From NCBI GenBank assembly GCA_037349105.1, contig JAYJMM010000123.1, positions 7,316,001 through 7,380,000 on the forward strand: a DNA stretch of 64,000 bases, in the 5' to 3' direction. Below are positions 1 to 64,000 of this stretch, one piece after another; position 1 is the stretch's first letter, and each line of letters begins with the position of its first letter. Position numbers and translations under genes: made by a program. The notes beneath the pieces are model-generated. The model was given only the letters and a program-made list of their open reading frames with translations. It was not told the origin of the DNA and did no database searches. The stretch comes from Limnomonas spitsbergensis (taxonomy: Eukaryota; Chlorophyta; Chlorophyceae; Chlamydomonadales).

Positions 1-740
1 CACCATGAGGTACAGCGTGATGGCAACATAACTGAAACGCTTGCCCCCTTGCTCCTCTGCCTCTCCTGCCTCCCCGCCTCTCCTGCCCTCCTGTCCTCCC
101 ACCCCTCCTGCATTGTGCACCTCTGGTCCCGTCTATGTCCCTTTGCCCTCACTTTGTTGAGCTGCCAGTGCCTCTGACATCACCATGAGGTACAGCGTGA
201 TGGCAACATAACTAAAACACTTGCCCCCTTGCTCCTCTGCCTCTCCTGCCTCCCCGCCTTTCCTGCCCTCCCACCCCTCCTGCATTGTGCACCTCCGGCC
301 CCGTCACTGTCCCTTTGCCCTCACTTTGTTGAGATGCCAGTGCCTCTGACATCACCATGAGGTACAGCGTGATGGCAACATAACTAAAACACTTGCCTCC
401 TTGCTCCTCTGCCTCTCCTGCCTCCCCGCCTCTCCTGCCCTCCTGTCCTCCCACCCCTCCTGCATTGTGCACCTCCGGCCCCGTCTATGTCCCTTTGCCC
501 TCACTTTGTTGAGCTGCCAGTGCCTCTGACATCACCATGAGGTACAGCGTGATGGCGACATAACTGAAACACTTGCCCCCTTGCTCCTCTGCCTCTCCTG
601 CCTCCCCGCCTCTCCTGCCCTCCTGTCCTCCCACCCCTCCTGCATTGTGCACCTCCGGCCCCGTCACTGTCCCTTTTCCCTCACTTTGTTGAGCTGCCAG
701 TGCCTCTGACATCACCATGAGGTACAGCGTGATGGCGACA
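1..740 (-). repeat. 180-bp tandem array carrying an exon end and splice donor
   Basis: Units begin at 1, 181, 353, 533 and 713 (spacing 180, 172, 180, 180). On the minus strand each unit contains an acceptor-like TTTCAG or TTTTAG, about 58 bases matching the 3' end of the TPR exon at 812-685, and a GTGAGGG donor. Donor positions are 685 (the exon judged real), 505, 325 and 153. The remaining part of each unit is intron-like and purine-rich on this strand. Because 180 is divisible by three, the minus frame stays open through several units. Confidence 0.9.
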
Positions 741-3700
741 TTGCCGGGGCCTGCGCAGCTGTCGGGCGCCTCATCCGCTTGGGAGGAAAACATGTTCAGG
801 GCGTCTTTGAACCTGAGCAGCAAAAGTAAAGCTTAAGGAAGCAAAGCTCTGGTGAGGCTCTCAAGTTTGGGGGAAAGAAAATGGAGAAGAAGGAGCAGCA
901 ACAGGATAGGAGATTGGTTGGGGGGGGGGGGGGGGCGGACGGGAGGTTGAACACGGGAATATCCAGGACTAATGACCGGTACCGGGAAGGCCTGAGGCAG
1001 AGGCATTGATCCCCTTGTCCCTATAACGATTAAAAACGACCCGAAGTTTAAACATTTCGTATCGTAGAACCGGATAGGGTTCATGCACCACTCTTTTGGA
1101 ATTGTATCAGAATCACTGCGCAGGCAAAGCATACATCACTCTACGCACGTGCAGCTGCAAATTTGTAACATACTGACTGACTGACTGACTGGCTGACTGA
1201 CGGGCTGATTGACTGACGGGCTGACTGACTGACGGGCCGTTCGCCCCTGATGCGCCCTGGTCCGAGCACCCCAAAATGTGTTTAATTAAACGCGAAGTGA
1301 AACCAGTTATACGGTTATTGTGTTTTGAGCAAACGCCTCGTCATTGCACCCCGCCTCATCTCTTCTCAATGACAAATTGGGGTAGGAGTTCCAGGTGCCA
1401 GACTAACCATAGCCTCAGCCCCCAAATTTGTTACTTTTTAATACAAAACGGTGTTTTCACATCTTGCCCGATTCATATCTTGAGGCAACGCCCGGGCAGC
1501 GCGGCAAGCGCGTCCCGCGTCGCCTCTCCTTAAATCCCTTAATAACGTAGGTGCAACCCAGCAGTCGTGATGGAGGGTGCCAGGATCATCGCCTGCTCAA
1601 AGAAATTAATTCCTAAGAATGCACATTTGCCCATATTGTTCGCGCATCTCGCCTCACCTCTTCTTAATGATGTAGGTGCAACCCAGCAGCACCCGGACGG
1701 TCATATTGGAGGGTGCCAGGACCATGGCCTGCTCGAAATCCTTCAGGGCCTCCGTCACGTGCAGCTGCATCCTGTGAGAAAACAACAGGTCCAAAAGTTG
1801 ACGCCCGGGGAATTCGAATTCGTAATGGGGAAAATTTGTATCGGGGAGGTGTGGACCGAGCAGAGGCGCATGCAAGGCCTGAATGGGAGGCCAGCACTAA
1901 ACTGCGCTCTTCCTTTGGCTCTCACAGATACACCTGCCACCCATCACAAAGCCTAAACCCTAATCCCTAAACCCTAAACAGCCGTCACCCCCAAGAAGCC
2001 TGTCTTACTTATATGCGTAATGACTACGCCAGGTTTTCCATGGGGGGTCAAAACGGCGGCCTTTTTATGCATAACCTCACAAGAAAAGCATGTAGTATCT
2101 TTGCATTTGCAGAGACACGCGCCACCAGCCACCTCCAAGGAAACACTTCCGTCGTAGTTGGTTTAGGGTTAAGGCTCTAGGATTTAAACCCTAAACACAT
2201 GCCTCAGGGTGTGGGGAGGGTTTAGGGTATAGGGTTTAGGGGACAGACACCCTAAACCCTAAACCCTAAACACACGCCACCTCCGAGGAAACACACTCCA
2301 CAAGGTGGGTTAAGGGTGTAGGGTTCAGGGGGGAAGAAACCCTAACCCCTGAACACAGGCCTCAGGGTGAAGGGAGCTCAATTTTCCCCTCTCTTCTCGA
2401 GTGGCTTCTCCCACACCGCCTGTATAGCACACCGATACCAAGTTAGGGTTTAGGGTTTAAGAGTTTAGGTTCTAGAAACCCTAAAACCCACACTGTCTAT
2501 GTAGCTCACCAATACCCTCCTGCAGCTGCTGTCTAATTTTGGACCACATCGATACCTAGTTTAGTGTTTAGTGTTTAGGGTTCTAGGCTTTAGGGTTTAG
2601 GGTCTAGAAACCCTTAAACCCACACTGCCTATGTAGCACCCCAATACCCTCCTGCAGCTGCTGTCCAGATTTTGACCGCTACAAGTCCAGCCTCGGCACA
2701 ACACCCCGGACTCTCCAGCCTCCTCAATCGGCATGATCGCTGCAGGGGAGTCGAACACACATGCCTCACCCCTCTCCCTCATGTTGCCATACCGCCACAT
2801 CCTCCTCCCTCCATCACCTGTGGCAGTAGGCTCGGTTGAACAGGCACTCCACGATGGGCTCTCCGGCCTCCTTGAGAGGCGCTATGGCAGAAGTGAAGTC
2901 GAACACGGCGTCGGCAAACTGACCCATGCGCATGTAGAGGAGCGCACGCATGCGGAGGCAGGGTCCGTTCTGCATGGCGGTGTAAAGTGTGAACACTCAA
3001 GCGACCCCTCGGGAGAGCACTAGTGCCCCTGCCCACCCTGCACCTCCCCCGGGTCAGCACTAATGCCCCCCCCCTCCCCACCCCCCCTCTTGCTGATATG
3101 CTGCTCCATGTTGATGAGAAAGGCAAGCCCATACCCATGTGCATGCCCTTGTCTGCAAGATTTTAAATACGATTTTCCATACCCGTGTCCACACCCTTTT
3201 CCGTACCTGTCTCCACACCCTTTTCCATACCCATGTCCACACCTTTTCCATGCTTGTGTCAATACACTTGTTCATACCATTCTCCACACCCTCGCCCACA
3301 AACCCTGATACAAACCCATGTCCCTACCCGTGGATCTGCCATCAGCACGGACTGCACGTCCTGCAACGCATCGTCCAGGTACCCCAGCGTGGCCAGTGTC
3401 CGCACGCGGGATGTGCGGAACTTGTGACAGTCATGCATTTCGATCGCCTGCTCAAACCTGCAGGCAAGCATACAGGGAGAGATTCATCTGGCTCTTTAAA
3501 CCTGATCATGGCAAGCCCCATCACCCATTCCCCACTATCCACAACCTACGACCCGCTACCGACCATCCACTCACCCCCCTCCCAATCACACACTCACTGC
3601 CACTCACTGCCCATCACTGACTCCTTACCACCCACTCCCCACTCCCCACCATCCACTATCCTCTCCCCACCACCCGCTCCCCACCATTCACTCCCGAACA

Positions 3701-6700
3701 TCCACTCCCGGACATCCACTCAGCCCCCTCCCTGATCACACGCTCACCACCACTCACTGCCCATCACTGACTCCTTACCACCCATGTCATTTTTCTTTGT
3801 CATTCCCCCCTTTATAGATATTTCCCTTCTTTATGACACTATCTTTCTTTCGATACTCCTCCCCATCGCCCGCTCCCCACCATTCCAACATACCACAGTA
3901 AATGATGGGGAATGTGCGGTGGGAATAGGTGCTGGGTAGTGGATGGTGGGTAGTGAGTGGTTGTGAATGGGTTGTGGGTGGTGCTTAAATGGGTGGTGGG
4001 CTCCATCACCTGCTCACCACCGCTTACTACCCACCACTCATTCCCCAATCCCAAAAACTGACTCCTCATCACCCACTCCCCACTGTCCTTGGCTGTGGGT
4101 GGTTGCATAACCGTTGTAACAACTGTCCGCTCCCCACCACCCACCACCCACTCCCCACCATCCACTCCCCACCACCCGCCACTCACTCCCCACCACTCAC
4201 TCCCCACCACTCACTCCCCACCACCCACTCCCCACACCCCACCACCCACTCTCCATCACTCACTCACCACCACCTACTCCCCAACCCCCACCACTCACTC
4301 CCCGCTCCTCACCACTCCTCACCACCCACCCCCCATCACCCACTCCCCACCACCCACTCCCCACCACCCATTCCCCACCACCCACACCCCCCCCACACAC
4401 TGCCCACCATCCACTCCCCACCACTCACTTCCCATCACCCACTCCCCATCACCCACACCCCATCCCCACCACCCACTCTCCATCACCCACTCCCCACCAC
4501 CCACTCCCCACCACCAACTCCCCACTCCCCACCACCCACTCCCCGCCACCCACTCCACACCACCCACTCCCCACCACCTACTCCCCACCACCCACTCCCC
4601 ACCACCCACTCTCCACACTCTCTCCCATCCACTCACTCCCCACTCCCCATCGCCCACTCCCCATCACCCACTCCCCATCACCCAGTCCCCACTCCCCCAT
4701 CGCCCACTCCCCATCACCCACTCCCCACCACCCAGTCCCCACCACCCACTCCCCACCACTCACTCCCCACCACCCACTCCCCACCACCCACTCCCCACCA
4801 CCTACTCCCCACCACTCACTCCCCACCACCCACTCTTCACCACTCACTCCCAACCACTCACTCCCCACTCCCCATCGCCCACTCCCCATCACCCACTCCC
4901 CATCACCCACTCCCCATCACCCAGTCCCCACTCCCCCATCGCCCACTCCCCACCACCCACTCCCCACCACTCACTCCCCATCACCCACTCCCCACCACCC
5001 ACTCCCCACCACCCACTCCCCACCACCCACTCCCCATCACCCACTCCCCACCACCCACTCCCCATCACCCACTCCCCATCACCCACTCCCCACTCCCCAC
5101 CACCTGTGACAGAGCTCCCACTTCAAATGCTTAAGACCGTGTCACCTCCCTCCACCCACTCCTGACCACTCACCACGGCAGTGATCTCTCCGGGTCCTTC
5201 ATAAAGTTTGCAATGCACTCCGCCATGGCCAGGTGGTAGTTGGGGTTGTCAGGCCAAGACACGACTGCCACCTCAATCGCTGCCTCAGCGGCTTGGAAGT
5301 CTCCGGACTCTATGAGGCGCTGCGCAATGGGGTAAAGTGGAGTCAGGGCATGAGGGTGTCAGTGGCATGAGGATAGGGACAGGAGTGTGTCAGGGACAGG
5401 AGGATAAGGACAGGAGTGTGTCAGGGGCAGGAGGATAAGGACAGGAGTGTGTCAGGGACAGGAGGATAGGGACAGGAGTGTGTCAGGGGCAGGAGGATAA
5501 GGACAGGAGTGTGTCAGGGACAGGAGGATAGGGACAGGAGTGTGTCAGGGACAGGAGGATATGGACAGGAGTGTGTCAGGGGCAGGAGGATAGGGGCAGG
5601 AGTGTGTCAGGGACAGGAGGATAAGGACAGGAGTGTGTCAGGGGCAGGAGGATAAGGACAGGAGTGTGTCAGGGACAGGAGGATAGGGACAGGAGTGTGT
5701 CAGGGACAGGAGGATAAGGACAGGAGTGTGTCAGGGGCAGGAGGATAGGGACAGGAGTGTGTCAGGGGCAGGAGGATAAGGACAGGAGTGTGTCAGGGAC
5801 AGGAGGATAAGGACAGGAGTGTGTCAGGGACAGGAGGATAAGGACAGGAGTGTGTCAGGGACAGGAGGATAAGGGCAGGATTGTGTCAGGGGCAGGAGGA
5901 TAAGGGCAGGAGTGTGTCAGGGGCAGGAGGATAAGGACGGGAGTGTGTCAGGGACAGGAGGATAAGGGCAGGAGTGTGTCATGGGCAGGAGGATAAGGAC
6001 AGGAGGGTGTCAGGTACAGGAGAGTATCAGGGACATGGAAGGGAGAGTGTCAGGGGGTTCAGGAGGGTCAGGGACAGGAAGATGTAAGGGACAGGAGGAT
6101 ATGAATAAGGGCTCAGGATAGGGACAGGTGGCAGAGGACTTGCTGTTTAGGATAGAGATGTATCTTCGAACATGAGGGTTGAGGTGAGAAGGGATAGAGA
6201 ATCATGCAGATATGTGAGATTTGGTACGCCGTTTTGAGCAGGGTTTGTGCTTCAGAGGCTTCAGAGGTAGCACATTCATGGAAAAAATATTGGCTAAGGC
6301 ATTGCATCCACACCATGACGTTTGAAATTCGAATGAGGCTTCAAATCTCAAGGCGGAAAATATCTCAACGCCAGTGCCTCGCCGGCTGTGAGAACTGTTT
6401 TGTGCCCCCCATGGAGTCCCGCCCATGCACCCACGCATCTATGCAGCCATTAGCAAGATTTCCGTGTCTGTCTCGGGTTTTTCCCCTGGTCTCCTCCTGG
6501 TTCACTCTGCCTGGCCCTCTCGCAAAAGGCTGTGGGTGTTTGCGTCAACTTTGTAACAACAACAAGATTCATGCTGACAGCAGCTACCACCTTGGACGCA
6601 AATTAGCTTGTATGTGTTACCCGCCATGTATCCCATGCAGCCATGAATGTAATTGCATGGGTCAAACTGACTGCATGTATCACCTTGGCCGCAGAGAAGC

Positions 6701-6900
6701 TCTTCTGCGCTTCCTTCCGCCTCCCCTGCACCTCCTGGCGTTCGCTGTATGCCTGGAGCGGGGGCAGAGCCTCTGGTCGGCATTGTGGACAGGAGGTACT
6801 GGCACATGGCTAGCGGAATTCCACCGCATGCTACCTGTGGCGACCATGTAAATACATTGGGGCGGACGTGGTAGTCCGGATTGAATGACCCCGACTTCAT
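685..6900 (-). CDS. Tetratricopeptide-repeat protein, 5'-complete, 3' end outside window
   Basis: Seven exons join in phase on the minus strand: 6900-6835, 6752-6684, 5319-5174, 3457-3328, 2969-2818, 1771-1658 and 812-685, then a donor leads out of the window. The 268 codons read as consecutive TPR helix pairs, for example AAKRLIESGDFQAAEAAIEV (exons 2-3), LATLGYLDDALQDVQSVL (exon 4), ALLYMRMGQFADAVFDFTSA (exon 5) and EALKDFEQAMVLAPSNMTV (exon 6). TPR solenoids bind other proteins, and no catalytic domain is visible. The start at 6900 is the first ATG in frame; upstream to about 7190 would be 5' UTR, although an upstream coding exon cannot be excluded. The gene is divergent from FtsZ. TTC6-like or flagellar TPR proteins are possible relatives, but this is a guess. 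Its introns are packed with minisatellites. Confidence 0.82.
1165..1240. repeat. Degenerate CTGA/CGGG microsatellite
   Basis: Tetranucleotide-like CTGA repeats interspersed with CGGG. It lies in the intron between the TPR exons at 1771-1658 and 812-685. A poly-G run sits upstream at about 920-936. Confidence 0.8.
1541..1610 (-). repeat. Degenerate second copy of a TPR exon end
   Basis: This stretch resembles 1665-1742, the 3' half of the TPR exon at 1771-1658. Both share GTAGGTGCAACCCAGCAG and GGAGGGTGCCAGGA, with later substitutions and a small deletion. It sits about 125 bp beyond the real exon, inside the intron, and looks like an old tandem duplication across the exon-donor boundary. Confidence 0.7.
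2160..2625. repeat. Interstitial telomere-like repeats (TTTAGGG type)
   Basis: Scattered and partly inverted runs of TTTAGGG and CCCTAAA lie in the TPR intron between 2818 and 1771, mixed with two similar non-telomeric segments (about 2490-2540 and 2620-2670, both containing CCAATACCCTCCTGCAGCTG). Confidence 0.85.
3165..3310. repeat. Short C-rich minisatellite in TPR intron
   Basis: Imperfect units of roughly 24 bp containing TCCACACCCTTTTCC lie in the intron between the TPR exons at 3457-3328 and 2969-2818. Confidence 0.85.
3515..5105. repeat. CCACTCCCCACCA minisatellite filling a TPR intron
   Basis: About 1.5 kb of units such as CCCACTCCCCACCA and CCCACTCCCCATCA. At about 3895-3990 the orientation flips, with the G-rich strand on plus. 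On the coding (minus) strand the unit reads TGGTGGGGAGTGGG, which resembles the real donor region of the preceding exon, GTGGTGAGTGGTCAGGAGTG at 5176-5157. The array may therefore have grown from the exon edge. Confidence 0.9.
5341..6095. repeat. 31-bp minisatellite in TPR intron 2
   Basis: More than 20 units of about 31 bp containing GGACAGGAGTGTGTCAGG, ending a few tens of bases before the acceptor of the exon at 5319. The region from 6096 to 6683 is the remainder of the same intron, and no other feature was recognised in it. Confidence 0.92.
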
Positions 6901-7272
6901 GTCCTCGGGCGCCCCTCGAGGCAGTACCGGTAGTCTAGTCGGAAATACTTCGAGCGGGTCCAGAGTCCATGAAGAGGGATTGTCTTCTGCTATAAATTCC
7001 AGGCCGACATAACGTACTGATATTTGATCAATATGATTGCGTTTGCTGTCTAAACTGCTACCCGACAACCGGTTGCTTTCTCTGTATATCTCACTCACGC
7101 TCGCGCTCGGGGTCGATAGTTCAGGGTCTGGCCGGGCTCCAAATTTGAATTTGCACAGTTCCTTCTTTGAGATCGCAGCGAAGCGCACGTAATTTTAAAG
7201 GTGTTAGGGCTAAATTAAATACCTTGCGAATAATAGCATCTTGATTAGCAGCACACACAGTTTACGTTCAAA
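6901..7272. promoter_or_regulatory. Shared divergent promoter region of the TPR gene and FtsZ1
   Basis: About 370 bp separate the two start codons, which face away from each other. The interval must hold both 5' UTRs and core promoters. The 7190-7272 part is AT-rich; no TATA box or named element can be assigned with confidence. Confidence 0.6.
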
Positions 7273-10200
7273 ATGCAGCAGTTCAAGAACAGGACCGCAC
7301 CCGAGCGCAGGATAGCAGCATCAGGTCATGCGCACTCTCTTCTTATCTCTCCACATCGGATTGCACAGCAAAATATGAAGCAAGCAGGCCTGGGACAATG
7401 CCTGCAGCGGGTCGCACCCAACAGGAACCGTTCTTCGGCCACGCCCCTCAGCCAAGGCGCGAAGAAGGTGCTGCCATATATGATGGTACACAGCTCTGGT
7501 TACCAGCCTTCTTCCTACAAGCCCGTTGGTGGTGAGGCTAGCATCAAGGTCATCGGCGTCGGTGGTGGAGGTGGCAACGCGTTGAACAGGATGATCGCAA
7601 GCGGCCTTCAAGTAGGGGACTGACATCTATACACTAAAATCTGGGTTGATTTTGCTCATAATTCACTGGGCACGGGTGTCACAAATTCAAATTGGCTATG
7701 GTCCATGTGGAGAAGGCCGTTGACAGTATGCAGCCATGTCAAAGGATTTGAACGAGTGATCATAGCAAAGCTATAAGCCAGATATTGCGACGAGGTATTT
7801 CAATGAGGTCCTTTGCGTGCAGGGTGTCGAATTCTGGGCCGTGAATACGGACTCCCAGGCGCTGGCTCAGCACGCCGCCCCGAACAAGGTCCAAATGGGC
7901 ACTGCGCTCACACGAGGGCTTGGCTGTGGGGGCAACCCGAATCTGGGTCAGCAGGCAGCCGTGGAGTCCGAAGAAGCGCTGCGGAAAATGCTGCAGGTGA
8001 GAACTAAATGGAGCTCCTGCACTCCACACTTCTATGGTCAGGCAGCAGGGCGTGTTCTTCATGCCCACAAGACACAATCCGAGTCTCTCAAAAAGGATAC
8101 TCCATGCAGCCAGTTTAAGGCACAAAGCTCCATTACGGAATGCTGTCCCAACAGCCCTCGCCATCCTCTTCGTTTGTCGTTTATGATCAGTGCATATGCT
8201 TTAAAGAAAATATTTTCCTTTTACCTTCAGGTGAGGACGATCACCTCTTAAATTATAATGCACTGTCTCCAACCATACTTGCCATGATATGTTGATGAAA
8301 GCTCATCACAACGGGAATAGGATGTGACCACCCCTTCATACATATGAATGCGCTCACACACTTCTCGACCTGCACCTGATGCAACAGGGCGCTGACCTTG
8401 TTTTCATCACAGCGGGAATGGGGGGCGGCACTGGCACTGGAGCTGCACCCATCGTTGCCAAGATTTCTAAGGAAATGGGTGAGCCAGACAATTGACATTA
8501 TTCATCACAGAAAACCTGGCATGCAGCCACAGTTCCTTAAACGCGATGCACCAAACAACACAGGATGCCCCTCTGCCTTGTTGTCCATTAGGTGAACTGT
8601 TGAACAGGACACTCTTCAGCTTTTGAAACTAAATCAGTGGAAAGCTGTTCATCTTGCTTGTCACTGCATATTTGTTCCCATTCGCCCTGCCCGGACGTTT
8701 TTTAAACTAGGCTATGGGTCGGACAAGTGGACGCTGCAACAGCAACACTTTCCTCCCTTTTCCCATCCCTCCATGCATGCCTCATCTTGCTTCCCCTCCC
8801 CTGCCTACTTGTCCACCACCCTCACGCCCGTCACGCCATGCAGGCATCCTGACAGTGGCTGTCGTGACATACCCTTTCGGATTTGAGGGTCGCCGCCGAG
8901 GTACCCAGGCAGTGGAGGGCATCGAGGGGCTACGCCAAAATGTCGATTCTGTCATTGTCATCCCCAACGACAGGTAAGGCCTTGAATAAACCTCAGCTGA
9001 CAACTTGCATTTGTATGAATTTATATTTTTGTGATTTCCCCACCTACTCATCATGGGTCTATTCGCAAGACCAGGGCGTCCTCAGCAAGGCTATTGTATC
9101 TGGGGCTATGGGAATGCTATATCATCTTAGCAATACTGGAGTCATCAAGAATCTTATAACAGCACAGCTGATCAGTGTTGCCCCAAGGATATGAATATGA
9201 CGCTGCGCCCCTTGATCATTAGGCTTCTGGATGTTGCGACGGAACGCACGGCTCTGCAAGATGCCTTCGCGCTCGCAGACGATGTGCTGAGGCAGGGCGT
9301 GCAGGTGAGCCGCGTAGGGGATGCAACATGTCGTGATGCAGTGGACAGGTGGCAGGTGCATGCATCATGTGAGGGTACCGCATGCACTACCGCAGCCCTG
9401 CCATGCACATGACAGCTTAGAGGCAGGCCATGACGTGCATGTCAGACACGGTTGCACAGGGCAGCATCCATGATCCTGCCCCTCACATAGGAGGATGGCA
9501 TGGCTGCACCATGGCCCAGGCTGTGCATGGTAGCTGGAATTGAGCCTAGTCATTCCCTACCAGCCCCACGTTGCCAAGCGTTCAGCAGGGCCCAGCGGGT
9601 ATGCACCGTGCTTAACAGAGCAGCCATAGAGCCGTCTTTCAGTCCTCCTTGACTCCCCTGCCGATGCCTCTGCTGACGAACAAGTTCCCTCGTCTCAGCC
9701 TCTGCATCTTTGCCGTGCCCTCGCTCGACCCTGACCTGCTGCTTTCTCAGGGTATCTCCGACATCATCACTATGCCCTTCTGCGGCCCCCCTTGACCCCT
9801 ACTACTTACCAACACATGCCCTGGTCCCTGCCTCTGCATCCTTTGCCCAACTCTTCTCCCTGACCTGCTGCCGCTGCTGCCCTCTCAGGGTATCTCCGAC
9901 GTCATCACTGTGCCCTTCTGCGGCCCCCCTTGACCCCTACTACTTACCAACACATGCCCTGGTCCATGCCTGTGCATCCTTTGCCCAACTCTTCTCCCTG
10001 ACCTGCTGCCGCTGCTGCCCTCTCAGGGTATCTCCGACATCATTACTGTTCCGGGTCTCATCAATGTGGACTTTGCCGACATCAAGGCCATCATGTCGAA
10101 TGCGGGCACGGCCATGTTGGGCGTTGGCTCGGCCACAGGGCCGGACCGAGCGGAGCAAGCAGCGCTGGCGGCCACTGCGGCGCCGCTGATCCAGAGGTCC

Positions 10201-11352
10201 ATTGAGCGTGCCACAGGTGGATGCAAAAGCTAGGAACAAGAAACAATTGTTTGTATGAATCAAATATGCCTACCATAGATTTGCTTTGCCATCCCTTGTA
10301 ATTTACGTTGTTTGGGGTCAAGGGATCCATGGATTTACTAATTGTCGATTGCCAACGCCAGTTTTCTGTAGGAAATTGATAGTTTGCGTCCACAGTTTGC
10401 CCTGAGGACAGCATTAAAAGAAATCGTGTTTTGATGCTTAAGGGAAGGCAAATCAAATCTACGGTAATAGGGGACTCCAAACAACTCAATTGGCTTTCAC
10501 CTCCGCTTGCCTCTGCAGGCATCGTCTTCAACATCACTGGAGGCAGCGACCTGACGTTGCAAGAAGTGAACCGGGTGTCTGAGGTGGTCACAAGCCTGGC
10601 CGACCCCTCCTGCAACATCATCTTTGGAGCGGTGGTGGATGATCAGTATAACGGCGAGATCCACGTCACCATCATCGCAACAGGTGGGTGTGAGATTATT
10701 TGATGTAATGCAGCGCATCAGGTACGGTACGATAACATCTATTTCACCTGGCTGACACTCCGCGCAGCAGCATTTTTTTATAAATATTAGCGCGCATCCA
10801 GGTCCGCGCACCCCAATCATTAATTAATCTTGAGCGAAGTCTAGCTGGTTTACAGTATGACGGTCAGATCCCTGGGCTGAAAGGAGGAGGTGCAGCGAGA
10901 CAATTAGGTGTGGGGCAATGAGGGAATGGGGTACCCTTTGTGTCCCATAAGTGCCTCAGTTTTACCGTCCCTCTTGTTTCCTACTACGTCCCGCAGGTTT
11001 CAGCCAGAGCTTCGAGGAACAGCTATTCATCAAAGGCAGCAAGAGGGTCGTGGCACCCAAAGAGCAACCTCAGGTACAAAATGGCGGGCCAACTCTCATT
11101 TCGAAATTCTGCAGCATGAAGGGGGGGGCAATGAAGCGCTGAATAGGACTTGTGCCCTCATCGCCTAGCACTCAGCCTAGCCCCAGCACCTAATACACCA
11201 TGGCCTGCCTGCTTGCATTGATGGCATCCCACCTGCACTGCCTGCAGGCTGTGGCTGCACCGCCCCCTCCGCAGCAGAGGGCAGAGTCCGCGCTGCCCTG
11301 GAGCAAACCTGTCCGGGCCGATCGCGGCTTCCTAGGACGAAGCATCCTCTAG
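7273..11352 (+). CDS. FTSZ1: Plastid division GTPase FtsZ1
   Basis: Nine exons join in phase: 7273-7611, 7823-7996, 8388-8478, 8844-8973, 9223-9304, 10027-10216, 10519-10683, 10997-11073 and 11248-11352 (TAG), giving 450 residues. FtsZ is a tubulin-like GTPase that polymerises into the stromal ring dividing the chloroplast. Visible landmarks are the nucleotide-binding [15 protein letters not shown] (about 92-106), the tubulin signature [12 protein letters not shown] (181-192), and the T7 loop NVDFADIK with Asp287 and Asp290. Residues 1 to about 85 are rich in Arg, Ser and Gln, as in a transit peptide. Phrases such as VVTYPF, NDRLLD and [14 protein letters not shown] match plant FtsZ1 better than FtsZ2. 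The short tail ends in GRSIL, and no canonical FtsZ2 C-terminal ARC6-binding peptide was seen. Confidence 0.95.
9465..9620 (+). repeat. Dispersed repeat family B (copy 1)
   Basis: This stretch, in FtsZ intron 5, matches the reverse complement of 28440-28595 and partly 32565-32640. Shared phrases include CATGGTAGCTGGAATTGAG, TCATTCCCTACCAGCCCCA and GCGTTCAGCA. No coding sequence or terminal repeats are recognised. Confidence 0.75.
9735..10050 (+). repeat. 138-bp triplication of an acceptor and exon start in FtsZ intron 5
   Basis: The acceptor TCTCAG followed by the exon start GGTATCTCCGACATCATCAC occurs at 9751, 9889 and 10027, at an exact spacing of 138 bp. Only the third copy opens into the full FtsZ exon. 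The first two run into CTTCTGCGGCCCCCCTTGA and return to intron-like sequence. Confidence 0.93.
10271..10466. mobile_element. MITE family 1 in FtsZ intron 6
   Basis: An element of about 192 bp with inverted ends (CCATAGATTTGCTTTGCC at the left, GGCAAATCAAATCTACGG at the right) is flanked by TA on both sides. It matches 61776-61971, and its left half matches 46667-46800. No coding capacity. TA target duplication and short inverted repeats suggest a Tc1/mariner-type non-autonomous element. Confidence 0.85.
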
Positions 11353-12447
11353 TGCTACAGCTCATAGTATGGGTAGGGGGTCGGTTGGTGGCAGGGTGGC
11401 GCACACGTTTAGCATTCCACGGGACTTACGGGTTAGTAGGCGCCGTGGGGGGGGGGGCCATATGCGCGGCGGTTTTAGTATGGTTCAGAGTTTTGACAGT
11501 CTGTGGGGCGTTCAAAAATGCATTGGACCGTCTGTGTGTGTTGAACTGGAGAGACTTGCAGACATAGCATGTTGGGCCTGAGTGACTGAGCTGGGTTTTC
11601 CCAGCCTTAATATTTGACGGAATCATCCATGTTGTTATCTGTATATTTCTTCATGCACCGGGCATTCGACCCATCGCAGTGCTGGACCATTGTTTCATTC
11701 TTGTATATTGTAAGGAGGACAGTCAGCTCTCATTTGACTACTTGTGTGGAGCAATCAACAATGATTGGTCCAATTGGAGGGCTGATGGGCTTTGTCTAAA
11801 GAGCGTCGTCACATCCGACCAAACTGTAATTCGAATTGGTCGTGGCCATGAAAGTGAACATGTCCTGCCGCATATATTTTGTGTTAACATCAGATTGAGA
11901 TCATAGCTTCACCGCTGCATGGCCTTACGTCATTTGCTGTCGACTTGCACCATCTAATGTTCCACTAAGAAAACCACACCCCTCATGGCATGCAATTTTG
12001 ACAAGGGGGTGGGGGCATAGCTTTGCAACCACAAGCACTAGCTGTTGGTTGAAGCGGTTGTCCGGCATGGCCAAGACCAACACGTCTGTGGCAGCAACTG
12101 GTTGGCACGACCTGTCAACCTTCGTGCTGTGCGGTCCATTTTCAGTGCTCTTCTCATGTAACGGTACGGCAATGCTCAGGGCAGACATGCTCCAGGTCCC
12201 TACGGTTTAAGTGGGCATGTACAGCGTGGGCGAGTTGGCACCGGAGCAGGTCATGGTAGGGGCTGTAATCAGCTGTAATCACAGGGTGCTCATACACTTG
12301 AAGTACTCCAGCAGGTGTGAGGCTAATGGATCAGCCCCCCTCAAACTCCTCATTGCTGACGGCATATCTGCCTCCGCCAGCACCCGAATCCCGACCAGGG
12401 TGGGCTTACTCCATGTGATATAGGAAGTGATAGCTCCACACTTAAGG
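11353..12447. other. FtsZ1 3' UTR and intergenic sequence
   Basis: No gene was recognised. A TGTAA motif, used as a polyadenylation signal in many green algae, occurs at about 11709 and again near 11825 and could end the FtsZ1 transcript. The rest has no visible structure. Confidence 0.45.
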
Positions 12448-12758
12448 GCAAGGTAGCACGATATGGTAAGTCAGCATATCATATTCATATCGATGGAGCG
12501 TTGACTATGCTTGTGTTGTGGCATTCTCGCTTGTTGATTCCGTATCTGGAAAGAAAGAAAACGCCTGAGCGTGGCTTGAGGAATACGGGATTTTAAATGC
12601 CGTACACCGAAAGTCCACATACTGATACGAGTGAATTTCGAGCTCCGAAGCCAAACCTCCCATGTTAACCCATTCATACGGTCTGTCAAAAATACAATAT
12701 CGGACGATATGATATGATATGATATGATGGCCCAAAATACCATATCGTGCTACCTTGC
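12448..12758. mobile_element. Foldback element with 21-bp perfect terminal inverted repeats
   Basis: GCAAGGTAGCACGATATGGTA at 12448-12468 is repeated perfectly as its reverse complement at 12738-12758. The interior is non-coding and contains a short TATGA array at about 12707-12727. No clear target-site duplication was found. It is probably a small non-autonomous DNA transposon. Confidence 0.75.
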
Positions 12759-13574
12759 ACAAGGGCGGATGGTAGCCGTGATGCTCATGCAGAGGACCAA
12801 GCCACTGGTCTGTTACTCTGTTGGTACATGGATCGGCGACATCCCTTCTCAACAGCAGCATATGGCATCTTGTAGTGTAGGGGGCAAAGGGACTTCACTG
12901 ATAGCGTGCTAGAGTTAGAGCCTCTGTCGGTCTGCCCATGTCCGTTTTGCGCTGGCCTGATGCCCTCTCTCCACACACAACGACACAACGCCAAAGAAGC
13001 CGCATGCCTCAACACCACTTGGCTCCAAGCTGCATGTTGCGCCACATTGCTGATAATTATACCGTCTTCCCCCTGGCCACATGGATGCACCATGCACCTT
13101 GCACATCGTCTGCGGAAATGTACCCATGCACCTTGCACCATGCACCTTACACACCGTCTGCACGGCCCCAACTACTGATGGTCCATGCTCTTGCTGAAGA
13201 CCCTCCAACTGCCGGGGGGTGTCATCGCAAAGTAGCCATGGCTTGGCATCATAGCCTATGTACAGGAACTCAGCTGGCATGCTTAAGCCATGGCATGAAG
13301 CTGGTGGAAGCTGACCAGGGACCCCCACCAACTAGGCTAGCAGGCACCTGAAGGTGACATCGAGGGTCGACACCTCGCTCATCGCAATGATACCCGGAGA
13401 AGGGGAGGCTGACATTGCAAAGGGGATGACCTTATGGGCTGGCACCTAGCGCATGACATCGAGTTTCCCATTCCACGCTCAGGATGCTGCTGATGAGAGA
13501 CGCTGCTGCCAAGGGTGTTGGGCAAAGGGAGATTGCAGTGCATATCTCAGCTGGTAAGGAGGAGGGGCTCGTCT
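12759..13574. other. Intergenic, no gene recognised
   Basis: Contains a short local repeat, CATGCACCATGCACCTTGCACA-like (about 13080-13160), but no convincing exon. Confidence 0.4.
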
Positions 13575-13835
13575 CCATGCATGACCGTGGCTGCGGCTGG
13601 TGCGCTAGCGACTGGTTCTTTCACCTCGTGCACCGAGACCGTTGAGTTGGAGACAGCCGTGGGAGCATTCCTGCTCATACGCAACGGTCTTGAGCAGCAG
13701 CAGACCGGGCAGCAGCAGCAGACCATCAAATGTGATGCCCCGTTGGACTCTAAAAACTTCACAAACTTCACAGCAGCAGACACCAACGCACGGCTTCCCC
13801 CATGCAGAGTGGCTTGATGCGGCTGTGCATTTTTC
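13575..13835 (+). pseudogene. Inverted fragment of the last exon of the large helical-repeat gene
   Basis: The plus strand encodes SCTETVELETAVGAFLLIRN, nearly the same as SCTKTVELETAVAAFLLIRD in the last exon of the minus-strand gene (about 15510-15580). A second matching block, CGGCTTCCCCCATGCAGAG followed by CTTGATGCGGCTGTGCAT, starts at about 13792. Between them lies an insert of about 90 bp containing a dispersed phrase (TGTTGGACT-GTAAAAACTTCACA type) also seen near 15185-15235 and 56195-56240. It is a non-functional, inverted partial copy. Confidence 0.85.
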
Positions 13836-14364
13836 GTTTGCTGGGACATCACAAGGACAATCCCGGATGCCCACTGGCATACCCTGCATGCACGCTGCAG
13901 CATCCTGCCCCCCCCACCTAGCATGCATGGCGAAGCATCGCCACACGCACCCACTAGCATGTGCTATATGGTGCTGCAGCAAATCCTGAGGCTGGTGAAG
14001 GTGATGAGGAGGGGGATCCTGAGTCCGGGTAGTTGAGGCCTCCTCATATAAGCAGTTCACGCTGGGCGTGCAGGCGGTCCAACACACAACACGCATAACA
14101 TCGCAGCAGTAGTGGCCGATGCCGAACAACTCTTTTATGTTTTTGATTGGCTGCGAAAAGAGGCAAATTAATTTGTTGTTGTTTATTGATGGGACTTAGA
14201 GGGCAGATGAATGTGGAAAACGAATTGGTCAGTTTTTAATTTAAGCAGCATTTAGGCCCAAATGAATTATAAAAATGAAATATAAAAAACGAAATGAGAC
14301 AAATATTACGGTACTCTGATTTATCTTGATGTACTCTGTGAAAACTTTGCAAACTTTCACTCAG

Positions 14365-14470
14365 ATGTACCCTGATGTGTCATGATTTACCCTCTTGTAC
14401 CCTGATGTGTCATGATTTACCCTCTTGTACCCTGATGTGTCATGATTTATCCTGATGTGCCCTGATTCAG
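14365..14470 (+). repeat. 30-bp tandem repeat
   Basis: About three units of TACCCTGATGTGTCATGATT plus TACCCTCTTG. The surrounding 13836-14844 region shows no gene. Confidence 0.85.
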
Positions 14471-14844
14471 ATGGCCCATAACTTACTAACTCAGTAACTA
14501 TGTGAAATACAGAAGGATACCATGTACGGACATTGGAAATTTACGGTCTCATGTGATTGTACTGCTAGGCTGTCAAGCAGAAAGGGACATTAGCAAAACA
14601 ATTGTGGGTTCGGGCTCAAGGCTGTCCACGACGTGGACTCATAGAGCATACTTCAGGACCAGCTGAGAGACATGGTGGGCGGCAGTTGGGCCCTCCAGGA
14701 GGCAAGGCAACTTGCCATCTTCCCCAGCTACACATTCAGTGTGTCGAGATTGGGGCTCACCTTGTACTTAAGGGGTCATCCCCACGCCCTAGGTCTGTGG
14801 CTGTGTGCTGGTTCCCAGCCCACAGGAACTTGCTGTCCTAGTAA

Positions 14845-15160
14845 ATGACGTCACACCTCTGGGCCCTGCTTAAATGAAGCTGGGCCACGTCAAGGCAGCT
14901 ACGAAATTCAAGGGAGAAGGCACAATAGGAAAGAAAGGAAAGAAAGTTTACCTCGTCGTCACATCTCTCAAGCGCGATGTCCTAGTTAGTAGCATGCTTG
15001 AACTGGTTCACGGGCACATGTCTCATGTTCTTTTCCAGCCTTTTGTCTGTCCCTTAAATTCCCCCCCCCCCTTTTCTTTTTTCCTGCCCTCGGTATTTCG
15101 ACGCCCACGCGGCCCAGCCTTTTTAAGCAGGGCCCAGAGGTGCAACGTCATTGACATGTC
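14845..15160. mobile_element. Pair of inverted non-LTR retrotransposon 3' tails
   Basis: At the left (minus orientation) and at 15108-15158 (plus orientation) lies the same terminal phrase: AGCAGGGCCCAGAGGTG followed by CAACGTCATTGA or a close variant. It matches the 3' tail downstream of the LINE at 47250-48503 and another tail at 44415-44470. The right copy extends upstream into CGACGCCCACGCGGCCCAGC, also shared with 47230. These look like 5'-truncated insertions. Confidence 0.75.
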
Positions 15161-15323
15161 TTATACATCCAATGTGACACAGTGGAATCACTTCTCCGTT
15201 GTGAAGTTTTCTGAAGTTTTGACAGTCCAACAAAGCATTTGATGCATGGGACATGTGCACTCACCAGTCACTACTCGATTGTCTACACACTTCACAACCC
15301 ATAAGACACTGACGAATAAATAT

Positions 15324-18300
15324 TCAAATAAACCCAAGCTTGTGGTAGTTTTTCAACGGCTTTCGGTACCCTTCCCTGCCTGTTTGCAGGCCTCTCAGTC
15401 GAGCGCTGGCTGCCTTTGCCGCTCTATCACATGCATGCACAGCCTCATCAAGCTGCTCTGAGGGGGGGAAGCCGCATGTGGAGCCTTGTTGCCGCTCCAG
15501 ACCGTCACGTATGAGCAGAAATGCTGCCACAGCTGTCTCCAACTCAACGGTCTTGGTGCATGAGGCGAGAGCACCGGTGAAGCCTGGGCTCACCGTCGCT
15601 AGCGCAGCAGCCGCAGCCACAGCCATGGAGGCGAGCCCCTCCTCCACCCCCCCCTGCGCACCACCTGCTTGCGGCTCTCCAGGAAGCTGCGTGGAAGCTG
15701 CCTGTTCCGAGGCGGCAGACCCCTCCCTGCCAGTATCAGAGAGCAGGCCGACCAGGACTAGGGACAGCGAGTGTATCAGCAGAGCCAGCTCCGGCCCTTT
15801 AACCAGGCTGACTCCAGGGTGTGATGCATCACTGGCCACCGATGCCGGGGCTGTACCAGCCCAACCCGTGCGCTCCAGGCTGTGCCGCGAAATAGCCTTC
15901 ATGAAGGCCTCGCTGCTGCCGCCCGCAGAGAGGTACGCGGACGCCACGCTGGCGCAGTACAAGTCCTCTGAGGCCTTGCCCGCCGTGACCCGCTTGATAA
16001 AGACACCCACAGTGTCAGCCTGCTCAACGTCCTCTTTGGATATGTCATTATGATTGCCCTTGGAAGGTTCCGGGGACGCTGTGGGGCGAGGCACGGCTGC
16101 CTTCCGCGCGCGTGAGTTGTACGAGCTAAGCCTCATGGCCTCTTGCACGTCATTAGCCAGAGCCTCGAGAAGTGGCCCGCTGCCCTCGCCGCATCCGCCG
16201 GCGCCAATCGCCTCTGCCAGCCTTCGCTTCACTCCAACCGGCAAGGTGGTCACCCCGGTCGCCAGCTCGGTACACAGCACCAGCCACAGCTGCGCTTGCT
16301 GCGGAGTGTCCCGTGGTCTCCGCGGGCTGCTCGTGACGCTTAACGCCCAAAACAGCTCAGCAAGCGTCCTAACGCTCAGCCCCTGCTCTGGGCCCGGCTC
16401 CAAATGCTGCTGCTGCTCCTGCTGCTGCTGCTGCATCGCCCGCAGCGCCAACTCCCTCAGCTTACCACTGAAGTCGTGCAGCTCTGACTGCATCTTGCTG
16501 CTGTTGCCGCCGCTCATGTCGTTGCTGCTGCCGCGTGTTAGCGAGAGCGCCATGGACAGGGTGTGTATGTCCGCCAGGTCCAGTGCGGATTGGGGGCTCA
16601 GATGCGCCTCTAGGTACCTAAGAGGGGAGCGTGGATCAAGTGGAGAGGACATGCAATGGTAAATTAAAAAGCAAGATACATCAATCCACGCCTCGCCGGG
16701 CGTATTATTTATTTCTTCATAAATAAATCTCAACTGGATAACTAAGCTTAACTGTAAGGATTGTTAAGCAGCATGGACGCTTCTATTCTTGTGCAGTAGA
16801 GTAACACGGGTTGGCTTCAAGCTGGGAGGTCGTTACTGGTTATGAGGATCAGTGTGGCCAAGCTATGGTCACACCTCGGTGGTCACACCTTTAGGTCACA
16901 CAAACGTAAATCACACTTCGATCACCTGCCGCCTGCAAGCACCCTAGCTCCCCTTTCCAAGCAAGAGAAGACGCTGCAGCCCCTAAGATTGAGACAGGTG
17001 TCACTTCTTCCTTCTCCCCCCTACCCCCCCCTCCCCCATCCACCACTCCCATAACCCATCACTCCATCGCGCACCTTTCCACCACATCTCTGAATAGCAG
17101 CGTGTGGAATGTCCCCGCCCTCAGCGATGCCTGCGCCAGCCCCATCAGCTGTGCCAGGGAGTAGCTGCTTTTCTCCTCGTGAGCTCTAAGAGCCAGGGCG
17201 CGGTGCAGCTGAAGAGACCAAGGCGAGTGTGAGGCGCTCCCGCCCTCGCCATCACTTCCCCCGCCGCCTGCTCCCCTACCGCCGCCAGCAGGGTCATGGC
17301 GAGCACCGCTGATGGGTTGCGCTGCCTGGGCGAAAGTGAGGTCTGCAAGCGCGTTCGCCGCTCGCACGACCTGTTCCGGCTGCATGCTCCCCGTATGCAG
17401 CAGCAAGGACCTGGAGCAGTGCAGTAGGGTGAGACGGGTTTAGGTGAGTGAGGTCAGCTCCAGTGCATTCGCCGCCGGCACGACCTGCTCCAGCCGTATG
17501 CCTCCCACATGCAGCATCAAGGGCTTGAAGCAGAGTCAGGTCGAGAGGGGTTGAGGTGAGGTCAGCTCCAGTGCACCCGCCTCTTGCACGGCCTGCTCAA
17601 GAAAGAAGCCAGTCACCTTGGAGGGCAGGCCAGTCCCTCGTGTGCAGCGTCAAGGACCTGGAGCAGTGGCATAGGGTGAGAGGGCTTAAGTTGAGGTCAG
17701 CTCGAGTGCATCCGCCACCCGCACGACCTGCTCCAGCCGCATGCCTCCCGCATGCAGCATCAAGGACCTGAAGCAGAGTCAGGTCAAGAGGGGTTGAGGT
17801 GAGGTCAGCTCCAGTGCATTCGCCGACCGAACGACGTGCTCCAGCTGTATACCTCCCGCATGCAGCATCAAGGGCTGGAAGCAGAGTCAGGTCGAGAGGG
17901 GTTGAGGTGAGGTCGGCTCCAGTGCACCCGCCTCTTGCTCGGCCTGCTCCAGAAAGAAGCCAGTCACCTTGGAGGGCAGGCCAGTCCCCCAAAACAGGGG
18001 GGGGGCGGTGGCCGGGATGACCCCTAGCCCTCCAAAGGTTCGCCTGAACATAAAAGTCTGGTTGTTTTTGCATAGTTAAGATGTAGGCCTGGATATGCTC
18101 CATCCACATACGGTATGCAGTGATCGGCATACAATACGACCCATGCCTCATTGATGCCAAGGACCTAAAACAAGTCAGAAACGGAAAGGCAGCCTTAATT
18201 CTTAACCCTTCACCCCCAGCAGTGCTCAGTGACCTAGCCAGCAAGCACTTTCCGTTGCTGGATCAATGTGCCACTGATGCCACAACATGAAGACAACCCT

Positions 18301-21300
18301 CACAGCCTCCGAGATTGAAAACAAAGCTCAAAAGCTGGTCAGGGGGCTGGTGACTTAAGGGTTAAGGGTTTAGGGTTGAGGTTTTAGGTGGTCAGGGGGC
18401 TGGTGACTACAGGGTTAAGGATTTAAGGTTGAGGTTTTAGGTGGTCAGGGGGCTGGTGACTAAAGGGTTTAGGGTTTAGGGTTAATGTGGTCAAGGGCTG
18501 GTTGCTATAGGGTTTAGGGTTAAGGTGGTCAGGGGGCTGGTGGCTATATCTAGCGTCGATTCTGCTATCGAGTAAGACCTGTAATGAGGAGGCTTGGAGG
18601 CACCATCTAGACGGCCTGGTATCTGTTGTTGTTGTTGCAAAGTTGACGTAACCACCCACAGCCTTTTGCGAAAGGGCCAGGCCGAGCAAACTGGGAGCAG
18701 ACCACCCAGTCTCTGTCAATTTGGAGCGGTACCTCAGCAACAGCTGCCGTTGAATTCAGCAGCCTTAAGAACATGAGCAAAAGCTGCTTTGAGCCAAGGG
18801 CGCAAAAAAACTTTGGGTCGAGACTTCCCCATGTGCATGGCTTGTGCATGGCTTGTGCATGGCTTGTGCATGGCCTGATGATACCTCCCCAGCATGGCTT
18901 GAGCATGGTCTGATGACAACTCTCCCCACCCTGCAGAATCGACTGGCTGCTCTGTGGGATTTGCATGAGCACACCTTGATAGGGCCCCCATGAGCTGCCT
19001 GTGGCAGGCCCCAGCTGCGGCATATGCCTCAAAGACAGCCAGCAGCTGCTCCCCCGACCAGGAGTTCATCCTCAGCGCACTGCCGGGGTCCAGCGCTCGT
19101 TCAGCAAGGGCGATGAATGTCAGCCTGGGCATGAGGGGAGTGAGGTTGATGCAGTGGGGGGGGGTGGGGGTCGGGAGAGAGGTGAAGGGGGTGGGGGCAG
19201 AAAAGGGGGAGGAGGGGTGGGGAAACGGGGGGGGGGGCAGAAGGGGTGGGGCAGGAGGGGGAAGAGAGGGGTGGGGCAGAAGGGGGTGAGGGGGGAGCAA
19301 GGAGGCCATGTAACATGAGCCATAGACTTGAACTGCTTAATTTCCATTTTCAACCACAGACTACTTACTATTTACCCTTTTTTTGACAAGACTTGATGAG
19401 ACGCGCCCTCAATTTCCGAGTGAAAACTGGCGTCAACGATGGGAAATGAATACTTCGATGCACCGGTGTCCCAAACAATAAGGCACATGAATCACAAGAG
19501 TTTAGGCAAAGAGAATCGATTCATTACACAAGCGAAAATCCCCTTCCCTTCAGCCATCTTATCCTTGCTGTGGCTGGCCAGAATTATTTTCTGAAACAAG
19601 GCTTGATGCACCAAAACCTTCATGTTTGAACGAATACCCACGCACCTGTTTCAATGACCAAACCTAGTTTAGGGTGAAGGGTTTGAACAAACATCCACGC
19701 ACCTGTTTCTATGACCACACCTAGTAAAGGGTGAAGGGTTTGAACGGATACCCACACACCTGTTTCTATGACCAAGCGAGCTCAAAGCGATGACGGCAGA
19801 AGGCCATTGGTCGTTGTCTAGAGGCTCCGGATTGATAGACCTGGGAAGATGGGTTTGGGTTAAGGGTTCAGGGCAGACCTGGGAACATGCTTTGGGGTTT
19901 AGGGTTTAGGGTTTAGGGTAGACCTGGGGACATGCATTGGGGTGGGGACCTCAGGGCAGGGATGACATCAGGTGGTTGAAACAGGATCTGGAGTAGTGGA
20001 TCTAGGGACATGCATTGGATCCAGGGACATGCATTGGATCATCAGGTCAGTTCAGGTCAGGACGGGGCAGGGCAGAGCAGGGCAGGGCAGGGCAGGGCAG
20101 GGCAGGGCAGGGCAGGGCAGGGCAGGGCAGGGCAGGGCAGGGCAGGGCAGGGCAGGGCAGGGCAGGGCAGGGCAGGGCAGGACAGGGTAGGGCAGGGGAG
20201 AGCAGAGCAGGGCAGGACACGGTAGGGCAGGACAGGGCAGGGCAGGGCAGGACAATGTAGGGCAGGACAGGGCAGGACAGGGCAGGGCAGGACAGGACAG
20301 GGCAGGGGAGAGCAGAGCAGGACAGGACAGGGCAGGGCAGGGCAGGGCAGGGCAGGGCAGGGGAGAGCAGAGCAGGACAGGGCAGGGCAGGGCAGGGCGA
20401 GACAGGGCAGGGCAGGGTAGGGCAGGGCAGGACAGGGCAGGGTAGGACAGGGCAGGACAGTGTAGGGCAGGGCAGGGTAGGGCGGGACAGTGTAGGGCAG
20501 GGCAGGGCAGGGCAGGGCAGGGTAGGGCATGGCATGGCATGGCATGGCAGGACAGTGTAGGGCAGGGGCAGGACAGGGCAAGGCAGGACAGGGTAGGGCA
20601 GGGCAGGGCAGGACAGGGCAGGGCAGGGCAGAGCAGGGCAGGACAGGGTAGGACAGGACAGGGCAGGGCAGGGCAGGGCAGGGCAGGGCAGGGCAGGGCA
20701 GGGCAGGGCAGGGCAGGGCAGGGCAGGGCAGGGCAGGGCAGGGCAGGGCAGGGCAGGGCAGGGCAGGGCAGGGCAGGGCAGGGCAGGGCAGGGCAGGGCA
20801 GGGCAGGGCAGGGCAGGGCAGGGCAGGGCAGGGCAGGGCAGGGCAGGGCAGGGCAGGGCAGGGCAGGGCAGGGCAGGGCAGGGCAGGGCAGGGCAGGGCA
20901 GGGCAGGGCAGGGCAGGGCAGGGCAGGGCAGGGCAGGGCAGGGCAGGGCAGGGCAGGGCAGGGCAGGGCAGGGCAGGGCAGGGCAGGGCAGGGCAGGGCA
21001 GGGCAGCTTCAACGTCATTTACGTCGCTCGCCGAAGAAACGGCTGTTGCAAGCAGGGTGGCCACTGGCGCGGCCATAGGTTTACAATCTGATTGAGGGAA
21101 AGTCTCGACCGGCCCATCAGCTGCGCCGCAGGGGAGGGGTCCTTGATTCCCTTTCTACACCAGAAACAAGTACATACCATTACTGGTATTGCCGGTACGG
21201 GATATAAGTGCATACCAGTACTGGTACTACCGGTACTGCCCGTCTGGAAATCAGTGCATACCGGTACCGGTACTGCCGGTATGGGACCCTAGTTGCTGCC

Positions 21301-24300
21301 TTTGTCCTGAGGTCCCGATCCTCAGGGCATACCGCATGCATGTTCTGAGGCCCAGCTCACCCTTTGGGTTTAGGGTGTCAGGTCAGGGTTGAGCGTTTAG
21401 GGTTAAGGGTTTTGGGTCTGAGTTGATTCAGGTCAGGTTTTAGGGTCAGGATTAAGTGTTTCAGGGCAGGGTTTAGGGTTATAAGTCAGGGTTAATAGAT
21501 TCAGAGGATTTCAGGTCAGGGTTCAGGGTTTCAGGTCAGGTTTTCAGGCCCAGGGGTTACGGTTTAGGGTTTCAGGTCAGGGTTCAGGGTTTCAGGTCAA
21601 GTTTGCAGGCCAGGGTTTAGAGGCTTAGGGTTTCAGGCCAGGGTTTCAGGCCAGGGTTTCGGTGCCGGGTTTCAGGTCAGGGTCTCAGGTCAGAGTTTCA
21701 TGCCAGGGCTTCGGAGCAGGGTTAACATTAGGTGGGCAAGTGGGCAAGTGGGTAAGCAGGTGGAAGGGAGAAACACAGGCTCCAAAGCATTGCACCTGGG
21801 AAATGTTTTGACAAGATGGGATTTCAGTGCCATGTTGTCTCATTAAGAGACACCTCCACGCAGTGCGTTAAGGGGCTAGGCAAGGTGCGTGGCACGCACC
21901 TTGTCTAGGTACCCCCCATCCCCTACGGCATCTCCCCTCTACCTTCCTACCTGTCCTTCCCTCCAGACTACATGTCCTTCCTCCCAGCCTACCTGTCCTA
22001 CCTGTCCTTCCTTCCAGCCTACCTGTCCTACCTGTCCTTCCCTCCAGCCTACATGTCCTTCCTTCCAGCCTACCTGTCCTACCTGTCCTTCCTTCCAGCC
22101 TACCTGTCAGTTCAAATGGCCGACCCCCCCTCCACAGCCAACCAACCAGCCCTAACCTCCACCACCCGCCTTCCCGCTCGCCTACCTGTCCTTCTCTCAG
22201 AATTCACCCTACCCTGCACCCCCCCCTTCTACCCACCAGCCCTCCTCTCCCACCTCGCCAGCACCTCAGAACAGGCCGCAGTCAGCTTATCCAGGTGCTG
22301 CTGCTCGCCCTCCGTGACGGCTTGACGGGACACGGGCTCGCCTGCGCCTGCGATCGCGACCAGAAGCTTGATCAGCTGCGGCGGCGGCATGCGCGGCGCC
22401 CGGGCCGCGACGCGCGCTGCCGCCGCCGCCCGCCAGGAGAGCGCCCCCTCGCCGCTGCCTTTGACCATGCTGACAGCCTCGGGCGGGAGGATCTCAGCCC
22501 CAAATTCCAACGGCTGAAAGGAGGAGGAGGGGGAGGAGGAGGAGGAGAAGGAGGAAAGACTGCCTTTGGCACTGTCAGCGACAGCTGGCGCGGCTCCTAC
22601 ATGAACTGCGAAGCCGTCACCGGGGGGGCTTCCGCCACCGCCGCCGCCACCGCCGCCGCCCGCACCCTGCCCTGCCGGCGCCGTCTGCTGCCCGCTCCCA
22701 ACTCGGAGCTCTCTGCAGGCCTCTACCAGCACCAACAGGGTCTCCGGATCCGCCACCAGGCTCGCAGGGCTGGACAGCACCTTGGGAGCCAGCGCCAGCA
22801 GCAGGGAGACGCTCCTGTCGACGACGCCGCCCGCCACCCCGCCCGCCCGGCTCATCTTCTCCGCGGCGCGGAGCATCGACGCGAGCTCTCGGGGGCCGAG
22901 GTCTGTCGTTGGCGCGGAGGCAGAGAGCGATACAATTTGTGTGAACAGCGCCGCATGCTCTGCGCCTGAACGTGACAGGACTTCAGCCAGATGGACGCCT
23001 TCGGAGGCAGTCAGCAGGTGGCCACCCTGCGAGCACAGCAGTAGTTGCCAATCTTTTGGGGGTATTCCAAATAGAAGAACACCAATTTCTTACATTTACA
23101 AGGATATTCAAAATATGAGGAATCGGTGTCCTTATATTACAAGGATTTACCAAGTATACGGACACCGATTCCTTACGGTTTATTTACAAATATATTCCAA
23201 ATACAACGATATGCCGATTCCTTATATCAGTACATGCAGTAACGAACCTGAGTAGGAGCCGCAGGGTGCGCAGCTAATTCCTCTTTAACCCGCTCCTATG
23301 GAAGGATGTAGCATACCTGCATACCAGTACCAGTATATGCAATAACGAACCTGCATTGAGGAGAGGCTGTAGGGTGGGCGGCCAATTGCTTTCGAACCCT
23401 CCACTCTGGAAGCATGTGCCATACCAATATCAGTAATTGCAGTAACGAACCTGCATTGAGTAGGGGCCGTAGGGTGGGCGGGCCAGGCCTTGACTGAGAA
23501 GGCTCAGGTGCCAAGTAGAGCAGCCACCGCCCACGTCTTCGCCCCCAAAGCCGCTGCCGCTGTGCTCCTCAACACCCGCCCCACCCGCTGCCGCCTCCGT
23601 GTGCAGCAAGAACGGGGACGCGGCCGGGGTCGGTGATGCCAAGGACGCGTCTACGCTGGTTGCGGAGCGCTCGGGCGCCGGTGACGGCGCATCTGCCCGC
23701 TCTCCGATCCCGCGCTGCTGCTGCTGCTGCTGCGCCGCGAACCAGTCCCGCGGGTCCATACCCGCCGCCGCCATCTCCTCCGCCAGGCGGTCCATCGCCA
23801 CCGCCAGAAGGCGGCGTCGCCACAGCGGCGGCGGTTGGGGCAGCTTCCAGGCAGCTCCCTTAGTCGTTTCTTCTGAAGAGGAAGCGGGAGCGAGGACAGA
23901 CGCAGACCCCCCCACAGGTGGGATCTGCAACTCAGGCACTGCTCCCCAGGCAGCATCCGCCGGCAGGCCCTTAGCCGAGGGGGCGCCTCTTGCCTTGAAA
24001 CCTGCAGCCTTGACTCTGCTTGGTGCTGCAACTTCCGGAGGGCTGAACACCGACACGACCTCCACCAGTTGCCGCGGCGTAAAGCAGTGCAGCAGCGGCG
24101 GCGGGGCGGGCATTGCAACGAGACCACTGGCCCCGGGGAGGATTTCATACAGGTCCTCATCATGCCAATCTCGGCGTTTGACGGGGGCGGGAGTGGGCCG
24201 TGGGCCCGACACGGGAATGGGCCCGACAAGGGCCTCTGCTGCAGCTTGCTGGAGCAGCTCGGACCTTTGGCCCAGTGTGTCATAGCCCTGCATGAGGCAG

Positions 24301-27300
24301 CATTTGTGTGTGTGTGGGGACCCTTAACCCTTAACCCTCTTGGGGTGGGGTATTCAGGGTTTCCACCTGTCCAGGAGGTGGGTACCCCAACCCTTGCACA
24401 TCCCAGAGGAAGGAAAAGAGGTTAAGGGGAAGAGATAGAGCCCCCATAACACTCAGGCCCAACACTAGCCCTCTTGCGACTGTACAAGGTGGGGTACCTC
24501 TGTTTCGCATGACTGACGTGAACCAAGTGCATGAGGCAGCATGGCGCAGGAGTGCGCATGGCACAAAGCTTCATCGCGAATTATGGAGGAAATTTCACCA
24601 TGGGGAAATAACCAAGAGGATGGGAACTTATTTACAAGCAAGCATGGAAATCACTGAAGAGCTTTGGGGGGACCCAGTCTCATAAGGCGCCCAGCAACAA
24701 GAAAATATGAGGCCGGGCCGCTGGGGCCAGCTTCTTAGATAAATAAACGATACGCCCTGAGGCGTGGACAAAGGAAGCCACCCGTTCGGCCGTTGCACTA
24801 GGTGAGCTACCATGGGCCGGCATCACCCATACTCACCTCACTCTCAACCAAAATGGAAGCTTCCTTCCCCTACCCCTCTCCACTCCTTCCTCATCCCCCC
24901 CTGTTCCGGACCCAATCGGCGCTACCTTAGCCAACGTATTTTGAAGGTTGCTTCAGCCACACCCGCAACTACATCCCAGTATAACAACTTAGAGGGCTTG
25001 CATGGGCCACAGGCCGCAGGCTGGTCCAATTTTGGTACCCAACTTCATATCCCGGTGTGGCAGCTTGGGGGGCTTGATGCAGCAAGCCCGGTTGGGCCAT
25101 CAGCCGTAGGTCAAGGCATGGTCCCCATGAGCGTGCTGGCGGGCTGGGGGGCTTGGTGTAGCAAGGCTGTTGGGCCATCAGCTGTAGGCCGGTCAAGGCA
25201 TGGTCCCCATGAGCCCAGTGGTGGCCTCCCAGTGTCCTGTCATATTCAAAGTTAATCTGGTACACACGAAGTGCGCCTACAAATCAAGTGCGGTACCCTA
25301 AACCCTTTACCCAAACCCTCAACCCTACACTGCTGCACGTACACCACTCAGCGTTCTTTTTTCGTGACTCAGCGACATGTCAGCTAACCTCGAGTCTCTG
25401 GCCCGAGGCCCCATTTGCGGCCAGGTATGCTGCTTTGGCCACCAGCCGCAGGCCGGTCCAGGTTTGGTCTCAATCGGGCCTTTGGCGGCCGCAGGGCAGA
25501 CTCCCGACGGCGGGCTTGTAGCCGGGAAAAAAACACTTGCATTGATTCGTACCTTAAGATACGGTTAACAACAGTCCCGGCCTCACCCTCTTGTTGGTAC
25601 ACCCCCAGGATTGCACAAACAGCTCACCTGCAGGATCTGCAACAGAAACTCAGCAGACTTGACCGTGGCACTCGTGGACACATGCAACGGCTGGCTGCTG
25701 GTAGCGCGCCCTGCCGCCGCAGCCTCCGCCGCATTGTCTGGAGACGCAGACGAGGGGGCCGCCTCCCGCAGCGCTGGCCCCCCAGCGTCGTGCACGGCGA
25801 GCCCGGCGAGCCAGCCTGTCCCTTCCGCTCGGATGCCGTCGGCCAGCCTCTTAGCGAGGGCGTCCAGTAGCGGCTGGTCGACATGTGCGCACCTGGCGCA
25901 GGCGGACACCACGCAAGCCGACTCCTCGAGGTCGAGGGCCCACACCTCATACCTAAGCTGCACGCAGGCTCGCGCGACGTAGTCAACAACGGCTGCCCAG
26001 GAGGCTGAGCGGGCAGGGGCGTCGGCTGATGAGCGATCTCCTGGCAGGTTTGTGAGTCGCGCCCGAGCCCCCGCACGGCCCGCCCAATCTCCCTGCTTGC
26101 CTGCCCCCTCTGCACCTCCTTCTCCCCCCCCCCTTTCCCTGCGGCGGGAAGCCGCCGCTGAAGGCGACGCCGTGCTGCCTGTGGCCGCCAGGCATGCCGC
26201 CATCCCCTTGACCAGCGCTCCGGGCGACAAACGAACCGCGTGGCCGCCCGCAAAGCGCAGCGCGGCGGCCGTCGCCCGCGGTTCGTCTGCACCCATACCG
26301 GCGAGCGCCCCGGACAGGCACACAACATTCTCGGCCTGGTCCGCGTCCCAGTGCGGCGCGAGCTGCAGCATGCGCTTGGCCAGCACATGCCCCAGATGCC
26401 GGTGCGAGTGGTCCAGCTGTGCATAGCTCCCAGCCACAGCCAACAGACACCGGGGCGTCGACAGGCTGTCCATCCTGTCGACCAAGAGCGTCGCGAGGTG
26501 GTCCATCAGCTCCGCGTTCCGGTAGTCGAGGATAGCCAGGGAGCTTACCAGGGGTAGGAGTACTTTGTTGGGCAGCCGCGGCGCCAGCATCAGCCGCGCA
26601 GAGATCGCGTCCAGATGCCACCGTTGGGCGCAGCTGAGGAAAGGGAGAACAGTGGGGGAGGGGGGGGGTGAGTGTGCATGTCAAGGTGGTTTTGGGGGAT
26701 TTCTTAACCCTGAACATGGGAGGAGGTGAATGCAAATGGTAGGGTTTAGGGTTTAGGGTTTAGGGTTTTCCAAAACTGTGAACTGGGGAAGAAGGGAAGA
26801 AAAGCATGCGCATATGAAGTTAAGGGTTAAGGGTTACTATAAATCTAAATCCTTAACTGTAGGAGATGTGCGTGCGTGCGCATATTGAAGTACCATTTGT
26901 AGAGGGCATGCCATCGGACAAATCCATAAACGTACGGTACACATGTAGTCAGCAGTACTTCCCCGAATCCACGCCGCATTCGTGCTCTTCTTCTCTATTT
27001 CATTCCTTCCTTTCTAAAGAGGGTTTGCAGTCACTCGCACCAACTCCTACTCGTACCAATTCCTGCGGAACGAAGGCCTCCCACTTCACAGTGCACTCAA
27101 CCCAGCATGGCTAGCACGGCAGCCGGCTTGCAACGTCGTAGTTCGTCATCTAACTCACCCCAGCTTGGCAAGCACGACGGCAAAGCTGGCGACATCATAA
27201 TGCGGCACCTCGCTCAGGTCTCTCGTCGCCACATCCACCAGGGCATTGACGAGCGACCCCGGGCCCGCCTGCAGGCTGGCCACCGGCACCAACGTCAACA

Positions 27301-30300
27301 AGCGGAGGGCGCTGGAGCTGTTGCTGCCATGCACCGTGGCCTCTGCGAGCGCCAGACCATCCGTCACACCGCGAGAACCGCCGCCGCCGCCGATGCCGTC
27401 CGCATCATTGACGGGCGTGAACTCCTCGAGGTCCAGGAAGGGCCGTCCGCCGCCGAGCGACGCCTCGCCGGCAGATATCCCCGCTTCCCCGCCGGCCCCG
27501 ATGACGCTGCTGCCGCTTGCCGAGAGACCCCGGTGACCGTCCTTCAGGCTGAGCACTGCGGCGCAGTCGTTGCGGCTGAGGTGGCGGGACACGGCTTGCC
27601 AGGCGCCTGCAAGGAGGAGGGAGACATAGATTGCAGACTGAGGGGCGGGAGCGCGGGTCGCATAATTTTTAGGTGGAGCTTGGCCGCCGGATTTACCAGA
27701 TCTAGGGTGAAGCTAACCTGAACCATAAACAACCTCTCGGTTGTCAAAGGTCCATACAGGGTACTGGTACCTGCGATCCGGATCAACCAGATCTAGGGTG
27801 CCTTGGGTGATGTTAACCTGAACCCTAAACACCCTCTCGGGTGACAAAGGTACCAGAATACCTTCGATCTGGCGGCATGTCGTGTTACAAATATATCAAC
27901 GGCAATACAGGCGAGATGGATGAGACGGCAGCATTGCGGGTTAAGGGTCCGGAGGGCTGCACCAGGCGAGGAGTGTACGAAGGCAACTGTCAATTACTGT
28001 TTTGCAGCACTAAGTATGGTATGTGAAGAGGGCAGAGTTTATCAGCCCTTTTCTTGTCTTTCACGTATGTTATTTTAGTCCAGAGGCAAGTGTGAAGGCA
28101 AGTGTGAGATCAAGTGAAGGATTTAGACATATGGCATGTGACAAGGGCAGGCTTTGTCAGCCCTTTTCTTGTGTCGCACGTCCATAATTCGAGTCCGTAG
28201 CCAAGAGTGAGGGCAAGTGTGAGGGCAAAAGTGAGGGCAAGTGAAGGTGTTATAATTATGGTATGTGACGAGTGCAGGCTTCGATTGTCCTTTCTTGTGT
28301 TGCATCATTATCATTCAAGTCCAGAGGCAAGTATCAGGGCAAGTATGAAGGATATGGACAAATGGCATGTGAAGAGGGCAGGCCTCGTCAGCCTTTCCCT
28401 TGTGTTGCATCAGTGTCAGTCAAGTCCAGAGACAAGATTTAGAACAGTGCATACCCGCTGGGCCCTGCTGAATGCTCGGCCGCATGGGGCTGGTAGGGAA
28501 TGACTATGCTCAATTCCAGCTACCATGCGCAGCCAGGACCATGGTGCAGCCATGCCCCCCTCCTATGCGAGGGGGGCAGGACTATGGAACCCGGAGATCT
28601 AGACAGGGGGGAAGAGAAGATCGTTTGGCAAGAGGAAAGTGCGAGGGCAAGTATGAAGTACATGGACATCTGGTATGAGCGGAGGGCAGGCTTTGTCAGC
28701 CCTTTTTTATGTTACATCAGTGTCATTCAAATCCAGCCTGAAGATGACCCAAGCCCAGCTTGCATCCCCTTATTTACTTCTCCTTCCTCGTAGCCCTTTC
28801 TCCTTCTCCTTCCTCCCTCCCTCCCTCCCTCCCTCCCTCCCTCCCTCCCCCTCCTTCTCCTGGCCCATTCTCTCGCCCCTTTTCCATTCGTTCGTCCCCT
28901 CTCGAACTCCCCACAGCCAAAATGAATGTGGCGCTTGTAGGATACCCAGGTCAGGGGTAATATTTGACCTAGAACAGATGTTAGGGACCAAAGCCACAAG
29001 GGTAACTGCTGACGCCCTTATCCGTTCCCCTCCTCCCCTCCTCTCCTTCAATCTCTCCCCTCCCCTCCCCTCCACCCCATCTCGCCTCTCTTTCTCCCTC
29101 CCTCCTCATTCCCTATCCTCCAACGTCAACTCCCCCCTACCCTCCCCCCTTCCCTTCCCCCCGCCCCTCCATCCCTTATCCCCTTCCTCCTCCCCTCCAC
29201 ACCCTCCTCCCCTTCCCTGTCTCTCCTCCCCCCCCTTCCCTCCCCTCCATCCCCGCTCCCCTACCTCCCCCCCCCTCCCGCACGGCTGTCACCTGCCGAC
29301 AGCTGCAAGTTCACACTTTCCAATGCCAGGAGCACCAGCGCCACCTCCTGCAGACTCGACCAGGCTAGCTCCTGAAACAAGAACAAAACATATCAGCAAC
29401 AGCAGCAGTGCGTAATGAACCGGTGGAGAGCAAGGACGAGAGCAATCATTGCCCAGACCCAATGCTGTGATTACTCCGTCCCACGCCCTGGTAACACTTG
29501 TCCATTTAGGGTTCAGCCGCGATTCATGATCGATGCATACTATCAATACTGACGAGTGCCGGAAGAGACATACTTACCATCAAAACATGACAACATGGCA
29601 TCCTTGTTGCACAATACAGCCCCGCCATTTTCATAGGAACTTAAGGAGGCCCCAGAAAACTCTTTCATATAGAGCACGTGCTGCTAACATTGCCAACCGA
29701 TGTTAGCAGCGCCTGCATGCTAAACACCAAGAGAGATGCCACAGATGCCGGAGGAGTCAAAAGACTATCCAGAACAAACCGTCCAGAACAAACGGTCCAG
29801 GACAAACGGTCCAGAACAAACGGTCCAGAACAAACGGTCCAGAACAAACGGTCCAGAACAAACGGTCCAGAACAAACCGTCCACAACAAACCGTCCAGAA
29901 CAAACTGTCCAGAACAAACGGTCCAGAACAAACGGTCCAGAACAAATGGTCCAGAACAAACGGTTCAGAACAAACCGTCCACAACAAACCGTCCAGAACA
30001 AACGGTCCAGAACAAACGGTCCAGAACAAACGGTCCACAACAAACGGTCCAGAACAAACGGTCCAGAACAAACGGTCCACAACAAACGGTCCAGAACAAA
30101 CGGTTCAGAACAAACCGTCCACAACAAACCGTCCAGAACAAACGGTCCAGAACAAACGGTTCAGAACAAACCGTCCACAACAAACGGTCCAGAACAAACG
30201 GTCCAGAACAAACGGTCCAGAACAAACGGTCCAGAACAAACGGTCCAGAACAAATGGTCCAGAACAAACGGTTCAGAACAAACCGTCCACAACAAACCGT

Positions 30301-31769
30301 CCAGAACAAACCGTCCAGAACAAACGTTTCAGAATAAACCGTCCAGAACAAACGGTCCAGAACAAACGGTCCAGAACAAACGGTCCAGAACAAACGGTCC
30401 AGAACAAACCGTCCAGAACAAATGGTCCAGAACAAACGGTCCAGAACAAATGGTCCAGAACAAACGGTTCAGAACAAACCGTCCACAACAAACCGTCCAG
30501 AACAAACCGTCCAGAACAAACGTTTCAGAATAAACGGTCCAGAACAAACGGTCCAGAACAAACGGTCCAGAACAAACGGTCCAGAACAAACGGTCCAGAA
30601 CAAACCGTCCTGAACAAATGGTCCAGAACAAATGGTCCAGAACAAACGGTTCAGAACAAACCGTCCACAACAAACCGTCCAGAACAAACCGTCCAGAACA
30701 AACGTTTCAGAATAAACCGTCCAGAACAAACGGTCCAGAACAAACGGTCCAGAACAAACCGTCAAGAACAAACGGTCCAGAACATGTTCAGCATTCCCTT
30801 TGGACGAGGTCTAAGAGCCCCCACGCTCACCTGAAGGAGCCTGCCTTCGAGCTCCTGACCCCTGGCCTGTAGCTGAAGCAGCTGTGCGCTTTGCGAAGGT
30901 GCCACAGCCTCTAACGCCTCCAAGACCTCTGCCGGCCCCACGGCTGTGGGCGGCTGCTGCGCTGCTGGCTCTACAGCCAGCTGAGTTTCTGGCCCCAAAA
31001 CCTGATCCTGTCCGACGGCACTCTTGTCCTGTCGACTTCTGCGCCGGAGATCTGTGGACAGTGTCGATCCGAGATCTAGGAGCTGGGTCGCCTCGGACTC
31101 TAGGGCCCCTGAGGTACCGACGCCGCTCAAGCGGATAGGTGAGAGGGACGTCAGCAGCGACGAGGCTGCTGGCTTAGCGTGCAGCCGTCCTGGGATCACT
31201 GGCACAGATCTCCCGCGAACACGCGCACCCTTGCTGCCCAAGGCCGCTAGGGCATGAGCCAGGTCGGCCGTTGCTGGCTTCCCTAGAGGAGGTGGATAGG
31301 CGGTGTCCTTGCGTGGAATGCGTGCAGGGTCCATGTCAGCCAACGGAGTGACCCAGTCTGCAGCAGACCTCTGCAGGGTAAACCACGCAGCGGTGCCCTG
31401 ACCTGCAGCAGTGGCCGCAGATGTTGGGGCAGCAGCAGCAGCAGCAGCCGTTGCCGCAGCAACCTTAAGGTGGGATACAGCTGCTCTCCAACGGGACGAT
31501 GACGAGGCAACGTCTGTGTACGCAGCATCCGAATCCATCTCTGCTACCGAAGCACCCCATTCGGCAGCAGACCTCTGTGAAGCAAGCCATGCGGCATTGC
31601 CCTGAAATAAAGGAGCCGCGGATGGCGGGACAGGAGCAGCGGGATCAGCAGCAGCGGCGGCAGCAGCGGTGGTGGCTGTCTCCTTAGACAGGGCTGGAGG
31701 CATGCCCGGCTCGTCTTGACCTGGACTCGAGCTGCTGTAAAATCTGTGCCCAGATGCATGGGCAAGCAT
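15324..31769 (-). CDS. Large organelle-type protein with FASTK/HPR/OPR-like helical repeats
   Basis: Nine exons join in phase on the minus strand: 31769-30831, 29371-29293, 27606-27159, 26633-25628, 24287-23451, 23026-22254, 19124-18975, 17410-17075 and 16617-15324 (TGA), about 1,953 residues. The N-terminus MLAHASGHRFYSSSSPGQ looks like an organelle presequence with a mitochondrial-type RFYS site. An in-frame reading extends further upstream, so the start is uncertain. Helix-pair blocks such as LPLVSSLAILDYRNAELMDH (exon 4), VRTLAELFWALSVT (exon 9) and EQLLAVFEAYAAAGACHRQL (exon 7) resemble the repeats of FASTK-like, heptatricopeptide and octotricopeptide proteins, which bind organellar RNA. 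Long Gly, Ala and Gln tracts separate them. No C-terminal RAP domain was found. The gene structure is well supported; the function is inference. Confidence 0.72.
17440..17990 (-). repeat. Tandem copies of an acceptor and exon start in intron 7 of the large gene
   Basis: Units of roughly 115-120 bp repeat the start of the exon at 17410 with its acceptor. On the minus strand they read CTGCTTCAG or CTGCTCCAG followed by a GTCCTTGATGCTGCATGCGG-like start and GGAGCAGGTCGTGC. Recognisable copies lie at about 17460-17525, 17640-17660 (partial), 17700-17770 and 17815-17880. Intervening units carry a second motif (GACTGGCCTGCCCTCCAAGG on minus) at about 17610 and 17960. Confidence 0.85.
18340..18545. 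repeat. Tandem telomere-like repeats with GGTCAGGGGGCTGGTG
   Basis: Four units of about 60 bp, each joining GGTCAGGGGGCTGGTGAC to degenerate TTTAGGG runs. Lies in intron 7 of the large gene. No other feature was recognised in the intron at 17991-18339 or 18546-18974 apart from a short GCATGGCTTGT tandem at about 18830-18870. Confidence 0.85.
19140..19310. repeat. G-rich simple sequence next to an acceptor
   Basis: Imperfect GGGGTGGGGCAGAAGGGG-like sequence begins directly upstream (coding sense) of the acceptor at 19125, giving a C-rich tract on the minus strand. From 19311 to 19650 nothing was recognised. At about 19650-19770, TTTGAACGRATACCCACGCACC-like units occur three times at about 65-bp spacing. 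Confidence 0.7.
19870..19925 (+). repeat. Short perfect TTTAGGG run
   Basis: Three to four consecutive TTTAGGG units between two copies of GGTAGACCTGGGAACATGC-like sequence, in intron 6 of the large gene. These belong to a short tandem of about 60 bp (19840-20040) with GACATGCATTGG. Confidence 0.8.
20050..21006. repeat. GGCAG pentanucleotide array, about 950 bp
   Basis: A nearly pure GGGCA/GGCAG array. It is perfect from about 20665 to 21006 and degenerate (GGACA, GGGTA, GAGCA variants) from 20160 to 20660. It lies in intron 6 of the large gene, on the coding strand as CTGCC. All six frames stay open because the unit lacks stop codons, so the long frames here are artefacts. Confidence 0.97.
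21360..21725 (+). repeat. Degenerate TTTAGGG / TTCAGGTCAGGG repeat
   Basis: About 20 imperfect units alternating GGGTTTAGGG with TTTCAGGTCAGGG. Just upstream, 21180-21280 carries repeated TACCGGTACTGCCGG-type units. Both lie in intron 6 of the large gene. Confidence 0.85.
21945..22110 (+). repeat. Pyrimidine-rich minisatellite CCTTCCTTCCAGCCTACCTGT
   Basis: Repeated TACCTGTCC and CTTCCAGCC units in the first part of intron 6 of the large gene (minus sense), about 150 bp past the donor at 22253. Confidence 0.85.
23100..23180. repeat. AT-rich inverted repeat in intron 5 of the large gene
   Basis: AGGAATCGGTGTCC and its perfect reverse complement GGACACCGATTCCT lie about 30 bp apart and could form a 14-bp stem. 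Related half-copies of CGATTCCTTA and TATTCCAAATA occur around it (23060-23230). This looks like a small foldback insertion. Confidence 0.7.
23240..23470 (-). repeat. Triplicated exon end and donor (exon 5 of the large gene)
   Basis: The real exon end at 23451 (CTCAATGCAG followed by GTTCGTTACTGC) is repeated with exon ends at 23351 and 23248, about 100 bp apart. Each copy includes 20-30 bases of exon (CCGTAGGGTGGGCGG on plus), the donor, and roughly 70 bp of intron. Confidence 0.88.
25010..25225 (+). repeat. Two tandem copies of an 88-bp segment, part of dispersed family C
   Basis: The phrase GTCAAGGCATGGTCCCCATG occurs twice about 88 bp apart, each preceded by GTTGGGCCATCAGC. A related segment at 25371-25470 (CATGTCAGCTAACC, GAGGCCCCATTTG, GGCCACCAGCCGCAGGCCGG) matches 58635-58725 in the DnaJ gene. 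All lie in introns. No gene was recognised in 24288-25627, the intron that contains them. Confidence 0.75.
26735..26850. repeat. Short TTTAGGG run in intron 3 of the large gene
   Basis: About four TTTAGGG units followed by a segment conserved in the duplicated copy at 49025-49100 (GGGGAAGA, CATATCAA-like). No other feature was recognised in 26634-27158. Confidence 0.8.
28010..28745 (+). repeat. Tandem repeat of about 115-125 bp, split by a dispersed element
   Basis: Five copies of TATGGYATGTGAMRAGGGCAGG followed by TCAGCCCTTTTCTTGTGT and a GTCCAGAGGCAAGTGTGAGG-like part begin at about 28018, 28132, 28257, 28362 and 28671. The fifth is separated from the others by a family B insertion (28440-28595). 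Lies in intron 2 of the large gene. Codes M, R and Y denote variable bases. Confidence 0.85.
28440..28595 (-). repeat. Dispersed repeat family B (copy 2)
   Basis: Reverse complement of 9465-9620, sharing CAATTCCAGCTACCATGC and TGGGGCTGGTAGGGAATGA. It interrupts the tandem array at 28010-28745, so it was probably inserted after that array formed. Confidence 0.75.
28795..29280. repeat. Pyrimidine-rich tract in intron 2 of the large gene
   Basis: Long CT-rich sequence (CCCTCC, CTTCTCC, CCCCTCCC runs) interrupted at about 28900-29025 by a stretch of mixed composition. It lies just 3' (coding sense) of the donor at 29292. Confidence 0.85.
29768..30785. repeat. 14-bp array CCAGAACAAACGGT, about 1 kb
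   Basis: About 72 units of CCAGAACAAACGGT with a small set of recurring variants (CCACAACAAACCGT, TTCAGAACAAACC, AATGGT). Variants recur in blocks, giving a higher-order structure of about 200 bp. It starts roughly 45 bp from the exon 1 donor at 30831 of the large gene. The duplicated copy near 49120-49150 holds only two to three units. Open frames across it are repeat artefacts. Confidence 0.95.
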
Positions 31770-32375
31770 GCTGCCATGCGCAGCCCGAGGTTCGGCGCCA
31801 TGCGGGGACGCATGGTGACCATGACTCGCAGAGGGCCCAACGGGCGCCCAGGCGCTCAGGCTGGCGGTGTAGGACACCGGTAAATGAGTCCTACTTGTCG
31901 AACAGGGGCACCCATCTGCGTCTTGCAACTTGGCATCTGATGGGAGGCGACAAGACGTTCTCGCCTGGCATGCAACCCTGCATGGTTGGGAGGGACATAC
32001 AAACGCTGAGTTGCAAGTACGGGGCAGTGAGCACATGATCATATAGCCCATCAATATAGATGACAGTTTCAAGCTGCAGCCTAGATTCAGAGGGTCGGAG
32101 CAAAGGAGGGTGACATCGATGACTCGACACGATCGATACCTTGCAAGCAGCTCCGCACACGACTGAATGCCACTCCCTGTTCGTATCATCGATGCCTGGT
32201 CAAACCATCGGCTTGTTTATCATCCACGTGGCGGCCTAATGGTGCTAGGCTCTGCACACCATGCCCCATCAGGAGTGGGAGGCATGTGTGAACCTCAACT
32301 CCACTAGCATCCTCCATATAATTATACTTTTAGGCCCTACCTTGCGGACAGATCGTTTCATCAGAAGCTATGGCG
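31770..32375. promoter_or_regulatory. Head-to-head promoter region, copy A
   Basis: The interval between the start of the large minus-strand gene and the broken DnaJ exon on plus. It is closely matched by 50086-50683 (copy B), including GGTGACATCGATGACTCGAC, ATACCTTGCAAGCAGCTCCG and a TATAATTATA stretch (32323-32332 and 50631-50640) about 40-50 bp before the DnaJ start position. The TATAATTATA could be the DnaJ core promoter. Confidence 0.55.
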
Positions 32376-32521
32376 GATGGGGGTTAGCATACATATCGCT
32401 CCTCCTCATGGCTTGTGCAGCATATGTCACGGCAAAGGACCCTTATTCGACGTTAGGGCTGACCAAGTCTGCGTCAGACGATGACATAAAGCATGCGTAC
32501 GTAGAACAGGCTTTGAAATAA
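32376..32521 (+). pseudogene. Broken first exon of a DnaJ-domain gene (copy A)
   Basis: Reads LAYISLLLMACAAYVTAKDP and then [16 protein letters not shown], nearly the same as the intact exon at 50684-50848. Three lesions are visible. A base is missing at the start codon (CTATGGCGG against ATATGGGCGG), shifting the frame; RKQ has become VEQ; and the sequence stops (TAA) just before the HPD motif essential for Hsp70 stimulation. Downstream exons are absent. At 32565-32640 a family B fragment follows. Confidence 0.9.
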
Positions 32522-32639
32522 TGCAGGCAGACAGAGGATGGTCTACCAGAAATTGAGCTTGCTCATGCCCTACCAGCCCCATGCGGCCGAGCGTTCAGCA
32601 ATGCCCTCCGGGTATGCCCCGTTCTTAACATGCACTGCG

Positions 32640-33042
32640 AGCACTGTACTAGTCATCATGATCATCGATGCCACAAACTATTATGATCATCGACGCGTCA
32701 ATACCACGCTCGCTCGCTCGCACAACGAGACCTCGCCGACCCTCCGTTGACACAAGCCGACCAGCTCCTGACCACACCAGCCGTCAGCTCGCTGTCGACT
32801 GGAACACGCGCCTCTCCCCCTCGACTCGCCCAACGACCGTCACGTGGGTCACACCCATCCTATTACGACAGGCACACGCACGCAAAGGCGTCGGAGGTGG
32901 ACAGAGTGCTCTTAGCCTGTGGTGGGGAGGGCAAGGGGAGATGAATGGAGCACTATGGTAGCGGATATACTTTCTTCCATCCAGCTAGCATCACAGGGTG
33001 ACACACCAATGGTTGTGGCTATTTAACTTACAACAGACCGGC
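32640..33042. other. Intergenic, no gene recognised
   Basis: No convincing exon, repeat or RNA gene was seen. Confidence 0.4.
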
Positions 33043-33480
33043 CTAGGCAGTTCTCTTTTGGCAGCAGCTAGCGTTGGGAACGCGCCAAGGGCTGTCGCAG
33101 CCACCCACAATGTAACCATCTGCTGTCACCAGCTGCAGCATGTCCTGAAGCATCAAGCCTATCTCAATTCCACTGCTGCAGCCGTCAATGGGAGCAGAGC
33201 AGACAAATGAGACCCATATGTCAAATCCTGGCCTGACCGCTGCTGGCACACCGGGGAGTTGGGGGCAGCCGTCGCTGTCGTAGGCCATCCCGCCAGACTG
33301 CGTACCCGCTGCAGCTGACAGATAGCCTGACCTGGGGTTACCCTTCTCCCTTATAGACGACGCAAACCTTGGTGAGACGATGTCCACATTGTCACAGTAT
33401 ATTACAGTAAACGTGACAGAACCGTTTAGGCCGCTGTTAGCGGCCGCGGAGCCTCCGCAGCTTCCCTGCGGAGTCTCCTG
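33043..33480 (-). CDS. Hypothetical terminal exon of a cysteine-containing, secreted-type protein
   Basis: An open minus-strand segment of about 145 residues ends in CCQKRTA and TAG. It contains SVTFTVIYCDNVDIV, GYLSAAAGTQSGGMAYD and IGLMLQDMLQLVTADGYIVG with several spaced cysteines, and has balanced, gene-like composition. A CAG at 33482-33480 (TCAGATCAG in sense) could be its acceptor. No upstream exon was found because transposon sequence begins within about 60 bp. The family is not recognised. An extracellular protein is a reasonable guess. Confidence 0.45.
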   Translation of the reverse strand, partial: QETPQGSCGGSAAANSGLNGSVTFTVIYCDNVDIVSPRFASSIREKGNPRSGYLSAAAGTQSGGMAYDSDGCPQLPGVPAAVRPGFDIWVSFVCSAPIDGCSSGIEIGLMLQDMLQLVTADGYIVGGCDSPWRVPNASCCQKRTA

Positions 33481-33547
33481 ATCTGATCTGGAACCCAGAA
33501 TCCCGCTCAAGAGTGAAGTGTAGCAGATTCTACCGTACTCAGTAATT

Positions 33548-33583
33548 AGGGCATGCCGGGACCTTTGAATCCCGGCGTGCCAG
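33548..33583. other. Hairpin-forming inverted repeat
   Basis: GGCATGCCGGGA and TCCCGGCGTGCC flank an 8-base loop, giving a 12-bp stem with one G-T pair. It lies immediately left of the inverted-repeat element at 33594. Confidence 0.65.
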
Positions 33584-33593
33584 CTTGCTACTT

Positions 33594-34055
33594 ACTTTTG
33601 TCCCTTTTGAAGGACAGGCCTTTGGTGTAAAGAGTATAGGCCTAGCTCTCACGGATACTAGTCCTTGCTCGCCACTAAGTCAGTACCTTACACTTCAGTC
33701 AAGTCTAGCACCACGGAAAGTGGTGATAGCATAAGCAAGTGACAAGCGAGCCCCATCCAGATCACTGGTCATACCCAGCCGACGCGATCTACGGCGCTCG
33801 CCCTGAAGAGCACGCGACCTACGGTGCCGATCCCTGACTACTCGTCCATCTGAGACGACTAATCAGGCAAGCAGTCCCAAGCAGATATTCACCTAAATAG
33901 ACCAGGAGGCGCAAAGCCGACCAGGAGCTCTCGGCGTACCAGCTTCCAGCTGAGTCCGCCCGGCGACAAAACCCACGGACAAAGTCACCTCCGTCGCCGT
34001 TCCTTCGCAACCCCGAGCATCCCCGCTCTCAGTGTCCTTCAAAAGGGACAAAAGT
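33594..34055. mobile_element. Element with 23-bp perfect terminal inverted repeats
   Basis: The sequence from 33594 to 33616, beginning ACTTTTGTCCCTTTTGAAGG, is repeated perfectly in inverse orientation at 34033-34055, giving a 462-bp unit with no coding capacity. No target-site duplication is obvious. It could be a MITE or part of the leader of the retroelement that follows. Confidence 0.7.
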
Positions 34056-35699
34056 GGTATTGCAGCCTGATCAGCTGCTTGCCAACTAGTTCCTCGCTGA
34101 GGGAAGCTAAGCTTGTCTGACCTGGAATATTTTTTTGAATTGTTCGCCTTGGACAGCTTGAAAAAGCACCTCTGTCGCTGCATTCTGCTTGGGCTTTTCG
34201 TGCCAAATTAGATCTTGCAAACCCCGGCTGTGAAGAGCCTTGGGGAGAGGCTCGAAGATCCAGTTGTGGAGTTATAAACCCAGCTTGATTCCCTGTGCAT
34301 TTGGTCAGTGGTTAAGGTTGGACCACTTGATTGTGAAAACAAAAGTGTTAACAGAAGTGGATCGGCGGATCAGTGATCAATGGACTGCTGAGGCTGAGAT
34401 TTCAGTGGCCCAGAACTGTGTGCATGCAAGACAGTCTGAGCAGCGGCGTGACGTGCGCCGAGGAGATCCGCAGGAGTTTAGCGGATTGCTGTGAAGGATC
34501 GCTGTGCAGGTCACTGTCCAGGATCGCTGTCCAGGATCGCCCGGTAGCTGGCAGCAGCCGCACCCGATCGCTGTGAAGGATCGCTGTCCAGGATCGCTGT
34601 CCAGGATCGCAGTGAAAGCTGGGAGAAAGTTGGGAGAAAGAAAGCTGGTACGGGCGAAGGAGAATTCCGCCTAGCACCAGATATTGTTGAGCAAATAGAA
34701 AGATTCGGATTGCCTGTCCTTGAGCTATAATTGCCTGTCAACCAGACCTGTCTAGCAAGCCCTCAGAAAGGCAGGGCCTGGACTCAGAGCAGCAGATGGC
34801 GCTTGAGGGAGAAGCGATGCGTATTTCCCGCGGGCTAGCAGGGATCGAGGATCCTGCAGCTTTGGGGTGCAAGGTGCCCAGTGCAGATCAAGCTTGGCCC
34901 AAGGACGTTGGGCAGGCTGATGGCACTGTGGGCGCTGAAGTGTCGCACAAAGGGATGAGCCGAGGTGGGCCAGTGCCCCAATCAACCCTGGATATTCCAA
35001 GGCAAGGCCTGGAATATGCGCAGTGGTTAGGACAGGGAGGAAGAACCCCTGAGCTGACATTGGACCCGGCCGTTGAGGTGTCGCAGACCAGTGGCGCAGA
35101 TCGGGACAGTGGTCCAGAAGGCGCACCAGAGCAGGACTTGCCCAGTGGGGCAGGGGCCGCGCAATGAGTCAAGAACGAGCCCGATCACGGTGATCAAGGG
35201 GCAGGCACCTCGGCAGCCCCAGAGGGGGCAGCAGAGTGCGGGGGAGCCAGAGACCTAGGCAGTGGGCCAGAATACGCGACGCAGAAGAGGCTGATGAGAG
35301 TGGCAAGTGCTGGGCAGTGCGTTAAAAAGGAGAACGGGACGATGCCCCGTGGTGGAAGTCAGGTGATCAGGAAACCTGCAGATCTGCAGGCGGTGGGTGG
35401 AGCAAAAGCCGCCACTGCGGAATGGCCCCCAGTAAAAAGGAAGGAGGATCTGGCTCAGCCAATAGGGTGGAACAGGCTAGGGCAGTGGGCCACTGGAGTG
35501 TGGAAAAGTGTGTGTGACGCAGAGCAGGCGGGGTTAAGCAGTCTGGCTGTGCCCAAGCAGCGCGCACCCTTGGAGGCACTGACCAGGTGTATGGAGCAGC
35601 CAGGTAATCAGGTGTCCCCCAACGGCTGGTCCATGTTTGATATCCTCAGCAGTGACAGTGAGCCAAGTCCCAGGGACCAACAGCAGGCCCGGGGGAGGG

Positions 35700-35915
35700 C
35701 CTTTCCACCCAGGCGGGATAGCCCGGTAGCTAGCGAGCAGCTGCACCTGATCAGCTGTTTTCAGGCAGGAAGTGCCTGTCCATCCAGGCGGGATAGCCCG
35801 GTAGCTAGCGAGCAGCTGCACCTGATCAGCTGTTTTCAGGCAGGAAGTGCCTGTCCACCCAGGCGGGATAGCCCGGTAGCTAGCGAGCAGATGCACCTGA
35901 TCAGCTGTGATCTGG
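35700..35915 (+). repeat. 84-bp coding tandem repeat
   Basis: About two and a half copies of a unit containing GGCGGGATAGCCCGGTAGCT and CACCTGATCAGCTGTTTTCA, nearly identical, in frame in the gag-like ORF. Confidence 0.9.
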
Positions 35916-36024
35916 CAGGAAGGGCTGAGCACAGGCCTGGCCCGCGCAGGGCTAGCGAGGCTGAGGATTATGCGAGGTTCGGGGTCGCCCCAGAGCAGGA
36001 TAAACAGGATCAGGAGGATCAAAC

Positions 36025-36415
36025 TGTGGTGGCCGGTGGCTGCGAGCCAGGCCAACTGCAGGTGCAGGCGCCGCGGCTGTGCTTGCAGAGGCAGGCAGCC
36101 CCTGTGACACCTGTGGTGGCCGGTGGCTGCGAGCCAGGCCAACTGCAGGTGCAGGCGTCGCGGCTGTGCTTGCAGAGGGTGGCAGCTCCTGTGACACCTG
36201 TGGTGGCTGGTGGCTGCGAGCCAGGCCAACTGCAGGTGCAGGCGCCGCAGCTGTGCTTGCAGAGGGAGGCAGCCCCTGTGACACCTGTGGTGGCCGGTGG
36301 CTGCGAGCCAGGCCAACTGCAGGTGCAGGCGTCGCGGCTGTGCTTGCAGAGGGAGACAGCTCCTGTGACACCTGTGGTGGCCGGTGGCTGCGAGCCGGGC
36401 CAACTGCATTCGTGG
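36025..36415 (+). repeat. 87-bp coding tandem repeat
   Basis: Four and a half copies encoding VVAGGCEPGQLQVQA and LCLQR with only a few substitutions, in frame in the gag-like ORF. The high identity suggests recent expansion. Confidence 0.92.
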
Positions 36416-39181
36416 GAGCAGAAGCTGAACCAGCAGGTGGCCGAGGAACCAGCAGGATCAAGGGAAATTGAGGACCACGTGCACAGGCAGGCGCCGGTGC
36501 TGGTGCAGATGCACCAGCCAGAAGAGGATGGGCCTGTCACACCACCGGTGGCAGCAGCTCCAGAAGGGGGCCATGTGCCAACACCGGAACCAGGGGCGGC
36601 CCAGCAGGCCATTATATGGCTGGGGGCGCCCAAGGGTGTGGCAGGTGTGCCTGCAGCTGCCGACGGCCCTAGCCAGTCCCAGGTCGACGCCTCATGACTG
36701 AAGGGGGGGCAGGCAGGCAACCTGCCAGAGGGGTTGGCCGTGCATGGTCCAACTGAAGGGGCAAGGCAGGCGATCCCGGGCACAAGGGAAACAAGCCCAA
36801 CCAGCCAGGGCAGTGCCCATGGGGAACCCAGAGGACACTCACCCAAGCCTGTTGCGGCAGAGAACCCTGAGGGGCCAATGGAGCTGGATATCTCCATATC
36901 CATGCTGAGGGAAAAGGTGAACTGGTACCGGCAGAAGCTCAAAGGAATGGCCAGTCAGCTGTGGATGGCCAGGCAGCCAAGGATGGCCTGGCAGATGAGA
37001 ATGACCAGGCAGCTGAGGATGATGAAGCGTCGCTTGGCAAAGAAACTGCAGACGCTGCTGCCACAAGGCGAGGAGGAGGAAGAGCAGCAGCTGCAGCACA
37101 CAGCCATGGTTGCGTGGCACGTGGCACTACCCAGTGGGCACATGGCTGAGCTGGCCGGCCACGAGGTGAAAGAAGAAGCACAGCCACAGCTGCAGCATGG
37201 GTGCGCGCCCAGATTTCCCAGACAGGAGGGCTTCCGCTCAGCAGAGCAGTGTGGGCCAGTGGGTCAAGCCAGCCCTAGCCTGAGTCTCGGCCCAGACGGC
37301 TGCAGCAGGTCCAGCCAGGCAGTGGCAGGCAGGGCAGCTGACAGTGACGTGGAAGCAGCTAGGAGCAGTAGGTCTCCGGTGCCAGCACCCGTGGACGACA
37401 GCAGCAGCAGGAATGTGTGCCTGGTAGCCATCCATGCTGCGGTGCCTGCAGATGTGGAGCTGGCCAGGATCTGGGAGGATCGCGCAACAGCTGCCCGTCA
37501 GCAGCCGATGGACATCCGCAATGCCATGCGTCAGGCCATGAGGCGTAACACCGGAGGAGTATGTATGTTCTGCGGGTTCGAGTGCGAGCACAGCGACAGG
37601 GCATGTGAGCACCTCATGGATGCCAACATCCAGAGGGGGCTGGAGCCGGGTGAGGACCCGGCTGAGGCCAGTGATGCAGTGATTGCAGAGGAAGCAATGC
37701 AGATTGCGGTGAAGCTGGCCGGGCCAGCAGATCCGGCCGCAGGCGCGCGCAAGGTGCCAGTGCAAGACCGCTCCCTGTCCGCGGAGGAAGGGAAGCTGGC
37801 TGATGACACGGTGCGAGTCCAAGTGACACAAAAAGGAATTGGCCGAGGGGGCCCGGTGCTCGCGGATCCCAGGAAGGGCCTGGGAGCTGAGCAGTGGCCG
37901 ACGCAAGGGGGAGGAACCCCAGAGCTGATCTTGGATCCAGCAGCTGAGGTATCCCAGAGCGGTGATACGGGGCGGGACTGTGGTCCAGACGCCGTTGTGC
38001 AGCAGAATCCGCCCAGGGGGGCAAGGACTGCGCAGCGGGTCAAGGAGGAGTCCAGCCAAAGTGACCAAAGGGCGGATGTTGCCGCAGGCCCAGAGGGGCT
38101 TGCAGGCCGTGGCAAGGTCAGGGCAGGCGAGCCGCTGGTGAAAGCAGAGGTGAGTGTGGCCAGGTGCGGACCTGCAGAGGTCACGCGCGAGGGGGCAGGA
38201 GCCAAACCAGCGATGGCCGGGCAGGTTTCGCAGGAGAGCGATGAACCGCGGATCCAGAGCAAAAGGGCGGCTGTGCCGGTGGGAAAGCCGTGGGCTGACC
38301 TGATGTCGGAAGAAGAGCTGTCAGATCCCATTCCAGAGGTGCAAGTGCAAAAGGGGCCGCAGCTGAGGGCAGGGCTGCATCCGAGGAGGCAGCTGAGGCC
38401 ACGCCGCAATCCAGTCAGGAGGGTGGTAGGGTCCACGGTGTATGGAACACCCCTGTCCAGGTTTCCCCCCAGTGTGGGCAGGCCTGTGCAGAGATCCAAG
38501 GAGGGATCTAGCGGGCAAGTGAAGAGAGGCGGCAGCCGAGGGGGCAGCCTGTATGGATTTTTCAACAATCCAGCGTGGGCACAGGAGGAAGGCCCCAGAG
38601 AGTCAGAGCACTCCAGGGCGGTGAAGGTGGCAGATCTAGAGGAGCTGATTGAGGAGGATCTGAAGCCGATCGGCTGGAGGGGGATTCTGCAGTGGGCGGC
38701 GAACATGTGGAAGCAAGTTTGCTCCAGGTATTTCTCCCACTTCAGCGATCAGGTGAAGGCCATTGAAGAATTCAGGGCCCATCATCTGAGGGAGTGGGCA
38801 ACGAAGGCCATGATGGGGATTCCACACACGGGGCAGGACAGGGCGACGCTGTTGGCCGCCCTTGGACAGGCGTCCAAGGGAGGAGCAGGACGCGAGGCAG
38901 CCCTGGCCGTTAAGGCCTTCGCAGATGAGTGGAGCAATGGGGTGAAGGGAGATCAGGAGGAACCTGGATCTGAACCCGAGGATGAAGAAGAGGAGGATCA
39001 AGAGTGGGAAGGTTTTGAAACAGCTGTGCAGCAACCAGAGGAGCTCAGGGAGGTCCAAAGGTGGCAGCAGCAGGCAAGGGCCGCGCCCACCCCATGGTCT
39101 AGAGAGGCCAGAGAGGAGGTGCTGTCAGATCCCTGGGCCAGGAATTACACAGGCGGGACACAGCCAGGCAGGCCGAGCTAG

Positions 39182-40929
39182 GAGCCGCCCAGGGGGCAGG
39201 AGTACGGCAGAGGAACAGAGCCGCGATGGCAGAGCCAAGAGCCGTCCAGGGGCAGGCAGACGGCAGGGAACAGCCAAGCTGGCAGAGCCAGGAGCCGCCC
39301 AGGGGGCAGGAGTACGGCAGAGGAACAGAGCCGCGATGGCAGAGCCAAGAGCCGTCCAGGGGGCAGGCAGACGGCAGGGAACAGCCAAGCTGGCAGAGTC
39401 AGGAGCCGCCCAGGGGGCAGGCAGACGGAAGGGAACAGCCAAGCTGGCAGAGCCAGGAGCCGCCCAAGGGGCAGGCAGACGGCAGGGAACAGCCAAACTG
39501 GCAAAGCCAGGAGCCGCCCAGGGGGCAGGCAGAATACGGCAGGAGAACACAGCCAGGCGGGCCAAGCCAGAAACCGCCCAGGGGGCAAGCAGAATCCGGC
39601 AGAGGAACACAGCCTCGGGAGTCTGGCCCAGAGGAGAGAAAAAGCAGAAATGCGGCTGATCAGCCGCCACCCGAGAGGAGCAGAGGCTCCGCGGGCGGGG
39701 CTGGTAGACAGTCGTCAGGGGGTGGACAAGCCCAGGATGGGGCTGGCCGCAGAAACAGCCAGTACCAGCACAGTCGCAGTCCACCAGGGGGCGACAGTGG
39801 CGGATCTGGATCAGACTCCAGTTCAGACGAGTCCGGATCAGGTGGATCTGACAGGCGCGGGCCAGGGGCCAGGCGGGAGTCAATGAAGCGAAAGAAAAAG
39901 AGGTTGGATATGAAGCAGGCGGAGGTGAGCCTGCATCTGCAGAAGCAGATGGTCCTGCAGCTGACTGGTGTGACCAGGTTCACCAAGATCCCGACCATCC
40001 AAGGCAACGTGCCTGTGTTGGATATGGCCCAGCCCGGAGCTGTCGCGGTCAGGAAGTACTGCCAGGCATGCGGGTATTGGGGGTCGCACAACCGGCTGGC
40101 GTTGTCCGATGAACCGCCGGCGCTAGCCGTGGTGGCAGGGGAAATTGTTGGATCCTGCCAGTCACCCTCGGCCATGGCCATGCTCGTGCGATCCCTGGCC
40201 AGGTTGTGGAACAACAAGCCTGCCAGTGTGGGGCCGTTGATGGTGGCCATCAGGGCAGCGCCCCACGCAGGGGACAGGGCCACCAAGGAGATGGAAAGGA
40301 TCAGGGGGCAGTGGGCCGCTCCAGCAGAGGAGCAGTGATGTGAGGTTTCCCTGCTTACCCTGTGGATCAGGGTGGTAAAGGAGATGGTGGGGAACCCGAC
40401 CTCGGATGAGAGATCCGCGATCACCAACCTCAAGCTGGGAGTCAAGACCACCTTGGATCCAGAGGTCAAGCCAGAGGAGACAGTGGAGGCGTTTGCGCAC
40501 AGAGTCCTGTCCACAGCAGAGTTGCTGCATATCTCCAGGGATGCGGTGGACTACTTTGGCAGAAGGCACTCGGTCTCGCACATGTTCTATGAGGGGCTGC
40601 CAGTGGCCACCAGGGTCAAGCTGAGCACGTTCGTGATCACTGTGCCAGGGTACTTGTGCATGACCGATGAGGAGCAGATCACAGTGCTGACGCAGCAGGT
40701 GGTGCTGTGGGAGAAGTTCGCCCTGGAAATGGGGGACCTGTTGGTCACAGATCACAGGCCTGCGGCAGAAGAGGAGAATGAGATGGAAGAGGAGGAAGGG
40801 ACGGAAGAGGAGGAAGAGGCGCGAGAGGCTTCTTGGAGGAAGAGACTTTTTGGCGGAAGATATTCCTTGGATGAAGAGAGGCCAATGTCACCCCGCGAGC
40901 GGTCCATAGATGGGCCAAGGTGGCGCTAG
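39182..40929 (+). pseudogene. Gag-like retroelement polyprotein, capsid-like part
   Basis: After the TAG at 39179 the coding sense continues, first in the same frame and then, after a one-base difference in a G run near 39250, in the next frame from 39226. A TGA at 40336 breaks it again, and it ends with TAG at 40927. Repeats rich in QEPPRGQ (39183-39610) lead to a basic stretch (MKRKKKRLDMKQ) and then a globular region. ETVEAFAHRVLSTAELL followed by FYEGLPVATRVKLSTF resembles the capsid C-terminal half of Ty3-type Gag proteins. It ends in an acidic tail. Confidence 0.6.
39183..39610 (+). repeat. Coding tandem repeat rich in QEPPRGQ
   Basis: Seven to eight units of 57-60 bp (GGAGCCGCCCAGGGGGCAGG and AACAGCCAAGCTGGCAGAGC). 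One unit near 39250 has four Gs where the next has five, producing the frame change described for the gag-like ORF. Confidence 0.9.
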
Positions 40930-41869
40930 GCTTCCAACAAAGAGGAGGAGTCAGCCCTAGAGGGGCATACGGAGGACGGGGCTATGGTTAAGCCAAGCCC
41001 AGAGCGGCAAGGCCGCTGAGCACTTGACGGCACCCACGTTGTAACCGGCAAGGAGCGGGCAGGCGCCTGCGTAGCGGAAGACACCTTCAGGCGCAGCGCG
41101 GCTTGTCCTAGTACCCGGCAGGCAGTGGGCCGGCGGCCAGCGGGCCGAAGGCTGGAAATGCAAGATTGGTACGGATGCTACAGCAGCGGCATGTTAAAAT
41201 TTGTTTCTAACGAACCGTAGCAGCAAGGCTGCGGTAGTACATACGCTGGAGGCGATGGATGAAGATAATGAGTCAATTTGTGTGATGATAACACAGCGGG
41301 GGGCAGGATCCCGCTGCTACGGCGCACATTTCCTGTGGCCTTGAAGACCAGGTGTCTATGGCGCAGTGGGGCGAGAGCAGCGGTTATTCCTAGCCCGGCC
41401 TGATGACTTCTGAGATGACTCTGTTAGCTAGCCATGATTTGGGTGAACAGCTAAGATTTGTGGGATCGTGCGCAGTAGGCAGCTGAGACTCAGTGGGATT
41501 TCCTTTTGGAGACGGCCTGAACCAGGCGGATTTGCTGAGACGATTTGGGCTTCTGAGTGTACATATTTCTAGAAGATTCTTTCAGTACCACCCCTTTTCC
41601 GGCTCCCCGCGCATGCCTGGAGGGCTTAACGCTGGGGAGCGGGGGGCGAGTAATGTAGTAGGGGCGGTACCCACGAGACAGGGACACCCAGACAGGCCCT
41701 AGGCAGGAAGACTCTCCTACTAGGGCTGTGCCTTACAGTTATCCTGTTAACAGCTCTTGTATGTAGTACAAGGAACCTGTGTGTAAGGTGCTGTACCGTA
41801 TTTGTGAGTAGAGGACGCCTCTCTAAGGCGCCCTGACCGGAGTTCACGGTATTTACCATAGTATTGCAG
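40930..41869. other. Non-coding 3' part of the retroelement region
   Basis: No pol-like reading frame is visible. Short local palindromes occur, such as CCGTAGCAGCAAGGCTGCGG (about 41215-41234). A direct copy of a 5' LTR (searched against 33500-34790) was not found by eye, so the element boundary remains undefined. Confidence 0.4.
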
Positions 41870-42151
41870 TTACTGCTTTATGGTTCGACAACATCCACCG
41901 CGCATGACCATTTGCTGCATGGGCCCATTCCAGCCCTCCTTGAACGTGATTAGTGCTACCTTGCTAGGATCCCTGTTGTTATACGCACCTAGTATATCCT
42001 TGGAAATATGGGTTTTCCCAGAGACTGGTTCCTTCACCACAGCTGTCCCACTCAATATTTTATTCAGCAGCCATGACCGTTTCACAAGGAAAACTGCTCG
42101 ATCTGGTTGTTTGCTAAATAGTGTGCGACGGGCAATTGATTCGATATTCAT
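41870..42151 (-). CDS. Hypothetical 93-residue protein
   Basis: ATG to TAA, starting MNIESIARRTLFSKQPDRAV, with SWLLNKILSGTAVVKEPVSG and KVALITFKEGWNG. The composition is gene-like (mixed hydrophobic and basic residues, low repetition), unlike the surrounding sequence. It is not recognised. Given its position among transposons it may be a fragment of a mobile-element protein. Confidence 0.4.
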   Translation of the reverse strand: MNIESIARRTLFSKQPDRAVFLVKRSWLLNKILSGTAVVKEPVSGKTHISKDILGAYNNRDPSKVALITFKEGWNGPMQQMVMRGGCCRTIKQ

Positions 42152-43134
42152 GGGATCATCTCCCGCAAGACTGTGGGGGGGGCGGAATTGGCAGGCCCCG
42201 ATCAGCTGAGGACTCGAAGACCAGCCAGAGTTAGTTGGTTGGGGCGCCAGTCATTGTACGAAGGGCACTGGTACGAAGGGTTAACATGTTTTGCAGCCCT
42301 GCGCCCTATCCCCTGTTGAGCGAGACATTTCTATTAAAGACACAGCCAATGGATCGGCGTTCGCTGGGTCCTACTACCTCAGCCGGTGAACGTGAGCCAA
42401 TGCCAATACTGCAGCGTTGCATCACCTCGAGGGGCCGACACCTCTTCCCTCTCGTCGCCCCGCATCTTCTTCTGTTAACAACGTTTGGTGGCGCCAGTGC
42501 TGTCGTCGGCGTTCCCTCTCGTGCCCCAGCCCCGCCCTCCCCGCCTCGTGGTCTCGACCTCAATGGGACGCGGGACGTGCTCCTCGTCCAAACTTCAAGT
42601 GAGCATACCATCACAGCCTAGTGCTTGAGAAGACTGAGCTCATCAGAGCGTCGGCATACGCTTGCTAGTGCAAGAAAAGCAAGCAGGCCTAGATATGACC
42701 TGGTCTTCTTTATTATAAGTAAGAAGTAAGAACTACGTATGTTTTGTAATCCCTCGCGATGTTTAACGAATCCCTAGGTATATATAGGCGATCCCTAGTA
42801 AGGAAAGGAAAGGAAGGGAAGGAACTCCGTTTTAAGGCGTGGATTTGAGGATGGCAAAGTGTGCTCACAGACTAGCCGCACTTAAGCGATCGCCTCTCGA
42901 GAGAGGGCCTGTGCACCCGCAACCTACTAGGGGACAGACCTTCCTGTATGTACAAGACACGCACGCGCATTCTTCCCCGTGTCATTGCAATTGTGGATCA
43001 ATCATTCGACTGTACCTCACGACCAGCTACGGCATTTCACGCCGAGAGGCAGGTTTATTTTACCAATCGTTCGGGTGACTCCAGTAGGATCTTCAAGGAA
43101 GTTCCTTATTATACATTATCTGAAGGGCACGTTA
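42152..43134. other. No gene recognised
   Basis: Frames in this interval lack convincing protein character. A short AAGGAAAGG purine run is at about 42800-42825. Confidence 0.35.
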
Positions 43135-43548
43135 GAGGTCGGTCAGACTGCATTAAGTTTGAGGTTGCGTTTGACAGTAGCGTCTGGGTCGCGTCTGGAT
43201 TTTGCGTCTGATCTGACGCGAAACTGCCCGGTCACACTGCGTTTGGGCAAGACGGCAGGGCAAGACATCAGGGCACGACATGGTACATTTTTGTGCGAAT
43301 TCCATTTCCCAGCGACTCGGGGTTGGTATTTCCTTATATTGTAACATATATATTGTTCGTGTCCAGCTAAAGATCAAGCTTAAGCTGGAATTCATGAAAA
43401 AATCTCAAACGCGAAACGTCCCCCCCCCCTCCGCGTCTGCGTTTGGCCTTTGGACACGTTGCGTTTAGCGTTTGGGCCAGTGTGACCGGCGTAGCGTTAT
43501 CATTTTTTCCTGACGCAACCCCAAACGTAACGCAGTCTGACCGACCTC
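43135..43548. mobile_element. PIF/Harbinger-type MITE with TTA target duplication
   Basis: A 414-bp element with imperfect inverted repeats of about 36 bp: GAGGTCGGTCAGACTGCATT at the left, and GAGGTCGGTCAGACTGCGTT as the reverse complement of the right end. TTA flanks both sides (43132-43134 and 43549-43551). A 3-bp TTA or TAA duplication is typical of PIF/Harbinger elements. The interior is rich in GCGTTTGG-like subterminal repeats. Confidence 0.87.
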
Positions 43549-43627
43549 TTAGTTATCTTCGACCCCAGTAGACCTAGTAGACCCAGCAGTCTGGCCAAAG
43601 CCAGTCACACCTCATACATACCGGGGG

Positions 43628-44287
43628 ATGCCAACACCCAGAAATGGGGAAATGTACACTGAACGGCACCACCACACTGGACGGATATTGCTAAGGGCCA
43701 TTTCGAAGGGCAGCATGGGGGTAGACCTCGTAATGGCTGACCTTGGATCAGCACACAAATGTGAAAATGAAGGCAGGCGCACCTGTAATGTCGTGCAACG
43801 GGGTCCCGAAAGACATGTTCACTTACTAGGGCTCAATACGGAGCCTGGGGAGAAAAAGAAGCTGCAACCCAACATCATGCTTGTCCAACACAAAGCTAAC
43901 AAAGCAGACACCACCATTTATGTCATTGGGTTTAAATACTCCAGAGATACCCTACAAGAAACCCAGCTTGTAGCTTGCAAAAACCAGCATGCCCTCCTCA
44001 TTGAGAAACTCATGCAAAGTGGATATAGGCAATGCAATATCAAGCTTGTCCCCGTCTTAATCGGGACGTCAGGCACAGTCTATCTCGAGCACACCCTTCA
44101 GAGCATGCAACAATTGGGCTTGTCCACCTACCATGAAAAAAATGTGCACAGAAAATGCTTGTGCAAGCTATTAAATACCTACATAGCATCGTGCAGACCA
44201 GGCGAAGAATTGAATACTGCCCCACTGGACTTGCTAAAATCAGTGAATAAATTAATTAGAACCGCAAGCCGCCGTAATCAATTATGA
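43628..44287 (+). CDS. Fragment resembling the C-terminal nuclease region of a site-specific non-LTR element
   Basis: An ATG-to-TGA frame of 219 residues. The stretch PNIMLVQHK, TTIYVIGFKYSRD, NQHALLIEKLMQSGY and IKLVPVLIGTSGTVY follows the order of the restriction-like endonuclease region of R2/CRE-type elements (a PD-D/E-K fold followed by a KLHAFVVGALG-like strand). Here the expected PD is PN and the next acidic residue is missing, so the nuclease is probably inactive. The first 100 residues are not recognised. The family call is inference from pattern memory. Confidence 0.4.
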   Translation: MPTPRNGEMYTERHHHTGRILLRAISKGSMGVDLVMADLGSAHKCENEGRRTCNVVQRGPERHVHLLGLNTEPGEKKKLQPNIMLVQHKANKADTTIYVIGFKYSRDTLQETQLVACKNQHALLIEKLMQSGYRQCNIKLVPVLIGTSGTVYLEHTLQSMQQLGLSTYHEKNVHRKCLCKLLNTYIASCRPGEELNTAPLDLLKSVNKLIRTASRRNQL

Positions 44288-44414
44288 TGTGCCTTCTTTT
44301 TCTCACGGTAACGGCGTGGATGTGGCTTCGGCCCAGGCTGCGCTGTTTCCTTAACTCTCACGCCCCCCACGGGGCGTAGTTTTCTTTCTTTCTTACATGC
44401 CGTGTACGTGCATG

Positions 44415-44472
44415 GCAATGACATTACACCTCTGGCCCTGCTCAAAAAGGCTCTGGGCACCTAACTAAAGAG
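44415..44472 (-). mobile_element. Isolated non-LTR retrotransposon 3' tail
   Basis: On minus: AGTTAGGTGCCCAGAGCC, then GAGCAGGGCCAGAGGTGTAA and TGTCATTG. It matches the tail at 47195-47260 and those at 14845-15160. No coding part is attached. Confidence 0.75.
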
Positions 44473-44686
44473 TGTACGTGCATGTATGCCTTCATACCAA
44501 ACATCCACCACTTTCTCCGACAAACAGCCCCATCAGTTATATCACATAGCCCCGTGTTGAACATGTTGGCTGCCAATTATGTCAGAGAGCCCCCTACTAT
44601 ACCTGCTGACTACTTTGGATGTTGTGCCAACCTCCTCGTTCACTCATCTTACTCATCTTCTTGCCATGACCACTCTTGACCGTCAG

Positions 44687-46488
44687 GTATCTCGGCGCAA
44701 GTGCAGAACACCACCATGGCCTTCATGGTGACTTTCAACGTCAGCTACGCCTCCATCAACGCCAGCGCCAACATCATGGCTGGCTTTATGGTCGATGCCC
44801 GGGACGCCTTTGCCCAGCTGTTCGAAGTGCCCTCCAGCCCAATCAACATCCCCTCTGCCCCCATCTTCATCCGCGCCATCTACCCTGGCGGATGGCCGTC
44901 GGCCAGCACCTTTTTCCCCGGCATAAGAAGAACCGACTATGTGATCGTTGAGTTCCATGCCTGCGTCTCCCTGGGCATGTCCGGCAGCCTGCTCTTCTTT
45001 CAGAGAATCCCATCAATGAACCTTGTTCTTTTCTGGGAAAAAGAACACTGCACCACTTTTACCACCTGCCTCCCCATAACCTTTTGGACATACACATCCT
45101 GGTTTGGCGACAAGTGGTGGCCCAACGAAGCTTTCAATCCTAAGGACAGCAACCGCAAGTCGTCTATGTTTGGCCAGAGGATTGCTCAACTTCCTCCTTC
45201 TCCGCCACCTCCCTCTCCGCCTTCACCGCTCCCACCCTCCACCCCACCCTCACCACCTCCAAACCCTCCTGGATTTTTGTTTTCACCTCCCCCCCCACCT
45301 AGCCCGGTCCCTCCACAGATACCGTCAGGCAAACCTTCCCCCCCTTACTCCCCTTGCCGCCCTCCCCCTCTCCTCCTTCTCCACTTCCTCCCGCCCCCCC
45401 CACTCCACTTCCCCCTCCACCACCATCGCCAGAGCCCCCTCCTTCTCCTCCCCCATTGCCTCCACAGCCGTCGCCCATCCCACCTCAACCCTCCCCTCCC
45501 TTTCCTCCTGCCCCTCCACCTTCCCCTCCCCACCCTCCCACCTTCATCTTTATCCTCCCTCTCCTTCCCCTCCAGCCTCTCTGTCCACCTGTGTGACCCC
45601 ACCCACCTGCCCGCCCCAACCCACCTTCCCAGCCGATGCTGTGACCATGACTGCATGTGGCCAGACCGGCCCCACCGGCCCCACAGAAGGCCAATGCACC
45701 ACTCAGTACGCTACCCTGTCAAGCAGCATCGTCACCTACGTGAGCACGACGTCCGGAGTCCAATTGTTCACTGTCAATGCAGGCGGACTCTACACAATTG
45801 TCGCTTCAGGCGCATCGGGCGGTGCCTCCTACTACGGCAATGGTGCTGTAGTTCTGGCGGACTTCTCCCTGTATTCTGGTACCACCCTGGCTGTGATGGT
45901 TGGGCAGAGTGGGACTTTTGTGAGTGGTTCGGGCGGCGGCGGCGGCGCTTCCTGGGTGGAGATTTCTGGCGGTGGCGACAATCTGCTCATTGCCGGCGGA
46001 GGAGGCGGTGCAATCTGCAGCTGCTATGCCTCCCTCACCAAGTTTGCGACCACAGGATTGTGCTCCCTTAAGACCTCTGGCCTAGGGCTGGGAGGTAGCC
46101 TAGGTACCCCTTCTTTCGGTTCCGGTGGGGGAGGCCTCAACAGCAGCGGAGCCAATGATCTCGGGAGCTCAGGAGCAGGGGGCGCATCGCTGATCTCGGG
46201 AGGGGCTGGTGGCATTGGACTAGGGGGGCTCATGGGGGTTTCGGAGGAGGGGGGAGCGGATATTCGGGCAGGTCGTACGGCGGGGGTGGCGGGTACTCGG
46301 GAGGGGACGGTGGCAAAAACGCAGATGGGGGCGGCGGGTCGTCTTACTTATCTCCCACTCTTGCCTCTCATGAGGCAACCTGCACCGGCGGTTCCACCCA
46401 ACTGCAGCGTGGTCATATTCACATTCGGTGCATTCTTCTTAATCATCTCATGTCGTGTGCTGGTGTGGCAGTGATTGCATTTTGCTGA
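44687..46488 (+). CDS. Secreted/cell-wall protein with proline-rich linker and Gly_rich domain, frameshifted
   Basis: An exon begins after CCGTCAG (44680-44686). It encodes a globular region (AFMVTFNVSYASINASANIM, FMVDARDAFAQLFEVP), then a long SPPPPSPPSPLPP hydroxyproline-type linker (45185-45560), then ADAVTMTACGQTGPTGPTEGQ and a glycine-rich domain (LYTIVASGASGGASYYGNGA, NLLIAGGGGGAI, YGGGGGYSGGDGG, GGGGSSYLSP) of the ALK-like Gly_rich type. It ends at TGA 46486-46488. Coding sense moves between frames three times, near 45350, 45545 and 46225, all in C or G runs. These are either sequencing or assembly indels or pseudogene lesions. No upstream exon is visible before the transposon sequence. 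Chimeric proline/glycine-rich proteins of this kind build algal extracellular matrix. Confidence 0.6.
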
Positions 46489-46666
46489 CACGGGGATGGA
46501 CTGGCATGCTCTAGTGGCGGGCGAGCCTTCAGTTTCCCAGCAGTGAGGAGGCTTGCTTCCTCACATGCGTTGTGCTGCCCAATACGAAATGCTGCTTCCA
46601 TCTTCGTCCTGCGTTTCATTCAAGGAATTGTTGGTTATTTTGCCTACTTCAAAGAAACTCATACGT

Positions 46667-46800
46667 TACCGTAGATTGGCTTTGCCTTCCCTCGTAATTA
46701 ACGTTGTTTGGGGTTGAGGTAGGGTTCCATGAATATACTGTTTCTCGATTGTCAACGCCGGTTTTGAGTGAGAATTTGGACATGGGTTCAAATAATTGCT
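46667..46800. mobile_element. MITE family 1, truncated copy
   Basis: Left end TACCGTAGATTGGCTTTGCC, with ATTAACGTTGTTTGGGGTTG and ATTGTCAACGCCGG, matches the copies at 10271-10466 and 61776-61971. The right end is missing. Confidence 0.8.
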
Positions 46801-46974
46801 GGTTCTTTTGCCTACTTCACAGCTTCATTGTTTCAGGCGTACCCGAACGGGTCCGCTTCCTCTGAAACCGGGAACCAGCTTTTCAGCGGCGCCTTCTGAT
46901 CATGCCAAGTTCCCGCCAGCAGATCCAGCATACGCTCGCTCTAAGAGGACGTTAAACAGGAAAAAAGAAGACAG

Positions 46975-47262
46975 CAGACTAGCCCTCACCACAGTCTACC
47001 ACGTTCTCAACAAAAGCCAGAGCCTCCGACCCATGCCTGCCCTGGTACTGCTTGAGTTCTGTGGGGCCCTTGGGGGGGCCTGTCCAACCTCTCGCCCTCA
47101 GACTTTCTTTCACACTAGGGCTCTGAAAGCAGACATGCAGCGCATCCGCCACATGTTGGCGGTTTCCCTCAGCCCAGGACCGTTGGCAGTAGTGTGTCAA
47201 TGACGATACACATCTGGGCCCTGCTCAAATAAGGCTTGGCCGCGTGGGCGCCTAACTAAGGA
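46975..47262 (-). mobile_element. Non-LTR retrotransposon C-terminal fragment (second copy) at the tail of the upstream LINE
   Basis: The minus frame to 46979 encodes HVADALHVCFQSPSVKESL and GWTGPPKGPTELKQYQG, paralogous to the zinc-finger region of the LINE at 47390-47888. It directly follows that LINE's 3' tail (47262-47195, CAGGGCCCAGATGTGTATCG), suggesting one LINE fragment abutting another. Confidence 0.75.
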
Positions 47263-48503
47263 GTTGGGAGGAAAGTTGGAAAGAAACACAGAAGAGGGCA
47301 GGACAAAAGAAAGGGGGGAACAGTGAAGGGACAAAACAAAAGGCTGGAAAACACAAAATACAAAGGAATTCCAACCTCTGAAAAAGTCTACGCCTCAACA
47401 ATATCCACCACGTCGTCCACAAAGGCCAGGGCATCCCACCCAAGCCTGCCCGGGTATAACTCCAAAAAGTCTCTAGCACCGTTCGGAGGACCTGCCCATC
47501 CCCGCTCTCTAAGTTGATCATGCACGTCGGGGCATTGAAAGCAAGCATGAAGTGCGTCCTCCACATGGTCGCCGTCTCCCCTAGCCCAACATCGCAGGCA
47601 GCACCGCCTGTCACGATGCTGACCACTGCGCCGTCCTCTAGTGTCAGCCGTGCTGACGGCGCCGAGCTGCAGCCGTAAATTCGTGCGCACGCAAGCACAC
47701 TCCTTTCGTCTGGTGCGGCCCCTGGCCTGCGCTAGCACGGCGCCCGCCGTAGACTGAAACCCGGTGCGGTAGGTGGCCGCAGAGCTGTGTTCAGTGGCAG
47801 GATCTCTGGGGTCCCCTCTGCCAGCGGCATCCAGCTGCGCCCGCTTGTATGCTGCTTCAACTAGCGCTAGCACCTCTCTGACAGGCACCGGCTGTAAGTC
47901 AATTGCTGTCTGACGCAGTTTGGGATCGGCTGATCCCAGCTACAGCTCTAGCAAGGCACCTAGCCAATCACTGCACCAATTGCGCCCTCCGGTGCCCTGC
48001 CTGACAGCGAGCTGCATGTCGGCCGCCATGGCTGCCACCATGAGTGGGCTGTCTTGCTGTGCTGCTGGTGCGACCGCTGCGTTGTAGAAGCGAAGTACAT
48101 GCTGCCACGAACTGCGCTGTAACGGCTGGATCTGCAGCTCCCTCATGACTCCCAAACTCGCAGCGGACGGAGGTAGCCCTGCAGCCTGGCGCAGATGCTG
48201 GAGGAAGATGGACTGCATCTTGCTCTTAAGGCAATGCCGCGGCCTGAGGTGTTCGATGGCCCACACCACATCACCGTAGTTGGCCGCAGGCGCTGCATAG
48301 ACAGACGCCAACCGAATGCGTGTAGGCAGATGATGCCTGAGGTGCACCTTATCGGCCATGCGGCGGACAGGGTGCAACGCGGTAGCGAAAGGCACCTCTC
48401 TACCTTGCATTGCCTTCCTCATGCTGCCGCTCTCGTGCTGAATGATGCCCAAGAACTTGAAATCCTGGACACGCTTCAGTACTATCTTATCGGGGCCATA
48501 CAT
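47263..48503 (-). mobile_element. 5'-truncated non-LTR retrotransposon (LINE)
   Basis: Two minus-strand reading blocks. 48503-47940 encodes DFKFLGIIQHESGSMRK, LASVYAAPAANYGDVVWA and KMQSIFLQHLRQAAGLP, the region just C-terminal to the reverse transcriptase palm. 47888-47388 encodes CLRCWARGDGDHVEDALHAC, a CCHC/CCHH zinc motif typical of the LINE C-terminus, and then GWAGPPNGARDFLELYPG. A stop at 47940 separates the blocks. The catalytic YADD-containing part and endonuclease are absent, so the element is dead. Confidence 0.82.
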
Positions 48504-48524
48504 GCAAGGATGGGCTGATTGCGT

Positions 48525-48708
48525 GTCTCACACTGCTGGTCGCTGCGCCGTCCTCTATTATCAGCTGTGCCGGCTGCTCCGAGTCGCAGCCATAAGTTAG
48601 TGCGCCAGCAGTAAGCAGTAATCCGTGGCAGGCCAACTCGCAACATGCGTCCCTAAAAGTAAGAAAGTCTATGCTACCCAGGGCTCGCCCGTACACATCC
48701 CGGCGAGT
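48525..48708 (-). mobile_element. Displaced LINE fragment
   Basis: On minus, TACGGCTGC-like sequence with AATAGAGGACGGCGCAGCGA resembles the stretch just before the zinc finger in the neighbouring LINE (about 47625-47680). It is inserted between that LINE and the broken gene copy at 48713, indicating rearrangement. Confidence 0.6.
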
Positions 48709-48985
48709 GCCCCGCTTGGCCAGCCTATGCCCCAGATGCCGGTGCATGTGACCTAGCTGTGCATAGCTCCTAGCCACAGCCAGCAGACACCGGGGCGTCA
48801 ACATATTGTTCATCCTGCTGCCCAGCAGCGTCGCGAGATGGTCCATCAGCTCCGCATTCCGGTATTCGAGGATAGCCAGGGAGCTTACCAGGGGTAGAAG
48901 TGCTTGGTTGGGAAGCCACGTCGCCAGCATCTGCCGCACAAAGATCACGTCCAGACGCTACGTGTAGGCACAGCTGAGGAAAAGA
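48709..48985 (-). pseudogene. Copy of exon 4 start of the large helical-repeat gene, broken
   Basis: Encodes LLPLVSSLAILEYRNAELMD and LTPRCLLAVARSYAQLGHMH, nearly identical to the exon at 26633-25628. The match ends at about 48712, where LINE-derived sequence takes over. In the original reading phase a TAG appears seven codons after the acceptor. It is a truncated, non-functional copy. Confidence 0.9.
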
Positions 48986-49205
48986 GAGAACAGGAGGGGG
49001 GGGAGGTGAGTGCGCATATCAAGGAAGGGTTTAGGGTTTAGGGTTCAGAGTTCAAGTTTTTCATAATCCTTGAATGGGGAAGAGGAGCGTGCACATATCA
49101 ACAGAGCGGACAGTCCAGACAGTGCAGAACAAACGGTCCAGAACCCACAGTTCAGGACAGGTTTGGTATTCCTCTTGGACGAGGTCAGAGAGCCCCCACA
49201 CTCAC

Positions 49206-50085
49206 CTGAAGGAGCCTGCCTTCGAGCTCCTGACCCCTGGCCTGTAGCTGAAGCAGCTGCGTGCTTTGGGAAGGTGCCACAGCCTCCAACACCCCCAGGA
49301 CCTCTATGGGCTGCTGCTGCGCCGCTGGCTATAAGGCCAGCAGAATATCCGGCCCCGAAGCCTGATCCTGACTGACGGCGCCCTTGTGCTGATGAATTTT
49401 AAGCTGAATATCGATATCTGTGGCCAGTGTGGATCCGAGATCTAGGAGCTGGGTTGCCTCAGACAGCCGACACCGCTCAAGCGGAGAGGTGAAAGGGATG
49501 TGAGCAGCGATGCTCAGCACCAAGCCGTCTTGGGATTAACGGCGGAGGTCTCCCGCAAACACGCATGCCCTTGCTGCCAGCGGCCGCCACAGCATGGGCC
49601 AGGTTGGCCGTTGCTGCCGTCCCTTGGGGAGATGGAGAGGCGGCGGCCGTGCGTGCAGAGTCCATCTTAGCCAACGGAGTGACCCAGTCTGCAGCAGACC
49701 TCTGCAAGGCAAACCACGCAGTGGTGCCTTGGCCTACAGCAGAGGCTGCGGATGTTGGAGCAGCAGCAGCAGCCGTTGCCGCAGCAATCTCAAGGTGGGA
49801 TATCGCTCCTCTCCCACGGGACGATGAAGAGGCAATGTCTGTGCGTGCAGCGTCCATCTCAGCTAACGAAGCGCCCCACTCGGCAGCAGACTTCTGTGAA
49901 GCGAGCCATGCGGCATTGCCCTGAAATAAAGGAGTCCCGGACGGCAGGACAGGAGCAGTGGGATCAGTAGCGGCGGCGGCAACGGTGGTGGCTGTCTCCT
50001 TGGAAGGGGCTGGAGGCATGTCTGGCTCGTCTTGACCTGGAATCGATCTGCTGTAAAATCTGTGCCCAGATGCATGGGCATGCAT
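49206..50085 (-). pseudogene. Copy of exon 1 of the large helical-repeat gene (copy B)
   Basis: The frame from about 50085 reads MHAHASGHRFYSRSIPGQDE, WLASQKSAAEWGASLAEM and QGTTAWFALQRSAADWV, closely paralogous to 31769-30831. It shifts and stops after about 49477, although the exon 1 donor region (CTCACCTGAAGGAGCC at 49201) is preserved. The following intron has only a few 14-bp units and leads straight to the exon 4 copy, so exons 2 and 3 are missing. Confidence 0.88.
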
Positions 50086-50683
50086 GCTGCCAAGCGAAGC
50101 CCGAGGTTCGGCGCCATGCGGGGACGCATGGTGACCATGACTCGCAGAGGGCCCGACGGGCGCCCATGCGCTGAGGCTGATGGTGGAGGACACTGGTACA
50201 TGAGTCCTACTTGTCGAGGAGGGGCGCCCATATGTGTCTTTCAACTTGGCATCTGATGAGAGGCAACAAGACATTCTCGCCTGGCATGCAACCCTGCATG
50301 GTTGGCGGTAGGGACATACAAACGCTGAGTTGCAATATGGGGCAGTGAGCAAATAATCATGTAGCCCATCAATCTAGATAGTTTCAAGCTGAGGCCTAGA
50401 TTCAGAGGGTCGGAGCAATGGAGAGTGACATCGATGACGCGACACGATCGATACCTTGCAAGCAGCTCCGCACACGACTGAATGCCGCACCATGTTCTTA
50501 TCATCGACGTCTGATAAATCATCGGCTTGTTCATCATCTTCGTGGCAGCCTAATGGTGCCTAGCTCTCCACAACATGCCCCATCAGGCGTGGGGGGCAGG
50601 TATGAACCTCAACTCCACTTGCGTCCCCCATATAATTATACCTTTATGCCCTACCTCGAGGACAGGCAGTGTCATCGGAAGAT
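50086..50683. promoter_or_regulatory. Head-to-head promoter region, copy B (drives the DnaJ gene)
   Basis: Paralogous to 31770-32375. TATAATTATA at 50631-50640 lies 44 bp upstream of the DnaJ start codon and is conserved between copies, making it a candidate core promoter element. The divergent partner on this copy is a pseudogene. Confidence 0.55.
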
Positions 50684-53600
50684 ATGGGCGGATGGGGGTT
50701 GGCATGCATATCGCTCCTCCTCTTGGCTTGTGTAGCCCATGTCGCGGCAAAGGACCCTTATTCGACGTTAGGGCTGACCAAGTCTGCGTCAGACGATGAC
50801 ATCAAGCGCGCGTACAGAAAACAGGCTTTGAAATACCATCCCGATAAAGTAGGCAGACAGATAATGGTCTCCGGCGATCTTGCGCCCTCGTCACCATCCC
50901 GCCTCTTGACCCGCATTACCTACCTCTCAGAACCCCAAGGGAAAGGAGAGGTTCGTGGAGCTTCAGCAGGCGTATGAGATTCTGGGGGACCCTCAAAAGA
51001 GACGGCAGCATGATCTAGGAGGAGGGGTGAGTGTGCTTCCTGCCACTGGGAAAACAGGGGCAGTCCTAGCTGGTGTTGTTTCGCGCAGCCTTGTTTCGTC
51101 TCATAGTATGTAGCAGCTTGCCTCGCATGCCGCTGCCATGCAACAATGCATGGCGCCCGTTGCATGGTAGCCGCTATGCGCCTGCCTGTGGCATGGAAAT
51201 GAACATGCTGCTCCTGTGATGGCAGACCAGGGCATGGTTGTCAGGGTTGGCATGCTGCTACTTCCTGCCATGCAAACGCACGGTATGATCGAGTTCAATG
51301 CGCGTGCCACGATGAAAATACGGAGCTTGTAAGCAGGCGATGATACCACCTTGACGTCGCATTCCATGCCGCAAACTGCCATGCAAGCGCACCATTATTA
51401 TCCAGACAGGTGCATGTGTCACGACTCACATGGTGCCATCTGAAATTGATGATGTGGTCCACTCAAGTACGAAGGCCATGGCAACTGCACCTGCTAGTCA
51501 GCTTCTCTGCCTCTCTTCTTTCCTAATTAACTCCTTCTCCCCCTTATGATGCTTTTGCCCCGGCTCTCTACTGGCAGGGATTTGGACACCAGTCAAGGTA
51601 GGAGAGGGGAATAGAGCTGAAGCAAGCATCGGATGTAAAAATGAATGAGGAAGTGGTTCATTCTCCAAGCGTTGAATTAATCAAGTAGAGGGGGAGGGGG
51701 GGGGGGAGTGAAACGGCAGGAGTTTATCCCTATTTCTACTGTGCTCTATGCCTGGTCTCTCCCCGCCTCTTGTCGTGTTTCGAGACAAGGACTTAACTGC
51801 CACCAGCAATGCCTTCCACTATCCTGCAGCAGCATCCCCTTGACAATGACAGCTGGCAAGGGTAGTGGACAGGGCAAGCTACAGAATAAGGCAGAGGGCA
51901 GGGTTGTGGGCAGGGCAAGGTACAGAGGCAGGCAGGGTTGTGGGTGGGGCTGGTTTAAGAGCAGTGTTGTGGGCAGGGCAGACAGGAAGGCTGTGGGTAG
52001 GGCAGGGCAAGTTACGGAGTAATGCAAGGTTGTTGACAGGGTGTAGGGCAGGGTTAAGAGCAGCATTGCGGATAGGGTAAGGAAGTCCAAGCCACAGATT
52101 AAGGCAGGGTGTACAGCAGGGTCATGGACAGGGCAGGGTATAGGGCAGGGTACTGGGCAGGGCTGTAATCCCCACCCTTTCATCATTCTACTATGTTTAC
52201 TATAGCCTGATTGTTAGGCTGATCCCAGCTGCCTTGCTGATTACCCCCAGGCACCAAGGTCAGCAGCAGCAGCAGCAGCAGCAGTGGGGCCAGCAGCACC
52301 ACCACTGACACCATGTTGATGATACCTTTGATGCTGATCCCAGCTGCCTTGCTGATTGCCCCCAGGCACCAAGGTCAGCAGCAGCAGCAGCAGTGGGGCC
52401 AGCAGCACCACCACTGGCACCATGTTGATGATACCTTTGATGCTGATCCCAGCTGCCTTGCTGCTTGCTCCCAGGCACCAAGGTCAGCACCAGCAGCAGC
52501 AGTGGGGCCAGCAGCACCACCACTGGCACCACCAGGAACCCGACCCGGACACTGTCCTGCCCTCAGAGACCGTCACGCTGACCTCCTCAAACTTCCAGCA
52601 CCACGTTTTTACCAACCACAAGCCCTGGCTCATACTGGTGGGACTGGGAGGCGGGTGGTTGGAGTCTCGGTCAGTTTTCTAGTTCTCCTTTGGTAATCCG
52701 GATTCGTTTGAAGACTCCCAGCACTGCGTGTTCTCTCCAGCCACAAGCCTGGCTCATCCTGGTAGGATTGCGGGACAGGAGGAATTTAGAGGTTGAAGTC
52801 CTGGTGAATAACTTTATTTTCCTTATGGTATCCCGGATTTGTTTGGAGACTTCCAGCACCACGCGTTCACCAGCCACCAGTCACCAGCCTTGGCTCATCC
52901 TGGATGGGGTGGCCAGAGACAGGAATTTAATGGGCTAAATTTTCTCCTAATCATGCCGTATTTTGGATTTGTTTGAAGACCTCAGCTTCATGTGTTCACC
53001 AGCCACCAGCCACCAGCCCTGGCCCAGCCTGGTGAGGCCCCTGTAGACGGGGAGTGGTGACCACCCCGCCCCCATTGCCCATGATCCCGTCCCAATGGCC
53101 CAGACCCCCGCCCCTAATCGCTTATTACCCCCCCCCCCACGGCCCTTACCCCCGACCATACCGCCCCAAATGCCAATATAATCCCCGCCCCCCATCGCTC
53201 ATTATCCCAGTCCCAACTGCCCTTACCCCCGACCATACAGCCTATACCCCCGTACATACCCCGGCCTCCCCCCGCCCAATATCCCTCCATCCTCCATTCC
53301 CCTTCCCCCCTCCCCCCGCCCATTATCCCTCCCCCATTTCCCTTACCCCCGCACCGCTTGCCTCCCTCCTTCTTTGCCTAGCTCTGGTCCGAAGAGAGCT
53401 TAGAGAGCCGGTCGGCCATGCCGGTCTGGGAGGCGCTGTTCAAGTCCATGGCTGGGACAGGCAGCGGGCAGGAGTGGGCGCGCATGGGGCGGATCCATTG
53501 GAAGTCCCAAAGACATCTGGTGCACTGGTGAGTGGTGAGCAGCAGTTGAGGTGAGGGTGTAGGGTAAAACCTCAACCCAGAGGCATCTGGTGTACTGCTG

Positions 53601-56600
53601 AGTGGTGAGCAGCAGTTGAGGTGAGGGGTTAGGGTTGCGGGTATAGCCTAAATCCTATACTGGAGATTTAAAGTGCATGTTGAGGTGTGGGTGTAGGGTA
53701 AACCCTTCACCCAGAGGCATCTGGTACACTGGAGAGTGTAGAGCATAAGTTGAGGTGTCGGTGTAGGGTTGAGGGTATAGCCTTAACCCTATATTAGAGA
53801 CTTGGAGTGCAGGTGCATGGGGCAGATCGATTGGAAGACTCTATCTAGAAGCATCTGTGCACGGGCGCGGCGTTTCCTTTCAGCCGTCTGCGGCAGCCTT
53901 CTTAAGCATTCCTTCACCAGTATTGATCCAGTCTAACAATTATTGATGGCACTGAAAGATCCACTGGTAGTGAGCAGTAGGGTTCAGGGTTGGGGAATAG
54001 GATAAAGCCTTCATCCTTAACTAGGGGATCACAGTGCAGGGGTGCAGCGGCATGAGATGGTGTTCATGATTTTCTGCAAATTGGTGTTTCTTGTGGCTAT
54101 GTGTCAGGCTAGGTTTGTCCATGACTTGGTGTCCTTGCGTTGGTGGCCGCTTGTTTGTCGGTGCTGGCACGCATGGCTTGGGTTTGTGTGCATGGGCCTG
54201 GCTGCATGAGGTAGTGTGGACGTTTTCAGCACTTTGTGTTGACATGCACATTGGTGAGTCTGCACGCCTTGCTCGGCTTTTTTGCATGAGTTTGAATGGA
54301 TCACCCTCGGGGCCGGGGCTCAGGCGCAGGCTGATGCTCGGGCGCTATTTCATTTCATGTCTGGTGGGATGACCAGGCTCACACTTTCCTCCTGTGAAGC
54401 TGCAAGATGGGTCTCGTGCAACGGTAGCTGTGCAAGGGTGCTGTGAAGGCCTAGTCTGCACAAGCGAATGCTGGGGCAATGCAGAAGGGTAGGAGGTGAG
54501 GGGCGGAACGCCTCCTCACGCCTCGCTCACTGCCGTGGAAGTAGCAGTAGGGGCCAAGTGTCACCCACCTGCCGCTGTTGCCCTTATTGTACAACAGGCT
54601 GAACCATAGCTGGCTGGCATTCCATCAGCAACGCCTGCATGAGTCCCTCCCAATGTTCACACAAGCTTGACCCACCTGCCGCTGTTGTCCTTGTTGTACG
54701 ACAGGCTGTACCAAGGCATAGCTGGCTGGCATCCCATAGCTACGCCTGCATGAGTCCCTCCCAATGTTCACACAAGCTTCACCCACCTGCCGCTGTTGCC
54801 CTTGTTGTACAATAGGCTGAACCAAGGCATAGCTGGCTGGCATCCCATCAGCTACGCCTGCATGAGTCCCACCCACCTGCTGCTGTTGTCCTTGTTGTAC
54901 GACAGGCTGAACCAAGGCATAGCTGGCTGGCATCCCATCAGCTACGAGTCCCTTCCTGTGGTCGTTGGAGTGTCGCCCACCTGCCGCGAGTTTTCGTGCA
55001 TGAAGAGGTCGGTTTGGAGAATTGCAATCAAATGTGCTCAACTTGCTTGGTGCATATGGGTGGGGAGTGGAGGGGTGAGGGGCAGCCAATTATAACGGGA
55101 AAACCCGCCTGGACAGGGGGCAATATTGCAATCAAATGTGCTCAACTTGCTTGGTGCATAAGGGTGGGAAGAAGGGGGCAGCCAATTATAACGGGAGAAC
55201 CCGCCCGGACAGGGGGCAATAGTCCAGTGGACTCATCTGGCTTGGTGCATAAGAGTGGGGAGGGAGAGGCAGCCAATCGTCGCAGATTCGTTATCCGGGC
55301 AGGGTTGCAGGTGCACACTCTGTTCAACCTGTTCCTTGCATGTGGGTGGCAAGGGGGGAGGCTGCGTTTTTTTGTCACCTGTGCATTGATGAGGTTTGGG
55401 TTAAGGGTTTAGGGCTAAGCTCCCCCCTTGAGCTAAGGGAGGGAGGTATGAGGGGGGGGGGAGCCTGAGATGCAACTCAATCCTTGAATCCTTTTCGGAT
55501 CAAGATGGGAGGCTCTCACCATTGTCTGCCCCTCACACAGAGGGTGTTGGAGGCTGGTATTTATCACCTGCATGGTTGTGTGACGGAAGGCCGAAAGTGG
55601 TAAGGCACTAAACCCTCCTTCACCACACGTTTCACCGGCAACCATGCAGGTGAAAATCCAAACTCAGTATAAGAAGTTTAGAAGTCGGCAGGACTCATGG
55701 GCGTCGCATCGAGGTTTTTTCCTACCGTGTGTCTAGCTCAGGCCATGGTTCCGCCTCCTTTAGGGGTTACGGTTTAGTCTAGGGATGAGTAGGGGGTCTA
55801 AACCCTGTTCTGCTCTCTTAAGAAGTCAGAGTTCAGTTAAGGGTTTAGTAGGGGGTCTAAACCCTGTTCCGTCTCCTTTAGGAGTAAGGGCTTAGTTAAT
55901 GTTTTAGTAGGGGGTCTAAACCCTGTTCCGTCTCCCTCTCACCACATCTCATATGACCACCTTTAGGGTTTGGGTTCGGGTTAGTAGGGATAAAGCTAGA
56001 TCCTTAGGGTTTATGGTTAGGGTTAAGTAGGGATAAACCTTAACCCTAAACCCTGAACCAAATGCAGCGGATTCTGCATATGTGTTCTGGAAGAAATTTG
56101 GTTCTTTTATCTTTCAGTGTATGATGAAAAGAAAGAATCATCTCAAAACTTTGCCAAATTTCCTGTCTCCCCCCGGTTTACAGGCACATGTCCCATGCAT
56201 CAAGTGTGATGCTCTGTTGGACTGTAAAAACTTCACTAACCCTGATCCGTCTCCCTCTCACCCCATCTAACATGACCACCGTTGTATCCCCTCCTTGGCC
56301 CTGTCCCACGCCATATCCCGCAACCCCTCCTGCAGGTACCACGGCCAGATCACTATACCTCAGCTACAGGAGTTTGTAGCTGAGGGCCTGATGAACCTGG
56401 ACCCGGTGCCGTCCCTGTCCCTGGGCAGCCTGGACATCCTGTTGGGGAACGTCTCTCCGCTGAAAGTGGTGGTGCTGGCATTCGGCAAGAGTGAGGGGCA
56501 GGTGAGCGGGCTCTATCCCGGGCTGGAGCTGGGAGAGGGCTCTAGCATAAGTGGTGGTGCTGGCTTCCATCTAGAGCAAGGGGCAGGTGAGCGGGCTCTA

Positions 56601-59600
56601 TCCCGGGCTGGACCTGGGAGAGGGCTCTAGCAAAGGAAGTGGTGGTGCTGGCTTCCATCTAGAGCGAGGGGCAGGTGAACGGGCTCTATCCCGGGCTGGA
56701 CCTGGGAGAGGGCTCTAGCAAAGGAAGCAGTGGTGCTGGCATTTGGGAAGATTGAGGGGCAGGTGCGCGGGCTCTATCCCGGGTTGGAGCTGGGAGAGGG
56801 CTCTAGCAAAGGAAGCAGTGGTGCTGGCATTCGGGAAGAGTGAGGGGCAGGTGGGTGGGCTCTATCCCGGGCTGAAGCTGGGACAGGGCTCTAGTAAAGC
56901 AAGTGGTGGTGCTGGCATTCGGGAAAAGGGAGGGGCAGGTGAGTGGGCTCTATCCCGGGCTGAAGCTGGGACAGGGCTCTAGTAAAGCAAGTGGTGGTGC
57001 TGGCATTCGGGAAAAGGGAGGGGCAGGTGAGTGGGCTCTAGCCCGGGCTGGATGTGGGAGAGGGCTCTAGCAAAGCTAGTGGTGGTGCTGGCTTCTGGCT
57101 AGAGCAAGGGGCAGGTGAGCAGCTGGAGATAAGAGACGGATCTAGTGAAGTATGTGGAAACCAGAGATGCTTGAGGTGGTCTGTCTCCGTATTCATGATT
57201 TTAGAAATACGCATCTGCGGCCTAGTTAGGAGTGAAAAGGCTCACCTCTTGACAGCCCTCTTCCTGAGCCCTGTTTCTGACAAGACGCTGTGGATTTTTG
57301 CTCACCTGTCAAGTGTGGCTTTGACCTGTCGCTGACCCGTCAGTGTTTGGATGTGACCTATCTTGTGTGGATCTCACCTGTCATGTGTGGCGTAGACCTG
57401 TTGCTGACCTGTCACGCGTTTTGCTGGCTTTTCTCTGAGCAGGGCAGCCTACCGCTGCGCATGCTGGTCAAGAAACATCTGTCCATGATGCACGTGGTCC
57501 GGGTGGCGTACCAGGAGGCGGACGCGGAGGCATGGCGGGCGCGGTTGAAAGTTGACGGCCTGCCGCCGGCACCCTTCGTCGTGTTCTTTCGAGGGCCCGG
57601 GACATTGCCTGAGGTGGGTGTGTGCGTGTTATTGTGTGGTCCTTCCTCTTTGTGGGTGGGTGGGTGGGTGGTTTTTGTTGTGTGGACCTTGGAATGTGCC
57701 CGAGGTGGGTGGGTGGGAGGGTGGGTGGGCGTTCTTTTGTGTACCTTGCCTGGCGCCCAAGGTGAGTGGGAGGGTGAGTAGGCGTTATGTTGTGGACCTG
57801 GCCTAGTGTCCGGGGTGGGTGGGTGGGATTGTGCAAACCTTTCCATCTTCGCTCTCAAATGTGCGAACTTGCCTAACACGTTGACCTTGGGACCTCTCCC
57901 TGACCTATTTTTTCTCAAACCCATTGACCTGCCTACCTACTTATCGAAAGGTAGGTAGGCAGGTAGGTAGGCAGGTAAATAGGTTTAAAAATAAAGATTG
58001 ACACCTCCCTACCTGTTGATACCAATCTCCTTTCCTCGTGCTCTCAACCCTACTCACCTACCTTGGCTCAAACCTGATCACCCAAATACCATGCAAAAGG
58101 CACACACCAAAGGTTGATTCTTAACCCTAAACAACCAATCCGCGCCTCTCCATAGCTTGGCCACTCCTGAACCGCCTGAGCCACCACCTGAGCAACCACT
58201 TGTGACTCTTTGAATGCCCATCCTCTTTAGGTGCTTCCGCTCGGCAAGGGCGCAGGCTCTGAGTTAGGACGGGAGGTGGAGGCCCGGGGCCTGATGTGGC
58301 AGTCGCTACCGGCCCTTCGTCCAGCAACGCAGGTGCCCTTGGGCTGTGTCATAGGTCTGGGAGGCGGCGCCGGCTCCGGCGCCGACCTGTGCGTGGTGGC
58401 CGTCTCCCCGCAGCGCGGGCCTTTGCAGGAGGCTGGCCGTGCGGCGATGCTGCGCCTGCAGGAGGTGATTTGGTCGCGGCGGTTGCCGGGCGCGGCCATG
58501 GCGTCAGCATTCAAGGCGATGGAGGCGGGGAAGCTGAGGGTCACGTGGATGGACGCGGCGACTCAGCAGCCGTTCTGCAAGTAGGCGTACGGGGCGGAAA
58601 CGGTGTGTAGTGTTTCTTTTGTTGTGACTCTGCTACATGTCAGCTACACACCGGCCTCTGGCCGGAGGCCCCATTTGAGGCCCGCCATGCTACTTTGGCC
58701 ACCATTCGTAGGCCGGCCCAGACGGTGTGTGGTAAGGTGTGTGAGTTGCTGTTTATATCTGTTTGTGGGTACCACTTGTAGAAAGTGGATGGTGAAAACA
58801 AAAACATGTTTTCGTGCTCATAACCAGAGAAACCGTTTAAACCTGAACTGTGTGTCCTGCCAAGATCTCTGGGTGACCATGGGGGCTTAACGTGGGCTAC
58901 AGCCGGCCCTGCTTAGGGGCTGCTGCCCCTGTCACAGCCGGCCCTGCTTAGCGGCCGCCGCTCCTTTCACAGCCGGCCCTGCTTAGCGGCTGCCGCCCCT
59001 TTCACAGCCGGCTCGCTTAGGGGCTGCCGCCCCTGTCACAGCCGGCCCTGCTTAGGGGCTGCCATTCCTGTCACAGCCGGCCAGTGAGCTGCCTGCCCCA
59101 CCTCATACCCTCGCCCCTTTGCCCCCCTGCACCCTGCGAGTTGCCCCTGCCCCTCACCTGTTGTCAAATGTACCATTTTGAGGCGGATGGATCTTGCTAA
59201 CCTGACGCCCCTTTCACTGCCGGCCTGTGAGCTGCCTGCCCTGCCTCGTACCCTCATCCCCCTGCATCCTGTGTGCTGTCCGTCCCGCCTCATCCCCCTG
59301 CATCCTGTGTGCTGTCCGTCCCGCCTCACTCCCCTGCATCCTGTGTGCTGTCCGTCCCGCCTCACTCCCCTGCATCCTGTGTGCTGTCCGTCCCGCCTCA
59401 TCCCCCTGCATCCTGTGTGCTGTCCGTCCCGCCTCATCCCCCTGCATCCTGTGTGCTGTCCGTCCCGCCTCACTCCCCTGCATCCTGTGTGCTGTCCGTC
59501 CCGCCTCATCCCCCTGCATCCTGTGTGCTGTCCGTCCCGCCTCACTCCCCTGCATCCTGTGTGCTGTCCGTCCCGCCTCATCCCCCTGCATCCTGTGTGC

Positions 59601-62600
59601 TGTCCGTCCCGCCTCATCCCCCTGCATCCTGTGTGCTGTCCGTCCCGCCTCATCCCCCTGCATCCTGTGTGCTGTCCGTCCCGCCTCACTCCACTGCTCC
59701 CTGTGGATTCCCCCGTCCCCTTACCTGATGTCACAGGTACCACTTTGGGGCAGATGGATCGTGCTAACCTGCTGACCCTGTCACAGCCGGCCCCGCCGCC
59801 TAGGCGCTGCCCTGACCCTGCCACACCCGGCTGCACCCTGTGAGCTGCCCGCCCCTTGTCTTTTTTCACAGGTACCATTTTGGGGCAGACAGATCGTGCG
59901 GTTTCCCCCGGTGGCAGCTGATTGCCGAGCGGCTGCTTCAGCGCCCAGCGCGGAAAGCTCTGCCGATGAAGCTCCTGGCCTACCGCCCTAGTGGTGAGCT
60001 GCAGCAGTCCTGTTGGGGTTGGCGGCAATGCCACCTGTTAGCTGGGGATGTTGTAGGCTCGTTGTAGGCTGGTGCGTAGGCTGGTGGTCCTTATTTGGTC
60101 ATGGCGTCGCCATGTGATATATTTTTTTCCTTCGAGTGTTTTTACATCACAATGTATAGCAAGAATAATGAATGAAACGGTAGATTAGCTTGGCCTTCCC
60201 GCAAAAATATAGTGTACAAGGGGTGCGGGATAGGCCGTGCGAACTACAAGGTACCGTAGTGATACGATGATTTGGTGATACGATGATATTGGTTGAAGAA
60301 AATCGATGGAAAATAAAAAATGGTGATAACAAATTGGTTAATGGGATTTGGCCGCATTTTCGACAGTGATTTAAATTGGTTATTCATTTTTTTTACATCG
60401 CCAGCTTAGGTTCAAACTCAGGGGTTCATTCAACCTCAGGGGTCCAATCAAACTCAAGGGTCCAATCAAACTCAGGGGTCCATTCAAACTCAGGGGTCCA
60501 TTCAAACTCAGGGGTCCATAAACACTGTCATCCTCGGCAGGATCCACAGCCCTTTGCAGACCACCTGCACTTGCTGCACCCCGTGGACTTGCTTGCAGCA
60601 ACAGCCGCAGCCAGCCTCTGCAACCCCTGATCTAGGCGGCCTGCTGCTGCCTCTATCATTGTAAGGCCCGCGCCGGCGTTTGCCCAGGTTCAGAGACAGT
60701 CGCACTGGCTCCTGATCCAGTAGGCTGGCGAGCGCTGCCCGGACATTAACTGCGAACCTGCTCATCGCTTGCCGGAGCGCCGACAGGATGCGAGGGCGCT
60801 TTGCAGCTCCCGAGTGTGGGTCGAAATTGAGCCCTGCGCTGCGTCTCCAAGAGCCTCTCTTCCTTTTGTCGCTGTACCTGGATCTAGCCTGACGGATTGC
60901 GTGGAAGCACTAGGCTGCCCCGGAAGAACCCGGGGCATGAAATCGAAAAGGTTACGCTGCCTCGCAGGAGGCCTTAGTAGTGAGCTAGCAGCACCTGGAC
61001 GTGGACCTGGTCCACCGCTGGGGCCCTCCATCGCAATATATATCTACTAGAGAAATTTTCGCGGCTATCCTGGCTTAACGCAAATTTCGAGGGTTTCCGA
61101 GGGTTTGGGCGGTTAAATCGCGGTGATTTAAGTTGGTTATTGATTGTCGCAGCATTTTACATGGTGATACAATTGGTTATTCCAATAACCAATTGGTATC
61201 ACCAAATCATGGTATCACTACGGTAAGTAATTATGGGGGCGCGCGATAGCGACGCTGGGCGAATCGGCTAGAATCAGTTGGAATCAGGCGGTGCGTGAAC
61301 TAAGACCGGTCAACGATGGGAAATTCTCTGCAAGGCCTAATAAACAGTGAAAAAAGGTTGCGGGGCTTGATATAATAAGTTGTTTTCTAGGGATGCTGGG
61401 GAGGCTATTTTAATCTACGATGACTGAATCTGATGCAGGGATGTTCCGATCAAGCACCAGTATCCGTGATATTTAGAAAGAATGGAAATTCACACAGCTG
61501 GAGGCGTGCGTGAAGGAAGCCATCTAAATGCAAATCATGCGCCGGGACTGGTACCAGAAACTGGTAGAAATTTGCGAGAAATTCGGTGGATCACCATCGA
61601 GCCATGTGTTGATATATGGTCTGAGATTGGTGACAACAACCCTGCGGCAAAGTGGAAGCTGGTGCACCTCCACTGATAGCTATAATGTGCGTCTTATGCT
61701 GATGCGGCTGTCTGAGAGCTCTTGCGTATCCTTAGCGTTGATGGCACAGTGGGCTGGTATTACAATGGAGCGTATTACTGTATATTTGCTTTGCCTTCCC
61801 TCATAATTAACGTTGTTTGGGGTTGAGGGATCCACACAATCATTAATGACCGATTGTTGACGCCAGATTACAGTCAGAAAATAAGAGTTTTGGTCGAAAG
61901 TTTGCCTTGAGGACAGCATTGAAGGAAAACATGTTTTCATACCCGAGGGAAGGCAAATCAAATCTACGGTATTGCGTAATATTTTATGATGTGTATTCTA
62001 TTATGATGATGCGGCTTTCCTACTGTTCATGATTACCCTCGGCGCTGATGGCATCGTGGGCTGGCACTACATCGACCTATCGCCTGCTGGGCTTGGATGG
62101 AGGGCATGTGGCCTTTGTTTAAATGTCTGCATCACCTCTGTCGATGCCCGCAGTCGGTAAAACCTCCTCGCGACGCCCGCCCACGTACTACCACGCTCAG
62201 CTGCTGACGATCGACATGTCGGATCCGAACCTGGGCGAGGCCCAGATCCGCCAGGCGGCTGAGTGGGTGGCGCAGTGCCACGAGGAGTCGATCGCGCTGG
62301 GCTCGTCGCACGGGGGCCGGCGGAGCGTCGACGAGGAGGGTGGCGAGGATGTGACGACCATGCACCGCATGCCTCAGGTGATGCGCTCGCCTCCCGCAGG
62401 TTGACCCCTGTCAGGGTTTAGATTTTAAGGTTAAGGGTAAAGGGTAAACCCTAGCGTAGTGCTGCGCTCGCCTCCTGTAGCTTGACCTCCGTCAGGGTGT
62501 AGGGTCTTAGGTGATGGGTTAACCTTATCCCAAACCTAAAGCTGCGCTTGCCTCCCGCAGCTTGAACTCCGTCAGGGTACCGGTATAGGGTGAAGATTTA

Positions 62601-63382
62601 CCTCTAAGCGAGTGTGATGCGCTCGTCTCCTGTAGCTTGCCCTCCCTTACTCAGTGCCCCTTGCAGGCCCTGTAGCTGCAATTGCTTGTTTACGAGGCAT
62701 CCCAGATTCGAAAATGCATCTATGCACCGCACGCCACTGGTCCTGCACTCACCTCATGTAGGTTGAACTCCATGACCCACAGCCCCTTGCATGCCCTGTA
62801 CTTGCAATTGCCTGTATGGTGTATCAAGCACTATAGTTAAAATTACGCCCATTCACCGCACACCTCAGGTGCGGAGCTTGCCTCGCGTAGCTTGACCTCA
62901 GTAACCCACAGCCCCTCCCAGTTTGTGCGCCCTTTTGCTGTATTTGCCTGTTTGTAAAGCATTCCAGTTCAAAAAAAGATCGTGATTCATGAACAGGTCC
63001 ACCGCTGCCAGCCAGGCGCAACATTTGTGGGTGAGACGTGTGGCGGGCTAGAGGTCCCACCACGGCATGGGTGGGCTAGCTGTCAGTGGGTCTCGTCTGA
63101 CTGCCCCAGACTTAAGAGCCCGTCGGTGCTGCACCGCCATTCCTGAACCTCCCTTGCCCCTCCCTTTCGCCCCAGGGCGGGATGCCGCCGCTGCTGGAGG
63201 TGGATGACCGACCCACCGCGACCGAGTACGCGGTTTCGAAGCTGGCCTCGTGGCTCCGCTGGATACGCAGCACCTCCGGCCTCATGTCTGGTTCGGGCTT
63301 GGGCGAGTCCTCGCTGCAGATGCTTTCGACGGCGGTCATCTTGGCGTTGCTGTCGCTGATGCACCTCGTTTGGTACCAGTGA
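50684..63382 (+). CDS. DnaJ/thioredoxin-like membrane protein, DNAJC16 type
   Basis: Eleven exons join in phase: 50684-50848, 50931-51026, 51578-51597 (a 20-nt microexon), 52475-52637, 53382-53527, 56336-56501, 57443-57613, 58231-58580, 59872-59993, 62154-62377 and 63176-63382 (TGA), 609 residues. Residues 1-22 form a signal peptide. The J domain (about 23-84) has HPD at 52-54. A Gln/His-rich linker is followed by a thioredoxin-like region (NHKPWLIL, about 140-148), where no CXXC is visible. A hydrophobic segment ([15 protein letters not shown]) near the C-terminus is probably a membrane anchor. J proteins recruit Hsp70/BiP; this one would act at the ER membrane. The last exon ends WYQ with TGA overlapping a perfect donor (CCA then GTGAGT), so a further exon beyond the window is possible. 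It is related to human DNAJC16 by architecture only. Confidence 0.82.
51840..52170 (+). repeat. Degenerate GGGCAGGG-type repeat in DnaJ intron 3
   Basis: Loose units of about 35 bp with GGGCAGGGTTGTGGGCAGGG. The rest of intron 3 (51598-51839) shows no feature beyond a poly-G run at about 51690-51705. Confidence 0.7.
52220..52500 (+). repeat. Triplicated acceptor and exon start (DnaJ exon 4)
   Basis: CCCAG followed by GCACCAAGGTCAGCA begins at 52251, 52366 and 52475 (spacing 115 and 109), each preceded by GATCCCAGCTGCCTTGCTG. The copies differ in CAG number. The first two lead to ACCATGTTGATGATACC and not to the rest of the exon. Copy 1 also has an in-frame TGA. Confidence 0.93.
52590..53045 (+). 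repeat. Four copies of an exon end and donor (DnaJ exon 4)
   Basis: The exon end CACAAGCCCTGGCTCATACTG at 52637 recurs, with exon-like CCAGCACCACGYGTTCACCAG and CTGGCTCATCCTG, at 52761, 52902 and 53031 (spacing 124, 141, 129). Copies 2 and 4 keep a GT after the exon end, copy 3 has GA. Confidence 0.9.
53100..53370 (+). repeat. C-rich simple sequence before an acceptor
   Basis: Units such as CCCCCGACCATAC and CCCATTATCCC fill the end of DnaJ intron 4 up to the acceptor at 53381. Confidence 0.75.
53510..53880 (+). repeat. Copies of exon 5 end and donor of the DnaJ gene
   Basis: CATCTGGTGCACTG followed by GTGAGTGG at 53527 is echoed by CATCTGGTGTACTG at 53597, CATCTGGTACACTG near 53733 and CATCTGTGCACGG near 53867. 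Telomere-like GGTGTAGGGT runs lie between them. Later copies have lost the exact donor. Confidence 0.8.
54560..54985 (+). repeat. Tandem repeat of about 100-120 bp in DnaJ intron 5
   Basis: Four copies of CACCCACCTGCCGCTGTTG followed by TTGTACRACAGGCTG and AGCTGGCTGGCATCCCAT. R marks a variable base. No gene was recognised in the part of intron 5 from 53881 to 54559. Confidence 0.88.
55015..55290 (+). repeat. Three-copy tandem repeat of about 105 bp in DnaJ intron 5
   Basis: Copies contain GCAATCAAATGTGCTCAACT, TTGCTTGGTGCATAAGGGTG and GCAGCCAATTATAACGGGA. Confidence 0.88.
55760..56060 (+). repeat. Telomere-like and TAGGGGGTCTAAACCCTGTTC repeats
   Basis: Three units of about 65 bp sharing AGTAGGGGGTCTAAACCCTG are followed by TTTAGGGTT-type runs, in DnaJ intron 5. 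56061-56335 has a copy of the CATGTCCCATGCATCAAGTG dispersed phrase and otherwise nothing. Confidence 0.85.
56465..57120 (+). repeat. Eight copies of an exon end and donor at 88-bp spacing (DnaJ exon 6)
   Basis: The real exon end at 56501 (GTGAGGGGCAG followed by GTGAGCGGGC) is followed by copies with exon ends at 56586, 56674, 56762, 56850, 56938, 57026 and 57114. The spacing is 85 bp once and then 88 bp six times. Each copy repeats GTGGTGGTGCTGGCATTCGG (about 40 bases of exon), the donor with GT intact, and intron sequence containing CTCTATCCCGGGCTGGA. Confidence 0.97.
57595..57840 (+). repeat. Four copies of an exon end and donor (DnaJ exon 7)
   Basis: Exon ends at 57613, 57704, 57761 and 57814, each with a GACCTTGSCTGRNGCCCGAG-like exon tail and a GTGGGTGGG or GTGAGTGGG donor (S, R and N mark variable bases). 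The copies diverge but every GT is intact. Further on, a palindromic AGGTAGGTAGGCAGGTAGGT run lies at 57948-57980. Confidence 0.85.
58893..59080 (+). repeat. 44-bp tandem repeat CAGCCGGCCCTGCTTAG
   Basis: Four to five units of ACAGCCGGCCCTGCTTAGGG and GCTGCCGCCCCTGTC in DnaJ intron 8. 58635-58725, just upstream, is the second copy of dispersed family C. Confidence 0.9.
59155..59900 (+). repeat. Three copies of an acceptor and exon start (DnaJ exon 9)
   Basis: The exon start GTACCATTTTGGGGCAGACAG at 59872 (acceptor TTTTTTCACAG) has earlier copies at 59737 (GTACCACTTTGGGGCAGATGG with an intact TCACAG) and about 59170 (TACCATTTTGAGGCGGATGG, AG lost). Both are followed by GATCKTGCTAACCTG, which is not in the real exon. 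Confidence 0.9.
59233..59700 (+). repeat. 36-bp minisatellite between two acceptor copies
   Basis: About 12-13 units of CATCCTGTGTGCTGTCCGTC followed by CCGCCTCAYYCCCCTG. 36 is divisible by three, so all frames stay open. Confidence 0.95.
60252..61225. mobile_element. DNA transposon with about 30-bp inverted repeats and TA duplication
   Basis: A 970-bp element (60254-61223). The left end CCGTAGTGATACGATGATTT and the right end (reverse complement CCGTAGTGATACCATGATTT) continue with few mismatches for about 30 bp, and TA flanks both sides. The interior has two minus-strand frames (61031-60762 and 60765-60508) that overlap at ATGA, with [17 protein letters not shown] and [20 protein letters not shown]. 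Neither is recognised. Subterminal TTGGTTATT repeats and a TCAAACTCAGGGGTCCA array (60410-60520) are present. It lies in DnaJ intron 9. Confidence 0.8.
61776..61971. mobile_element. MITE family 1 in DnaJ intron 9
   Basis: Matches the element at 10271-10466 over its whole length (ATTAACGTTGTTTGGGGTTG, GAGGACAGCATTGAAGG-like, AGGCAAATCAAATCTACGG) and is flanked by TA. 61226-61775 of this intron shows no gene. Confidence 0.87.
62360..62985 (+). repeat. Copies of exon 10 end and downstream intron (DnaJ gene)
   Basis: CACCGCATGCCTCAG followed by GTGATGCG at 62377 recurs as CACCGCACGCCACTG near 62741 and CACCGCACACCTCAG followed by GTGCGG at 62868. A shorter companion unit (GCGCTCGCCTCCYGYAGSTTGACC) recurs at about 62386, 62465, 62545 and 62620. 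Confidence 0.8.
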
Positions 63383-63960
63383 GTTGGTCGCAGAGTCATG
63401 TGGTTCAGGTGGGGGCTCTTCGGGGGCTGGGTAAAACGTTATTCAGTGAAGGAGGTTTGGTACCAGCAGGTACCCGTGAGTGAGCATTGCCATGTCATGC
63501 ATGCAGTGTCTTCAGGGGCAAGATATCATATCGTCCAGAGAATGATCTTGTCCTGACAGTGCTATCCTTCCTGCTTCACCTTGTTTGGTACTAATGAGGC
63601 GAGTTGACTAGCAGTGCTCCTGCCACACGGTGCTCATTTGGGGCACTTCAGAGTCAGGATGTAAGAAAGAAAGAAAGGTACGCCCAATTACGGCGTGGGG
63701 GTGAAGGAAACAGCGCAGCTTGGGGCCGTAGCCACATCCATGCCGTTACCCTGAGGCACATCAGAGAGGCAGGATGTAATGTTGCACAGTCGTCTTGGCT
63801 GTGCTCTTGCTGATGCACCGCGTTTGGTACCAGTGAGAGGGCAGAGTCGTAACATTCATTTGAGTCCTTTGGGGGCTGGATGTTTTGCTGCCTATAGTGA
63901 AGGCCCTCTTTCCGGCGGTGTTGCCGCTGCTACACATGATTTCGTCCCATGGAGTGGCGG
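63320..63960 (+). repeat. Copies of exon 11 end and flanking sequence (DnaJ gene)
   Basis: GATGCACCTCGTTTGGTACCA followed by GTGAGT at 63378 is repeated as TTCACCTTGTTTGGTACTAATGA at about 63594 and GATGCACCGCGTTTGGTACCA followed by GTGAGA at 63832. The last copy also repeats the following GGCAGAGTCGTAACATTCA and CTTTGGGGGCTGG. Confidence 0.85.
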
Positions 63961-64000
63961 GGGGGAAGTGGTCTGTTTTAGTGTGCACCTGGCCACCGCT

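Follow-up and report, generated by a model that had tools for sequence, protein, structure and literature searches.

Introduction

Tandem repeats that run over exon-intron boundaries have been described in humans. In the part of that report available to us, 27 intron modifications were found in recently duplicated genes, most of them with alternative transcripts, and slippage or unequal crossing-over was proposed as the origin of the repeats (PMC2812944). The arrays that we describe in the snow alga Limnomonas spitsbergensis, a species with published IsoSeq (PMC11228838, available sections), resemble these human repeats in that minisatellite-type arrays lie over exon-intron boundaries and intron length is altered. 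Unlike the human repeats, the algal arrays cross 39 of 276 predicted junctions, all in one gene family, and they are known from genome sequence alone. A preliminary description of this DNA held that no described system has such a layout at such a density. Boundary repeats were already in print, although the accessible text of PMC2812944 reports them for far fewer junctions.

Introns embedded in tandem repeats form a second parallel; in humans, 262 such repeats contain 792 introns (PMC10809524, in excerpt). As in the UBC gene, the algal units carry a splice site and build arrays of near-identical sites. However, in UBC the repeat is coding and a single type of site plays both splicing roles, whereas in the alga donor junctions match the acceptor junction of their own intron in 0 of 138 cases. 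Intron gain and sliding by tandem duplication (PMC2891723, in excerpt) share with the algal arrays a duplication that takes in a splice or proto-splice site. Unlike those cases, the alga's existing introns appear to have been lengthened; within this one genome, neither a newly gained intron nor a shifted one was seen.

Splice-site competition has also been approached in the laboratory. In 1986, Reed and Maniatis reportedly used pre-mRNAs with duplicated splice sites, in which identical tandem sites competed within one transcript. Unlike those constructs, the algal ones were made naturally, occur in several genes and sometimes contain many copies. Introner elements are repeated intronic DNA in dispersed families; unlike them, the three algal units that we searched are confined to one locus each. 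We found no mention of junction-spanning arrays in L. spitsbergensis or its relatives in the open-licence literature, including the available parts of PMC11228838 and PMC8226300, which is weak evidence of absence. What is unusual about the system is how densely the arrays occur and how many near-identical splice sites compete, with up to 41 copies of one donor inside a kinesin intron.

Methods

Arrays were identified in the window, the whole 64-kb stretch of DNA that was analysed, by TRF and by self-comparison. Under strict settings, a copy had to span at least 10 bases on either side of a junction to count as crossing it. In a laxer self-alignment, gapped extension joined repeats to one another across exons, and the stricter scoring was used for the main counts. 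Array units were searched against the 260 Mb genome by a method that ignores very common words.

The position test covers one gene family (kinesin motors, 25 genes) and 12 introns of two gene pieces in the window. The kinesin loci, 25 of about 45 clusters in the same genome, were chosen by listing order and size, blind to repeats. Their exons were predicted by spliced profile alignment. Three predicted introns shorter than 60 bp were dropped and two introns of locus L045, split by a 3-base exon, were merged, which reduced 142 introns to 138, or 276 junctions. These junctions come from homology rather than RNA, and among several copies the aligner tends to settle on whichever avoids an insertion. 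A partner copy was not counted if its alignment had a gap at the junction. To locate the junctions of the window gene at 52566-59995 (+), a composite of peptides from the window itself was aligned to the DNA with splicing.

Results

The window is rich in tandem arrays. TRF returned 108 rows, overlapping rows counted, with units of, for example, 180, 138, 109 and 88 bp. Near-tandem self-copies cover 22-29% of the window, depending on settings. Like minisatellites, the copies lie head to tail in units of tens to hundreds of bases (a further TRF run gave 40.8 copies of a 27-bp unit), although some are spaced rather than adjacent: among two-copy matches at 90% identity or more, the copy was at least as long as the spacing in 28 of 93, and many repeats are spaced. 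Simple slippage is therefore insufficient.

The preliminary description had listed twelve exon edges as accompanied by tandem copies of themselves. Under strict settings, ten of these junctions have a crossing near-tandem copy (685, 23451, 52637, 53527, 56501, 62377, 10027, 17410, 52475 and 59872; Table 1); 685, 17410 and 23451 make sense as junctions on the minus strand only. The two others fared less well. A crossing copy at 63378 appeared in the first, differently scored comparison and was absent under strict scoring, and at 57613 the repeat begins at the junction with no crossing under either scoring. Direct homology backs one of the ten crossed junctions, 10026/10027. The arrays are real, yet 19 of 24 junctions in the two gene pieces are uncrossed and five are crossed (FtsZ 1/14, with the last FtsZ acceptor positioned by just two bases; the 52566-59995 gene 4/10), so most junctions are clean.

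Table 1. Coordinates of arrays, copies and introns in the window
Position	Strand	Feature	Evidence
1..741	-	Array of a 180-bp unit (4.2 copies within the window) over proposed donor near 685	TRF, self-comparison
9305..10026	+	FtsZ intron 5	PDB FtsZ match of downstream exons, spliced alignment, copies
9670..10052	+	Array, unit ~138 bp, over 10026/10027 acceptor	TRF, self-comparison
17335..17988	-	Array over proposed acceptor near 17410	Self-comparison
23224..23481	-	Degenerate copies over proposed donor near 23451	Self-comparison
52218..52531	+	Array, unit 109 bp, with proposed acceptor 52475 and two upstream copies	TRF, self-comparison
52591..53032	+	Degenerate near-tandem copies of donor 52637/52638; predicted intron 52638-53381	Self-comparison; junction beyond relatives' coverage
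53506..53769	+	Copies of donor 53527/53528; predicted intron 53528-56335	Self-comparison; junction beyond relatives' coverage
56464..57120	+	Array, unit 88 bp, over donor 56501/56502	TRF, self-comparison; predicted junction, beyond relatives' coverage
57614..58230	+	Intron with GGTGGGTGGG-rich repeats after donor 57613/57614; junction uncrossed	Exon contiguity from P0121
59656..59899	+	Near-tandem copy of acceptor 59871/59872; predicted intron 58581-59871	Self-comparison; junction beyond relatives' coverage
62354..62902	+	Spaced copies of proposed donor 62377	Self-comparison
63335..63879	+	Spaced copy of proposed donor 63378	First scoring only (63335-63430 vs 63789-63879)

The exons that begin at 10027 and 10519 match FtsZ of solved structures (PDB). 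In intron 5 of this gene the acceptor region, made up of the last intron bases and about 26 exon bases, has two extra copies upstream. The motif CTCAGGGTATCTCC occurs at 9746 and 9884 in these copies and at 10022 at the predicted functional acceptor. The array reaches 26 exon bases past the acceptor.

In the 52566-59995 gene, the relatives P0121 and P0122 span exons 57443-57613 and 58231-58580 only; the crossed junctions 52637, 53527, 56501 and 59872 therefore rest on an open frame and GT/AG. At donor 56501, GGGCAGGTG occurs eight times, at 56496 (the exon edge), 56581, 56669, 56757, 56845, 56933, 57021 and 57109. The copies of donor 53527 include an exact internal match at 53530 and 53600. 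In the array at 52218..52531, the motif shared by the proposed acceptor 52475 and its two upstream copies lies at 52247, 52362 and 52471. All three units searched in the genome, those of 9670..10052, 53506..53769 and 56464..57120, match their own locus alone, and near-identical introns across many genes, as expected of introners, were not seen for these three.

Where do arrays lie relative to junctions? Near-tandem copies are carried by 70 of the 138 kinesin introns, and self-matches in the kinesin loci have a median identity of 87%. The arrays exceed chance, since dinucleotide-shuffled kinesin loci, a control suggested in the preliminary description (one shuffle per locus), gave zero near-tandem coverage. 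Crossed junctions comprise 17 donors and 22 acceptors out of 138 each, and they occur in 17 of the 25 genes. When only the 127 introns of at least 160 bp are considered, 39 of 254 junctions (15.4%) are crossed versus 22.6% of interior points, a ratio of 0.68 (gene bootstrap 0.52-0.83); the ratio is 0.62 (0.48-0.77) when the 11 shorter introns stay in the junction set. Exon points at least 60 bp from an edge are crossed in 1.5% of 1,495 cases. Laxer scoring pointed in the same direction, with 24 of 212 junctions, 21.8% of intron points and 4.1% of exon points crossed.

Array coverage is 17-20% in the first and last 10 intron bases, 51-53% beyond 320 bp and 0.7-1.4% at exon positions over 90 bp away from an edge. 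Rotation gave an expectation of 0.232 versus 0.167 observed in the first 10 intron bases and 0.197 in the last 10. With both ends combined, the ends of introns carry slightly less array sequence than their introns overall (-0.049, 95% -0.086 to -0.013); the deficit at the acceptor end alone is not significant (-0.034, -0.094 to 0.024). The density of array ends is flat at 0.27-0.36 per 100 bp from -60 (exon) to +479 (intron), with a slight maximum over the first 30 intron bases, and is 0.076 per 100 bp at -61 to -90. On the donor side, exon coverage 61-90 bp from the edge is 7.5%; thus, arrays extend well into some exons.

Partner copies lie in the same intron in 130 of 131 cases and never in exons. 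Moreover, array bases track intron length (r = 0.84 over 138 introns, a part-whole correlation to be read with care), which supports the earlier suggestion of intron growth, here by tandem duplication.

Discussion

Repeats occur at exon edges no more often than deep in introns, and a position-blind origin is therefore likely. We put at roughly 85% the probability that the junction copies are part of a position-blind local tandem duplication that overlaps junctions and is tolerated by selection in introns. The pattern is consistent with a minisatellite process that is blind to position and whose products are filtered by selection. Replication slippage, template switching or unequal exchange would generate the duplications, presumably genome-wide, and purifying selection would remove those that alter a coding exon. 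Duplications that cross a junction would be tolerated, as their additional copies come to lie within the intron; the splice site used would be the exon-adjacent copy, and introns would lengthen through repeated rounds. The low coverage of exons could instead reflect mutational bias.

Are the copies kept for a function? The preliminary description raised a deliberate source of alternative splice sites, and copies might be maintained as alternative or decoy sites that yield protein variants or poison isoforms. The splice dinucleotide is kept in 111 of 130 distinct kinesin copies, 38 of these in one array. Per junction, donor dinucleotides are somewhat better kept than the flanks, though not significantly (+0.082, -0.016 to 0.178), and acceptor dinucleotides are not (-0.027, -0.161 to 0.094). 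The spacing of the nearest copy (median 111 bp) leaves remainders of 0, 1 and 2 on division by three in 14, 13 and 12 cases, and thus has no preference for multiples of three. An in-frame, stop-free product would come from only three of 29 nearest copies with an intact dinucleotide, and either upstream FtsZ acceptor, if used, would lead to a stop after 14 codons. In kinesin locus L059, where one donor is present 41 times within a single intron at a spacing of 25-28 bp, one of the 40 inner copies would keep the frame and avoid a stop; the other 39 would shift the frame or add a stop, shortly before the motor's SSRSH motif. We consider a maintained splicing function unlikely. Frame-keeping as a reading of the L059 array was rejected separately: 15 of those 40 copies keep the frame, and one is free of stops.

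More improbable still is a duplication mechanism anchored at exon edges, for example one coupled to splicing, R-loops or reverse splicing, that seeds arrays at junctions as the preliminary description proposed. Such a mechanism would suit the look of the window, with most listed junctions crossed, and the spread of crossed junctions over 17 of 25 kinesin genes. However, junctions in these genes are crossed less than intron interiors, array ends are not concentrated at junctions, and coverage climbs away from them. Repeats start at edges no more often than elsewhere in introns, the outcome named beforehand as telling against anchoring.

We give very little credence to the birth of these introns by tandem duplication of an AG/GT stretch (exon duplication or dual-specific splice sites). 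Copies of CAG/GT-type donors do place AG before GT, and such origins are discussed in the available parts of PMC2891723 and PMC10809524, but none of the 138 kinesin introns has a donor junction that matches its own acceptor junction, in a comparison that reaches 1,500 bp and is exceeded in length by four of them. Mean ungapped donor-acceptor identity over the 138 introns is 0.251, equal to the mismatched-pair null of 0.253, a negative result for kinesin introns, though old events could have decayed past detection. It is equally hard to credit that the arrays are an assembly artefact of long noisy reads: the published assembly is PacBio CLR-based and array copy numbers may be imprecise, but the copies differ among themselves, and no array examined is longer than a few kb, whereas the read L50 is 32.9 kb and the assembly was polished with Illumina data (PMC11228838, available sections).

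What would position-blind duplication mean for splicing? We suggest, tentatively and with some doubt, that about one in seven junctions faces one to about 40 near-identical copies in the same intron and that the spliceosome always takes the exon-adjacent copy. If so, the sequence of the site cannot mark the true site, and position or exon context must do so. The genome would then be a large, naturally made collection of constructs for splice-site competition, in which copy number, spacing and identity vary by gene and a true site could be tested against an identical decoy in vivo. Such duplication also offers a simple route to longer introns with exons intact. For annotation, the arrays are a warning that the junctions they cross are easily misplaced. 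With 18,277 genes and 6.7 exons per coding sequence (PMC11228838, available sections), 39 crossed junctions per 138 introns extrapolate to roughly 29,000 junctions, a figure drawn from one gene family only.

Other observations

None of 20 long stop-to-stop frames from the window was identified as a gene by Pfam, and 18 of them had no family; Rfam (gathering) and ARAGORN (bacterial settings) gave no matches in the window. DUF3729 scored below the cut-off in frame 23433-24323 (-), and MUC20 scored just over it in frame 59088-59840, a frame produced by a 36-bp array. Elsewhere in the genome survey, 72 matches to TCP-1 (PF00118) were located.

Near-tandem copies in the window and in kinesin introns

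TRF returned 108 rows of tandem repeats for the window, and self-comparison under two scorings placed 22-29% of its bases in near-tandem copies. We call a splice junction crossed when it lies inside such a copy and the copy carries the junction sequence into its own intron. The preliminary description held that exon edges are copied into introns, and part of this stands: repetition is dense, and 10 of its 12 listed junctions are crossed with at least 10 bases on each side. An eleventh, 63378, is crossed under the first scoring only. At 57613, the window self-comparison found no crossing copy.

Two gene pieces, an FtsZ gene and a gene at 52566-59995, together have 5 of 24 junctions crossed. To place their splice sites, composites of peptides from the window itself were aligned, which positions the sites and is no proof of the proteins. 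The FtsZ exons starting at 10027 and 10519 match, over their whole length, FtsZ proteins with solved structures, and the crossed acceptor at 10026/10027 is homology-backed; the upstream exons were identified by eye, and the last acceptor was placed by two bases only. Two unnamed relatives of the second gene, 53-55% identical to it across 46-51% of the query, back exon 57443-57613, exon 58231-58580 and the joining of the two, but none of its other exons. The crossed donors at 52637, 53527 and 56501 and acceptor at 59871/59872 have no homology backing. Long open frames overlie the arrays at 35168-40930; two of these frames were scanned and contain no Pfam domain. The frames could encode repeats, or the repeats themselves may have opened them.

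Repeat arrays and the FtsZ gene (positions in the window unless a locus is named)
Feature	Position	Strand	Basis or result
FtsZ gene, 7 predicted introns	7540-10998		1/14 junctions in array
Kilobase-long arrays with very short units: one CAGGG-type, one of 14 bp repeated 72.6 times	20053-21006 and 29768-30784		TRF
Array(s) with long open frames over units of 75, 87, 18 and 54 (or 110) bp	35168-40930		TRF
Kinesin 5' splice site in 41 tandem copies, 25-28 bp spacing	L059:2118-3217	minus	TRF and sequence

For a larger sample, a kinesin motor family search of the genome (260,226,709 bases, 124 contigs) gave 139 exon-level matches. Using a spliced dynamic-programming script, a profile built from homologs and exon fragments was aligned to the DNA of 25 kinesin loci to predict exons. 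Re-estimating the profile and splice matrices retained 102 of 106 first-pass introns; after one pair was merged and three introns under 60 bp were dropped, 138 introns were used, all of them homology predictions and not transcripts. Most predicted proteins look like clean motor domains. L043, whose predicted motor domain is partial, may be a pseudogene; L042 and L043 are closely similar.

Near-tandem copies occur in 70 of the 138 introns and are absent from dinucleotide-shuffled loci (one shuffle per locus). Assembly error is an unlikely source of these arrays, since the copies have diverged and the arrays are far shorter than the reads.

Reading frame of the copies

Partner copies lie in the same intron in 130 of 131 cases and never in exons. 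After merging of places within 3 bp, the 39 crossed junctions have 130 distinct copies, with a median of one per junction and a maximum of 38. The splice dinucleotide is retained in 111 of them; averaged per junction, retention is no better than that of the flanks within error. The most extensive example is a kinesin donor at locus L059, where the exon ends in AACTCAGCCAG and the repeat unit, 25-28 bp long, ends in the same CAG|GTG. Over 1.1 kb, TRF counts 40.8 copies, and AGYYAG|GTG occurs 41 times including the exon-adjacent one.

The reading frame gives no support to the suggestion that such copies are a deliberate source of alternative splice sites, and hence of isoforms. Nearest-copy spacing (median 111 bp) shows no frame preference, with 14, 13 and 12 across the three frames. 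The dinucleotide is intact in 29 nearest copies, of which 10 keep the frame and 3 do so without a stop; for the 40 inner copies of L059 these numbers are 15 and 1.

Junctions are crossed less often than intron interiors

Copy coverage of the 138 introns is lowest near the junction, at 17-20% in the outer 10 bases, and exceeds 50% beyond 320 bp. This rise is partly due to deep bases coming from long introns, a contribution that a within-intron rotation test removes. A small deficit persists over both intron ends (-0.049, 95% interval -0.086 to -0.013) and at the donor end (-0.064, -0.115 to -0.010); at the acceptor end it is not significant (-0.034, -0.094 to 0.024). A similar picture comes from the FtsZ and 52566-59995 pieces, whose twelve introns have a mean coverage of 0.30 against 0.25 in the first ten bases and 0.17 in the last ten. 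In exons, coverage is 1.0% on the acceptor side and 7.5% on the donor side at 61-90 bp from the edge, and 0.7-1.4% farther in.

Overall, crossing copies were found at 39 of 276 predicted kinesin junctions, 17 of them donors and 22 acceptors. All 39 belong to introns of 160 bp or longer; in these 127 introns, 15.4% of 254 junctions are crossed versus 22.6% of interior points, a ratio of 0.68 (gene bootstrap 0.52-0.83). For points in exons that are no closer than 60 bp to an edge, the figure is 1.5%. Array ends are evenly distributed over the junction. On the exon side their density per 100 bp is 0.27 at 1-30 bp, 0.31 at 31-60 bp and 0.08 at 61-90 bp; on the intron side it is 0.36 at 0-29 bp, 0.27 at 30-59 bp and 0.27-0.29 further in. 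We do not regard the slight excess in the highest bin (30 ends in 8,280 bp) as meaningful. Duplication anchored at exon edges, as initially proposed, therefore fails the comparison with intron positions that its proposer had named. Intron birth by AG|GT duplication has no support either, as a match between the two junctions of one intron, donor and acceptor, occurs in 0 of 138 introns.

Discussion

The simplest account is that short stretches are duplicated at a high rate anywhere, and that the outcomes are sorted by effect. A duplication within a coding exon would alter the protein and be lost. One across a junction would spare the exon if the exon-adjacent splice-site copy is used, the extra copies becoming intron, and one inside an intron would be nearly free. 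The ratio of junctions to interiors would then measure the tolerance of junction-crossing relative to intronic duplications.

Slippage, template switching and unequal exchange are candidate molecular steps. In 65 of 93 high-identity two-copy matches the match is shorter than its own spacing, so many copies are spaced. Three array units searched against the genome matched only their own locus and are thus unlike a mobile family.

Junction-spanning repeats are already known as a kind. Earlier reports describe tandem repeats at exon-intron boundaries of human genes (PMC2812944), introns within tandem repeats with dual-specific sites in UBC (PMC10809524) and tandem duplications containing splice sites in Drosophila intron evolution (PMC2891723). 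For the Limnomonas spitsbergensis genome, 18,277 genes have been published, with 6.7 exons in the average coding sequence, a mean intron of 788 bp and 33% repeats; we found no mention of splice-site arrays there (PMC11228838). What is unusual here is how dense the arrays are and, in some introns, how many near-identical sites compete. The finding would be of higher value if the exon-adjacent copy is always the one chosen in transcripts.

Some of the repeats may derive from telomere-like DNA. Across 80.5 kb of introns from the kinesin loci (L039-L063), the telomere heptamer (TTTAGGG or CCCTAAA) was counted 74 times, roughly fivefold the mean of 14 in five shuffles, whereas 23.7 kb of exon holds a single instance; 41 of the 74 lie within near-tandem copies. 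Exact matches to the three-unit motif number 6,571 genome-wide, telomeres included.
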